Below are positions 1-64,000 of a stretch of 64,000 nt of DNA, piece by piece; position 1 is the first letter of the stretch, and the number at the start of each line of letters is the position of its first letter. The DNA lies in contig JBANDB010000006.1 of assembly GCA_037576215.1 (NCBI GenBank), forward strand, positions 4,712,001 through 4,776,000. Direction: 5' to 3'. This DNA is from Armillaria gallica (taxonomy: Eukaryota; Basidiomycota; Agaricomycetes; Agaricales; Physalacriaceae). The position numbers were made by a program, and so were the translations under genes. The notes beneath the pieces were generated by a model, which had not been told where the DNA came from, did no database searches, and worked only from the letters and a program-made list of their open reading frames with translations.

Positions 1-900
1 GGTATGCTGTGTTTATCGGGTCTGGGATAACAGGCAGGGCATTTTCACATACACTGATTGAGGTGAACAGGTTGGATGTTGCGATGTTGGAAGCGAGGGA
101 TGTGTGCTCTGGACGTGGAACGGGGGACAGCCATACCACGACTACCTTAAATTGAAGACAACACACAGAGCAGAGACGGCGAAGCAGATCATCGAGTTGA
201 CAGAAGAGCGCCAGTGTTGCAAGGTGGATAAGTTTTGACAAAGACGTGTCTGAGGAGCCAAGGAGAAGCTGGGACACTACTTGGAGGAGCTGCCGAGTGA
301 GAAGGATGGCTGGGGTACGATGGAGGGACCAGTGGGAATGCAGCTCGCAGACGGGTCATCTCGATGACGGGTGAGGAGGTGCATCCGTATTGGCTCATCA
401 CAGGAATCCTTTCAAGGCTGCTCAAGACGTACTCTTCTTTCTGGTTGTATGCGCGCATGCCCTGTCTCTCCATCCACAACATCGTTCACACATCCCATGG
501 CAATATCTGCGCAAACACATTGTCCACGCTACCAACGGATGGACGTCCCACCTCCTCACGCCAATGCAGGAAAAGATTGTTCTTGCATGTGGACATATGA
601 CTGCACAGCGCGCTGGAACTGCCTTGGATGATGGATGGCTCAGCATGCGCTCGTTTGTTCTACCCAAGCGCGTCCGAGGATCGATGGGACTATCTCACCC
701 AGCAGCCGCCCAGCCCTGCGACACTCGGAGAGAAATCTCACACAGAGTTTATGTTTGGCAGTGGTATCGAGATGGGCACCCTGTCCTTCTTTGACGCTGT
801 TGGATGTTCTGATGACAAGTTTCAAGTGTCGGCTGACCTTGGTGGGGTACTCTGCATGGGAATATGTTACCAATTCAATTACTCCTGATGTCCATTCGTG
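1..900 (+). pseudogene. FAD-dependent oxidoreductase (DAO family) pseudogene, truncated by window start
   Basis: Remnants of a DAO-type FAD oxidoreductase are spread over all three plus frames. Near position 10-120 a Rossmann-type FIGSGITG stretch is followed by MLEARDVCSG, the usual spacing from the nucleotide-binding loop to the second beta strand in this family. Around 290-480 there are ELPSEK and RLLKTYSSF blocks, at 500-620 HIVHATNGWTSHLL, and at 660-890 FYPSASEDRWDYLTQQPPSP. Frames change several times and stops intervene, so no functional enzyme can be made. The family oxidises amine or amino-acid substrates using FAD; the substrate cannot be told. A sister pseudogene on the opposite strand lies at 21330-22060. 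Frame changes could in part be unspliced introns, but the stops argue for decay. Confidence 0.7.
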
Positions 901-1280
901 ATTCAAGGAAATATTACATGTGAACAAAACAGTATCACACACTGATTCAATGTGGTAACAACCGAGGTAGAACCTTGTTGCAACTACACTCCCCTGAGGT
1001 TCTCTTTGTATACATCTAGTAATAACGGGATGAGCACGCGTCGTATGTACCAACCATCATTTTCCTTCCACTTCAAGTCTCCGTTCTGACTAGAATGGTT
1101 AGCGCTCCACTTGCGACGTTATTTGATTCAAAGGGATGGCTATACAAATCCTTCGCGCAGAGACAACAAGGTATGTAGCTGTAAAATCCCATAGAAATGC
1201 ACTGAATAACAGTATCATAGAGAAAGAGATACTATTCAAACCTCTCCAATGTCACTATCACCACTCACACTGAAGGCGAC
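901..1280. other. Intergenic stretch, nothing recognised
   Basis: AT-richer spacer between the DAO remnant and the HET-domain gene. It presumably includes the promoter and leader of the HET gene. No repeat or RNA gene was recognised. Confidence 0.4.
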
Positions 1281-1322
1281 TTGTCGATCGAAGATATCAA
1301 AGTCCCAAATCAACAAGCCTAT

Positions 1323-2879
1323 ATGGGTAGAAAGCCTGTCATACCATCCTCTCTTGCCAGTACCCCCTGCACCAGCCTCAGCATCGATGGACTGTTGGAG
1401 ACCTTGAACAGCACTCTGGGCACCGGATACAACCTCACCCCTTCTCTGTCGTCCCTTCTCAAATTGTACATCTTGAAGGCATATGACTTTGGCACTGCAT
1501 ACGGTTATCTCCACCCCATATGGTCTGACTGCGACTTGAACGTCATCCAAGATTCAATGCGCACCTCTGAAGAGACAGACCTAGAAATACGACGAGAAGC
1601 GCTGGCTGATGGCCAGATCACCTTCGAGGGACTGTGCACGGCGCCTAGGCGCGTCTGGGATCTCTTCAGCAATAGGGTGGTGCCGTGGTGGGTTGCCTGG
1701 CATACACCATGGGGAATATCACATGCCTGTCTGGATGCCGGCCATCGCAAAAATGTGCTCACTCCCATTAATGGACATCAATGGCCTGTGCCCATGCCAG
1801 AAGATGCCAACCTTGATCTCGTCCGTATCGAAATGCTGAATCTTGGAGCAGAGTATGCATGGCTGGATGTCCTCTGTTTGAGGCAGGAAGGGGGACAAAA
1901 TGAGGATCTGCGTGCAGGGGAGTGGATGTTGGATGTGCCCAATATCGGAAATGCATATGTTAAGGAAAAGGTGGTTTGCTACTTCAACGGGCTTGGACGA
2001 CCCTTGGAGTGTGGTTTCGATTCCGATAGTGTTTGGAGTTGGTTCAAACGCACGTGGACATTACAGGAAACGAGTGAGAATTGGATGTTAGGCGGGGATA
2101 CAGGCGACGAGATGTTGAATGATGAAGTACAGGAAAGATTCAAGTCACAACTGTCATCTGTAGGATGGGCCGCATTGGATGTGGTTCACTTGCTATCGCT
2201 GTTGCAGGACCACACCTCCAAGAAGGATGTGGATAAAGTTGCAGCACTGACATACTTTTTGGCATTCAAAGGCACACAAGCACACAATGAAACACGACCC
2301 ACCACATCTACCACTCACGATTACACAACGATCAACCCCACTTCACATGATAATTCCATAGGAACAGGTGATCAAACTTCACCAGCATACTCTGAGCTGG
2401 AGTCTGCTGAAGATGCTTGGACAGCTCTGATGAAGGTGACACTGCCATCTCATCGTTCAGATATACTCTTTGTGTATCATGAACCTGGGCCTGAAAAGAA
2501 TGCATGGAGACCATCGTGGCAGCAGGCTATGAACTGGGATATGCAAAGTATCTCATATGGTTCCTACTTACTTCCTTCTGGGTATGTTGATCACGAGATG
2601 AAGACAGGTACCTATGCATACTATGGTCGGTGTATTCAATCAGCACAGGTGCAAGGGTTGGCCATGCCGGGGGCAGTGCCCTGCAAAGGACACTTGATTG
2701 TCCAAACCTGGTCCTGGTACAAAGGGAAGCATCAACATCGATACAAAATTTATGCTTGCCATCAATACCCAATACTGGATGGCAAATATATTCATTGCTA
2801 TGTGCCGAGGGCCAATGCTTCATATCAAAGGGGACTGCATGTGTTGTTGGGAAAATGCTGCCCGATCAAACATTTCTAA
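1323..2879 (+). CDS. HET-domain-like protein, agaricomycete type; C-terminus frameshifted
   Basis: Similar to the large agaricomycete family of heterokaryon-incompatibility (HET) domain proteins, whose roles include non-self recognition and programmed cell death; the function of this member is unknown. Diagnostic blocks in order: GRKPVIPSSLA, RRVWDLFSNRVVPWW, the HET core NLGAEYAWLDVLCLRQE, and FKRTWTLQET. Homology-like sequence begins before the first in-frame ATG (1323), at about 1284, where the open frame starts with a TTG; an upstream ATG at 1249 is in another frame. The frame stops at 2879, but the usual family ending (GTACVVGK to WKRLKWEGKKSWIVLG) continues in another frame to 2962. One base seems lost or gained near 2820. 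It is probably a recently damaged gene, unless a short intron or sequencing error explains the shift. No intron was identified. Confidence 0.75.
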   Translation: MGRKPVIPSSLASTPCTSLSIDGLLETLNSTLGTGYNLTPSLSSLLKLYILKAYDFGTAYGYLHPIWSDCDLNVIQDSMRTSEETDLEIRREALADGQITFEGLCTAPRRVWDLFSNRVVPWWVAWHTPWGISHACLDAGHRKNVLTPINGHQWPVPMPEDANLDLVRIEMLNLGAEYAWLDVLCLRQEGGQNEDLRAGEWMLDVPNIGNAYVKEKVVCYFNGLGRPLECGFDSDSVWSWFKRTWTLQETSENWMLGGDTGDEMLNDEVQERFKSQLSSVGWAALDVVHLLSLLQDHTSKKDVDKVAALTYFLAFKGTQAHNETRPTTSTTHDYTTINPTSHDNSIGTGDQTSPAYSELESAEDAWTALMKVTLPSHRSDILFVYHEPGPEKNAWRPSWQQAMNWDMQSISYGSYLLPSGYVDHEMKTGTYAYYGRCIQSAQVQGLAMPGAVPCKGHLIVQTWSWYKGKHQHRYKIYACHQYPILDGKYIHCYVPRANASYQRGLHVLLGKCCPIKHF

Positions 2880-2962
2880 AGACATCGGTGTTCGAAGTCA
2901 TCAACTGGCCATGGAAGCGACTGAAGTGGGAGGGTAAAAAGTCGTGGATTGTTCTTGGTTGA

Positions 2963-3911
2963 AATGCTCAAACAGAAGTCAATTATAGTAGCTTCTATAT
3001 ACCCTTCGGGAAATTGTCACCTGCCGCTCCATAAAATGCACTGTGCATTGAATACTGCCTCTGGCAATAAATCCACATCCATTCCCTTCATGCTGGTCTG
3101 ATATAAAATGCATTAATCTTACAGACCCGTTGCAGCAAGCACAGGCTTGATAATTTATACCTTCGGGGAAAGCATGAGATTGTAAGTGAATTCCTGGAGT
3201 TTGCAAAGGCTGCAGAAAGGCTCAAAATGGCATCGAGGGAGGGCTCATGTTCAAGCAGCCTGAGCCTTGACTCACAGGCTATTCTACATACCCATGAGAG
3301 GCCATCCCCCACGTCTTCTCTACTCATCTCTCGATGGCTAATGTCAAGAACATACATCACTGGACATGTTGATTTTCTGGAGATCAACAGTGAAGCAGAT
3401 GGTGAGAATAAGACCTTACCAGCACGTCGAGAAGCACAAACAAGAGGCTAGTATTCAACAGAACTCGACAGCATGTCTCGTTCATTGTCTTTAGCAGAAC
3501 GTGCCAGAGAACAAATACGACTGGGCAAGAACAGTAAAACAAATAATATTTGTTTCCGGTACTTCTATCTAACTGCGATAGCATATATGACATTGTCCAA
3601 CAGTATAATCTGCTGCTGGATGCACCCCTGCAAATATGAAGTCAGAGGTCAGAAGAAAACAATGATAACAGTAATTGATACCATCTTGGAGTTCAAGCCA
3701 CCGCTTCCTCTTCGACAATGTGCTTGTTGATAGGCCAACACAGCATTATGAGGTGGCAGTGTAGCCTCGCTGGTGACTCTTACCTCCTACTGAATGGCTT
3801 TTATATCCTGTATACCCTCTTGGCACCCTTTTTTTATCACATCCAAAGAACTCTGCTGCTCAAGGTATCATCAGCGAACGCGAGAGCGAGAATGGAAACT
3901 TTGACTGCTTC
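2963..3911. other. Host-like spacer, nothing recognised
   Basis: No convincing coding signal; the open frames are short and unlike known families. The right end (ATCTC, 3912-3916) is the flank of the copia insertion and matches GTCTC at 19933-19937 with one mismatch. Confidence 0.4.
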
Positions 3912-3943
3912 ATCTCTATAGGCTGGTGGAACCTAGCATATGT

Positions 3944-5258
3944 TGATGAGCCTCCAGGCTCTGTACACTCAGAATTCGCGGATTTAGCCATCCATCACCC
4001 AATACCTTCGAAACGACGCCATTATAATCCTCACACACTCCATAACACTGCCAACTCTCGATAATACCACGGATTTTCGCAGTATAAGCCACAAACATTC
4101 AGATCCAGTCCTAAAACCGTGACATCCACTCCTCACGCACTCTGTTATCCTTCCCAGCTCGCCTCGCATCACAATTACCATATTGCATCACGGCAAGGCA
4201 CCTTTGATCGACAATCATCCTAAAACGGGGTTGCTATATCACTCAGAAGCACTAGTTGATGTGCCCATCAATCATTTAATGAAATGATGTGATTGACGTG
4301 AGTACCCTCCCAGCTACGATAATTACAGCTACGGCAACTACAGACCGCGTTTACTAAGGCTGTTACAGTGCCAAGACTTCGAATTATCGTTGCCCCACGC
4401 ATACACCTCAGCATGGCAACTGCAGCTCAATAATCCGCAGCTACACAGCACCTTATGATCCGCTCATTGCTCAATAAAACCACACGGTTTGCATCCATAC
4501 ATGGCAACGTCGAAGACTTGCTGTTACTTTAGAACCACAGATACCATATGTTTACTACGGCTATTACAAAAGCCAAGGACTTACAGCCTTACTAAAGCTC
4601 CGAAGAATATTCTATTTATAAAATCGTACTTGTAGTATAAAAACTAGGTAGATACCGCATTTTTAGAGCTAGTTCTTACCCAGTTGACGAGGCTATCCAT
4701 TGCCACGATTTCTAGAGCATTGCTACGATTTCTAGAGCATTGCTACGATTTCTAGAGCATTGCTACGATTACCAGTCCTTCCACACGATTACTCATCCTC
4801 TCCCACAATTACTAGAGCATCACAACGTTTTCTAGCTCCTCCCCACGTTTTCCAGTCTCTCCCCACGTTTTCTCGACCATTGCTACGATTTCTAGCGCGT
4901 TGCTACGATTTCTAGAGCATCCCTACGATTTCTAGACCTATTTTCGTGGTCTCTAGACCATTTTCGCAGTTTCTATCACGGTTTCTTGGTATTCAAGTCA
5001 TACCAGATTCTGTCCCTTCTCGTTTATCGAGATCCTTCCTGGCTTACAGCCAACATCTATTAGTACTCCTTGACCAAGAGTACTACTTCGCTGACTGAAA
5101 GTCGCAGTGTATCTTGTGTTATTGAGAAATTGACTGCATGGAGGTGCACCAAACCACTCGCAAACACATTGCCTTGATTGCTGTGTTGCTACGTTAATTT
5201 CCTAAGCTCTCTCCAAGTTTTGGGTGTTGCCGTTGCCACGGAAGTCCTAGGCTCATCA
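3944..5258 (+). repeat. Solo LTR, family C (copy 1), 4-bp TSD ATGT
   Basis: A 1315-bp unit beginning TGATGAGCC and ending with its inverse GGCTCATCA, flanked by ATGT at 3940-3943 and 5259-5262. The intact, uninserted target is present in the other copia LTR near 19650 (CTAGCATACGTGGACACGG), so both ends are exact. A second copy of the family is at 43668-45342. There is no coding content. A TATAAAA-like box near 4635 suggests sense is plus. It contains a short hairpin just inside the left end (GAGCC/GGCTC) and a degenerate 20-bp tandem array. Confidence 0.85.
4696..4940 (+). repeat. Degenerate ~20-bp tandem repeat inside LTR C copy 1
   Basis: About ten units of the type GCTACGATTTCTAGAGCAT, three almost identical in a row near 4710-4770 and then degraded. 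The sister LTR (43668-45342) keeps only traces (ACGTTTTCTAG) near 45030-45055. Confidence 0.75.
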
Positions 5259-5473
5259 ATGTGGACACGGTCAGGACTAAAGTAATGTGTGAGTACTTGT
5301 GTGCTAGGTATAAAGAGTAATGGGAATACTGACCTCCTCAATCACCAAGGATATGGTGAACGACTGAGGAGCGGTAAAGTAGGAACGGTACGGAAAAGGC
5401 AAAGCGGAAGCTGTAGCTAAACAGGAACAAATATGAGCTGATAACCAAGGTCCCAGGGATCAACACACCCCCA

Positions 5474-7276
5474 TCAGCGAGGAACTGTACCCAATCCCAG
5501 GCCCGTCATGTGTAAACGGTGTAGCATGGTGCCCAAGGGTTTGGTGAGAATATCCGCTGTCATGGATTTGGTAGAGATCCAGGTCGTTTGGAAGATTCCA
5601 TTCCTGATGTGCTCTCAGATAAAATGGTAGCGTATATTGATGTGCTTTAAGCGAGGCAAATTGGATTCAGAGTTTGCGATCGTGAGACAGCTGTCATTGT
5701 CGGACAGTAGAGGAAAAGGAACCGGGATGGGAAGAGCCAGGGAAGTAAGGAACAGTTTAATCCAGAGCAGCTCCTTCATGACGTGAGTCAGAGCCATGTA
5801 CTCTGACTCCGTCGATGATAGAGCAGTGGACTTTTGTTTGGATGCCGACCATGAGACAAGGCCACCATAAACGTATATTGCATGGCCGGAGAAGCTTTTT
5901 CTATTGACTTCGTCGGTCCCCCAGTCAGCATTGGAGAAGGCAATGTCGGAAGGAACAACGTCGATGTCTTTTAGGGTAGTGGAAGAGGATGCACCCCCAT
6001 ACTCCAGTGCATAGTCTTTTGTGCCAGCGAGGTAATGTAGTACACCTTTCGCCGCCACTGCAACTGCCTGTGTTGGGTTTGCATTGTATTGGCCAAGTGC
6101 TGCAGTGGTGAAGGCGATATCAGGCCGGGTGCAAACAGCAGGATATAGTAGCTGTCCGTTGAGACATTGGAAGTAATGGGTCAGCTTTTCATCAGAGACT
6201 TTGAGTAAAAGGTCATCTGATGGAGGGAGATTATGGAGTTTGTTCTGGAGTGGGACAGAAGAAGGGTTGACGTTTTCCATGCTGTAGGACTGGAGAAGGT
6301 CTGCAATGTACTCGATTTGTGAAATCGTCAGCTTCCTGTTCAAACAATCACGATTAATGTGTATGCTGAGGAATACCTCTGCAGGGCCAAGATCGTTTAC
6401 TTTGAAATGGAGGTTCAGCTGTACCATGACCCATGCGTATAGCAATTTGGAATTGGTTGCAGAGAGGCCATCGTCTACATGAATGGGGATGATTATGAAC
6501 AGGTCAGAGCCGTCAGATGGCATCGAGATGGAAGGATCAGGTGGAGCAGACCACCTGCCGTAGAACACCACACAGTCAACAATACAGCTTTCCAGTCCGA
6601 TAGAATCCATTGTGCTCAATAGAGTCTTGAACCATTTGTGTGAAGACTGCTTCAACCTGTACAGGGCTTTGTGGAGGTGTAGGACCATTTTTGGATCTGG
6701 AAGGGGGAAGCTGGGGATCTGGCGGATGTACACTTCTTGAGCCAAGGGAGCATTCAGAAAAGCTGCCTTGACATCGAATGTGAATAGCTCCAGGTCGTCT
6801 TTAGCTGCCAAGGCGAGAACCAGTCGGATGCTGACCATCTTTGCAACAGGTGCATAAGTGTCGCCATAGTCGTCAGGACGTTGTGCAAACCCTTGTGCTA
6901 CCAATCTGGCTTTCTCCATGATCTTGGGATGAGTCTTTTTGACGAAAGTCCATCGGGCTCCAATGGCTTTCTTTCCAGGTGGTAGGTAGCATTGAGATAT
7001 GACATTCTGGTTAACAAGATTTGCATGTTCGGCATCAATGGTGACTTTCCAAAGGTCGCTATCGGGACGAGCCATGGCCTCTTTGAAAGTGAGAGGTGGT
7101 TTGTTCAGATCCCAATCCTGGGTAGAGGGCAACCTGCCATGGTCATGGAACGAGAGCATGCATCGAGGTTGCAAGGAGATCACAGATTCGAAGTTCTGGA
7201 GGGGAACGAGTTCAGAAGTGATTTCTTCGGTGCGGAAGAACCCAGTGAGAGCGGCAAAAGCTTCAGCGGTTTGTAG
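5474..7276 (-). pseudogene. pol: Copia pol, C-terminal part: reverse transcriptase and RNase H
   Basis: Copia-type RT and RNase H that copy the element RNA in the virus-like particle. Motifs in order: GARWTFVKKTHP, RLVAQGF, YAPVAKMVSIRLVLALAA, FDVKAAFLNAPLAQEVYI, LYRLKQSSHKW, the catalytic box HVDDGL, then RNase H blocks including KSTALSSTESEYMAL and LSDNDSCLTIA. The frame continues into 16034 upward once gypsy-1 and its TSD are removed, so RT was uninterrupted when gypsy-1 landed. A TGA at 5615-5617 (in RYHFI-EHIRNG, normally Arg) cuts off the last ~47 residues, which still read TKPLG near the end and stop at 5474. The apparent N-terminal extension beyond 7276 is gypsy-1 LTR. Confidence 0.88.
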
Positions 7277-7281
7277 GCGTG

Positions 7282-7806
7282 TGTTAGGGACGTGCCAAAT
7301 AGACAAAGATAACTCGCACGAGCGGAGGTCCGCGGAGTGCGTGGGCTTTGGCGAAGCTATTAGCAACGTCACCCTTGAGCCGAAGCCCTAAGATTGGATT
7401 GCGGAACGGAGTCCGCAGAGAGCGAAGGTTTGGATAGAGAGTAAGGATAGTCCAACGGAGCGGAGGCCGCGGACTTGGAGAGCGATGGATTAGACTTGGA
7501 GTCAGAGAGAGATTTTGGCTAAACCAAGTTGATATTTGAACTGAGTATCTACAAGTAATTCTACAGTATATATATGAGTAGATAAATCTGAGTCGGAGTC
7601 CGATGGACTCTGGCGGAGGTCTGTTCGCTACTGGATTTGGGTTCTAGAATTAATATGTGAAATAGTAAAATGAAATGATAAGTGAAATATCAAATGAAGC
7701 AGAGTAATGGTAAGCGGCCAGAAGCTGCGGAGTCCGATAATGAAGGATGGGTTAGAATTGAAGTTGGGCTTGGTGTGAAGCGGAGGCCGGCGGCATGCGC
7801 GTAACA
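7282..7806 (-). repeat. Gypsy-1 3' LTR
   Basis: 525 bp, TGTTAGGGACG to GCGTAACA on the plus strand, same length as the 15504-16028 copy. The six differences lie in this copy mainly as TG or CA where the other LTR has CG. Confidence 0.95.
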
Positions 7807-7820
7807 GTATCCCCCCCTTA
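7807..7820 (-). promoter_or_regulatory. Polypurine tract of gypsy-1
   Basis: On the minus strand AAGGGGGGGATAC directly precedes the 3' LTR. This is the expected position and composition of the plus-strand priming site. Confidence 0.8.
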
Positions 7821-7843
7821 GCGCTCTTGCCCTCAAGAGCGCT
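7820..7843. other. Perfect 10-bp inverted repeat next to the PPT
   Basis: The arm AGCGCTCTTG (7820-7829) and its exact complement (7834-7843) are separated by four bases. It lies between the PPT and the accessory gene start (7967), so it could be a hairpin in either transcript or a palindromic protein site for antisense transcription. Function unknown. Confidence 0.7.
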
Positions 7844-7966
7844 GATCCCGATGGCCGATCACTGGTATGCTTGACAGAATTTTTTGAGCGTGGGAATCTC
7901 ATCACTTAACTTCGTACCACTACCACCTCTTCTCTCTTCAGAATTTCTTCTTCCTCACCGTTACTC

Positions 7967-9743
7967 ATGTCGCAAACCGTCGAATACCGCCTTTCCGTAA
8001 CACCCGAGCCGTACGAGTCGGCCCCGACCCCTGAGGATATTTCAATCGATGAGATCGAAGCTCGGGCCACCGCGGAAGAGAATTATGCGGAGGCCGTGGC
8101 CAAGCATGCTGCCTGGAAGGAGGCCAAGGCGGCGGCGGAGCGGGAAGAAAAATTGAGGTTGGCTTGAGAGGCGCGGGCTGCGAAGGTTGAGGCTTTAAGG
8201 CAGAAAGCCGAGGAGAAAAGGAAGGTGGAGGAGCAAAGACAGGAGGAGGAACGGCTTTGTTTGTTGAAGGAAAAACAGGAGGCCGAGGAAAAACAGAGGT
8301 TGGCGGAGTTGAAGGAAAAGGAGCTTGAGGAGGCCGCGGAGAAAAAGAGGAAGGATGACTTAAAAAAGGAGAAGAAAAAGGCTGCAAAGAGGTTGAGGGA
8401 AGAGCGAAAGGCGGAGAAGATCGTGGCATCCGGTAAAGGGAAAGGCGTTGAGGAGACCGCAGAGGCAGCGTTGATTGAAGAGAAGGGATCGGATGCGGAT
8501 ACCGAGGCGAATTTGTCGGAAAATTCAAGGGCAGCAGCCCTTCAAAAGTTGAAGGATATTCATGACGGGAAGCGGTGGGCGACAGGATCCGTGGTTTCTA
8601 CTGCGGACGGGAAAAAGAAGCGGAAACGACCTGCCAAGTCTGCGAGTGTGGTGGAGGAGAGCAGAGAAGAAGGAGGAGCAGGGCCTAGTAAAAAGGCAAA
8701 GGTGGACTCTACAGGTCCCGCGGCGAATGAGGAGGAGTTGGAGGGTAGCAGTAAGTGGTTTCCGGTGGTCTCCGCGGTATGCTAATTGGTTTGTAGGGCA
8801 CTGTATACGGTGTCGCCAGGACAGTGCGAGATGTTATGCTCGTCCTGGATCTGCAAAGACTGTCCGGGGCCGTACGTGCTCCCGCTGCAAGACCAAGAAG
8901 TCCGCGTGTTCCTTCAATAAGGGCACCTCTGCTTCCATCGCCGTTGGCTCCAACGAGATTTCGGAGGCTCTTCAAAAATTGACCAGCACTGTCAACGTTC
9001 TCGTAAACAAGGTGGATAAATTGACTGGGGAGGTCGCCTTCCTGCGGGGCCGCGTTGGAGACTTAGTCGACGATTACAAGGCGGAGTCTATTGAGTCTCC
9101 CGAGGATATCCTGTCGGCTTCTGACGTGGAGGAGTGGGATGCATCATGCATGGAGTTGAAAGATTTGGAGGGGGTGAATTCCGAGGCACTCTGGCGGGTG
9201 ATGCAATGGCAGTTGGATGAGGATATGGCGCAGCTGAGGGCGAAGGGGCCGGTGGAGCCCGAGAAGTTGAACGTGGATGATCCTTATGAGGTGGCTAACT
9301 GCGAGTTTTGGTATGGCCTCGGGGGTCCAGAGAAATTGGCGGAGATGAAGTTGAAACAGGACTTGTTCCAGGCCACAAGGAACGAGTTCTACAAGTTGGA
9401 AGGTTGCCGGTCCGAATGGCAGTTCTGGAAGGACTACCTTCAGAAGCACAACTGCGACGATTTCCTAGTGGAGGACTCGGATCCGGAGGAGAAGGTTCTG
9501 GATGGTAAGGTTCGGAAGTCGCAGAAGCCGTACGGGGAGGACTTGGGCATCCCAGCATTGGATGGCCTGTTCGTGTTGGATGGTGATCCTGCGGGGGCGA
9601 CTACAAGTGAGGGGAATGGAGATGAAAGTGGTGAGAGTGAGGAGGGATCGGAGTCCGCGGTGGGCGACGGAAATGCACCGGCCGGGGCTACTGAGGATGT
9701 GGAGATGGGAGAAGTCGCAGATGTGGGAGCCGTGGACGCCTAG
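7967..9743 (+). CDS. Antisense accessory gene of gypsy-1: coiled-coil protein with CX2CX6C-X14-CX2CX6C cluster
   Basis: Not a standard retroelement gene. Exon 1 is 7967-8750 and exon 2 is 8797-9743, joined by a 46-nt intron (GTAAGT donor, CTAAT branch, TTGTAG acceptor) that keeps the frame; 576 codons. Residues 1-60 are acidic; about 60-150 are a very charged Lys/Glu/Arg coiled coil; 205-250 are basic with KKKRKRP and KKAK nuclear-signal-like runs. Residues 264-299 hold six cysteines spaced C264-X2-C-X6-C-X14-C-X2-C-X6-C, a likely zinc-binding fold. A short heptad coiled coil (about 315-350) follows, then an acidic tail. Codon 67 is TGA (8165-8167) where CGA is likely, so this copy is broken at one point. 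It starts 160 bp from the 3' LTR and converges on pol. A host Zn-binding factor captured by the element is an alternative origin. Confidence 0.75.
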
Positions 9744-10062
9744 CTTTTTCCTCTTGTCGCCGTTCTTCTTGGACAAGTTCTTTTACACGTATTTTGTATG
9801 TTTTGTATTTCGCTTTTTTTTTTTTGTTTTGAATGCATCCGGGGCCCGCGGGGCCCCAATTCTTGTTGACTTGTGATAAAGTGCGAGGTGAGAAGGCTAT
9901 TTGCAATAGAAGGCAGGAAATGAATATGAAATACAGCGTACGGATTCCGCTGGAGGCCGGTCCCGTTTAGGAAATGAATTTGCAATAGGTTTTGTGGATT
10001 CTATTTGAAATGTAAATGGTCGGAGCCGATGGGGAGCGATAATGTTACAGGTGAGGGAGAAG
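9744..10062. other. Convergent 3' ends between the accessory gene and pol
   Basis: No coding signal. Holds a 13-bp T run (about 9817-9829) shortly after the accessory stop codon. The 3' regions of the plus-strand gene and the minus-strand pol face each other here, so overlapping transcripts are likely. Confidence 0.5.
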
Positions 10063-13000
10063 TTAAATGGTGGATTTTCGGATGGTGACTTTGGCTAATG
10101 GTCCTGGTTTGTCTGGATAACGGCGGTGGAAATCTTCAATGAAATCGTCGGCGGAGAACTCGGTGGCCGGTAACCAGGCAAATTCTTCGTCAGTACCTTC
10201 ATAGCCTAACCATTGGATCCTGTAGAGGAGAGGACACCGGAACCAGCGGTCAATCTTGGAGTCTAGGATTTGAGCTATTTCGTACTGCTCTTCACCATCG
10301 ACTTCCACTGGAGGCGGTGGAGGTTGAGTGCGATTAGGAATAGTGTTTTCTTCTACGGGTTCAAGTTGCGATACATGGAAGACAGGGTGAATGGCACGGA
10401 GGTCCGACGGAAGCTTGAGAGTGAAGGAATGGGAGCCTGGTTGAGCTATGATTTCGAATGGGCCAAGGAATTTCTCTGCGAATTTCGCGGTAGGACGAGT
10501 AGTCTTGATATGCTTGGAGCTAAGGAAGACCCTGTCACCTACTTTGAAGGGGGGAGCCGGATTCCTGCGCTTGTCCGCTTGGATCTTGTAGCGAGACTGC
10601 GCCTGAGTGATTTCATCGTGTAAGAATTGGTGTAGTTCATCTAGGTTGACTACGAAGTCGCGGGCCCAAGCGGAGGCAATATCACGTTCAGGATGAACAG
10701 TGATATTAGGATGATAACCCTTGTTGGCAAAGAATGGCGAGATTCCGGTGGAGGCGTTCGGAGCATTGTTGTATGCAAACTCTGCGATGGGTAGTAGTAA
10801 ATCCCAGTTGTCCTGTTGATAAGAACAATAAATGCGGATGTACTGTTCCAAGGTTTGGTTTGCACGTTCCGTTTGCCCGTCAGCCTCCGGATGATATCCG
10901 GAAGTGAAGTGAAGTTCCATGTCGAGGGCTTTGGCAAGGGCGCGCATGAATTGGGAGACAAATTCGGAGCCGCGGTCAGAGGTGATGTGGTTAGGGACGC
11001 CATGTTTAGAGAAAACGTGAATGACGAATAACCGGGCGAGTTCTTCGGAATTAATGGTATCGTGTGTAGGGATAAAGATGGCTTGCTTGCTTGCGCGGTC
11101 GATTACTACAAGGATAGCAGTGAATCCGTTGGAGTCCGGTAACTGTTCAATGAAATCCATTGAAATGGAATCCCACGGACATTCCAGAACCGGCAAAGGT
11201 TTCAGCAAACCATAAGGACGATGTCTAGGTGTCTTGTTGCGACCGCAAATCGTGCAAGATTTGACGTAGTGGCGAACATATTCACGCATCTGTGGCCAGG
11301 TATAGCTCCGTCGGACTAATTCCAAGGTCCGATTTTGGCCAAAATGACCTGCCAAGATGTGATCGTGATTATTCTGTAGGACACGGAGACGGAGATCCTC
11401 GGAATCCGGGACATAGATGCGATTATCAAGACGGAGGATGTCTGATTTGTCTACGGACCACCGAGAGGGAGAAGTGGGAGTAGAGGATTTGGCCTGACGG
11501 AAACCGTCAGAGGCCGCGGAGTCGGATGATTGTGCTTGCTTGATATCTAAATGGAGCTTGTCAATATCCATTATAGCACTAGCATGGAGGGTAGGGCCCT
11601 CAAGGAAGGTGGCACGGAGAGACACGGAGAGTTGTTCTTGAGTGAATACAGGACAGAAATTGTGAGGATTGACTGCTGCGTATTGACTATCCCCCTCTTT
11701 TGGATAGACGTCCCATCGTCTAGTGAGTGCGTCCGGTTTTCCTCTGAGTTTCCCCGGTCGGAAGCGGATTACTAGATTGAATTGGGATAGGTATTCAGAC
11801 CACCGGACTTGCCGTCAGGTGAGAATCTTGGTGGTTGAAAAATATTCAAGATTCTTGTGGTCTGTTACGACGTCGATCGGGTCCGCGGAGCCTTCAAGGT
11901 AGTGATGCCAGTATTTAAAGGCTTCAAAGATAGCTAGAAGCTCTTTATCATGGGTGTCGTAGTTAAGTTCGGCATTGTGGAGGCTCCGGGATAGGAAAGC
12001 GATAGGATGGATTTCGCCGTCATCAAGGTAAATAGAGAGGATAGCAGCAATGGCGTAGTCGGAGGCGTCAGTCTCCACAACTAACTGCCGGTCGGGGACC
12101 CAATGAGTGAGGATAGGAGCGTGAGTGAAGGCTTGCTTTAGTTCATTGAAAGCAGCCATGCACTTGTCATCGAATTTCCACGGAGTTCCTTTGCGTGTGA
12201 GGCGGGTTAGTGGAATAACGATGTCACTGTACTCGTGGATGAAGCGACGGTAGAAATTGGCGAAGCCAAGGAAGGATTGAATATCCTTAACTTTCCGCGG
12301 AACCGGCCAATCTAAAATGGCTTTGACTTTGTCTTCGGACATGCGGAGGCCCTCGGGTGAGAGAATGTAGCCTAGATATTCCACGGAGTCCCGGTGAAAC
12401 TTGCATTTAGATCCTTTGCAGTAGAGTCCGTTGGCTCTTAGTCTGCGCAGAACTTCGCGTACGTGTTCTCGGTGCTCCACAGGGTCGTTGGAATATATGA
12501 GGATGTTGTCAAGGTATACGACTATGGAAACGTCAAGCATGTCAGCGAAAATGTCATTCACGAAGCGTTGGAACGCCGCGGGAGCATTGGTGAGTCCAAA
12601 AGGCATGACACGCCATTCGAAGGAGCCGTAACGGGTCCGGAAGGCTGTTTTCCATTCATCACCTTCAGCTATGCATACGAGATGATAAGCATGTCAGAGA
12701 TCAAGTTTGGTATAGATGCGAGCGGAGCGCGCGGAGTCGAGGAGGTCGGAAATGAGTGGAAGGGGATAACGGTCTTTCTTGGATATCTTGTTTAAGCCAC
12801 GGAAATCGACACAAAGACGGAGTTCTCCGGTCTTTTTCTTGACAAAAAGCACAGGAGCTCCATGGGGAGAACATGAGGGTGTGATGAATCCACTACGGAG
12901 ATTATCGTCAATAAACTCACGTAAAGCTTTGAGCTCGGACTCCGAGAGGGAGTAAATTGGCCCAAGCGGAGGAGATGTTCCTTCCTCAATATTGATCTTG

Positions 13001-13911
13001 AGGTCGTACGGTCTATGCTCAGGGAGTTTCTCGGAAAGCGAGTCACTGAATACATCAGCAAAGTCGTGATATTCTGCTGGTACGTCTGTCATATCCGGCG
13101 GGGCCGCGGAACTGGCCATTCCGCTGATGCTAGGTGCAGAAGGTTGGAGGGTGTATTGTTGAGCTCCATCTTCAGCACATGCTCGAACAAAAGCGGCCGC
13201 GGAGATGATAGATATCTTGGGGGTAACCGATGCAGAAAAGGAAGGGATGGTAGGGTAGGAGTAGATGGGTTTGTATGGCGGTGGAGTCTGTCAGGATCTC
13301 GGAATTGGCTTGGGAGCCGGGTTGAAATTAGGAACAGGAGTTGGACGAGGAATGTCCGCACGGTTAGATACAGTTGCATCGGATGCCGCGGAAGCGCTTG
13401 CAGGGGAAGAAACACCTGGTGATGGTGAACGGAAAGTGATACTGTGCTTTACCCAGTCAATCAACGGATTGCAGCGGGAAAGCCAGTTGTATCCCAGAAC
13501 AATGTTACAGGATGAATCTAGACGAGTGACATAGAAGTCGATAGAGATGATGTCTCCGGAAGGGAAACGGACTGGAAGGGTAATGGATTGAGAGATGTGA
13601 GATCCGGCGGAGCCGTCAAGGAGCCGAAGTTGAACAGGAGGGATAGGTTTGGTCGGAAGGTTGTGATCCTCAACGTATTTGGAATCGACGAAACAATGGC
13701 TAGAACCAGAGTCAATCAAGGCGAGAAAACGAAGGATAGTAATGATTGGAGAGTCATCGGACTCCGTACCGGAGCCGACTTCAGAGGAGAGTGGTATAGT
13801 GAGTGAATGGTTGGAAAGAGCGGCGGCGTTGAGGGTGACAACCTCCGATGTGCAATTACAGTCAACGCAACCCTGATCTCGCATGGAGGATACAGGGCTG
13901 CCTTCTAGTTT
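10063..13911 (-). pseudogene. pol: Gypsy-1 pol: protease, RT, RNase H, integrase, chromodomain
   Basis: One continuous frame broken only by TGA codons at 13291-13293, 12694-12696 and 11815-11817, each at a position where the family has Arg (for example DL-HAY and T-RQVRW). Protease: [39 protein letters not shown], and catalytic box YLDN instead of YLDD. RNase H: VETDASDYA and DHKNLEYF. Integrase: HHCC finger (HDHILAGH to CTICGRNK), then the DDE core with SMDFIEQLP, TSDRGSEF and YHPEADGQTERANQTLE. Chromodomain near the end: YRIQWLGYEGTDEEFAWLP. The frame is -1 relative to gag and overlaps the gag stop (13905), consistent with -1 frameshifting. Chromodomains steer integration to heterochromatin in related elements. 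Confidence 0.92.
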
Positions 13912-15460
13912 TCCGACTCCGTCGGAGCCGGATCCTCAGAGGCAGGAGCGGGTTCTTCAACTTCCGCAGCACGGCCCTTAGCGGAGGCCGCGGTTTTGCG
14001 TTTGTTGCAGTCCTCGGTCTTGTGCTTGCTTCCACAGAACATACAGAGGTTGTTCTTTCGGCGGCGGTCCTTTTCTTCTTGGGTAAGACGGCCGTCTTTA
14101 CCTAGCTTATCAGCATAGGGCTTTGGGTTGGAAGCAGATCCCGAGGAGTTGGAATCGGAAAACTTCGGAGTCGATCCGGAAGCCGAGGAGCTGGCGTTGG
14201 AATTGGAACCCTTAGATTTAGGGTTGTTGGAATATGAACCGGAGGACTTGTTTTCCCGGTTTTTACGGGATATCTCGGTCCTCCGAGTCCAGTAGCGAGC
14301 GTCAAGTTCTTGGGCTAGGAAGCGCATGTCACGGAGATTGTTAGGCTTCCCGTGGTGAGCCATATCATCCTTGATGCGGGTGCAAAGTCCGCGGTAGAAA
14401 GCGTGGCGGAGGGAATTGTCGCCGTAACCAACTTGGGATGCGTATTGGTTGAACTGAACCATATACTTCATGATTCGGTCTCCGTCGCGCATCCGGAGAT
14501 GTTCTAGGGCATCCTCGGCATCTCCGATGGCATCGAAGGGGCCAAAATTGGTTCTGAGTTCGTCAAGGAAGGCGGCGTAAGAGTATTGCCATGCTGGCGG
14601 ATTCCGTGGATTTGGACGGAGGATGTCTGGTTCAAACCAGTCAAGAGCGGTGCCGGAAAGAAAGGAGATGGCATAGTTGACTTTACTGGCATCCGCTGCA
14701 AAAGCAGTGGGTCTGTCATTAAAGTTCAACTGAAGGGAGACAATGAAAGCCTTAAGCTTCCGCGGGTCGGAGCCGTCAAATGTATCAGGTTCTTTGACCT
14801 TTGTACAGATGTTGTTGGGTCGAGGATTGTTTAGCGAAGTGGAAACCCCGCGCAACAGGTTCATGAATTCTCATAAGAATTCTTGCTCGTTGGGAGTATT
14901 GTTGTCGGGCCCGCCCGGTCCTCCTGGTCCATTGGGACCTCCCGGACCTCCCGGACCGCCAGACCGCCAGGACCTCCTGGTCCATTGGGGCGGCCGGGGC
15001 CTCCGGGTCCGTTCGGGCTACCTGGTTGGGAATCGGATCCATCGTCACCCTGGTTGTGTCGGTTCAAAGGATGAGTGGGGGTATCGGTTTCGCCTCCAGA
15101 ATCATCGGATCCCGCGGCGTCCGTTTGTTCCCCGTTGGAGGTGGGTTGAGGTGCTGGAGTGTGTGGATCCGGATTCTCCTGGTATCCGTCGAATATCCCT
15201 GTCCTTCGGTGACGTAGAAGGTCATCGGGTGGCGGAGTACTGAAAGGGTTAGGAGAACTGTAGTTGTCGGATTGACGAGCGGTAAAATTGGAGTGGCTGT
15301 AGGTTTCCCTACGGGATGGTTGTCCACCGACGGAGGCCGATCTGAAAAGTTCCGGATTTTCCTTGGATGCAGATGCTGGTATGTCTTCCATGGAAAAGAT
15401 TGGTGTTTTTCGTTTCGGGCCTTCGCCTGTCTCTGGAGGGTAAGTGTATGTGGTTGTCAT
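13905..15460 (-). pseudogene. gag: Gypsy-1 gag (capsid and nucleocapsid)
   Basis: ATG at 15460 (MTTTYTYPPETGEG). The N-terminal part is disordered, followed by a Gly-Pro-rich repeat (about 14900-15000), a capsid-like gag domain (VKEPDTFDGSDPRKLKAFI to LRMRDGDRIMKYMVQFNQYA), a Ser/Asn-rich linker, and a zinc knuckle MFCGSKHKTEDC near the end. Two lesions: a frame change inside the GGP repeat and a TGA at 14871-14873 just before EFMNLLRG. The frame change may be repeat slippage. It ends at the TAG at 13905-13907. Confidence 0.88.
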
Positions 15461-15503
15461 GATTTAGAAAAAATTCGACTCAAGGGGTTGAGTTCGAATA
15501 TAC

Positions 15504-16028
15504 TGTTAGGGACGTGCCAAATAGACAAAGATAACTCGCACGAGCGGAGGTCCGCGGAGTGCGTGGGCTTTGGCGAAGCTATTAGCAACGTCACCCTTGA
15601 GCCGAAGCCCTAAGATTGGATTGCGGAACGGAGTCCGCGGAGAGCGAAGGTTTGGATAGAGAGTAAGGATAGTCCAACGGAGCGGAGGCCGCGGACTTGG
15701 AGAGCGATGGATTAGACTTGGAGTCAGAGAGAGATTTTGGCTAAACCAAGTTGATATTCGAACTGAGTATCTACAAGTAATTCTACAGTATATATATGAG
15801 TAGATAAATCTGAGTCGGAGTCCGATGGACTCCGGCGGAGGTCTGTTCGCTACCGGATTTGGGTTCTAGAATTAATATGTGAAATAGTAAAATGAAATAA
15901 TAAGTGAAATATCAAATGAAGCAGAGTAATGGTAAGCGGCCAGAAGCCGCGGAGTCCGATAATGAAGGATGGGTTAGAATTGAAGTTGGGCTTGGTGTGA
16001 AGCGGAGGCCGGCGGCATGCGCGTAACA
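15504..16028 (-). repeat. Gypsy-1 5' LTR
   Basis: 525 bp, TGTTAGGGACG to GCGTAACA. It retains CG at all five CpG positions that differ from the 3' LTR. Followed by the TSD GCGTG (16029-16033). Confidence 0.95.
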
Positions 16029-16033
16029 GCGTG

Positions 16034-19000
16034 GTAGTATAGTGCCGGTCTTCGTTTTAGGGTCCTTCTGCATTGCGGCCATCTTTGGGGTTGGTTTGAC
16101 TGTTCTTTTAGGCTGGGGTTCTTCCTCGTCGGTCTCGTCTATCAAGTCAGGAGGTGCGTCTGCCTTCATTGCTATATCAACCTTTGAATTTCGTTTGGAA
16201 CTCAGTCTACCAGGGGTATTTTCGTTGAATTCCACGTCTCGCAAGAAGTGGTATTTCCCTTTAAGATTGCGAACTCGCCAGCCAATACGTCCTTCCACAT
16301 ATCCGACGAATATGGCTTCGAAACGTCTAGGCCCAGCTTTGGTGTGGAGTTCGGGGGGAATTGCTACGAAGCATTGGCACCCCCATCTATGGAGGTGTGA
16401 GAGGTCAGGGATTTGGTTGTGCATGGCTTCATAAGGCGTCTTTCCATCTGGTAGAGTAGAGGTGGGAATTCTTTTTCGAGTGTAAGAGGCTGTCATGATG
16501 GCATCTCCCCAAAACGACATGGGAAGGCCGGAGTCAGCAATCAGTGTCTGGGCATCATCTTCCAAAGTCTGGATAAATCTTTCTGCTTTCCCGTTTTGTT
16601 GGTGGGCGTATGGTGCAGTTAATTGTACTTCGATTCCGGAGTCTTTGAAGTGTTGGCCGAGTTCCCCTTGTGCAAATTCTTTCGCACCGTTACAGTGGAC
16701 CTTCTTTACTGTCTCGTTAGTCTGGTTCTCCCACAATGCCTGCATGTCTTTGAAGACTCACATACAGTCATTCTTCTTCATGATGGGTTCAGCCTCATTG
16801 TAATTCATGTGGTCATCTAGGATGGCAAAGAAGTGCTGTTGTTTTTTAGGCGTTAGTATGGGCATGGGGCCACACATATCGATGTGGAGGAGTTCCAGTA
16901 CTTTGGAGGCACGGTTTGCATTGTGATCATAGGGTTTTTGTGCATGTTTACCCATGATGCATGATGGGCAGAGTTCATGGGGATTTTTCCCATTCCACTG
17001 CACCCCCTTAACGCGAGCATTACCAGAAATTAGATGTTTCGTTGTGTCCTGGCTAGGATGTCCGGTCCTGCAGTGCCACAAGTATGCGTCATGTTCTGGT
17101 TTCTGGAAAGTAGGGAGCATTGCGAAGGCGGAGGCTTTTGTGTCATCGTTTTGGGTTGCGGCCATGATGAATTCACAATCAAGGAATGAAAGTCTGCCTA
17201 TGACGTTGGCCTGGAAGGATAGACCGTTTAGCATCTTATGGGTTTTTGGAAAATAGCAGGTTGTCTTGTTTTTTTCCAAAACCGACATACATCCCATTCT
17301 CTGTCATTGCCCTGACAGAGATCAGGTTGATGGGAGCATCTGGTGTGTAGAGACATTCTTGTAGAATTACAGTGGCTGTCCGACCACTGAGTTTCTTATG
17401 GAAATGTACTTCACCCATAGTGAATGTGTTGAGGATTCCACAGTTCACCGTTTCAACAGGGATCGCTTTCGATTTGTCATATGACTGAAATAGCAAGCGA
17501 TCATTGATGATGTGGTGGGTGGTTCCTGAATCTAATAATGCCTTGAACACTTGCATCACAAGGTGGTAAGACTTAGGATCAGATTTTTGGAAATTGAGGA
17601 GAGCATTAGCAGTTGCGAGTATGGTCTCAGAGGATCCCAGAGTATACGAGTAATAAATGTTGTCGTTTAGGTCTGGTTGTTCAGTACATTCATTTGTATT
17701 GTATGGATCGTGCTGGGGAGAGTCTTCATCTGTGGCTGGTATAATAGGGTTGACCACGAGATTTGCCCTTGCTGTCTGTTTAGCTTTCTGCCTTTCTTGG
17801 TATTTCTCTTTTCCCCCTGGGTCGCCACCGCCCTCATGCCAACAGTTAGCCGTGGTGTGGCCTGTTGGATACAGACACTTGGGGTTCGTGCATACGACAC
17901 GTTCGCATGGTTTGGGTGATGTCTTCGGGTTGCGTGATAGTTTAGAGAGGTCATGTTGCATGAGTAGTCCATTAGCTTGGTCGATAATGTCTGTGAGTAG
18001 GGTGTTAAATGACCCTTGATCGAAGCCATTTGGATTCCTAAGCTCGCTGACGACTTTGTTGCGCATTTCAGAGAAGTGAGGAGGAAGAAGGTTTACGACG
18101 TCTAAGCTGAGAGTTGCATATGAGAGTGGGTAGCCTTCCGTGTCTCATAGGGTTTGGGCAAGCGAGGTCCAAGATTGAACAAATTGGGGAATGCTATTGA
18201 TGGAGGTGCAATGTGCGAGCACAAGTCGTTTATGTTCGAGTAACGCATATTGGATGTTTCCACCACCGTAACATCTGCGTAAGAGGTGGAAGGCCTCTCT
18301 CGCCATGCTACGGGCACCTGTCCCAGGATCCATCAAGGGTGGGATCATTCCAAGGATCTCGCGTGATAGCCTTGATGTTAAGACTCCGTAGACTACGGCA
18401 TCTTTACGATGCCAAGCAATCCATTCCTGGGTTTGCTGTGGGAGCGGATACGGATGGAGGATCGGAGGGAAGGATGGGGTGTTCATCGGGTCTCGTGCTA
18501 TATGCGGAGCAGGGGGATCGCATATATGGGTGAATATGGCTCTAGACATTAGCAGGTTCTGTACACCATGGTACCATGTGGCCCAGTCCACCCGGGTTTT
18601 TAATTCTGGAATGTGTGAGGTTTGTGGGACATTATTTTCTAAGGTATTTGTATGTGGAGTAGGTAAGTATACGTATTGAATTTGTGGTTGAATATTATGA
18701 TATTGTTGTACTGGCACATTTGGTTGTACGTGAGGGTAAGGAGGGAGGGCAGTATTAGGAACATTGTTGGGGGGAGGGGGAGGTGCCGGTGCAGGGGGAA
18801 TAGGAATATTTGGTGGGGGGGGGGAGGAGGAGGAGGAGGAGGAATGGGAGCGAGAGGTTGGGGGGGAGGGAGAGGAGGTTGAGGAAGGGGAGGACGATTA
18901 GGGCAGGGAGGGATGGGTGGAGCTCTATCTGGGGGAGGAATGGTACCTTGCGCGCCAGTTTGTAAAGTATTTAAAGAATTATTGCGATATTGGTATGTTG

Positions 19001-19324
19001 TTTGAGAAGGAAAAGTTGGTACGTAATGTGGTGGTGGGATGGTTTGGTATGTATTAGAAGGATCGTTAAAAGGATTCATGTAAGGATTCAAAACTGAGGG
19101 ATAAAACATAAACTGAGAAGGGAAATTTTGACCATATGTGGGTGGATGGGGAAACTGAGGGGCGGACTGGGATGCATACATGGAACCAGGATGCATGTAC
19201 CCTTGATAAGCCTGGAAGCTTTGACTCGTCGCTGTGGCAGAATCACCGAAGGAGGTTGATGGACCTAATATCTGATGGAGACCGTCGACGAGATGGTTGA
19301 ATTGTTAGTTTGTTGTTCAGACAT
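16034..19324 (-). pseudogene. gag-pol: Copia gag, protease and integrase (N-terminal half of polyprotein)
   Basis: Translation probably began at the ATG at 19324 (MSEQQTNNSTISS). A Pro-rich N-terminus, a capsid-like domain (RVDWATWYHGVQNLLMSRAIF to REAFHLLRRCYGG), a zinc-knuckle-like CLYPTGHTTANCWHEGG, protease ALLDSGTTHHIIND, GAG-pre-integrase (WHCRTGHPS to CPSCIMGKHA), and integrase (ELLHIDMCGPM, YAHQQNGKAERFIQ) follow. Lesions: a frameshift soon after the start, one in the poly-Pro (G-run) tract near 18820, one at an A-run near 17275, and TGA at 18145-18147 and 16758-16760. The reading frame at 16034 continues at 7276 after gypsy-1 is removed. Confidence 0.85.
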
Positions 19325-19634
19325 GATTGCCTTTCCGCGGAAGCAATATGATGCAGATCAGTGACAAATTGATCACGTACGTGCCTAGGGGAAACCAAGG
19401 TGCGTATATGCATCGTTTTTTGATGTGTCGAGAACGGTGGACAGCCATTCATATTCAATGAGCGAATTGGTATAAGGCGAGCACATTGGGCTTTGATGAC
19501 GTGGTGCTCCCTCAAGGGTTTGGACAGGTGTGAAGGGGGAAAATTGGACAAAATGGACAGTTTTTGAGTCGTTGAAAGGGTGTCTTGGCGGGTCCGAGAG
19601 TATGCGAGGTCAGGCCGAGATAAATCCCATAACC
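19325..19634 (-). other. Copia 5' leader with primer-binding site
   Basis: Untranslated leader between the 5' LTR and gag. GGTTATGGGATT (minus strand, 19634-19623) lies directly at the LTR edge and resembles the GGTTATGGG priming site of Drosophila copia, which is primed by an internal fragment of initiator tRNA-Met. Confidence 0.6.
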
Positions 19635-19932
19635 TATAGGCCGGTGGAACCTAGCATACGTGGACACGGTCAGGACTCCTCAATTGCCAAGGATATGGTG
19701 AACGACTATATTATTCACCTAGCATACGTGGACATGGTCAGGACTAAAGTAATGTGTGAGTACTCGTGTGCTAGGTATAAAGAGTAACAGGAATACTGAC
19801 CTCCTCAATCACCAAGGATATGGTGAACGACTGAGGAGCAGTAAAGTAGGAATGGTACGGAAAAGGCAAAGCGGAAGCTGTAGTTAAACAGGAACAAATA
19901 CGAGCTGATAACCAAGGTCCCAGGGATCAACA
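19635..19932 (-). repeat. Copia 5' LTR
   Basis: 298 bp, ending ...GGGATCAACA on the plus strand. It holds two copies of a block CTAGCATACGTGGACAYGG about 80 bp apart (near 19650 and 19718), only one of which is present in the 3' LTR. The first is the empty target site for solo LTR C copy 1. Confidence 0.8.
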
Positions 19933-20560
19933 GTCTCCAGTGTACATTTATTGGACCATGTATATGGTACGTCGTGCAGAATCCACTTATCATCAGAGAC
20001 AGACATTGTTCAAGTAGCTCGGCAAATTATAGATGTAGAGATTTTGGAATTACTTGAGAAAGCGGAGGTGGAATGGTGAAGCAGTGAATGTGGAGCTGAA
20101 GATAAATGTTGGCTTGGAGAGTAGATGGTTGAGGGCATAATTTCCTTCATGATTCTCTCCATATATTCTTCCACCTCTGTGTAAGCACCATTATTGGGAT
20201 ACCACAATCCACAGCTAGTGCTGGGCGAATACCCATTGTTGCACAGTGGTAATGCAAACCAATCTCACCAAGTTCAACATAAGATGGATGCGACAACACA
20301 GTGAGAATCTCAGATTCGACAGCAGGGGTATATGATTTTACTTCGTGTCTGGATGGAAATTATTGAGAGGCAAGAGCTTCAAAGTCGCAGAACGCATGTG
20401 AGAATGCCTGGTGGTGAGTTAGTAAGAAAATAGAAGCAAAAAGGGGAATGTACCAATACCCTCCCACCTCCCATCTGCTAGCTCCTTCTACGTTCCTCGC
20501 ATGAACACTTCCGGTTCGCACCACTACCATCTTTACTCCTTCACCCACAGGTACGCCTTC
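19933..20560 (-). pseudogene. TatD-family metal-dependent DNase-like pseudogene
   Basis: On the minus strand, fragments in changing frames match the TatD order: HPxxxKSYTPAVESEILTVLSHPSYVELGEIGLHYH (about 20360-20240), TEVEEYMERIMKEIMP (about 20175), IHCFT (about 20090), and FPNLYI-like sequence near 20045. GEIGL(D)Y is the signature with a metal-binding Glu in TatD. Stops and frameshifts run throughout. The copia insertion lies at its 3' end; no matching C-terminal part was found left of 3917. TatD proteins are 3'-5' exonucleases or deoxyribonucleases. Some of the frame changes could be introns. Confidence 0.55.
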
Positions 20561-21329
20561 GATACATCAAAAGTCGTCTTATACTCTCCTTCAGGGTACT
20601 TTGAGTGATACAAAGCAAAAATCGAGAGAAGATGCATATAGGTGTCGACTATCATGAACTGGCAGGTCAACACATGCTGGGGAAAGCCGGAGATCATGAG
20701 GAGGGCAAGAGCTCTTTTTCTTGAGGTTCATTCCCATGGCGATGGAGGTGGTTGTAAAAGACCATAGATGAGAGTGGGAGGCAAGTTGCACCATGGAAGT
20801 ATCAGACAAAAAGACGTGTGCTGTCCGTGTTTATACAAGCTCTTCTCTCCACCCCACTTCCATACTATTGTCGGAAAATTGAATCCCTTCCAGAAATGCT
20901 GGCACAATACCTCTCAAGTTGAACGAACAACATCGAGTTGGAGATGAGCATGAAGGGAAGTGCGCAGGCGGTGGAGTTGCTGATGACGAGTCTGTAGATG
21001 ATGTTTTTTACCACTGAAGAGCCTGTCAGGGCACTGGTGGAGCTGTTGGAGGCACCCTTTCTTCCAAGTACAAGTTATCGAAATTATTCAATGTCCGGCG
21101 TGCACCAGTGAAAGTGGATATTGGTAATGCCAGCGTCAGAACTGTTTATCCAAGGTAATATGGCAGTAGGTCCAGGCTCTGGGAAGGGAGGAAACATGGA
21201 AGATCCTTCATAGATGTGACAGCCGAGCATCACAGCGTTGCAAGTGGGTTCTTGGACATGGAGTCATGGCACGAGCTGGATTAGGAGGTGGGATGCACGT
21301 GAATAAGCAGTGACGTGTCGGGTATCCAG
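20561..21329. other. Host-like spacer, nothing recognised
   Basis: Short open frames only. It may hold eroded upstream parts of the TatD-like gene on one side and the C-terminal part of the DAO remnant on the other, but I could not match motifs. Confidence 0.35.
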
Positions 21330-22060
21330 CACATGGGGAAGAGAAAAGCCATCTTCGCAACATCACGCCAAACATAAACTCTGCATGGGACTTCTCGGCG
21401 AGTCTAGTAGCAGGATCGGGCAGCTGCTAGGTATCCATCGTCAAAGCACGTTCCAGCGCCCTGTGCCATCATATGGTCTCGCATGGGAACGATCCTTTCC
21501 CGCATCGGTGCAAGGAGATGGAATGTCCATCTATTGGTCGCATGTATGACATGACATGTTTGGTGCAGGACGTGTGGATGATGTTGTTATGGATGGAAAG
21601 ACAAGGTGTGTGCATGTACAGCTGGAATGACGAGTATGTCTTGAGCAGCCTTGACAGAACTCCCGCAATGAGCCGATATGGATGCACCGTGCCGCCCATC
21701 ATCGAGATGACCCCGCACACCCTGTCTGCGAGCTGCATCCCTGCTGGTCCCTCCATCAAACCCCAGCCACCCTTCTCACTTGGCAGCTCCTCCAAGTAGT
21801 GCCTCAGCTTCTCCTTGGCCCTATAAAATAACTTTATAATCTGCTTCACCGCCTCTGCGCCAGGTTTCTTCTTCAAATTCAGATGTGTAATCATGGTATG
21901 GCAGTGGCGTGATACATCCCCTGTTCCGCGCTGTAGCCCCAGAGGACACATCCCTTGCTTCCAACAGCACAACCACCAAAGATCCATCCACATCCAGCAG
22001 CGTACGCACAAACACCTGTTATCCCAGTCATAATGTCGGCGCATGTAAGGTTTCAAATGA
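21330..22060 (-). pseudogene. Second FAD-dependent oxidoreductase (DAO) pseudogene
   Basis: Minus strand. LLEARDVSSGATARNRG (about 21985-21935), then EELPSEKGGWGLMEGPAGMQLADRVCGV and TVHPYRLIAGVLSRLLKTYSSF (about 21800-21640), the same blocks as in the remnant at 1-900. The nucleotide-binding loop is eroded to TGITG and the frame changes after the first block and again near 21580. Gene family and order identify it; it is not functional. It is in opposite orientation to the first copy. Confidence 0.7.
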
Positions 22061-22244
22061 TTTTGACTGGGCCACTCTTTATGTGGTAGGGAAAACTAGT
22101 CGTGTGCACAAAGAGAGATAGTGGACAGTAACCCCCAGCCTGTGAAACAGATGGAACAGAGTGGAAAGAATTATCGCACATGGTTGAATGAGAGGGTGGC
22201 AAAAGTCACATACTCTCACAAAGGAGCTTAACACAAGTGACAGG

Positions 22245-22416
22245 TGTAAAGACTGGTTATTTGCGAAAACCCGAGCTACTACAGCGGTATGTAGCTCTTA
22301 TATACTACTAAGGAATATCCAATAGGTACGATAGAACGAGTTGAGAACGTGGAGCGAGCGAGTGACAACGGGGTGATAAATGAAGGAAGGACCGGGCCTG
22401 AGGCTGGCTCGTTACA
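22245..22416 (-). repeat. 3' LTR of element D
   Basis: About 172 bp with TGTAAAG and CGTTACA ends (inverted TGTAA/TTACA). The right end is secure because a purine tract (CCAGGAGGGCATA on the minus strand) precedes it. The left end is inferred from the terminal repeat alone. Minus-strand TATATAAG near 22300 is a plausible TATA box. Confidence 0.6.
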
Positions 22417-22540
22417 TATGCCCTCCTGGTCAACGAAGTTGGGCACTATGGTAGAGTAAGAAATAAAAAGAGTGTAACAATCTTTGAATGAAGAGTAGAA
22501 GTCAATAAAAGAATGTAAGAAGTAAAAGAACATCACGAGA

Positions 22541-23419
22541 TTAGTTGCTTGCATTCTTCATGGTGGAATCTCCATTCACGTCGGTCTTGTCGCCCTCTGT
22601 ATTGACATAATAAAGCAAACCACCCTTATCCCCTTTGACACCCTTTCCGTGATCTGGATTGGGGTCTCCCTCTGCGTCCACCGATCCAGCACTGCCCTCA
22701 ATGAACTCAGGGAGATCATCATCTGAGCCTGAGAGGAATCCATCAAACATGTCTGCACCATAAGCATAGCGATCTGCGTGGCTGTCTGCGCTGTCCTTCC
22801 ACAACAATCCAGCCTTTTTATCGAGACGACGCTGGATAGCTTTTTCCTTGGCAGTCTCGTGCTGGAAAAGGATCTGATGGCTGAGGAAGCGAGTCTTGTT
22901 GTACTCGCGTTCCGAGATGACAACGTAACCGGGGATATCAAGCTGGTGGGGATCAAAGAGGAACTTCATGTTGACGTGAAGTCCTTGGCTGGTGGGAGAT
23001 GGAGCAAGGAGATGGTCAAGAGTATAGCCTGTAGGCCTGTTGGGATTATTGGGATTAGGCTTGACCCATTCAATGAACTTTTCAACCTGGGTACCTGCAT
23101 TGAATGAGGCCGTGATGGCATCATAAGCGATGGGGGCAGTGCGAATCTGTCTGCACTCCGAGATGCCATCCTTGGCATGTACACGGCAAAGACGGTTGTT
23201 GTGCTCTATGCACTTGAGCATCTGCACTGCATGGACTTGAGTAATGAGGCCTCCAAATGCACCAGAGCTGGGGGCTTCATGAGCATCAAACCATTCACGA
23301 CTGCGACGAATCATGAATTCTTTCAGAGCTGGAGGAGAAGCCTTTGCGATCAAAGGATGAAGATAGGCTGGGAGTTTGCGACCCTTCTTGCCTCGAGGTT
23401 TGGTGCGATTGCCAGGCAT
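22541..23419 (-). CDS. Element D C-terminal extra ORF of unknown function
   Basis: ATG at 23419 (MPGNRTKPRGKKGRKLPAY) opens 292 codons with no stop, in frame with the end of pol, so it may be a separate protein or a C-terminal extension. The N-terminus is basic. The centre has SPPALKEFMIRRSREWFDAHE and a YDAITASFNAG stretch, and the C-terminus is acidic and Asp/Gly-rich. I do not recognise a domain. It contains no in-frame stop although the rest of D has ten. It lies between the chromodomain and the PPT, the same place where gypsy-1 and X carry antisense genes, but here in sense orientation. Confidence 0.55.
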   Translation of the reverse strand: MPGNRTKPRGKKGRKLPAYLHPLIAKASPPALKEFMIRRSREWFDAHEAPSSGAFGGLITQVHAVQMLKCIEHNNRLCRVHAKDGISECRQIRTAPIAYDAITASFNAGTQVEKFIEWVKPNPNNPNRPTGYTLDHLLAPSPTSQGLHVNMKFLFDPHQLDIPGYVVISEREYNKTRFLSHQILFQHETAKEKAIQRRLDKKAGLLWKDSADSHADRYAYGADMFDGFLSGSDDDLPEFIEGSAGSVDAEGDPNPDHGKGVKGDKGGLLYYVNTEGDKTDVNGDSTMKNASN

Positions 23420-26400
23420 AGCTAGTGGGATTGGAGTGAGGATGGACTTTGAAGAAGAATAGCATAGTGGGAAATAGTGAGAGTGTGAGGATGCGAGCGT
23501 GGGGGGATTCACATGGCACGTCCCCTTTTGTATCCTCGTAGAAGCATCTAATTCAAATGCTATAGAGCTCACGGAAATCCCATGCTGTTCTGGGTCAGAG
23601 GGTAGCAGGGCATGACCCATCAGTAAGTTACCAATGGATGCACATCCCAACAAATCAAGGTAGTCAGTGAGACTGCCGAGTCCTACAAGCTGGTCAAAGG
23701 ACATCCATGTTATGTCACCAGTTGTCCATTTAACTTCAAATACGGCTTGCTCTTTAGTGCCATGGTGTGATAGAATCCATTCAATTTTCCATTGAGGTTC
23801 AGCCTCTGGAGTCTCTTGTAATTGAGTGTCAAGATGTCCTGGAAATCTAGGGTCATCATTAGGAACATGTATCCAAAGCAATGAGGAGTGAAAGACTGGG
23901 TGTACTCCTCTCTGGATAAAGCTTGAAAGTAGCTCCACACGAAAAGAATGATTTTCGAAGTCCCTTGTGATTTTGTAAGGGCCAATATACTTCAGAATTA
24001 ATTTGCGAGCTAGACCTTTAGCAAACTTCAAATTTTGGGTGGATACATATATGAAATCACCTTCATGGAAGGGTTTAAAACGCTGCTTCCGATTTGCGAT
24101 ACGAGTTTGCTTGACTCGTGCTTCAAGAATTGCATCATGAGCTGACATGATAGCTAGATGTCGCAACTGAGCAAATGTTCGGACTGAGGGATACTCATTC
24201 TTCATGTTTGAGTTCCATATCATTGATCTAGGTATACATCCAGTGTTGAGCATGAACGGGGCATATCCGGTAGTCTCAGACCAGGCACAGTTAAGCACAA
24301 ATTCAATGGTGGGCAATTTTGATACCCAATCCTTCTGAGTAGAATCGATGCACTGTCATAACATCTGGGTGATAGTACGGTTAGCTCGCTCCATAGAGCC
24401 ATCACTCTGGGGGTGATATGCACTGGGCATATTCAGCTGCATACCTGTGAGCTCATGCAGTCTTTTCCAAAAGACACTGGTGAACAGTGAGTCACGATCA
24501 CTGATAATCCATTGAGGCATTCCATGGTGTTTGTAGACATGCTCAAACATCAGCTCAGCTACTTGACGGGCAGAGTAAGTTATACAGCAGGGAACGAGAT
24601 GTACCATTGAAGTAAATAGATCAATAATAACAGTTATCAAATCAAAAGTACCATCACGATTTTTCAAATCAGGCAAAGGTCCCACAAAATCAACACTGAT
24701 AGCTTCCCATGGATACGATGGGACCTTGAGAGGATGTAGCAAGCCATAGGGCTTCTGGTTGTTAGGCTTGCTCATCTTGCATGTATGACAAGACTCACAA
24801 TATGATTTCACATCCAAAACCATATCCTTCCACCATACACTCTGGCAAAGGTAATCCAACATTTTGCTGGCACCAAGGTGAGCTAGAATGGAATGAGCTT
24901 CCAAAATAATAATTTCTTGAGCTGAACGACCATTTACGAGGACACGAGGTATGCAAAGAAGTCGGTCATTGTTCTTTTTGAGGTACAAAAGGCCTGTATC
25001 CTGGTTCCACTTGAAGTTAGCAAAGTGATCAGGGTTTTCTACTACCCTTTTGAAGAGAGGATCATCAGAATAGTGATGTTGAATTGCTTTCTCGAAGTCA
25101 AGGCCATTGAGCAAGGGAATGGAATTGAGCAACGTTGCCCAAGTCAAGTCTGGCTCAGCACGGGAAATTTCAGGATCGTGGAAATTTGCTTTGCTAGCAC
25201 TTGTGGCCTTCAGTTCCTCTTGCTCTTGAGATCCATTGCCATCCTGATTTCGTTCAGGCTTCTCTTCTATCCTAGGACTAGTGTATACCTTTGCTGAAGG
25301 TCCTGCAAGTGTAGGATTGGAGATCTGGGCTGTCCCCATGTTGCTAGGGCTTGGCCTTGCAGGGATCTTGATGGTGAGCTTTTCCTGCTCTTTTTCACCA
25401 TTTCCCTTACTTCCTTATCGTGTTTTAGGACCATTAACTCGTTTAGGTGTATTGTGACTCGCAGTGGACGACGATGAGGTCAAATTTTCAGTACTCCCAC
25501 CCTCCTGTGCGTGTCTAGGGCCAATGACGCATACATGGCCTTTCATTCGTTTTGCAAACTCAGATGATGTTTCTGGATGACCCGTATCCGCGTTGGATCG
25601 TTTTGGGAGTGCCCTGGAACATGTTGTACATGCTGCAAAGGCTTCCAGGCCTGCTAGCAATGGTATGGTGATTCCATGACTGTTTAGATGGTCCATACTA
25701 ACATTATCATCATGATCAGTGTATTCTGAGCATGCGCAGACAGTTCCAGGGGCATTGTTGGTGTAGACGCGTGAGAGAGCATCCGAGAGGACATTGGTTT
25801 CACCAGGTACGTATACTATCTCGAAATCGAACGCGCTCATCTTTTCTAACCAATGCGCTTGCCTTCCTGTTAGGTCTTTTTGCTTCATAAGGTGAATTAA
25901 CCCCTTATGATCCATTATCCAAGTAAAATGAATACCCTGTAGGATGTCCCGATGGTGTAGCATCGTCTCAAGACCTGCTAGCATTTCCAGTTCATGTACA
26001 GCATAATTCTGTTGTGCTGAACTGAGCTTCGCAGAGTAGAAGGCTGCTACTTTGGCCTTCTGCCATTCATCCCCTTGTGCAACGTAGCCTGCTATGCTGG
26101 CAGAGCTTGCATTGGTGACCATCCAGACTGGTTTGCGATCTGGTGAGTAATTCAGTGGTACTCGGCTATGGTTATGGTGATGCTCAACAATTTCTTTGAT
26201 TTCATCAAAGGCTCATTGTTCAGTGTAGGACCAACAGAATGGGACCATTGAGCCTGTGAGGCCATGGAGGATTCCCATGGGGCCACGGATGCGAGGTAAG
26301 TCATCTGCAAGATATCCTACACTTCCAAGGAATCCTGACAATAATCCTTTTGATGTAGGAGTCTTCCAGTTGATTACCGAGTCTACCTTATCAGGATCCA

Positions 26401-27331
26401 TATGTATACCATTATCGTCAATGATACAACCAAGTACTTTCATTTCCTTTGGCAAGAAATTAAGCTTCGAGGCACTCAAGTATAATTGCTCTCATTTCAA
26501 GACATCAATAATACATTTAACATGCTTAACATGATCCTCAATGCTGTCAGAATAGATGATCACATCGTCTAGGTAAACCTCCATGAAGACACCTATGTAG
26601 GGTGAGAAGATATGGTTCATCAGCGCCTGGTATGTTGCGGGTGCATTACAGTCACCCTGTTGGAGAACGAGACTAACCATATTTCCATCAGGTGTTGTAA
26701 CCGTAGTTCTGTCAACATGCTCAGGAACTACTTGGATTTGCTTGTAGGCATCTTTGCCATCAATAATGCTTCGATATTTGCACTTCGCAACACGACACAA
26801 GATCCCTTCAATGCTCGGGAGAGGTGCCGACACTTTGTGAGTGTTGGCATTGCGTGCGTGCAAGTCAACAACAGTCCGAAGTAGGTGTTTTTGCTTTCCT
26901 ACTTTTGGAATCAGTAACATTGGTACTGAATTCCTGGAGGTAGTAAGTTTCCACCTACCTGAAGACAAATAATCCCTTTGTTTCTGATCCCATTGTGAGT
27001 GGAAGGCCTCAGGACACCGAGATGGCCTCCAGGGATATATCTTATGCTCGTCAATGAGTGGGATTGTATGGTTGATAGCCCGTAGTGGTGGTAATGGTGT
27101 TTCCGAAGCTGTCTTGCAGATGGGGGCCGCATACTCTTGAAGCTCTGCATGAACTTGCTCGAGCACATCCTCACTGACCATCATAGCTTGGGACCGAATC
27201 TGGCTGACATTGTCACCCACCATAGGTAATGCCATATCGCTTCCGATCTCAATAGATGATGGGTTAAAGCAAACACGAACATTATGTTGATACAACCATG
27301 GGGTACCAAGGACCAAATCGTAGCCGGAGAG
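23420..27331 (-). pseudogene. pol: Element D pol: RT, RNase H, integrase, chromodomain-like end
   Basis: RT: LLRTVVDLHARNANT, EVYLDDVIIYSDS (canonical YLDD). RNase H: WIMDHKGLIHLM, SDALSRV. Integrase: CESCHTCKMSKPN finger, SVDFVGPLPDL, ISDRDSLFTSVFWKRL, YHPQSDGSMERANRTI. A chromodomain-like segment follows (WKIEWILSHHGTKEQAVFEVKWTTGDITWMSFDQL). Stops: TGA 26492-26494, 26213-26215, 24356-24358 and TAA 25415-25417. A frame change separates this from the protease at about 27316-27342. Confidence 0.85.
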
Positions 27332-27341
27332 ATTTGCAATG

Positions 27342-30300
27342 TCAAAGTAATGCTCCGTTTTGATGCTCTGGTACTTGAACTGAACCTTTGCCCCAGAAAA
27401 TCTTGGAGCGAGATCCTTGGACTGTGAGATGCAAGGGAATTGGGGTTGGAAGGTAAGTCTTGAATACCTTTAGTTGATCTGCTAATTGAGTAGACATGAA
27501 GTCTCCCAAGGAGCCGGTATCAACCAAGGCTTGGCATGGCTTTCCATTGATGTCGACAACAATAACAAGAGGTTGAGGTACCACACAGCCGATGTCCTTG
27601 ACAACTGAGGCATGTCACTGAATAGCTGGGTAAGTCTTGGGCTCGATTTGAACTCCTGCTATACTCATAACATGAGCATAGCCATTCCGTTCTTCCCAAT
27701 GCAGGTTGCCATCCATCAAGTGCAAGTAGCTATCTGCTGCCACAACCACAGAATCAAGTTCTTTCTCAAATGAGGTCATTTCTGTGGACTGCGAGAACAA
27801 GTGGGTAAGAAACTCATATTCAACAGGGCCTTGAAGTCATTGTAACAGAGTTTCGTAGGCTTGATTGAGCTTCTTCCAGTACCAACTCAGCAGGTCAAAG
27901 TTTGGATTAGTCAGATACTTGATAGGTACTGATGTTTTAAAGTCTCGGTAAGTATCTTCAGTGATATACTTGTGCGAGGACTTTCTCAGGTGAGGGTAAA
28001 TAATATAATGAATATCATCTTCCAGGTTCTTGGAGTCCTTGATAAACAGAACATGTTTTGTCAAGGATTCTCGAGCTGCGGTAGCAAGCAGATGCCCTAT
28101 CTGAGGGTAATCCATGTTCTGGAAGGCTGGTATGTGGTCGAACATGGCCAGCTGCCTTCCCCAGAACTCTCCAGGACTGAATTGTGGGTTCAATATCCAT
28201 GAGATAGGTAATTCTCCTCCTAAGCTGCAATCGTGGTCAATGAACTTAAGCATACAGTCTTTCTTAGACTCCCATACCATGAAGCGAAGGTGGCCATGAG
28301 GTTCAGTGTTATCTCCTGGGTACGGCTGGCTCCCATGAAGCTGAGCTTTGAGAGCTTTGACAAGTACGTTGCCCATCCTTTGAAGGCGCCATTGTTCCAA
28401 TCTAACCTTGATAGCTTCAGCGTGCTTTATCTTTTCAAAGCGAAGTTCATCAAGGAGGAACGACTCATAATGCATTGTGACAAATGCCTTCAAGTTCTTT
28501 GATAGCCATCCAATAGCATCAAAGTACAGGTTCTCAAGTCTCACCACGTCAATCTGAAGTACAGCAAGATTTGACTGATCTACAATAGTAAGCTTGTCTG
28601 ATTGAGCTTCTTGGCTCACACTGAACCAGTCATAGGGTGAGATATGGCTATCGGTGAAGCCTAATTCTTTCAAGTCTGGGTAGCAACTGATGCCATGACT
28701 CAAAATGAAGTGTAAGCCTTGCATGAGAGCATCTCCAATCTCTGAAGACTTGCTAAACCACTTTGCAGAGTCAAACGGCAGTGCAAGGAGTCTTGCACAT
28801 TGCTTCGCATACCAAGCACTAATACGAAACTTTGGATTTCACAGCAAGGATGCTGAAATGGTGAGTTCACCATGTCCTGACTCGGTATCTGCCACAGTAA
28901 AGGTATCCTCATTCAGATGGAACACACCAAACCAATGAGAGCTCACAGCTCCCCAATGGAGTTCATCTCCCAGGTAAGGAGCATCATGATTTAAGCTCAT
29001 CTCAGCAGCATACTGATAGAAGTCACCAATACTGGTAGGATGCCAGCACAGATCTACTTCTTGGCACAAAACAAAGTTTGAATACCCTGTTTCTGGATAC
29101 CTGAAAACTTCCTTAACATCATCAGCCCAGCAGTACAATGGCTCACCATTGCGATCCTTAGAGCAAGCATCTTCCTCAGACCACTGAAGACTGAAATTCT
29201 TAATTTCAGAAACTGATAAGGTTACATTACATGCTATGCTTCCGAAATCACTGATGAAGACTTCCAGATCATTTAATTCTGGTTCATGTGAAGCACCGGG
29301 GCTGGCAACTGAAGGTACAGCCTCATCTGTGGGCTCAGCAGGTGGGGCATAGAGTTCTTCCATCACTCTTAATTCCCACTCACTGTCTGATTCACAATCA
29401 GAACTTTCGGAGTCATCTGTTTCTGACACTGGTTCAAGGTCTGGGATATTTTCGTTGTCTGAATCCCGGGCTTGCGACTGACCATCATCCTCATCAGGGA
29501 TGAACATCATTCCAATGGAGATATGATCTGTTGATTCTGTAGTTTCAGCAAGCTCATGAAGATTTCCTTCTGCCAATTCATAGTGCATGCCATGCACTGA
29601 GAATCCTGGCGGTCTCTTTTTATTATTGGACTTGACTGTATTACCATGAGGGCAGTTCTGAGCCATATGCCTGACTTCCTCACAGTTAAAGCACTTGTTA
29701 GCAGCTACTAGTTCCACCTTTTTGCTTTCTGTCACTTTACTGCCAGAACCAGATGATGTAGAAGGCTTGCCGCCTCCTCCATTACACCCTCCATGAGGAT
29801 GCTTATTGCCTGAGCCTCCTTTGGATGACGATGAAGCCTGGTTATGACCTGCGGAATGTCCTGATGGGGTAGATCCACCATTTCAAGGCCCATTCTTGTG
29901 GTGAGAATAGCCCTTGCTGTTATTATTATTAGGCTTATTCTTCCTTGACAAGGTCCTGTTATTTCCGTTACCATTGCCATTGTTACCACCTTGAGAGGGC
30001 TTCTTTTCCTTGCTGTGAGGTGTAGCCTCAAGGTCAGCCATCTCAATTAGTTCAGCTTCTTCAACAATGCGACGCCAACTATGAACTTCTTTATTCAGTT
30101 TTGCCCGATGAAGTTCACGTTGCATCTCTTTTCAGAAACCATCCCAAAGCTTAATGACACGTTCACATTTACTAGTGACGCCAACAAGTCCATACAAGGT
30201 TTCAAGCTCATAAACATATTCTGAAACAGTACGATCATTCTGATAACACCTCTTGATTTTATCACGTTGCTGACTACAATAATTCAGAGGGAAACAAGCA

Positions 30301-32006
30301 TTGAACATCTCATGTAAGAAGTCCAATAGCATCCATTCTGCATGATTCTTAGAAACCTTTTGAATGAAGTATGAGAGGGCTTTACCCTTCAGGTAATGTG
30401 ACATCAAGAATACTTGTTCATCTCCAGGAACCTGACCTTCTTTACAGAACTGAGTCATTTCCATTGTGAAGCGGTGAAACTTCTTGCCATCAGCTGTTCC
30501 ATCATATGGAGTTGAAGGAATCAGTTTTATGATTCGCTTCTGCCCACGGTTATGCCTTCTATGACCATGGCCACGTCGACGACGAGATCCATGCCTCCGG
30601 TGGTGGTGACAATGGCCATGGCCATGGTGAAATGAGTCCAAAGAACCTGAATCTTCTGAGTCTGATGATGACAACAATGATGATGAGCTGCTACTAGAAC
30701 TCGAGGGACTGGAGTCATCATCTGAGGAATCACTGTCAGATGGTGAAGAGTATGAATAGTCAGAATCTGAGTCTGACTCATCACTAGAGAATGAATCAGA
30801 GCTCGAAGGCTCTGAATCAGAAGAGCTAGCATGCCGCTTCGCCTTCCGTTTATCACTCTTCTTCTTGTTGAGCTTCTGTTTCCGTTCTGGTGAGGCTTTC
30901 TTCTTTCCAGAATGTTTCTTCTTGGATTTACCCACTTGCAGAACGTTGGCCAAGAAGCTATCAGCTGGAAGCTGATCCATTGGACGAGTAGAGCCATGTC
31001 AGCTCTCATGATGACTGCTAGATGGTGCTCTGGACCTGCCCCGAATGACATCTGCCATCCGACGGTCAAATGCACTTGCCAGCAGCTCAAGATTGTGAAC
31101 ATTCTTCTTTTTTGAAGTCCTTTTCTTTGATTTCTTGGGCTTCTTCTGATGTTCTGCCGGTTCAGGGTCCTCAGGATCTTCATCGGAAGTTTGCTCAACC
31201 TCAAGACTGTCATAATGGCCAGTTTTACCAACCATTTTCTTAGCCTGTGAAGTCTTAGACTTGCTAGAAGCCTTGGTCCACTTTGAGGATTTTCCAACTG
31301 CCATGAATCCATCACTGTCAATCTCAGATCCAACCTGATCACCATCAAGGGATTCCTGGACCTCATCATGAACCTGGTTCCAATTCTTGAGCACCTCACA
31401 TTGAGCCTCAATATCCAATTCGGAGTCATCAACCTCCTGGTTACAGTTGACAAATTTTCCCTTTGCAATGTAGGAGCTCGGTCCTGGTGTTGCATTAGGA
31501 GTCTCCGGTCGGTTTTGAGTCTGCTCCTGAGTAATCTTGTCCTGATGTTTTGCCAGGATCTCACACTGCTCAGCAGTTAGATTACATTCTGCAGCTCTAA
31601 CCATAGAAGCTTGCTCCTTAGTAAGCTTCCTTACCTTCTGCTGTTCCTTGAAATGAACAGTAGGTTTACTCAGGTCATCTAAGCTCTGAGTATGATGGAG
31701 CCTCACAGGCCATGCCAGTTGAACATTAGTAGGTTCCTCTGCATCCATCTTACTGGATGCTTTCTCAGACTCCATACTAGAACTAGATGTATCAGAATCA
31801 ATTTCATCTTCTATATTACTATGAGACAAATTCTTCTTTGAAATATTCATAGCAGTCGGATTCCCTTGGGAACCAACATTTTCATCATCCTCCAAGTCAG
31901 AGGAAGACACCGCAGATGTGTCTGTCACCTCCTCCATCTGTACTCGAGTGGAGAGAGGGTTTCTCAGTGTGGCCTTGCCAGGCGCTGGAACACGGCTTGC
32001 AGCCGG
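27342..32006 (-). pseudogene. gag: Element D gag, zinc knuckle, long linker and protease
   Basis: One frame with TGA stops at 30999, 30132, 29883, 28839, 27837 and 27615 (first plus-strand base). Upstream part (31000-32000) is acidic/Lys-rich and disordered. Ser/Asp-rich and His-rich tracts follow, then a retrotransposon-gag capsid (MTQFCKEGQVPGDEQVFLMSHYLKG to RTVSEYVYELETLYG) and a zinc knuckle CFNCEEVRHMAQNC. A linker of about 580 codons (29600-27840) of unrecognised fold precedes protease (QALVDTGSLGDFMSTQLADQL). The N-terminus is lost to element X, so the apparent start inside the LTR is an artefact. Confidence 0.8.
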
Positions 32007-33717
32007 TGACGAGGCTGGTGACGGGCACCCATGAAACTGAGCATGGCCTAGCGTGAACACACACCAAACTCAACTCAACCCCACTAAACACACACACACA
32101 ATCTCCTTAAGTGTGGAGGGGAGCAAGGATTTTAATTCTTCTTGCGCGCTGACAGTATCCCAACTTCTTTCAGTGAGCTCGCTAGAACAATACATGCAAT
32201 AATGTAGTATTTTCAAGCTAGTCTCAATTTCTCTAGCTCTTCAGAGCTTTTTACAAGAGAGCACGGTGAACCACACAACCCTCGAGGCAAAATATATTTC
32301 AATAGCCAGAACACACGGACACGCAGATCCACAAATTGACCAAGTTTGGTCAGTGAGCTCACTAAGTATGACCCGCCGCTAGACCTAGTCTGCATGCAAC
32401 GCTGCCTTTCTCTTAGGGGCTAAACCTGACTTCCAAACTCATCATGATGGAGGCCCTCGGCACTCCCACTCAAGTCTTAATTACTTTCAGAACCGTCCCC
32501 ACAAGTCCTCACACACAGTGCGCTCACCCTAACAATGGTGCCACGAGGTCCAACTGCACACACCTGTCACACTTCATGTAACTGCTAGAACAGCTCAAGC
32601 TGGCTGATTCCCTTGCAACTACTTCTAGACCTACACAGAGGCCGACACAACACAAGTTCTCTTTTTACACTGAACCAGAAAAGGAACAGAGCTTTTCTCT
32701 CAGATTTATCTCAGCAAACTCTCAAGATGGGTGCAGCGTCACTGTCCTGAATCTCTTTCTTATCTCAAGTAAACCGAAGTTTTTATCCAAAATGTTTCTC
32801 TTGTTCTATTTCTCTGTGAGCTCGCTAGACTTGCATTCTAGCTGAGGCTCAAAGCTACTAACTCTTACACGTCGCAACAAGTCCAGATCCAAACTGAAAC
32901 TTTATTACTGTACATGGGGGGTAAGTATCTTGCTTTACTACATGAAATTCTACCTACTTATACTACGGGGAATTGATTATTACAAACGGTCTTTTAGTAA
33001 TTTACTTCCTTTGTCGGCCAATAATTCTTTGTCTGAACGGGCGCAACGCTCTTGGCAGAGTGCCGCTTGGGCCTCCTTTTAGTATCCTCAAAGGGCTAAG
33101 TGATGTTGATGTTGTTCGCCCTAGCAGCAGAGTAGCTCACTGACTTGTACTCAATGGCTGCTTAATCCTCGATCACTGATCACACCTCATATTTGGCTTT
33201 CGGTTCTGCTCTGAAGGTGACAGCTTCATATTCTAGACTCGGTAACCAAGGAATGCTTCGGATTTTGAGTCCGCTTGCTATTCCCATTGGCCAAAGTCTG
33301 TTTCTATGCCATGTCTGGGGTTCTTTTGATTACTCCGCACGTGATATCTTTTCTCCAGATCTCCAGGGACTACGTGTCATAGATTATTGACACGTAGTTA
33401 TCTAAATTAGTTCCAGCCTGCATACAAGCACATCCCACTGAAAGTTGAATTCTCTACTGCAGACAGAGGTTTTGTGCGAGTGAGCTCGCTCTTCAGCCCT
33501 ATTGTCATGCATGTCCATAAGGTACAGTGCAACGACGAAGTCCTTATGTTTTAATTCCGTTGCTTCTGTTTCTATCATAGAGCTCTCAACCTTAGTGACC
33601 TTGCTTCCTCGCGTGCCGTTTGCATTGTTAGTCTGCTCTCTGTGCTTCTGCTTTGCTAATGTGTAAGGTATGTGAATTTTGCAAAATTACATCCTTAGAC
33701 ATGCTGCAGGCATGACA
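32007..33717 (-). repeat. Family A LTR (recombinant: 3' LTR of X joined to the solo LTR)
   Basis: 1711 bp, TGACGAGG to GGCATGACA on the plus strand. The left end flanks element D. The right end flanks the integrase C-part with CTGC, the decayed partner of the CCAC at 46490-46493. Exactly the same length as the 40742-46489 copy without its insert. A 60-codon ORF (MQTRSSGGSYLVSSL..., 32395-32213) is shared by all three LTR A copies but is not convincing as a gene. Confidence 0.85.
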
Positions 33718-34455
33718 CTGCACTGGGATGTCTGTCAGGTGCTCTATAAAGCGTGCAGCGGGGTAGAAAACCAGTGGCATCACTACTTCATCCTCATAAT
33801 GTGGGCTGACTGAGTGACCGTACGAAAAAGGATGGGATGCTCTCCGTTCTTTGCAGTAACAGGGGCACATCCAGTCCTACCATTAGACGTACTAGAAGCA
33901 ACTTGGCTAGTGGAGTACCCTGGCAGAATCCTAGAAGGCTGGGAGCTCCGTGGACTAAGGGCCATAGCGCTACAGAAACATGCAGACCAAGTAGAAGAAA
34001 TGCGCCAGAACATGGATGCGGCGAAGAGAGAAAGAACATTGCAGTATGCCAAGATGAATGCTAACAAGATCAAAGAATTCAAGTTTAAGTGCAGCGATCT
34101 GGTCTTGATGGGAAACAGTCAGATTGAGAGCTCATTAAACATGAAAATGAAACCACGATACTTGGGGCCCCTGGTGGTCGTGCATCACACCAAGGCCGGC
34201 AATTACATCTTAGCCGAGATAGATGGAGCTATAATCCGTTCTAAGATAGCTGCGTTCAGGGTAGTACCATATCTAGCCCGAAAGTCCATAGATTTGGAAG
34301 GGCGGGTACTTGAACTCATGGATATGTCACACACGGAGTTACAGAAACTTATGGACTCCCCAGAGCCTAAAGATAAAGTACCAGATAACTTCACAGAGGA
34401 TTATCCAGAGACAGAGAACTGTAAGGTGTCAAAAGACATTAACTTAGACAATTAA
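33718..34455 (+). pseudogene. pol: Element X integrase, C-terminal part (inverted)
   Basis: Opens in frame as (L)HWDVCQVLYKACSG, the continuation of NGRIERP at 46490 on the other strand. Then WADxVTVRKRMGCSPFFAVTGAHPVLPLDVLEATWLVEYPGRIL, and an SH3-like C-terminal region (CSDLVLMGNSQIESSLNMKMKPRYLGPLVVVHHTKAGNYILAEIDGA). A TGA at 33811-33813 replaces the Arg of WADR. It ends at a TAA at 34453-34455. No chromodomain is visible. Confidence 0.85.
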
Positions 34456-34786
34456 ACTCAGAGAGCTCGCATCAAAGAAAGCACAAGACACCCTGAGGGC
34501 GGTGTATTATGGCATGTAAAGACAGTGCGAGGCCATTACTAACTAATGGCGGAGAGGGAAAACTAGCTAAACAGCATAAGATGAAAACTACTGGATGATG
34601 AGATAGGCCCTGGAGACTCCTGGAATGCTACTCCTAAAGTAAGCTAAGAGAGAATAACAGTAAGGAAGCAGATAGTCAACATCAGTAGCAGATAACTGGA
34701 AAGAGATGTGAGGAGATGAGGAAACTGAGTTACCATGACCATTACCAATGAGAGAACCGGAGATATCAATGATGAAGGGCTGGGGC
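34456..34786. other. Spacer between integrase and antisense gene 2
   Basis: No coding signal seen. The 3' ends of the plus-strand integrase and the minus-strand antisense gene converge here. Confidence 0.4.
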
Positions 34787-36269
34787 CTAGAAACACAAAG
34801 GCTCCAGGATAATTGGGGTCAGAGCAGAGGCACCGCACCTGGGATCTGCAGAAGCGGCACCATCAGGTGAGCCAGCTTCAGTACCGGAAGCAGATAGAGC
34901 CCCTTGGATTCCAGAGAGCTCGCTAAGAAGGAACATGCGCTGTCTCTCCGCAGCAAAAATGGTATGATGGAGCACAACGAGGTCGCCCAGGATGGCACTC
35001 TCGAGCCAGGCCAAGAACTCAGGTGACTTGATGCGAAGACCGTCCAGGGATGCCCCTTGTGGAGACGAGTGAAGCACCTCGCTAAGGGCAGCATTTCCGC
35101 TCTCCCTGGAAACTAAAAGGGGACAGTGAGAAAAGAGATAGACAAAAGAAAGAAAAGATGCACCGGTGCTGACCAGACCAAGAACAGAGGCTGCCCATCT
35201 ATCGGATCCGCCGCGAGGATGAGAAGAATAGAACTCACAGGCTGAAGAATACAGGAAGGCATGACGAGACCGCTTAGTGTCACGGTCGGCATCCTGGTAA
35301 TGGCGCTTAGTAGGAGAGGACTAGGAAACTGAGAGTTAGTGCGATAAGTTAGCAAGCACGCAAGAAGAAAGAACTTACAGCGCCAGCAGCGGGGCAATCT
35401 AGAAGAGAATGGTCATTTCCTCTGCAATGGAAACAGGCAGAGGGCTCGTCCTAAAGCAAGGAGCTTTTAGTGTGGGGGATATCTTGAGGAAAGACAAGAT
35501 ATCTCACCTTGGAAGACTCCTTACGTTTCTCGCCGGTGACAGCATCACCAGACTTGCTTTTAAAAGACTTGGTAACCTTGGGAGGAGCTGGTTTGGAGTT
35601 ATCGTTGTCAACAGACATCTTGAGGATACCGTCAGTTAGTGTGCGGAATAGAGACATTTGAGGAATCTAAGAGAGAGCGTACTTTAATGGACTCGGACTC
35701 AGAATCAGAACGGTTGGCTACCTTGTCAGGCTCCCCATCAGTGGATTTGGCACCAGAATCAACAATGGCAGGAGACCTCTTGAGGGCGTGAGCTTTGCCT
35801 TTGCTGCGAGTGACTGGAGTCTAGAAGAAACCAAATAAGTACGAAGAAGAAAGATAAAAGAAAGGGAAATACATCGCGACGAGGACCAGTAGGGGCAGAA
35901 GCAGGAGGACCTGACTCAATGATGTGCCGTTCAGACTGGACCCAGCCAGTAATGGTCTTCAAGACCTTGTGAATAGGCTGTTTCGAGGTGTTGGTATGAA
36001 ACTTCTTCTCGACGGTGCTGCGAGCCTTGAAAATGAACTCCTTGAACTCCTTGTCCTTGATGAGTTCGTCCTTGTGAGCCTCGAGATACTTCTGCAAAAA
36101 CAAAGTTAGTGACACTACAAAAGGTAGCAAGCCTGCTAAAAAGACACACCGTATACTTGTGGAGCTGAGCCATATTATCAGAAGCAGTAATGCTGAGGTT
36201 CTGGCAAAGCTGCGTGATAACGGTCTTGATGGCGACAAAGGGCATAATGGGAGTAGCAGAGGAAGACAT
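34787..36269 (-). CDS. Antisense gene 2 of element X: zinc-knuckle protein, 7 exons
   Basis: Proposed exons: 36269-36150, 36091-35873, 35820-35683, 35618-35508, 35450-35379, 35320-35164, 35112-34787. All introns are GT-AG (51-64 nt) and the sum is an open 380-codon frame. The start is MSSSATPIMPFVAIKTVITQL. Residues 1-115 are a mixed helical region ending HKVLKTITGWVQSERHIIE. The middle is Lys/Ser-rich and disordered. Residues 202-215 form a CX2CX4HX4C zinc knuckle (CFHCRGNDHSLLDC), a nucleic-acid-binding module common in retroelement nucleocapsids. The C-terminal 140 residues include a helical stretch LAWLESAILGDLVVLHHTIFAAERQRMFLLSEL. Function unknown; the knuckle suggests binding of element RNA or DNA. 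Exons 6-7 are the least certain. Confidence 0.65.
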
Positions 36270-37120
36270 GTTGGAAAGGGTTGTAGCAGAAAGTAGGCTA
36301 GAACGCAAGTACAATCAAGATATATGGTGGTGGAATATACCAGCAAGCTCACTCAGCTTTTATACCAGAAGTGCAGCAGCTACAGCTAAATAGGTATATT
36401 GAAACAAGACCATTCATAACCCAGAAGAAAATAAATTTCTGACAAGTACACACCCCAGATTTAGAAAATAACAAGGGATGCGACTAAGTCAGAAATTGAT
36501 TGAAAATCTAAGATAAATTTAGTGATGGGTGGTGTTGATGACTGGGGACAGTCAATTCTTTTTAGTGTGGGGGATATAGTAGGTATACGCAAGTATACCT
36601 TTATACCTTTTAACATTTAAAGTAGAAAATTAGGAAACAAATTTTCGATTCTACGAATACCACACAGAGGAGATTGATCAGGCCAGGTCAGGGTCGCTTA
36701 ACGATGACAGCAACTTAGAAAGAAATGACACCTGATGCTGAAAAATGAGAATAAAAATGGAGACAAGTGGCGGACAGACTGGTATGGAACAAAAGAAAAA
36801 GCATGCCAGGACCCCGCGAACTAAAGACAAGAAAAACTGGCTATAGAAAAGAGAAAAGAAGATGAACAGAGAAGGAGCTCACGACAGAAAGGGGACAACG
36901 TGTAGCCGATGCGGATCAGGGTTGCAGAAGGGGCACAAAGCTCTAGACTTGAGAACTGCGATAGGCTAAGACGTGATCACATGAAGAGAAAGCAAGAAAG
37001 ATAAATGATAATTGGAAGGGGCCCCGGGATACAGCAAGTCAAGAGAAAAACGAGATATAAAAAACTGACAAGAGGAGTCTGTGGGTGGAAAACTGCCAAG
37101 AAAGATGTATATACATGTAT
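36270..37120. other. Spacer between antisense genes 1 and 2, with a PPT-like 18-mer
   Basis: Non-coding; presumably the promoter of gene 2 and the 3' end of gene 1. TTTTAGTGTGGGGGATAT at 36560-36577 is identical to 35465-35482 (inside intron 4 of gene 2) and close to the real PPT at 40726-40741. Confidence 0.6.
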
Positions 37121-40100
37121 CTACTTGGAAGCGTCAGCTGCGCCCTCGCTGTCACCACCCTGAGTACCTGAAGGACCAGCTGCCGGCTCATCCTCACCCT
37201 CATCCCACATCGAAGCGTTGTTGTCAGAGGGCATGTACTCAGGACCTTCAGGGAGGTCGAGAGACAGGCCAAGAGAGTGCCGCAGACCATCATCAACGAT
37301 GAAGCTGCGAACTTCACGATAGATGCGAGACAGGTCATTGATGAGCTCGTTGCCACCCTCAGCGCTGGCGAACTGATCCAAGCTCTCAGCGATGTCGCAA
37401 ACAACACAATCGCAAGCACAAAGATGACCCTGGTAGAGGTAGTCAACATGCTCCAGCTCACGGTTGATACCGCAGAGCTGCACGATGTTATGACGAAGAG
37501 CTAGAAGAAGAGTTCAGTAAGCAAAGGCTAGGAAAGAAAACAGAAAGAGGAACATACCAGGGATGTTATACTGTGAGAACGTAGTAAGATGCGAGGTAAT
37601 ATCATGCATCTTGTGAGCGGTGTAACGAGCGGAACATCCTCCATGACGACCCTCCCAACATTGATCACAGTCAGCACCTGGGAACCAATTGGTCCAAGTA
37701 CAGTCGAGCTGACGATAAGCACACGGGAGGCAGGTCTTCTCATAATGCTAGAGAAGGGAATTAGACCTGAGAAAAATAAAAGAAATAGCGAGCTCACATC
37801 GGGAGCACGTGCGTAGTAAGCATAACAAGAAGAACAAGCACCAAATGTGCCGTTCTTGTTACCATAATGAACAGGGCTAGGAGAAAGTCAGTCAGAAAAA
37901 GAGAAGAGGAATAAAGAACTTACTCGAAGAACTCATTGGGTGCAGTGATTAAATCCTTGAAACGGTAGTCCTCTAGCTCGGCACGACTGTTATGCCTATT
38001 GATAGGAACGCCCTCTTGATCAGGATCTTGCATGTGGGTAAGTGTGGCAGCCAAGAAATGCTGCTTTGGGCAATCAGAAAACATCCAGTTGGAACCTTGA
38101 GGAGCGCTGGAGGCAGCAGACTTAGTAGTCTTGTGGGAAGCCTTTGTAGAAACCTTCTTGGGAGAAAACCAAGGCTTTTTGATGGAGGGACCAGCGACCC
38201 CGGAACCACCGGTGGCGCTAGGAATAGAGGCTGCTTTTGAGGCAGCGACACTAGAATGAGTCAATTTGGAAGGGCCAGGTTCAGAAGAAGCAACCACCTC
38301 GGGAGTGCGCTTCCTCTTCAGAGCTTTCTTCTTCTTCTGAGGTGGCTCCTCGTGAGCAGAAGAAGTAGTAACAACAGTGGGAGGAGAAGAGGTGTGAGCG
38401 GGCACAGGATCGGGGGCAGCGAGCTTACCCTTGCCTTTGCGCTTTGTCTTCTTCCCCTTCGGCTGAACTTCGACACCATCAGCAGGAGCAGAGGCCTCCG
38501 CGAGTTGGGAAACAGAGGGAGAAGCCTCAGACGAAGGCAAGCACACAACCAGAGAACCAGAACAGAGTGGAGTGCCAGTCACAGGGTGATAGACCCTGGG
38601 AGGCGACGGTGGCGCATCCACATCCATGAAGTCGGTAGGAGAAGGGACCTCCTTGATGAAGGCAGACATCCGGTCCTCCTCTGGAAGAGGAGGTGGCAGA
38701 GTCGTGAGCGTGGGAGGCTCCTCGTCTATGGGCAACAAGGGTCGAACACCAGCAAAGTCACCTTGTCCTGAAACGGGAGGCAAGGGTGGCGCTTGGCGGC
38801 ATTGCAAGAGAGGATTTGGTCGCCGATGCATGGAATGCAAGGAAGATCCGGGCATGTCGAACTAGAAATACGCGACATTAGAAAAGAGGAAAAGAGGAAA
38901 AACTAGAAGGAGCTCACGACATCCAAAGGGTGTGCAGTAGTACCCGAGGATAAGGGCTGAGAAAGAAAAGAGTCAGCTAAAAAGAGATGGCTGAGAAGGG
39001 CAACTTACATCAAGGGGCGTAACCCTAGAGTGAGGAGCTAGGAAGGAACAGAGACCAGGAGTTAGCAAGCTCGCTAATTCTAGCAGAGAAGGATCACTAA
39101 CTCGTAATATCACCTGCCGGTGCGGTAGAATCGGCAGAGCTAAATAAGAAACAAGTTAGGCAAAAGCAGAAAGAAAACAATGCGATGACTCACCCTGAAG
39201 TATGAAGCCCTACACCAGAACCAGGCATGAGCAGAGCTTGGCGCAAGTCCTGGATGGAACTGGCCATGTCTTGAAGGCCACGACCAAGGGAGGTACTCTG
39301 AGCAGCCATAGTGGCACATTGGGAAGGTGTAGCGGAAGCAGTACTCATTGGACGGCAGTATAACCCCAGAGGCTTGATGGGGATGAATGAATTCCATAAT
39401 GGAGGGGCCCGACAATTGGCGAGCAGGCTTGGCAGCGAAACGGGAGAAGACAAGATGCACCCCAGAGCATGGACACGAGGATAATTGCAGGGAATAGGGG
39501 AAATTTCAGGCAAATTAACAACTGGAGGCACCAAGGAAACTGGAGTCCTTTGAGGGTGCATGCTTCGAGGAGGAAGTGGCGGAGCAGGAGTAGTCGAGGA
39601 GGAGGCCTGAGGACACGCAGGAGTAGAGGGAGACTCCTTCCTGGGGCTTTCAAAGACGATGACCTCCTCGTCCTCCGCAGCGCCAGGGAGCGGAGTAGGA
39701 AACTGGTCGAAAACGTAGCCAGGGAAATCCTCGTTGTTAGTAACTAGACCTGGCCAAAGTGTAGTACCCTCGGAGATGGCACACTGCAGGAGATAAGACT
39801 CCATGGGAATTGCAGGGTCATCCATGTTGAAACCATCCTCCCCAGGGAAGGACATGTTGGGGGACAGATGGGTCAACACCTGTGCAGACAGAGGGAAGAA
39901 GTCAGAAAAGAATGAAGAAGGAAAAATTAGGGAGCTCACATGAGAAGGGCGCACCTCAGGCATCATACAAGCGATAGTGCGATGCCAGTCGTCGATCCTC
40001 AACTGGCAGGGCAAAGCGTCATGGACACATGGCACCCAGTTGTGGATAGATGCGCCGACGTGAGAGTCAATCAGGGTCTCATGCTCAAGAGCAGCAACAC

Positions 40101-40383
40101 AGGGTGCCTGGGCAAGAACTGTGAATTAGCTAGCTGTGGAAAAGAAAAGAAACAGAGAAATACACACTAAGTGCTTATAAACCTGCCTCAACAAGCCGGC
40201 AACTTCTTCATTGGAGTACTCATTCTGGTTGTGCCAATAAGGCACGAGGAGGTCCATGACAGCGCGGTAGGGGCAGTAGTAGACAACGGGGTCAAACTGC
40301 ACAAAGTACTCGTACTTTGGCATTTCATTGTCCTCGGGTATGGGGGTCAACGTTTTAATAGGCGGCACAAGTGGCGACGACAT
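37121..40383 (-). CDS. Antisense gene 1 of element X: Cys-cluster protein, 10 exons, 916 aa
   Basis: Proposed exons: 40383-40168, 40107-39940, 39879-39194, 39139-39114, 39037-39009, 38956-38918, 38861-37924, 37876-37798, 37747-37558, 37500-37121. All junctions are GT-AG and every phase fits, giving one open frame of 916 codons. The N-terminal 130 residues (MSSPLVPPIKTLTPIPED; WHRTIACMMPEVRPSH) look folded. Long Pro/Ser-rich disordered regions follow, with basic runs (KGKKTKRKGKGK, KKKKALKRKR) like nuclear signals. Residues 715-765 carry CX2C, then C733-X2-C-X6-C743-X10-C754-X2-C-X7-C765, likely zinc-binding and spaced like the cluster in the gypsy-1 antisense protein. A conserved-looking helical segment (NIVQLCGINRELEHVDYLYQ) and an acidic tail end it. 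The start lies about 360 bp from LTR A. It may be a captured host gene. Confidence 0.7.
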
Positions 40384-40725
40384 GTTGAAGGAAGCGTGGA
40401 GAAAAGAAGGGCCGGTCAATATGATAACGCGCATAAAACACATGTTAAAGTAGAGGCGACAGTAACGAGACTAGCAGAGAGGAAGGGAGACAGTGAGCTC
40501 ACTGGAATGTGGGCAGAAAGAAAGAAAGGTGGTGAAAATTTTCAGTAAGTCCCCAACATATAAGTGTTATGGGATTTCTGGAAAGAACCACGCTATGAGA
40601 AAAGAAGCATGCATGAGAACTTCTGATAACATTGATGTATCAAGAACATACCATCGCGGAACTTCTGGGGAATCAAGAGAAGAGAAGCATTGCCCACCTG
40701 TGAAGTGACCGAGGATGGTCAGAAC
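40384..40725. other. Spacer between antisense gene 1 and the PPT/LTR
   Basis: Likely promoter region of antisense gene 1. Contains the perfect palindrome AGTGAGCTCACT at 40492-40503. No coding signal. Confidence 0.4.
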
Positions 40726-40741
40726 ATTAGTGAGGGGGATA
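40726..40741 (+). promoter_or_regulatory. Polypurine tract of element X
   Basis: ATTAGTGAGGGGGATA directly precedes the TGTCATGCC start of LTR A, the expected position for plus-strand priming in the inverted segment. Confidence 0.75.
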
Positions 40742-42944
40742 TGTCATGCCCGCAGCATGTCTAAGGATGTAATTTTGCAAAATTCACATACCTTACACAT
40801 TAGCAAAGCAGAAGCACAGAGAGCGGACTAACAATGCAAATGGCACATGAGGAAGCAAGGTCACTAAGGTTGAGAGCTCTATGATAGAAACAGAAGCAAC
40901 AGAATTAAAACATAAGGACTTCATCGTTGCACTGTACCTTATGGACATGCATGACAATAGGGCTGAAGAGCGAGCTCACTCGTGCAAAACCTCTGTCTGC
41001 AGTAGAGAATTCAACTTTCAGTGGGATGCACTTGTACGCAGGCTGGGACTAATTTAGATAACTACATGTCAATAATCTATAACACGTAGTCCCTGGAGAT
41101 CTGGAGAAAAGATATCACGCGCGGGGTAATCAAAAGAACCCCAGACATGGCATAGAAACAGACTTTGGCTAATGGGAATAGCAAGCGGACTCAAAATCCG
41201 AAGCATTCCTTGGTTACCGAGTCTAGAATATGAAGCTGTCACCTTCAGAGCAGAACCGAAAGCCAAATATGAGGTGTGATCAGTGATCGAGGATTAAGCA
41301 GCCATTGAGTACAAGTCAGTGAGCTACTCTGCTGCTAGGGCGAACAACATCAACATCACTTAGCCCTTTGAGGATACTAAAAGGAGGCCCAAGCGGCACT
41401 CTGCCAAGAGCGTTGCGCCCGTTCAGACAAAGAATTATTGGCCGACAAAGGAAGTAAATTACTAAAAGACCGTTTGTAATAATCAATTCCCCGTAGTATA
41501 AGTAGGTAGAATTTCATGTAGTAAAGCAAGATACTTACCCCCCATGTACAGTAATAAAGTTTCAGTTTGGATCTGGACTTGTTGCGACGTGTAAGAGTTA
41601 GTAGCTTTGAGCCTCAGCTAGAATGCAAGTCTAGCGAGCTCACAGAGAAATAGAACAAGAGAAACATTTTGGATAAAAACTTCGGTTTACTTGAGATAAG
41701 AAAGAGATTCAGGACAGTGACGCTGCACCCATCTTGAGAGTTTGCTGAGATAAATCTGAGAGAAAAGCTCTGTTCCTTCTCTGGTTCAGTGTAAAAAGAG
41801 AACTTGTGTTGTGTCGGCCTCTGTGTAGGTCTAGAAGTAGTTGCAAGGGAATCAGCCAGCTTGAGCTGTTCTAGCAGTTACATGAAGTGTGACAGGTGTG
41901 CGCAGTTGGACCTTGCGGCACCATTGTTAGGGCGAGCGCACTGTGTGTGAGGACTTGCGGGGACGGTTCTGAAAGTAATTAAGACTTGAGTGGGAGTGCC
42001 GAGGGCCTCCATCGTGATGAGTTTGGAAGTCAGGTTTAGCCCCTAAGAGAAAGGCAGCGTTGCATGCAGACTAGGTCTAGCGGCGGGTCATACTTAGTGA
42101 GCTCACTGACCAAACTTGGTCAATTTGCAGATCTGTGTGTCTGTGTGTTTTGGCTATTGAAATATATTTTGCCTCGAGGGTTGCGTGGTTCACCGTGCTC
42201 TCTTGTAAAAAGCTCTGAAGAGCTAGAGAAATTGGGACTAGCTTGAAAATACTATGTTATTGCGCATATTGTTCTAGTGAGCTCACTGAGAGAAGTTGGG
42301 ATACTGTCAGGGCTGACATGCTTGAAAAGCATTCACGCGTGTAAATTTGTGAATTGTACAAATGAGTCCCGGCAATGATGAAAGCAACAGAGCACAGTGT
42401 TTATAATGCCAGTAATGATATTACCAGAGTAAAGCTGGGTGGAGCGCATGGCTTAACCTGAGAATGGTACTAGAAAGGCTGTACTAGGTATGAAGTCCCA
42501 GTGCTTGACACTGAGTGCTCTGACAAGGCAAAGCATACACATGCTAAGAATAGCACGGGACACGCTTGCGGGGTAATTAAGACTTTGTGTAGCAGTGATC
42601 TATGATGCGCAAGGCATGGCAGGCCCTGAGCTTAGAGTTCTAGACCTTGTGATGTCAGAACTCAAGTAAATCCGAAGTTCCAGGCTTCGGCTGAAATGCA
42701 CGAGGCCTAGACAAGAAGCACGTTGCCCTCACTGCAATGGAATTCCCTGTGAGAATACTAAGAAGCGAAATAAGAGTTGCAGGGTAGGCTATAACTCTGG
42801 GGATATGGCAACTGATGTCAACCTGTGTGTCATAGCCTTGCTAACCGATGCCATGACACTCAGAGACAGGACCTGGCCCCGGGCCAGACTCCTGAGGCAG
42901 CGCCAAGCTATGGCGTGATAATTGCAACAGGCACGGGACACAGG

Positions 42945-43548
42945 TAGTGATTTACAGGGCCCGGCCTGAAGCCCTAAGCCGAGCCAGGCTGAGCCAGGCC
43001 AGGCCCTGAAAAGCCAGGCCCTGGGGGAGGGCTTCATGAAGGCTCAGGCTCAGGCTTCATTTTTTCAAAGCCTGAGCCTGAGGCTTGAGCCCGGGCTTTT
43101 CAAGTCTCAAATACCTTGCTTTTCATGCAGATATGCCAGGAAGAGAGTAGGCTGTCTCTCTCTGATCAATACTCCGGACTTGCCTATGCTTCTATGTGTC
43201 TTATATCAGCATAATACAAGACAGCACCACCATCGTGGCACTTCAAAAGCCAAGCTATTTATGTAACATAGTACTTGGAGTCCATCTTTCTGGTCTATAT
43301 GCATGGTACATCGTGTATTCATTTTATGCAATGTCTATGTATGCTAATAACCTTGTCTTCTGCTCATTCTGATGCCTAACAAAGCCTTAGTTTGTATCAC
43401 CTACAAAGCCCTGGCCTGAGCCTGAGCCAGGCCCGAGCCCAAGCAGGCTTGGGCTCAAGGCTCGGGCTTGTGATTTCGAAAGCCTGAGCCTGCCCAAGCC
43501 AAGCCCAAGCCCTCAAAGCCGGGCCAGGCCGGGCCCTGTAAATCACTA
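42945..43548. mobile_element. hAT-like MITE, 604 bp, with 24-bp perfect terminal inverted repeats
   Basis: Begins TAGTGATTTACAGGGCCCGG and ends with its exact complement; the perfect match runs 24 bp. The 8-bp flanks GACACAGG (42937-42944) and GACGCAGG (43549-43556) differ at one CpG position, and the family B copy at 55201-55208 has a single GACGCAGG, the empty site. An 8-bp TSD and CAGGG-containing ends point to the hAT superfamily. The interior is rich in GCCTGAGCC/GGCTTGGGC repeats near both ends and has no transposase. Confidence 0.88.
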
Positions 43549-43667
43549 GACGCAGGCAAAAGTACCCCACAGCTTAAATAATACTATATTTGGTGGTACA
43601 AATTTGTAGGACGTAAAATAGATAAATAGCACAGTGTACTTGTAGTGTACAAGTTTTGGACCCCCGT

Positions 43668-45342
43668 TGATGAGCCTCCAGGCTCTGTACACTCAGAATT
43701 CGTGGATTTTGCCTGCTAATTAACGCTATTGTCCCTTCAATGGACTTTCAGCAAACCAATGATTGCACACCCACTGATACCACTTTCATCCTACGGCAAC
43801 CACTCTTTACGTGTTTTGTTATCCATCCCATCTTGCCACGCATCATAATTGCCGTACTTCATCACGGCAAGGCACCTTCGATCGACAATCATCCCAATAT
43901 GGAATTGACGCATCACTCAGAAGCACCTAGTTGACGCGCTCATTGATCACTTAATGAAAATGACGTGATTGACGTGAGTACCCTCCCAGCTACGGCAACT
44001 ACAGACCGTGTTTACTAAGGCTGTTACTTTGCCAAGGCTTCAAGAAAACGTTACCCCATGCGTACTCCTCAGCACGATGACTATTGCTCAACTAATCCGC
44101 AGCTAAACAGCACCTAACGATCCGTGCATCGCTCAGTCAAACCATATGGTTCGCATCCATACGCGGCAACATTGACGAGTCGCTGTTACTTTAGAAGACC
44201 AAGGACCATATGTTTCCTACGACTTTTTACAAAGCTAAGGCCTTACAGCCTTACTAAGTCTCGCGTATTTACTCTATTTATAAATTCGTACTTTTAGTAT
44301 AAAAACTAGCTAGAAAACGTAGTTACAGGGCAGTTCATCTCCAGTTGACCCCAGACTACGTCAATTATCATCATGCTCTAGTCTATCGCCAGTAAACAAC
44401 GTTTATTCACCGTTCTACGGCAATATACCATTTGCACCAGCATATTCTTGATCGCATGTCGACTTTTGAGCTCACCAGAGTTATCTCACGGTTTTAACTG
44501 TGAAGAGTCCTTCGCTACACGCTCTTCGCTCTTAACACTATTGGTGCACGCTCGTACTGTGCCAATACGTGATCGCCGCGCTATACCTCGCCCCCATTAT
44601 CTTTTATAGGCCGTCATCGTTTCACTTTCGCACCATTGGAGTTTTTACAGTTTCACTTTCGCCATCGTTATCGTCACCCACTTGGGTAGTCTCAGAGCAG
44701 ACTTAGGATCAGTTTCAGCCAGTTTTCGTATAGTATCAGTCCCTCGAGTGGACTTGAAGGTTAGTTTGACATAGGATAGGATCGTTTCAGTACCAGACAA
44801 GTTTTGACATTGACTCAGCACCCTCGCATCGTATAGGACCAGTATCGCCACTAGTTTTCATAGTTCCACATTTTCTCTCGCCAGCCCACCCTCAGCACCT
44901 CGTTCCATGTTTATTTTGACACTCGCAGTCCCCACGCTATTTTCGCATCGCCTCGCTCGCCCATAGACTATTGCCGACCATTTAGTCTATTCTCCATCGT
45001 TCACCTCACTCCGATTAACGTCGAGCAACGTTTTCTAGTCTCACAGCACGTTTTCTCATACGGATTCGTGGTATTCACATCATACCTGCTTTCATTCCCT
45101 CTCATTTCGAGAGATCCCTACCGGCTTGAAGCCATAGCATTTAGTACTCGACTACCAAGCAGTACTACTTCGCAGACTTAAAGTCGCAGTGTATTCTTGT
45201 GTATAGAGGAATTGTTCTACTGCACAGAGGTGCCCCGAACCACTCGCACACACGATCGCCTTGATTGCCGTGCCACTACGTTAATTAACCAATCTCATTC
45301 CGAGTTGGTGTTGCCGTTGCCACGGAAGTCTTAGGCCCATCA
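43668..45342 (+). repeat. Solo LTR, family C (copy 2), 4-bp TSD CCGT
   Basis: 1675 bp, starting TGATGAGCCTCC and ending GGCCCATCA, with CCGT at 43664-43667 and 45343-45346. The empty site is in family B copy 2 (GGACCCCCGTTATAG near 55311-55325). Homologous throughout much of its length to 3944-5258 but longer, with different internal repeats. Confidence 0.87.
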
Positions 45343-45597
45343 CCGTTGTAGGAGCGTGCAAGCCCTCAGCTTAGCGCTCTAGCTTCGGGTTTAGTTTGTA
45401 GCTTCGAGCGAGAGAATATACCTTTTATTGAGAACGTTTGAGTGACTCGAGTAGCATGCGAGGCATAGAAAGCTTTGCGGGGGACTTGTGTACAGTTTGA
45501 GTGATTGGTTGACTGTGCTCCATCCTGAGAATAAGAGATATTGTGTCAGTGCGGACGCGCTCTTGAGTTTTGAGGGTTTCTTGTGACATGCGGTGCT

Positions 45598-45925
45598 ACA
45601 GGTGGCAGAGGTTCAAACCCTTTGGTCTGATTAGCACGCGCTTAGTTGGGTATACCATTCCGCAAGTGGCAGAGGTTCAAACCCTTTGGCTTGTCAGACG
45701 GTGTTTCTTGGTGTGCGAGATACTACAGGTGGCAGAGGTTCAAACCCTCTGGTCTGATTAGTGCGTGCTCGAGGGTTCTCATTTCTGCAAGCGGCAGAGG
45801 TTCAAACCCTTTGGCTTGTCGGACGGGGTTTATTTGGTTATTGTTTCTCTGGATCGGCACAGGTTCAAACCCTGTGGGTCTATGATCGGTTTTGGAAGCT
45901 GGAGTGTGTAGGTTCAAATCCTGTG
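45598..45925 (+). repeat. Array of ~63-bp repeats each carrying a Pol III B-box-like GGTTCAAACCC
   Basis: GGTTCAAACCC (or ATCC) at 45610, 45674, 45737, 45799, 45862 and 45911, spaced 64, 63, 62, 63 and 49 bp. Each matches the TFIIIC B-box consensus GWTCRANNC. Family B copy 2 has four such units (55583, 55644, 55708, 55755). No A box or tRNA fold accompanies them, so they are not tRNA genes. Confidence 0.75.
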
Positions 45926-46489
45926 GCTTGAGTGGACGTGTTTTGAAGGGTTTCTGCTTAGAGCGCAAGCTTTGAGTCGTGTTTAGGGTGTGTTTAAGTT
46001 CTTTGTGATCACCTGTGTGTGTCGCGCGAGGCTTATTGAGGGTTTTGTTGGTGTGTGGCGACATGTTGTGTATTGTAGTACACCTTGCCTTGAGGCCCGG
46101 CGACATTGGTCGCCCCTCTTGTTATAAAAGCCTTTGGACTTAGAGAGATCTAGATACATGATGCGCGCTATTGCTATACACGTGTATCATATATTCTGAG
46201 AGTTTAGTTGTATTGCTTCAATCTGCTTCTATCGCATAATATCCCCCCAAGAACTTTGAGGGTTTGTGTGTGTAGTGTTGGGTGTGGGTGTGATCAGTGT
46301 CTTCAACGCTGTTGCATTTCTAGCCTGCGTGCACAGAGTCTCTTCAGCGTGCAAGAAGAATTAAAATCCTTGCTCCCCTCCACACTTAAGGAGATTGTGT
46401 GTGTGTGTTTAGTGGGGTTGAGTTGAGTTTGGTGTGTGTTCATGCTAGGCTGTGCTCAGTTTCACAGGTGCCCATCACCAGCCTCGTCA

Positions 46490-49400
46490 GTGGTCGCTCG
46501 ATCCTTCCATTAGCTTGAGAATTATAAGGCGATATTAAGATGCCCCTAATCCCATACTTTTTCTCTAGGTATTTGAGAGCTGCCTTGAAGGGCTTCCCAT
46601 TATCCGTTACGATGAGGGATAAGCATCCCCATCTACATATGATGTCCTCGAACAACCATTCTCCAATTGCTTGAGCCATCTCACTTGCCAGTGTTCTTCC
46701 TTCCATCCAGCTAGTGAGCACACACTGGCCATGTACGATGTATTTGTGCCCATTCGAGGCTTTAGGCATATGCATGGTGTCTGCATGCAACACCTGAAAG
46801 ACCGAGGGTGTGAATGATACCGTTGGCGGTGCTTTTATCACTGTCTTCTGGCATTCTTGACATATACGGCAAGTACCGATGTATCATGCAATGTCTCTCT
46901 CCATTTCTGGCCACCAGAACCTCTCCTTTATTAGCATCTTCATAGCATACATCCCGTGGTGGCCTAGCTGGTCATGCGCGGTTTTCATAATGTACATGCA
47001 ACACTCAGGATAGATTACTAGCTTGTATTCTGATTCCATATCCTGTTGGTACAATTTTCCTTTATCCACCATGAAATTCTTCGCATAGCAAATGAAGTTT
47101 TTATACTGGTTGTCGGTAAAGCCATCTAGACGTTCAGTAGGATTCGCATGCCATTGTATGACTTTAGCAAGCTGTCTATCCAACATCTTTGCGTATCCAC
47201 CCCTCCATTCCTCAGGGTAGTCTGCTGACTCCATGAATTCTGCTTCTTCTGGCAGGAACACTCCCTTGTTATATCTAACTGTGAGAACGTCGGCTGTGTC
47301 TAACGCGCTTTTTATAACCTTTTCCTCATGGAAATTGTGTACCGCTCTGGCTATGGTCACGTAGCCGTGCCGTGTATCTATTCTTTCCTTGAAGTCTGCG
47401 ATATCTAAGACCTCTTCTTCTGTCTCATTGACTATTTCTACTTCCTTGTCAATAGGTTCGTACTCTTCCTCTGGATTTGAATATTCTTCATTCCCAGGTT
47501 GGAAGTCTTGCCTTGAGAGGCCATCTGGTGCGTGCCACTCACCAGGAATGTGTACTAAAGTGAAATGAAACATGAGGATCGATTCGATCCATCTATTTAT
47601 TGCGGCGTTGGGAACCTCATCTGGGTTCCTTAGCATCCCTGCAATATATTTCGCATCCATTTCCACCACTAATTTCCTGACCCCGAATAGCCAGTGTCTG
47701 CAAGCGTGCAACGCACAGAATAATCCATACAGCTCTCTCTTAGGTTGCGAGAAGCGAGCTTCTCGCTCATTCAGCACGATTGACCCAAACCTCACATATC
47801 TCCTCCTCTTAGGGTTATCTGGATTGAGTTGACAGATATAAAATCCTATAGCTCTATATGAGGTATCTATGCCCAATATTACAGACAAGTCTATCTCATA
47901 ATCCAGCAGCATTAACGAGAGGCAGTCTTGCAGCGCGTCTTTCAGCTTCTGCATCACTTCCTCTTGGTCTTTTTCAAAGGTGAAGGGCTCCTTAAGCCAT
48001 GTGAGCTTGGTCAATGGTTCCGCTTTCTTCGCATAGTCCCTTATAAATATGCGATGCACCCCAACAGTGCCTAGAAACGAGCGGACATCACCTAAGTCTT
48101 GGCAAGGTCCCCACCTCATGATGACACCTACCCTATCGGTTTCTGGCTTCCTCCCATCGTAGGTGCATCTATGGCCAACCACCATGATTTCTGACGTGCA
48201 CAGCACTGCTTTGTGTCCTGAGAACGTGCCTCCTGCATATTTCATATGCTGCATGACTCTATTTACGTTCTGGAAGTGCTCCCATACAAATCTTCGTATG
48301 CCCTCATTCGCAGGGATGGTCTCGTAACCCCCGTCTTTTGTCTCGTAGCGGGTTTTTGGTCTGCGTACTGGCACATCGTCGACGTATGGTATAGTTACGT
48401 GTGGAACCTCCTCTTGCAGAATGTAGGTTATGTCGTCATGAAAGATGGGTACTGAATTGGTCCATCCCATAGGCAGTGTTACTAGCCGTAGCACCCCAAA
48501 CAGTGTTTGGAACGTTGTCATATCTCTTGACTTCTCATCCAATGTCCTCTCATCGTATCCTACGTATAAATCCAATGTAGCTCTGCAAGATCTACCAGCG
48601 AAGTGTTCAGTGAGTTCGTCAGTTGCTGGAGGTACCCCTGAGTGCTTTATTGTTACAGCGTTTAAGGGTTCCAGGCTATGTACAAGTCGGAGGCTCTTGC
48701 CGTCTTTCTTGACAACGCAGAACCAGCGCGAGCAGTATGAGGAGTTTGAAGGCTCGTACACACCAGCCTGTATCTTTGTGCATATGATCTTACAGACCTC
48801 ATCAAATATTCCTGGTGGAATCAGTATATTTTTCTGTACCCAGGGTGTATGCTCTATTATTGGGATAGTTACAGGTGGGAAGTATTCCTCCTTGAATGCT
48901 CCCCTCTCTGTATCGTCCCAAGCAAAACCTGCATTCTGCTCCATCATAAAATGATGCATGAGTTTTCTCTCCTTGGGCCATAGGAATCCTTCCTTATGTA
49001 CCTTATTGATCTGCTCTTTCCTTTCTGCCGTGTACCTCCCGGTTGGTGTGAAGTCGGGAGGCCGCTCACTGAGGGTCGGCATGTCTTTTAGGGGATCTCC
49101 CTTGATATTCTGCTCAATCCTGAATTCAGAGGGCAGCCCCCCTGTTACTGGCCTCACTTTCTGCACCACCGGTTTGTACTTTCTCATTGCGAACACATCT
49201 TTGACCGAGCCAACTGGAGGCGGAGTATATGACAGGTCAATCTCCCCGTAGAAATATGTTCTAATCCATCTACTTGGATTATCCTCCAGCATCCTGTCAG
49301 ACTCCTCTACGTGTCTTCGTTGTTCACGAACATCTCTGATATCTTTAAGTGCTCCAAAATATGAAGACAATGTTCCGCGTGCCTTTTTGTCTTCTCCTCT

Positions 49401-50353
49401 CACCAGTGAGCCCGCTACTGTGTAGGTCGCCTGTAATTCTTCTTTTCTAAATGTTTTTGATCCTGTCGGTAGAGCATAGCCACTGATCAAGAAGTCTCCA
49501 TCATATTTTTCTTCTATAATTAGGGCCAGCTCTCCTTGATTGTTGATCAAATCCTTGATCACTGAAAACCCTGTTTGACCTCTCACTGTGCTACGTGGCG
49601 CTGTCCATGTGGGAACATTGGCACCATTGTGCTTTGTAGTGAGTTTGGGTCTTTTATTTTTATCACTTGTCCACCATCAGTGTTATTATATACCGTGCTT
49701 GAGGTTAACACATTGAATGGTCTCCCTAGCAATACGTTGTATGCGGGATCACGTATAATGTGTACTTGTAGATACACCATAATGTCACCAAATAAGAACG
49801 GCACATTCTTGGCCATGCCCAGCGATTTCTCCACTTGTTTGTTAGCTGACTGCATATTAATGACTATATCAGGATCATAAATCAGTCCTAATCGGTCGGT
49901 GATACATTCAGACATTGATACTATTTGAGAGCCAGTATCATGCAAGCTCTCTAATTTCTCAACACTGTTGATGAGAGGAAACACCGAGTGTATGGCTTGT
50001 GAATCCTTGGCTACGTATACAGCCTTGGGTTCCTCACCGTGCTCAGTCACCTTGTTCACGTACTGCAAGAATGGATCTTGCCAAACTAGTGAGCCTGCGG
50101 GCATGCCATTTCTTGTCTCAGTTGACACCATGAAACTACCGGTGAAGGGCAGCTTCGAAATATGAATTGCTCCTTCTGGCAGCCCTTCCACCTCTTCTGT
50201 TTCTAATTTACTGAAGGGGAAGACTTGCTCCGTTTCTTCACTGGCTTCTCCTTCCTCTTCATCCTCAAGATCCTCCTCGATGACATATCCAAATTGCTGC
50301 TTTCCTCCCCTTGCCTTCTTGCCAAATGCAATCTGTTTCAGGGTAAGCTCACT
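46490..50353 (-). pseudogene. pol: Element X pol: protease, RT, RNase H, integrase N-part
   Basis: Protease region: LESLHDTGSQIVSMSECI and AYNVLLGRPFNVLTS, in the same frame as gag across the E insertion. RT: YCSRWFCVVKKDGKSLRLVHSLEPLNAVT, VTIPYVDDVPV (catalytic YVDD), RSFLGTVGVHRIFI. RNase H: ILGIDTSYRAIGFYICQ and VEMDAKYIAGML. Integrase: HDQLGHHGMYAMKML finger with CRICQECQ, HADTMHMP, VTDNGKPFKAALKYLEKKYGI, SPYNSQANGRIERP, where it breaks at 46490. Lesions: a frame change between 49583 and 49586-49610, and TGA at 46884-46886 (DIA-YIG, normally Arg). The RT lineage is the agaricomycete type without a chromodomain. Confidence 0.87.
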
Positions 50354-50358
50354 CTTCA

Positions 50359-50760
50359 TATTAGACCTGAATTCCTATCAAGGACAAACACCGGCTGTCT
50401 CGCGTTCGGGCAGTCACCGATGTTTCCAAAGTAATAGGCGTTCGGGCTAAGTCTTAGCTTTCGGCGGAGGATTAAGCAATAGATTCAGTATGGGTTAAAG
50501 TTAGTTCGAGGCTGGCGTACATGAAGTGAGAACTACTACTTAAATACGAAAGGTTAATGGTCTAAACATAAGACGCTCATGACTGGTCGATAACGAAGTA
50601 CAAGGACTTGGAGCCGTAGCACGCAATAGTGAAGCGAGAGCGTGAGAGGTCGAGAGATAACATGGGAACGTTGCAGAGTTACCCCTATGAGTGATGGCCC
50701 GGATCGGTCCGATGTGAGAGATAAGATAAGATAAAGGAAAAAAGTGAATAAATCATAACA
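50359..50760 (-). repeat. Element E 3' LTR
   Basis: 402 bp from TATTAGACC to CATAACA (plus strand). Seven differences from the other LTR, all at CpG sites. The left edge ends in TA rather than the canonical TG and is fixed by the TSD CTTCA. Confidence 0.92.
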
Positions 50761-50795
50761 TTACCCCCTCATTAAGGCAGGCGTCCCGACTGCCA

Positions 50796-53700
50796 TTAAG
50801 GTATGCTTCCCGGTTCGAAAGGTGGTTTCGTCTCCGTTGATGGGTCTTTGTTTCCCCCAAATATGTCCCATAGTTCGTATAGGTCTTCCCAACTTCTTAG
50901 TTTCCTCCCAGTCCTTGGATCGATATGGTACTCCCAATCTTCCTTTTCGTGGATGACTTGGTCTACGTGCTCAGCGAGGTATTCCTCAATGAGTTCGTCT
51001 GCATCCATGTCGCTCTCCTGCACCCAGCTGTTTGACTCTGGTCCGTACCCTTTCCATTTGACGAAGTAGTCGGTGGCCCTTCGGGATGGTTCACCTCGTC
51101 TTCCCCGGACGTTCCGTTGCCTGCTGTTTAGGATTTTTTCGACTTCGTAGTGTTCTTCATCGTCGATCAAATCTGGTGGAGGTGGCGGTGGTTGTTCTTG
51201 ATTGGGGAATGCCGGCGGAGTATAAGGGGTGAGTAACGCTTCATTGAAGGTGGGATGGATCTTCCAGCTGGCTGGTAACTTGAGCGTGTAGGCGGAATCA
51301 CCTTTCTTGTCTGTGATTTCAAAGGGGCCTGTCCGTTTATCGTCGAGCTTTTTCTTTGGACGAGGGAGGTGGAGATTGGTGGTGTCGAGCCAGACCTTGT
51401 CGCCCTTTTTGTACTCGATGGCTGCGTGTCTGTTTTTGTCGTACTGTGTCTTCATTTGTGACGCAGCTTTCTCAAGTGCTTTCTGGGTGGAAGCGTGGAT
51501 CTCTTGCATTTTTGAGACAAAGGTGCCGGAGGCGGGGGTTCAGAATGGGATTGTCGGTTTCGCTCCCGGTAGGACTGATGGGTTGTAGCCGTAATTGACT
51601 TCGAAGGGACTTTTGCCGGTGGAGGAATGGGTATGATTGTTGTGAGCGAATGCTGCGAGCGAGAGCCATTCAGCCCAGTCGGTTTGAAGATGGTTGACGA
51701 ACATGCGAAGGTATTTTTCAATTTCTTGATTTACCCTTTCCGTCTGTCCGTCTGTCTGGGGGTGATAGGCCGTGGAAGCATTGCCCTTGATCTGGAGGAG
51801 ATCGTAGAGGTCTTTCATGAACCTCGATACGAATATGGTGCCTCTGTCTGAAATGACGACTTGAGGCATACCGTGCTTGGCGTAGACTTCGTCGCGCAAT
51901 ATCTTTGCCCATCCTTCTGAGGACAGCTCTGTGGAACACGCTACAGGGATGATTTCCTTCGAGAAGCAGTCGACAATTACGAGGATAGCGTCGTGTCCGT
52001 TACTCGTTGGTAATCCCGTCACCATGTCTACTGAGATGTGGGTCCACGGTCGTGAGGGTATTTCATTTGGGTGTAGGGGCGCTGCTTTGGCTTGGGTGCT
52101 GCTTTTTGTTCGCTGGCAGGTCTCGCACGCCTTCACATAGGCTTCGACATCCTTCTTCATCTTTGGCCACCAGAACTCTCGTAGTACGAGTTCTTTGGTC
52201 TTCTCGATACCTGGGTGTCCGGCGGTGATATGATCATGAGAGCGGGCGATGATGTCTCCTCGAAGTGCGTGGTCTCTGGGGACATAGATCCTGCCATCGT
52301 ACCAGATGAGTCCATCTTCCATCTTCATTCCGCGGTCGTGTTCGACGGATCCGGCAACGGCTTTGTCCCACAGATGAGCTTTCCTGGTGGCAGTTTGTAT
52401 GTCTCGATGGGTTTCCCCAATCATCGGCATAATCATGGCCCAGAAGTGTTCGGGGGCCAGGACTACAACTTGGTCGTTATCGTCCTGGCCTTGGTCGTGG
52501 TCAGCTCGCCGTGAAAGAAGGTCAGCCTTTTTATTTGCTGTGCCAGCCTTGTGATGGAGGGTGAAATGGTACTCTGCCAACTCGGTGATCCATCGAGCCT
52601 GGCGTCGGTTTACTTTCTGGGGTTTTCGGAAGTACTGGAGGTTCTGATGATCCGTCCAGATCTCGAAGTCTTGATACGCGCCCATAAGGTAATGCCTCCA
52701 CTCTTCAAGGGCGAGCATGATGGCCAGAAGCTCTTTGTCGTAGATCTCGTAGTTACACTTGGTGACTGATAGGGATTTAGACAGGAAGGATATTGGTCTC
52801 CACTTGCCGTCCTGCTCTTGGGAGAGAACTGCGCCTATGGCTCCTTCGCTAGCGTCTGCTTCTACCCTGAACTTTCCCTCGTTTGTTGGTACGGCAAGTA
52901 CAACGTCTTCGGCTAGCCGTTTCTTCAGCTGTTCGAACGCCTCCTGCTGGGCTCCGCCCCATTTCCATGCATCATTGCCGGTTAACTGAGTCATCGGCTT
53001 TACGATTTTGCTGTAGTCTCTTATGAAGCGCCGGTAGAAGTTAGTGAACCCCAGAAACGATTGGAGTTCCTTCTTTTTGGTCGGTACCGGCCAATCGAGA
53101 ATGCCTCTGATTTTGACCGGATCCATGCGGATGCTCCCTTCGCTGATGATGACGCCCAGATACTCCGTTTCCAGGACTTCAAACTCGCACTTCTCGGCTT
53201 TGAGGAACAACTTGTTCTTTTGTAGGGTTGCCAACACCTTTCGCGTGATTTGACGATGTTCCTCCTTCGTTTTGGACATGATAAGGATGTTGTCGAGGTA
53301 GATGGTAACTCTTCCGGAAGCGATAAGATCCTTGAAAATATCATTCATCATCCACTGGAAGGTGGCGGGTGAATTGGTGAGCCCGAAGAACATAACCGTC
53401 GGCTCGTACAGGCCACAATTAGTTCTGAAGGCCGCCTTCCATTCGTCACCTGTCTTGATGCGAACGTTATTGTACCCCCATCGGACATCCAGCTTGGAGA
53501 AGTACTTGGCGCCGCGCAGCTTGTCCATGAGTTCCGAGATTAAAGGAAGTGGGTAGCGGTTTTTAATTGTCATCTCGTTTAGCTTCCGATAGTCTTGGAT
53601 GGGCCGCAACTTCCCGTCTTTCTTTTTAACAAAGAAGAACGGTGACGCCATGGGTGACTTAGATGGTCGTATCCTTCCGCTGGATAAGTTTTCATCAAGA

Positions 53701-56700
53701 AACTTGTCTAGCTCCTCCTGCTCCGATCGATTTAGGGGGTAGACCTTGCAGTCGAGATTGGCGTTGGCATTGGGGATAAGTTCGATGGCGTGGTCCCATG
53801 GCTTTGGTTCCGGAAGCTCGTCAAAGTTCTCCTTGTCGAATAAATCTTTGAAGTCCCTGCACCATTCGGGCACCATCTCCTCAAATGTCTTTGCCTTCTT
53901 TTTGGCGTTGGCTTGGGCTGCCAAATCGTTGGCTACGTGCCGCATGGCTCTGACGCGAATAGCTTCTTCAAAGCTTATCGCCAGGATGGTGTCGCCCTCC
54001 TCAAGTTCTTCGTCCCATCTATCATATGGATCTGCGTCGGGTAACGGGATCGGGATATGGCGGCAGTGGCACCAGGCGAAGGTCATCTTCCCGGTTTGCC
54101 AGTTGATCAACGGATTGTGCTTTGCCAGCCAATCGTGTCCGAGGAAGACGTCGCGATCTTGTAAATCGGTGACGGCCAGGTCAATGCTTTCGACATGATC
54201 CCCGATTGTGATAAGTAGCTCTGCATAAGCGGTGATTTGTCCGGCACTATTCTTTGACCCATCCGCGTTATAGACTGTGATAGGCGCCGCGGTTGCCCGC
54301 GTGGGGAGGTTATGGGTTTTTACGAAGGTTCGGCTGACGGCGCTGCTGGTGCAGCCGCTGTCTACCAGAGCCGAGGAGGTAATAGAACGGCTTCCTCCTG
54401 GTATCCCAATCTGGATGTCGGTTGTTAAAGCTTTGTCGCTCCCGCTTAGTCGGCAAACGTAGCGTCGAGGTTGTTGGAGTTCATACATTACGTCGAGTGC
54501 ATTGATCTTGGTCTGTAGCCCTTCGATCATCTCGTCGACTACTTCCTCGACCCGGTGACACGCTCTATGAGCGTTCACGCGTGTAATTTTGCGATTCACA
54601 ATAATAAGTACAGGCAAAGGTGCTCAGATACTAAGGCAATGAGAAAAACAACAGAGCGCAGTGTTTATAATGCCAGTAAGGAAATTACCGGAGTAAAGCT
54701 GGGTGGAGCGCATGACTTAACCTGAGGATAGTACTAGAAAGGCTGTACTAGGTGTGAAGTCCCAACGTTTGACACTAAGTGCTCTGACAGGGCACAGCAC
54801 GCGCGCGCTAAGAATAGCACAGAACACGCTTATGAGATAATTACAACTTTGCACAACATTGATCTATGACGCGCAAGGCACAGCAGACCCGGAACCTAGA
54901 GCTCTAGGCTGTATGATGTCAGAACTCGAGTAAATCCGAAGTTTCTGACCTCGGCCGAAGCGCGCGAGGTCTAGACAAGAGACTCATTGCCTTCACTACT
55001 ACAAGAATTCCTTAAGAGAATATATTAAAGCGAAATAGAGTCGCGCGCTAGGCTGCAACTCCGAGGAGATAGCAACCGGCGTCAGTACACGTGTGTTAGC
55101 ATTGTTAACCAACGTCGCAATGCTCAGAGACAGGATCTGGCCCCGAGCCAGGCTCCTGAGTCAGCGCCAAGCGATGGCGTGCTAATGGCGACATGCGTGG
55201 GACGCAGGCGAGGGAGCTCGGCAACTTAAATGATACTATATTTGGTGGTACGAATTTGTAGAACGTAAAATAGATAAATAGCGCAGTATAATAGTAGTGT
55301 ACAAGTTTCGGACCCCCGTTATAGTCGCGCGCAAGCCTTCAGCTTGACGCCATAGCTTCTGGATCAGTTTGTAACTTCGAGAGAGAGAATAAACCTAGCA
55401 TTGATATCATACCGAGTGAATTGAGTTGCGCGCGAGGCATAGAAAGCTAACGCGGCACTTGTGTGACTGTTGATTGGTTGGGTGACTTGCGCTCTAACCT
55501 GAGAAGAAGAGTATAGTGTCATTGAGGATGCACTCTTGTGCTTTGAGGGTTTCTTGTGACGCGAGGCACTACAGGTGGCAGAGGTTCAAACCCTTTGGCT
55601 TGATTAGTGCTCGCTTGAGGGTATATATTTCCCAAGTGGCATAGGTTCAAACCCTGTGGCTTGCGGACGGTGTTTTATAAGGGTTTCTGTGTCTCTGGAT
55701 CGCATAGGTTAGAATCCTGTGGATCTACGATCGGTTTGGAAGCTTGAGCGCGTAGGTTTGAACCCTGTGGCTTTAGTGGAAGGTTTTGTGAAGTGTTTCT
55801 GCTTGGAGCGCGAAGCTTTGAGTCGTGTGTTGGGTGTTTTAAGTCGTTTGAGGTCATTTCGTGTGTCGCTCTAGACTTAGTGAGGGTTTTGTGGACGTCT
55901 CTCGACGTTGTGTGTACTGTACTACACCTTTGCCTTGAGGCCCAGCGACAAACTGTCGCTCCTCTTGTTATTAAAAGCCTTTGGACTTAGAGAAATCCAG
56001 ATACTAGACGCACGCTATTGCTATACGTTTGTATCCTATATTCTGAGAGTTGCCTTGCCTTGTTTCTATCTGCTTCTATCGCATCAGAATCCCCCACGAA
56101 CTTGAGGGTTTGTGTGTGTAGTGTTGGGTGTGGGTGTGATCAGTGTCTTCGACGCTGTTGCATTTCTAGCTTGCGCGCACAGAGTCTCTTCACCGGGTCT
56201 TATGAATCCAGTTCTTTAGGATAGCCCTGGCCTCTGACTCAGTCTTGGCGTCCTTAATCCCATGCAACGTCCACTCAGCTCCAAAGGGTTTGAGCCATTG
56301 ATGTGGGACCTTCTCAGTCTTCGTGCTAGAACCCGGGGGTTCTGCTACTGTCAACTGGGTCACCTCGGGAGCTACAGGGGGTTTTAGATTAGCCTTCTGA
56401 CTTTGTTGGAAACTCGTGTCGTCCTCGTCGTCTGGGATCTCCTCCATTCGTACCTTGGGCCCCCTTTTTACCGCCTGGGCGCTAGCAGCTTCCATCCCTT
56501 CGGCTGCCTTGGTCGGGGCTGTTGCGCATCCAACAGTTCTTGCTACTCGCTGGTCTTCGTCGGGATCGCCTAGTGGGTTTCTGGAATACCGCAAGCTTGT
56601 CTGGACGCCGGAGCCGTCGTTTGCACAGACAGCAGACTCGACCTGTGCTGAATGAACGGACTTACCGGCCCGGTCGGTTTCCGGCGGACTTAGCGAGTCG

Positions 56701-57389
56701 TTCGGTTCCCACCTAGGGCCTCTGCCGACCTGGTTCCAGCCCTCGTCTTGATGCTGGCTCGCGCACCTGGGACTCTTGCAATGCTGCCGATCGTCAGATC
56801 GCGCTATCAGTCCGCTGCGCATGGCGTTCGGAGAATCCTCCTCCTTCGGCCTGGTGACGGTCATCACCTTCGCTTGTGCCGTGGCCAAAGGCGGCACTGT
56901 CAACCGCTTGAGTGTTTCTGGTTCTTCGTCTGTGGTGCTTCCCTTGCCAGGGGCCACTTCTCCAAAGGGGGCGCTAGGCGCTTGTCCCTTTGCCCCATCC
57001 AGTCGCTGGTTAGGTGCTGTTATGATGGGCAACGCTATGGTGGGCGTCTTCTCATCCGATGCTTTCGCTCGCAATGAGTTACTTGCCGAACGTTTAGTTG
57101 GTGAGTCGTTTCCGGCATCCTGTGTTGATTCTTTCTTAATTTCAGCTCCGGTAGTAAAGTCGCAAATGGGTATATTCGAATGCGTGTGTGTAACTACAGA
57201 AGTACAATGAGCCTTACTAGCAGGCGACAAGGGCGTACCAGATGAAATTAAGTCCTTCGCCGAGTCAGTCGAATCATTTACTGCTCGGCGCCGTCTTTTA
57301 CCTCCTCGATCGTCAAATCCATTTTGGGCGCTACGTTGTCCCAGTAATGGGCGCACCGTCGAAGCGCCTCTTCCTTCGTCTTGGGACAT
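50796..57389 (-). pseudogene. pol: Element E pol, interrupted by solo LTR B; protease, RT, RNase H, integrase, chromodomain
   Basis: ATG at 57389; overlaps the gag end by 112 nt in the -1 frame. It is split by the LTR at 54556-56192 (insert plus TSD is 1641 bp, so the frame is kept). Pro/Ala linker, protease SSALVDSGCTSSAVSRTF, RT KLRPIQDYRKLNEMT, FGLTNSPATFQ, catalytic box YLDN, RNase H VEADASEGAIG and WTDHQNLQYF, integrase finger HDHITAGHPGIEK to CETCQRTKSS, DDE core SVDMVTGLP, ISDRGTIFVSRF, YHPQTDGQTERVNQEIE. A TGA at 51540-51542 precedes the last 250 residues, which hold a GPFEITDKKGDSAYTLKLP segment and the chromodomain YFVKWKGYGPESNSWVQESDM. Apart from the insertion this TGA is the only lesion seen. 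Confidence 0.9.
54556..56192 (+). repeat. Solo LTR, family B (copy 2), TSD CCGG
   Basis: 1637 bp, TGACACGCTC to TCTCTTCA, flanked by perfect CCGG (54552-54555 and 56193-56196). It lacks the MITE and solo LTR C that copy 1 carries and so supplies empty sites for both. TATTAAAAG near 55970 corresponds to the TATA box of copy 1. Confidence 0.9.
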
Positions 57390-59164
57390 TTAGGGCAGTC
57401 TCGCTTGAAGTGTCCAAGCTGGCCGCACCCGAAGCATTTGGTTTTGGCACGTACTGTGTCGATGTCCATGGGCTTGCCTTGCCCTCCATAAGTCGTTCCT
57501 GTTCCCGTCACCTTCTCCGGGACACTGTTCTGCTGCTGCTGGTGCCCCTTTGTCGTCGGGGGCGTGGTCGTCTTGGCCTGCTGCTTCCATTCTGCTACTT
57601 TCCCCCCCCGTTGTTCTGCCTTTCGCGTTCTCCAGTTATGGTCGATGCAGAGTATTCGTCGTTTCCATTCGTGATAGCTCCCAGGGACGTCTGCGTCCGA
57701 AGCGTAAATGATGTCTTTGGCTGAGGTTCGGCATGCCTTTTTGACTTGGGCGACCATCATCATATTGATGCCTAGGACGCCCGCCTCGAAGGCTAGTGAC
57801 TCGAACTGCTGGAAGAACAAGTCTCCATCAGGGAAGTGGCTCTGTTGTAGCGCTTCCCATTGGGCGAACTTGATCTCCGCATTTGCGTCCTTCCAGAACC
57901 GGTGTCGGACCTCGTCAACAAACTCTTCGTAGGGCAGGTATAGCTGGAAGCCGTGGTCGTCTCTCCCTAGTCCTCGCGCACATAACTCCCACCATACCTG
58001 TGCATCTTTCCCGAATCGTGACACGCAGAAGATAACCTTGTGGGGGTGATAGTAGAAATGCTGGTTGAAGACTGAGAAGTACATGTCGCACTGGGAGAAG
58101 AACCGGGCGATATCGTTGGAGTCTCCGTTGAAGTTCTCGGGGAGTTTGACTATCTCTGGTCTCAGATTAGCCCATGGCCCTAGGTTAGCCGGGTCAAGGA
58201 CCCATGGAGCTGGGGGGTCTGGAGGTCCCGGCGGAGGAGGATAACGAGGTGGCGCCCACCTTCGGGGAGCGGCAGGCGGCTGAGGCGGTCCGGTAGGCGG
58301 TGGGCCCAGTGGTGGCTTGGGTGGTTGTATGGGTACCTGAGGCGCGTTTGACGGTCCCGCTCCGTCACCCGTGATTGCGGCCGCGAAGAGTCGAGACGTT
58401 CTTTGCATGTCAGGGGGTCCATATCCACGGGGATACGCGTAGCTTGTGTGTCTGGGGGCATAGCCTGGTTCCCACCTCGGGTAGTTGGGCACAGCTGCTC
58501 GTGGCGCCGGTACCGGGGGTTTGTCTTCCATTGGCTCTGGCGTGTACGTGATCGGGGGTAGATTAATCTGGGGCCGTTGGTACCTGGCAGGTACATTGAC
58601 CCTGCGATTGTGGTGAATCATGTTATAGGCGGTGCATGCGAAGTGGGTGGCTTCCTCTTTCAATATATATTCGTATCCATAATAGGCGTAATCCCTCCCG
58701 GCTGGTGTCAGGGCCCAGTCCTGATCCACTAATAATTCCTGTCTGAAATGCTCAAAGAGCTCCTCTAGGGGTGCGGCGAGGAGGATGGCGGGGACCTGAA
58801 CCAGCTTGCCTGTCGAGAGGAGGTATAGTGCCCGGGCGATGGTTATTGGGGTGATCGGCCGGGGGAGTGTTTGGGACCTCGGGGGTTGGTACGGGGCTTG
58901 GGGAAGGGCTCCTCCTGTCGACGATGCCATTGATACACTCCTCGGGGGAGGGTACCTCGGCTCTGGAGCTATGGGCGGTGTTGTATACTGTTTCTCCTCG
59001 ACTGTCGATGCGCGGCTCATCGCGCGCCTCGAATCGTCCCGCCTCCTCATCGATTCTTCTGAACTCTGCGGCTCTCTCTGCCTCAACTCTCCTGTGCTCT
59101 CGTCCGAACCAATTGAGGCCCTGCTCATCGACCTCGTATCGGGGGTCGAGCCCTTGCGCGACAT
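57278..59164 (-). CDS. gag: Element E gag
   Basis: 628 aa from the ATG at 59164 (MSRKGSTPDTRS), open throughout. N-terminal Ser/Arg-rich and Pro-rich regions. Capsid domain about residues 330-510 (IVKLPENFNGDSNDIARFFSQCDMYF, VWWELCARGLG, FKDANAEIKFAQWEALQQ-like helices). Gln/Thr-rich linker, zinc knuckle CFGCGQLGHFKRDC, and a short acidic tail. It makes the virus-like particle. It overlaps ORF0 by about 410 nt at its start and pol by 112 nt at its end, which fits -1 ribosomal frameshifting into pol. No lesions seen. Confidence 0.9.
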   Translation of the reverse strand: MSRKGSTPDTRSMSRASIGSDESTGELRQREPQSSEESMRRRDDSRRAMSRASTVEEKQYTTPPIAPEPRYPPPRSVSMASSTGGALPQAPYQPPRSQTLPRPITPITIARALYLLSTGKLVQVPAILLAAPLEELFEHFRQELLVDQDWALTPAGRDYAYYGYEYILKEEATHFACTAYNMIHHNRRVNVPARYQRPQINLPPITYTPEPMEDKPPVPAPRAAVPNYPRWEPGYAPRHTSYAYPRGYGPPDMQRTSRLFAAAITGDGAGPSNAPQVPIQPPKPPLGPPPTGPPQPPAAPRRWAPPRYPPPPGPPDPPAPWVLDPANLGPWANLRPEIVKLPENFNGDSNDIARFFSQCDMYFSVFNQHFYYHPHKVIFCVSRFGKDAQVWWELCARGLGRDDHGFQLYLPYEEFVDEVRHRFWKDANAEIKFAQWEALQQSHFPDGDLFFQQFESLAFEAGVLGINMMMVAQVKKACRTSAKDIIYASDADVPGSYHEWKRRILCIDHNWRTRKAEQRGGKVAEWKQQAKTTTPPTTKGHQQQQNSVPEKVTGTGTTYGGQGKPMDIDTVRAKTKCFGCGQLGHFKRDCPKCPKTKEEALRRCAHYWDNVAPKMDLTIEEVKDGAEQ

Positions 59165-59984
59165 TGATTGCTGACCTTGGTGGCTCCCTCCTTCGTCTTG
59201 GGATAAGGAGTCTGTTCGAGGTCTCCGGGGTTCCTCCTCGCGGGGAGTCCCCGGACCTCAAAGGCTGTTCGTCAACAACCGGGGGAGTGGGGGAGCGTGT
59301 CGTGATTCGTACTGGGGTATCCCAGTGATGGGGGTTGGCATAGTGATTTGGGTGGTAGGGGAAAAAGGCGGTAACGGGGAGGTTGAGGTTGTCCCAGACG
59401 AGATCGAGCTCGGAAGTGGAACTGACTCGGATTTCATAGGGGTCAGGGGTTGGCGCTGGTACCCTGCTACCCCCAGGACGACTGCTGGTAGGTTGCTCGG
59501 CGGCGGGGGATGCTCCTGCGCCTGTTCGCTCCAGGCCGAGTCGGAGAAGGTACCTTGCCAGGTCTGCGGCTGAGGCATCATTTCGTGCTGCTGGATGGGG
59601 GGTAAGGCCGGCGGATTGGTGAGGAGAGGACGGGTCGGTAGAAAGCTCGATGAAGGGGAGCCTTGCTCCGGAAGTACCTCCATCGCTTCCTTCCTGAACG
59701 CCGACCTCCACTTCCCCAGGAACGTCTTCTTCTCTGTTGTCGACGCTAGAGTGCTTGTCGATTGCTGGGGCTCGAGGCGGTACGGGTGGGTAGAAGTGCG
59801 CTGGTGGTGGCTGCTGCGGGAGGACATAGTTAAACGGTGGTGGGGGGTATTGAATTCTTCTGTTGCGTCTGCGACGAGTCATCCTCTGGTAGTGAATAAT
59901 AGCCAGAATAAGTGTGGCTGCGAAAAAGGCTAGTCCGACACCGAGGTATACTGCGGATAGGAGAATCTCGAGTGTCGTCGACAT
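58752..59984 (-). CDS. Element E ORF0: single-pass membrane protein upstream of gag, unknown function
   Basis: The first ATG is at 59984 (MSTTLEILLSAVYLG); an in-frame TTG lies 24 nt earlier. 410 codons. Residues 5-29 are a strongly hydrophobic helix followed at once by RMTRRRRNRR, the pattern of a signal anchor with a positive inside. The rest is hydrophilic, Pro/Ser/Arg-rich, with a charged helical stretch GREHRRVEAERAAEFRRIDEEAGRFEARDE near residue 300, ending in RHPPRRTPRGAL. It is in a different frame from gag and overlaps its 5' third. It is not an envelope in the usual place (3' of pol). It could be translated first from the genomic RNA, with gag by leaky scanning. Chance openness opposite gag is possible only for the overlap; the 820 nt upstream stand alone. 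Confidence 0.65.
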   Translation of the reverse strand: MSTTLEILLSAVYLGVGLAFFAATLILAIIHYQRMTRRRRNRRIQYPPPPFNYVLPQQPPPAHFYPPVPPRAPAIDKHSSVDNREEDVPGEVEVGVQEGSDGGTSGARLPFIELSTDPSSPHQSAGLTPHPAARNDASAADLARYLLRLGLERTGAGASPAAEQPTSSRPGGSRVPAPTPDPYEIRVSSTSELDLVWDNLNLPVTAFFPYHPNHYANPHHWDTPVRITTRSPTPPVVDEQPLRSGDSPRGGTPETSNRLLIPRRRREPPRSAINVAQGLDPRYEVDEQGLNWFGREHRRVEAERAAEFRRIDEEAGRFEARDEPRIDSRGETVYNTAHSSRAEVPSPEECINGIVDRRSPSPSPVPTPEVPNTPPADHPNNHRPGTIPPLDRQAGSGPRHPPRRTPRGAL

Positions 59985-60028
59985 CTGTAGGCTCCGGTTA
60001 AGGAGCAAGGATGAAGCCTCGAACTAAT

Positions 60029-60430
60029 TATTAGACCTGAATTCCTATCAAGGACAAACACCGGCTGTCTCGCGTTCGGGCAGTCACCAACGTTTCCAAA
60101 GTAATAGGTGTTCGGGCTAAGTCTTAGCTTTCGGCGGAGGATTAAGCGATAGATTCAGTATGGGTTAAAGTTAGTTCGAGGCTGGCGTACATGAAGTGAG
60201 AACTACTACTTAAATACGAAAGGTTAATGGTCTAAACATAAGACGCTCATGACTGGTCGATAACGAAGTACAAGGACTTGGAGCCGTAGCACGCAATAGT
60301 GAAGCGAGAGTGTGAGAGGTCGAGAGATAACATGGGAACGTTGCAGAGTTACCCCTATGAGTGACGGCCCGGATCGGTCCAATGTGAGAGATAAGATAAG
60401 ATAAAGGAAAAAAGTGAATAAATCATAACA
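60029..60430 (-). repeat. Element E 5' LTR
   Basis: 402 bp, TATTAGACC to CATAACA, equal in length to 50359-50760. Followed by the TSD CTTCA (60431-60435). Confidence 0.92.
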
Positions 60431-62760
60431 CTTCACATCATCTCATAACTTCGACAATGAGAGGAGCTCGCCGACGGTTATCGGTACCTCTGTATTCATG
60501 ACCCTTTCCATGACTTCGGCCCTATCGCCTCATTCTTGGATTGGTGCCCTGATCTTATATGCAGGTTCCTTTGAGTCTGGATGGTACGGCATGTACCCCT
60601 TCGTGATGTCTTTCTTTTTCACGGGACCTCCCTCTCCTTCCATTGTTGGTTTGCCACGCACATTAAAGAAATCTTTAGGTACGCACGGAACTACCACCTG
60701 CAGCATAGGTATGACCTTGAGTACGGGGTCCATCCATACTTGCTTATCTTTCATCATTCGCTCGTCATCCTCTGATTCCTCAACCTCTTTGACTGTTACT
60801 TTCTTTTTCTTGACCACTTCTCCCCTTGTTTTCTTTTGGTTTTTGTTTACGTCCTCTGGGGATGATGGTGAACCAGACCTGGCAACTCTGCTAGTCTTAC
60901 TTTGGCTCCCACCCGCCTTCATTGAACATTTATAAAAACCCTGCTTCCTTTCTTCCTCTGTAGGGAGCTCTTTGCCAGCTTCATCTAGTTCATACCCTCT
61001 ACTTCTCGTTTGAGGACCCAGTGCCGTATTCACGTTTTGCGACCTCAGCTCGTACAGTTTGTGCTCCAAATCTTGTTTTTCTTGGAGCAATGTCGCTAAA
61101 GAGCCGGTCACATTCAGGAGGCCAGGGGTCGGAGACCCAGTGATTAACACATTCTGGCTTACATTCTTCTCCTGTTGCGAATAATACTCGTCAATCCTGT
61201 TCTTGGGGAGGGGATCTTTTATATCCGCTGGGAATTCGCCTCCATCAGAAAGACACACCCTTCCTCGCACCATGACTATCTTCCCCACATTAAGATAGTC
61301 CATCCTCGTTGGACAATCAGCATTCATGTGTCCGTTTTCTCCACAGAACCAGCACTCCAGCCTGTTTAGCGGGCTTGCTCCAGTGTTCATTTGTCTGGGC
61401 GTGCTGCTAAAGCCAATCGGTGCCGGTCGCGCATTGTATGGATTATACTGCTGTGCCTGCATCTGCTGCTGCTGCAGGAAGCTTGTGATCATTTTCTGCT
61501 GCTCGACGAAGGCTTTTTCTAAAGCTGCAATCCGCTGCCGCTCCTGTTGAGCTTGCTGTGCCTGCTGCTCAAATATATCTTTCATCGAGGCCAGAATACC
61601 TCCTACATCTTCTTGTTTTACCGCAGCTTCCCCAGCGTTCACGTTATTCCTCGCGCTTGAGTGGACCCCATGCAATTCTCTCATACTGGAAGCGACCGTG
61701 TCTAGCCTGCACACTTTGTCTCACTTTCTATCCATTGCTGAAAACACTCCTTGGAGTACGTCAAGACCACTAGCCATGACTTCCTCTAGGGTATAGGGAT
61801 TTGCAGGATCTCTGCTTGTTTTCCCAGCTGGTAGGTTCAATCACTCCATCCTCAGCTTCATCAAGTTGTATAAACTGTCCAACATTGGAGTAAGGAACTG
61901 ATCCACCAGCTCTCTGTTTGAACATATGCCTTCGCTCTTGAGAACCACTGCCAGGACTTGGAACTCTCGTTTGAACGACATATAATCTGATCTTTCTTGG
62001 ATCGGAGAGAGTCTGTATCGACGCACGAGTTGTTTCATTTCCTGCATAGTATCACGGTCGCCAGCCAGTGCACCATCATAACTACTTAGTATGTCCTTTT
62101 TAAACTCTGCAAACGTGCCAGTCACGTAGTGCTCTAGAACTTTCCACTGCTTTTCCGTTTTGATGTCGGTGTAGCTAACAGCATACTTCTTCTTTTCTAC
62201 ATCAGCAACTATGGCACTTTTATTGAACAACTCCTCTAATCTCGAGAAGAATCTCTCTAGCTCTTCAGGATCTGTAGAGCTCTCAAATCTAGGCACGGAC
62301 TTTTCATTCGGTCCAGGCATAGAGGGCACCATGGTGATATTACCACAGAATGGGGGTATGAAATATCTCGGGTTTGTGTTAGGTTGTGAGCTCGTAGTAG
62401 GAGCTCTGACCATGCCTGCGGGACCAGGAATACCAGAACTGCTCGAACGTCTTTGAGTAATGGGAACAGGAACAGGTTCTCACCACGTTTGGATGTCTGC
62501 GTTGGATCTACCCTTCTTAGCTGCGTGTCCCGCTGCTGGATATGGGTATATTGGGGGAACACTTAATCCTCTCGCTGCTTTCGCTGATCTAGTTTTTGGT
62601 TCTCTAGACTGAGATGGTCCTTGTACTGGTGGCATGCGGATAGTCAATCTCTTTTGTGAGGTAGTACCCTCAGTGTTGGAGGCGTCCTGATTAGGAACTC
62701 GTCCAACGGATTTACTCCTTGGCGGAATTTTTGATAAGCTTAATGTAGCTTTGTCACACC
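60431..62760 (-). pseudogene. gag: Element X gag
   Basis: Single frame with TGA at 62480, 61841, 61721, 60530 and 60443 (first plus-strand base), each in an apparent Arg position. Capsid domain about 62330-61850 (VPRFESSTDPEELERFFSRLEELF, EKQWKVLEHYVTGTFAEFKKDILSSY, RLSPIQERSDYMSFKREFQVLA). Gln-rich coiled coil (QQAQQERQRIAALEKAFVEQQKM), zinc knuckle CWFCGENGHMNADC, then MVRGRVCLSDGGEFP, and VPITVGELLSLSKL near the E insertion, the usual link to protease in this lineage. The start codon is not clear; the open frame runs up to about 62760 without an ATG. Confidence 0.85.
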
Positions 62761-62816
62761 GAGCAGCGAGTTGTTAAAAACAAATCACGATACTATCAAT
62801 GCACAATTGAAGACTC

Positions 62817-62838
62817 CCCCCTCGTGGTGGGCTCCAAA
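62817..62838 (-). promoter_or_regulatory. Primer-binding site of element X
   Basis: On the minus strand, directly after the LTR end CTCGTCA, TT is followed by TGGAGCCCACCACGAGGG. TGG at this distance is what a tRNA 3' CCA end would pair with. The identity of the tRNA was not determined. Confidence 0.65.
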
Positions 62839-64000
62839 TGACGAGGCTGGTGATGGGCACCCATGAAACTGAGCACGGCCTAGCGTGAACACACACCAAA
62901 CTCAACTCAACCCCACTAAACACACACACACAATCTCCTTAAGTGCGGAGGGGAGCAAGGATTTTAATTCTTCTTGCGCGCTGACAGTATCCCAACTTCT
63001 CTCAGTGAGCTCACTAGAACGATACACGCAATAACGTAGTATTTTCAAGCTAGTCTCAATTTCTCTAGCTCTTCAGAGCTTTTTACAAGAGAGCACAGTG
63101 AACCACACAACCCTCGAGGCAAAATATATTTCAATAGCCGGAACACACGGACACACAGATCTGCAAATTGACCAAGTTCGGTCAGTGAGCTCGCTAAGTA
63201 CGACCCACTGCTAGACCTAGTCTGCATGCAACGCTGCCTTTCTCTTAGGGGCTAAACCTGACTTCCAAACTCATCACGATGGAGGCCCTCGGCACTCCCA
63301 CTCAAGTCTTAATTACTTTCAGAACTGTCCCCGCAAGTCCTCACACACAGTGCGCTCGCCCTAACAACGGTGCCGCAAGGTCCAACTGCGCACACCTGTC
63401 ACACTTTGTGTAACTGCTAGAACAGCTCAAGCTGGCTGATTCCCTTGCAACTACTTCTAGACCTACACAGAGGCCGACACAACACAAGTTCTCTTTTTAC
63501 ACTGAACCAGAAAAGGAACAGAGCTTTTCTCTCAGATTTATCTCAGCAAACTCTCAAGATGGGTGCAGCGTCACTGTCCTGAATCTCTTTCTTATCTCAA
63601 GTAAACCGAAGTTTTTATCCAAAATGTTTCTCTTGTTCTATTTCTCTGTGAGCTCGCTAAACTTGTGTTCTAGCTGAGACTCGAAGCTACTAACTCTTAT
63701 GTGTTGCAACAAGTCCAGATCCAAACTGAAACTTTATTACTGTATGTGGGGGGTAGGTATCTTGCTTTACTACATGAAATTCTACCTACTTATACTACGG
63801 GGAATTGATTATTACAAACGGTCTTTTAGTAATTTACTTCCTTTGTCGGCCGATAATTCTGTGTCTGAACGGGCGCAACGCTCTTGGCAGAGTGCCGCTT
63901 GGGCCTCCTTTTAGTATCCTCAAAGGGCTAAGCGATGTTGATGTCATTCGCCCTAGCAGCAGAGTAGCTCACTGACTTGTACTCAATGGCTGCTTAATCC
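62839..64000 (-). repeat. Family A LTR, 5' LTR of element X, cut by the window end
   Basis: Starts TGACGAGGCTGG and aligns with 32007-33168 to the end of the window. By comparison it should end about 550 bp beyond. It lies next to the PBS, which marks it as the 5' LTR. Confidence 0.88.

Follow-up and report, generated by a model that had tools for sequence, protein, structure and literature searches.

Antisense reading frames situated between pol and the 3' LTR (aORF-3R) have been described in several plant gypsy elements, including gene23 of Grande, RIRE2 and TRP28 of Retand (PMC7264820, PMC11963269). The gene23 protein is nuclear and its gene has its own promoter, and DNA binding has been predicted for TRP28 (PMC7264820, PMC11963269). 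A regulatory role has been proposed for the plant antisense ORFs, for which these sources name no established function (PMC7264820, PMC11963269, PMC8365987), and a review of the plant elements calls for a search for antisense and spliced transcripts (PMC7264820). Among fungi, the brtn gene of Boty/BcGypsy1 from Botrytis is an additional gene lying antisense in a gypsy element (PMC7264820, PMC8365987), and in the retrovirus HTLV-1 a 3' LTR promoter drives expression of the antisense protein HBZ (PMC10186651). Among the open-licence papers listed in the literature searches, most of them judged by title and the start of the abstract, no report was recognised of a spliced antisense gene with a cysteine cluster in gypsy elements of basidiomycetes.

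Here, two gypsy elements (Gypsy-1 and X) were analysed in a 64,000-nucleotide stretch of the Armillaria gallica genome (hereafter the window). Each carries a spliced antisense gene encoding a protein with a six-cysteine cluster. Both genes can be classed as aORF-3R, being antisense to gag-pol and located between pol and the 3' LTR as in the plant elements (PMC7264820), having numerous copies and showing conservation of the encoded protein. Unlike the plant ORFs as these have been described, the Armillaria genes are spliced, encode a six-cysteine cluster and appear to be swapped as a cassette; neither introns nor zinc clusters are described for the plant ORFs in these sources, and the words 'intron' and 'zinc' are absent from the main text of PMC11963269. 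Transposase 28 is absent from the Pfam matches listed for the Armillaria antisense proteins. The brtn gene belongs to an ascomycete element and is likened to the Armillaria genes by its description, not by sequence or splicing. HBZ is a spliced bZIP protein of a retrovirus, and no sequence relation between it and the Armillaria proteins is claimed. Gal4-type Zn2Cys6 factors (PF00172) have the same cysteine spacing, and heptads follow the cluster in the Gypsy-1 protein as well, but the latter scores below the Pfam cut-off, has the basic half of its cluster second and is encoded by a retrotransposon.

Structure of the two elements

The features of both elements are listed in Table 1.

Table 1. 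Positions of the features of Gypsy-1 and X within the window.
Feature	Position	Strand	Remarks
Gypsy-1, whole element	7282-16028		pol on minus strand
Gypsy-1 3' LTR	7282-7806	-	98.9% identical to 15504-16028
Palindrome AGCGCTCTTG-CCCT-CAAGAGCGCT	7820-7843	.	beside polypurine tract, upstream of Gypsy-1 antisense gene
Gypsy-1 antisense gene	7967-9743	+	two exons; antisense to pol, beside 3' LTR
Gypsy-1 antisense exon 1	7967-8750	+	charged region, basic NLS-like runs
Gypsy-1 antisense intron	8751-8796	+	46 nt, GTAAGT..TTGTAG
Gypsy-1 antisense exon 2	8797-9743	+	six-cysteine cluster, coiled-coil-like heptads, conserved domain, acidic tail
Gypsy-1 pol	10063-12693	-	RT, RNase H, integrase, SH3_Tf2-1, weak chromodomain
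Gypsy-1 5' LTR	15504-16028	-	pair of 7282-7806
X integrase C-terminal tail	33814-34455	+	opposite strand to antisense gene in 7 of 11 copies
X second conserved antisense coding stretch	34787-36352	-	unassigned function; one or both of its two pieces matched in all 11 copies
X antisense gene	37121-40383	-	ten exons, nine GT-AG introns, antisense to pol
X antisense exons 1-5	40383-40168, 40107-39940, 39879-39194, 39139-39114 (or 39102), 39037-39009	-
X antisense exons 6-10	38956-38918, 38861-37924, 37876-37798, 37747-37558, 37500-37121	-
X six-cysteine exon	37558-37747	-	C-X2-C-X6-C-X10-C-X2-C-X7-C
X 3' LTR	40742-42310	+	TG..CA ends, adjoins polypurine tract

Gypsy-1 is bounded by the 5-bp TSD that had been predicted for it (GCGTG, at 7277-7281 and after 16028). 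The pol frame of this copy is interrupted, and the chromodomain attributed to it in the original prediction is suggested by the Pfam scan but, at 17.0 bits, falls below the cut-off of 25.1. The start codon of the antisense gene lies at a distance of 160 bp from the LTR, and exon 1 of the window copy contains a single in-frame stop. Weak matches to coiled-coil families are located after the cysteine cluster in the Gypsy-1 protein family; the NLS-like basic runs and the acidic runs of the antisense proteins were called by eye.

The antisense gene of X begins 358 bp from its LTR, and its spliced model is open throughout, giving 916 aa, or 920 with an alternative splice choice for intron 4; an Armillaria gallica homolog of the X protein, predicted independently by others, is likewise 916 aa long. 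The 3' LTR of X is 97.5% identical to an inverted LTR copy (32149-33717), which apparently belongs to a second element as its 5' LTR. Comparison of the LTR copies in the window revealed no 5' LTR of X, so the 4-bp TSD previously ascribed to this element lacks confirmation.

Homologs of the X protein comprise 32 Armillaria proteins, the best being 65% identical across the entire query, and every organism named in the homolog searches with both antisense proteins was an Armillaria. The two elements belong to different lineages: their LTRs share one 13-base word and otherwise have nothing in common, and their integrase stretches are remotely similar (22% identity, E 1e-4). The coordinates of both genes given in the original prediction proved correct to the base, and its further statements, that the genes are antisense to pol, begin 160-360 bp from the 3' LTR, have at least one intron each and reside in different lineages with unrelated LTRs, were all borne out.

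Genomic copies, intron retention and selection

Copies were searched for in the host genome (86 Mb, 28 contigs), where exon 2 of the Gypsy-1 gene matched 78 places, forming approximately 62 groups when match places within 5 kb were joined. Among 30 Gypsy-1-type loci, integrase is present on the opposite strand just downstream in 27 and on the same strand in none, an LTR lies upstream in 26 and exon 1 was matched in 26. The splice sites of the intron, read by eye, are intact in 27 of the 30 (L037 being less clear). L033, one of the three loci that lack integrase, and L034, in which it is present, appear to be the two halves of one copy. The C-terminal exon of X was found at 11 places and another X exon at 19, many of them partial. 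Within contexts of at most 10 kb, the integrase tail is opposite to the X gene in 7 of 11 copies (that of the window included) and an LTR is present in 6, two partly. Three aligned X introns are visibly kept in most copies and vary more in length than the exons. Such retention of introns in genomic copies is to be expected if sense genomic RNA carries them, and agrees with the long-term carriage proposed for both genes. The original prediction had named hits confined to single-copy host genes as evidence against it; instead, many copies stand beside an opposite integrase, which supports its suggestion that an accessory gene recurs in two lineages of gypsy elements.

Both antisense genes are under purifying selection at the protein level, with a dN/dS between copies of approximately 0.2 in Gypsy-1 exon 2 and 0.12 in the cysteine exon of X. 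The median for exon 2 is 0.19 (54 pairs, 11 open copies) and 0.22 when degraded copies are included (259 pairs, 25 loci). The same 11 copies, being those with a long open exon 2, gave 1.23 and 1.33 in the other forward frames and 1.20, 0.30 and 1.60 in the reverse frames; our reading of the value of 0.30 is that the wobble positions of this frame coincide with those of the gene. No minus-strand frame is open across exon 2 in the window copy. The value for the cysteine exon is the lowest among the X pieces measured, two other exons giving 0.19 and 0.32, the C-terminal exon 0.25 and the two pieces of the second antisense stretch 0.20 and 0.38; stops are present in several X copies.

The cysteine clusters

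The cluster of the Gypsy-1 family reads C-X2-C-X6-C-X14-C-X2-C-X6-C, with X8 in one subfamily, and that of the X family has a loop of X10 and a final spacing of X7. Of the homologs spanning the cluster, 29 of 36 of the Gypsy-1 type and 18 of 21 of the X type preserve the complete motif, as do 21 of 30 Gypsy-1-type genomic loci. Across the six frames of the window, the pattern C-X2-C-X6-C-X5..16-C-X2-C-X6..8-C matches just the two antisense genes, and it had 0 matches in 60 sequences of window length generated by a first-order Markov model. The spacing in both families fits the fungal Zn2Cys6 binuclear-cluster class, in which loops of 8, 14 and 10 are in or near the usual range, 14 being slightly longer than the usual pattern.

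Neither family yielded a whole-protein match to Pfam Zn_clus (PF00172) at the cut-off in the Pfam scans. Hand-picked cluster segments of the Gypsy-1 family matched it in 12 of 14 cases (best E 0.0074, below the cut-off); these segments were chosen for holding the motif, and their invariant cysteines are therefore not a measure of conservation. The match shown in detail reached 16.6 bits against a gathering score of 21, and its best stretch places the second half of the cluster on the first half of the profile. Yeast LEU3 aligned with all six cysteines of the Gypsy-1 cluster (E 0.62), ranking behind an unrelated cysteine-rich peptide (E 0.57), and PDB profile searches with the proteins returned nothing significant. 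The source label 'Zn(2)-C6 fungal-type' is borne by 11 of the 107 homologs listed. The basic residues of the Gypsy-1 cluster are in its second half, in contrast to Gal4-type proteins, where the first half is the basic one. bZIP_1 was matched by 2 of 27 members (best E 0.055), and an HBZ-like bZIP was not recognised. The X cluster had no Zn_clus match in Pfam, the sole family matched being C1, weakly and in 3 of 8 cases.

A Zn2Cys6 fold is likely for the Gypsy-1 cluster on the strength of these comparisons. The alternative, that this cluster adopts another zinc fold (e.g., a zinc ribbon) with a Zn2Cys6 spacing acquired by chance, and that X represents a third, unrelated fold, draws on the sub-threshold nature of all the matches, which include a zinc-ribbon family for the Gypsy-1 segments, on C1 being the best match for X and on the failure of the two clusters to match one another convincingly. 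However, the loop lengths given above and the predominance of Zn_clus among the families matched by the segments make it unlikely, if still worth keeping in mind.

The original prediction also held that both proteins have the same kind of six-cysteine cluster. This stands as regards spacing alone: when the profiles of the two families are compared, the match is weak and sets opposite halves of the clusters against each other. Homology of the two proteins was examined with whole families (hhalign probability 0.8%, E 0.068) and with the clusters alone (probability 13%, E 0.0022, 17 columns); neither result amounts to proof of a common origin, and both alignments are out of register, the second half of one cluster lying on the first half of the other. 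The prediction had named a lack of alignable similarity beyond spacing as evidence against it, and this outcome was largely obtained, no convincing similarity having been found. A remote relation between the two proteins may exist.

Putative role of the antisense proteins

On balance, it is somewhat probable that the antisense gene encodes a nuclear, dimeric DNA-binding regulator that acts in trans on its own element. Antisense transcription would probably start from a promoter located within the 3' LTR or immediately inside it, and the RNA would be spliced and then translated into a protein directed to the nucleus by its basic import signals. The protein would dimerise and bind the DNA of the element, the target most likely being its own LTR or the PPT-proximal region, with the effect of tuning sense transcription or conferring resistance to silencing. 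The antisense gene is located at the position that HBZ occupies in HTLV-1. A nucleic-acid-binding regulator fits the predicted layout, because NLS-like basic runs are combined with a cluster of Zn2Cys6 spacing and putative zinc-binding capacity, joined in the Gypsy-1 protein by heptads and an acidic tail.

The regulator reading is supported by the integrase opposite and the LTR upstream at most Gypsy-1-type loci, the low dN/dS of both genes, the kept splice sites, the sub-cut-off Zn_clus matches, the LEU3 alignment, the 'fungal-type' labels, the weak coiled-coil matches and the NLS-like and acidic runs. It is weakened by the missed Pfam gathering score, the out-of-register Zn_clus match, the ranking of LEU3 behind an unrelated peptide, the lack of a Zn_clus match in X, the position of the basic half in Gypsy-1, the low value in one reverse frame and the stops in the window copy and in X copies. 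A possible target is the palindrome upstream of the Gypsy-1 gene, a degenerate form of which was recovered in 24 of 30 loci, one of them being L036 from the diverged subfamily. Across the 24 copies, its pairing leaves 11 unpaired positions in the antisense RNA versus 33 in the sense RNA, the changes being transitions at a few positions. The palindrome is a candidate binding site or RNA hairpin, and may instead serve reverse transcription.

Cysteine clusters occur in chaperones as well, and the X cluster has no match to any DNA-binding Pfam family; both points would suit a protein that helps structurally or in replication, for example as a chaperone of nucleic acids or by bringing the pre-integration complex into the nucleus, in place of a transcription regulator. 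A similar role has been discussed for the plant antisense ORFs (PMC7264820). Nevertheless, the coiled-coil-like heptads and acidic tail are better suited to a regulator, and we regard the helper role as doubtful. It is further opposed by the fact that an antisense gene cannot be expressed from gag-pol RNA and needs a transcript of its own. Noncoding roles of antisense transcripts have been described in retroviruses and plant elements (PMC10186651, PMC7264820), but it is improbable that the antisense RNA itself is the working product here, pairing with sense RNA to set silencing or copy number while the frame is incidental, given that dN/dS is low in the frame of the gene and 1.20 or more in four of the five others, that splice signals are intact and that, among the X pieces measured, the cysteine exon is under the strongest constraint, all of which points to constraint on a protein.

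Divergence of the antisense gene and conflicting trees

Many copy pairs of both elements show the antisense gene as an island of divergence, with better conserved LTR and integrase. Pairwise windows between L009 and L012 are 90-94% identical in the LTR and 96-98% in integrase, compared with 55-81% over approximately the first 1.2 kb, starting just upstream of the gene, and 88-92% thereafter. L009 and L022 are 88-96% (LTR) and 91-97% (integrase) identical, and 59-81% across nearly the whole gene. Where integrase and exon 2 are both present together with more than 300 bp of LTR (21 loci), all 210 pairs have an exon 2 dS above their LTR distance, and 200 have one above their integrase dS, the 19 saturated pairs being scored as larger; the medians over the 191 unsaturated pairs are 1.19 for exon 2 dS, 0.12 for LTR distance and 0.36 for integrase dS. 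The diverged subfamily L036-L038 differs from the window copy by 0.33-0.38 in integrase dS and 1.8-3.0 in exon 2 dS. The order of divergence reverses by pair, L009-L010 having 0.34 in integrase and 0.20 in exon 2 versus 0.13 and 0.64, respectively, in L009-L012.

The X gene of the window is 58-78% identical to those of L052, L053 and L055, and identity rises to 81-94% from approximately 400 bp past the stop of the gene through integrase; the LTR (77-91% in L053 and L055) gives a smaller contrast with the gene. X exon dS is larger than integrase dS in 14 of 15 pairs, as measured on one exon of a gene that is in part intron. The second antisense stretch of X is outside the island. No island is seen between L009 and L010, L019 and L020 or the window copy of X and L051, and it is weak between L053 and L055, as would be expected if those pairs share an allele.

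Trees of the Gypsy-1-type copies were built from 25 loci minus the degraded L024, L026, L031 and L032. Eight of the nine well-supported exon-2 groups were tested against the integrase data, which rejected five (p-AU 0.036 to 4e-87), did not reject two (p 0.22 and 0.09) and already contained one; four of seven were rejected at p 0.0102 or less, and the eighth at p 0.036. Conversely, five of the six well-supported integrase groups were tested, and the exon-2 data rejected four (p 0.018 to 1e-157), the fifth having p 0.097. Four copies close in exon 2 were not taken as proof of conflict: the integrase data reject them as one group (p-AU 2.6e-27), but the exon-2 tree unites them with a support of only 35/67. 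The conflict between the gene tree and the integrase tree indicates exchange of the Gypsy-1 gene, and recombination between elements is the simplest account of these trees, the test being confined to Gypsy-1. The histories of gene and integrase are also partly shared, as the Mantel correlation between exon 2 and integrase is 0.36 (p 0.007); that between exon 2 and LTR is 0.55 (p 0.0005). A faster or less constrained mutation of the antisense gene could account for these correlations, for the exon-2 groups that the integrase data contain or do not reject and, with codon or RNA constraint reducing synonymous distance in pol, for part of the contrast, but is hardly probable as a substitute for recombination in view of the near-uniform excess of exon 2 dS, the reversal of order between pairs and the mutual rejection of groups.

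Recombination within an LTR family has a parallel in Onsen of Arabidopsis, members of which recombine pairwise during bursts to form mosaics (PMC5668417), although the Armillaria mosaic, unlike that of Onsen, isolates one accessory gene and does so in two lineages. Selection may favour diverse alleles, or divergence itself may block exchange inside the gene.

Implications

Antisense accessory genes were already known from Grande and Retand in plants and from brtn in Botrytis; the Armillaria elements add versions that are spliced, encode cysteine clusters, occur in two lineages and behave as exchangeable cassettes. Alleles appear to have been swapped between Gypsy-1-type elements with similar backbones, a pattern that suggests a self-carried regulator exchanged between elements. 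More tentatively, and with no great expectation that it will prove correct, the cysteine-cluster gene may be an exchangeable specificity cassette that arose in two unrelated gypsy lineages, deeply diverged versions of a trans-regulator being kept by selection and swapped between elements with nearly the same LTR and pol. In this it would resemble the immunity region of lambdoid phages. If so, activation, repression or exclusion between elements would depend on the cassettes that they carry, which would constitute a compatibility or self-recognition system among retrotransposons. The Armillaria copies are well suited to evolutionary study, combining large numbers, clear constraint and conserved introns with alleles on similar backbones, and the mosaic copies provide natural swaps with which to test the specificity of the regulator for its own element. 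Should the protein bind its own control region, fungal gypsy elements would carry a regulator at the position of HBZ.

Additional features of the window and host genome

The divergence island of the gypsy element X, whose antisense six-cysteine gene is, in many pairs of element copies, more diverged than the LTR and integrase, excludes a second antisense coding stretch that is conserved, the two pieces of which gave dN/dS values of 0.20 and 0.38. Next to X, and heading away from it, there seems to be a second element of the same LTR family, arranged head-to-head with X, with a 5' LTR at 33717-32149 and, as judged by eye, leftward gag-like frames; the window yielded no 3' LTR for this second element.

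Coordinates of the additional features
Feature	Position	Strand	Basis
Tandem array	4683-4959		20-bp units
Copia-like pol frame	5615-7281	-	by eye
Putative second element, X LTR family	29732-33717	-	LTR match, gag-like frames by eye
Second conserved antisense coding stretch of X	34787-36352	-	conservation, dN/dS

The copia-like frame extends as far as the insertion of the other gypsy element, Gypsy-1, at 7282, and the tandem array contains eleven repeat starts. In the host's own genome, two contigs (C2 and C5) carry parallel runs of matches to Zn_clus (PF00172), spaced ~9-10 kb apart with near-equal scores, which perhaps represent a duplicated array.
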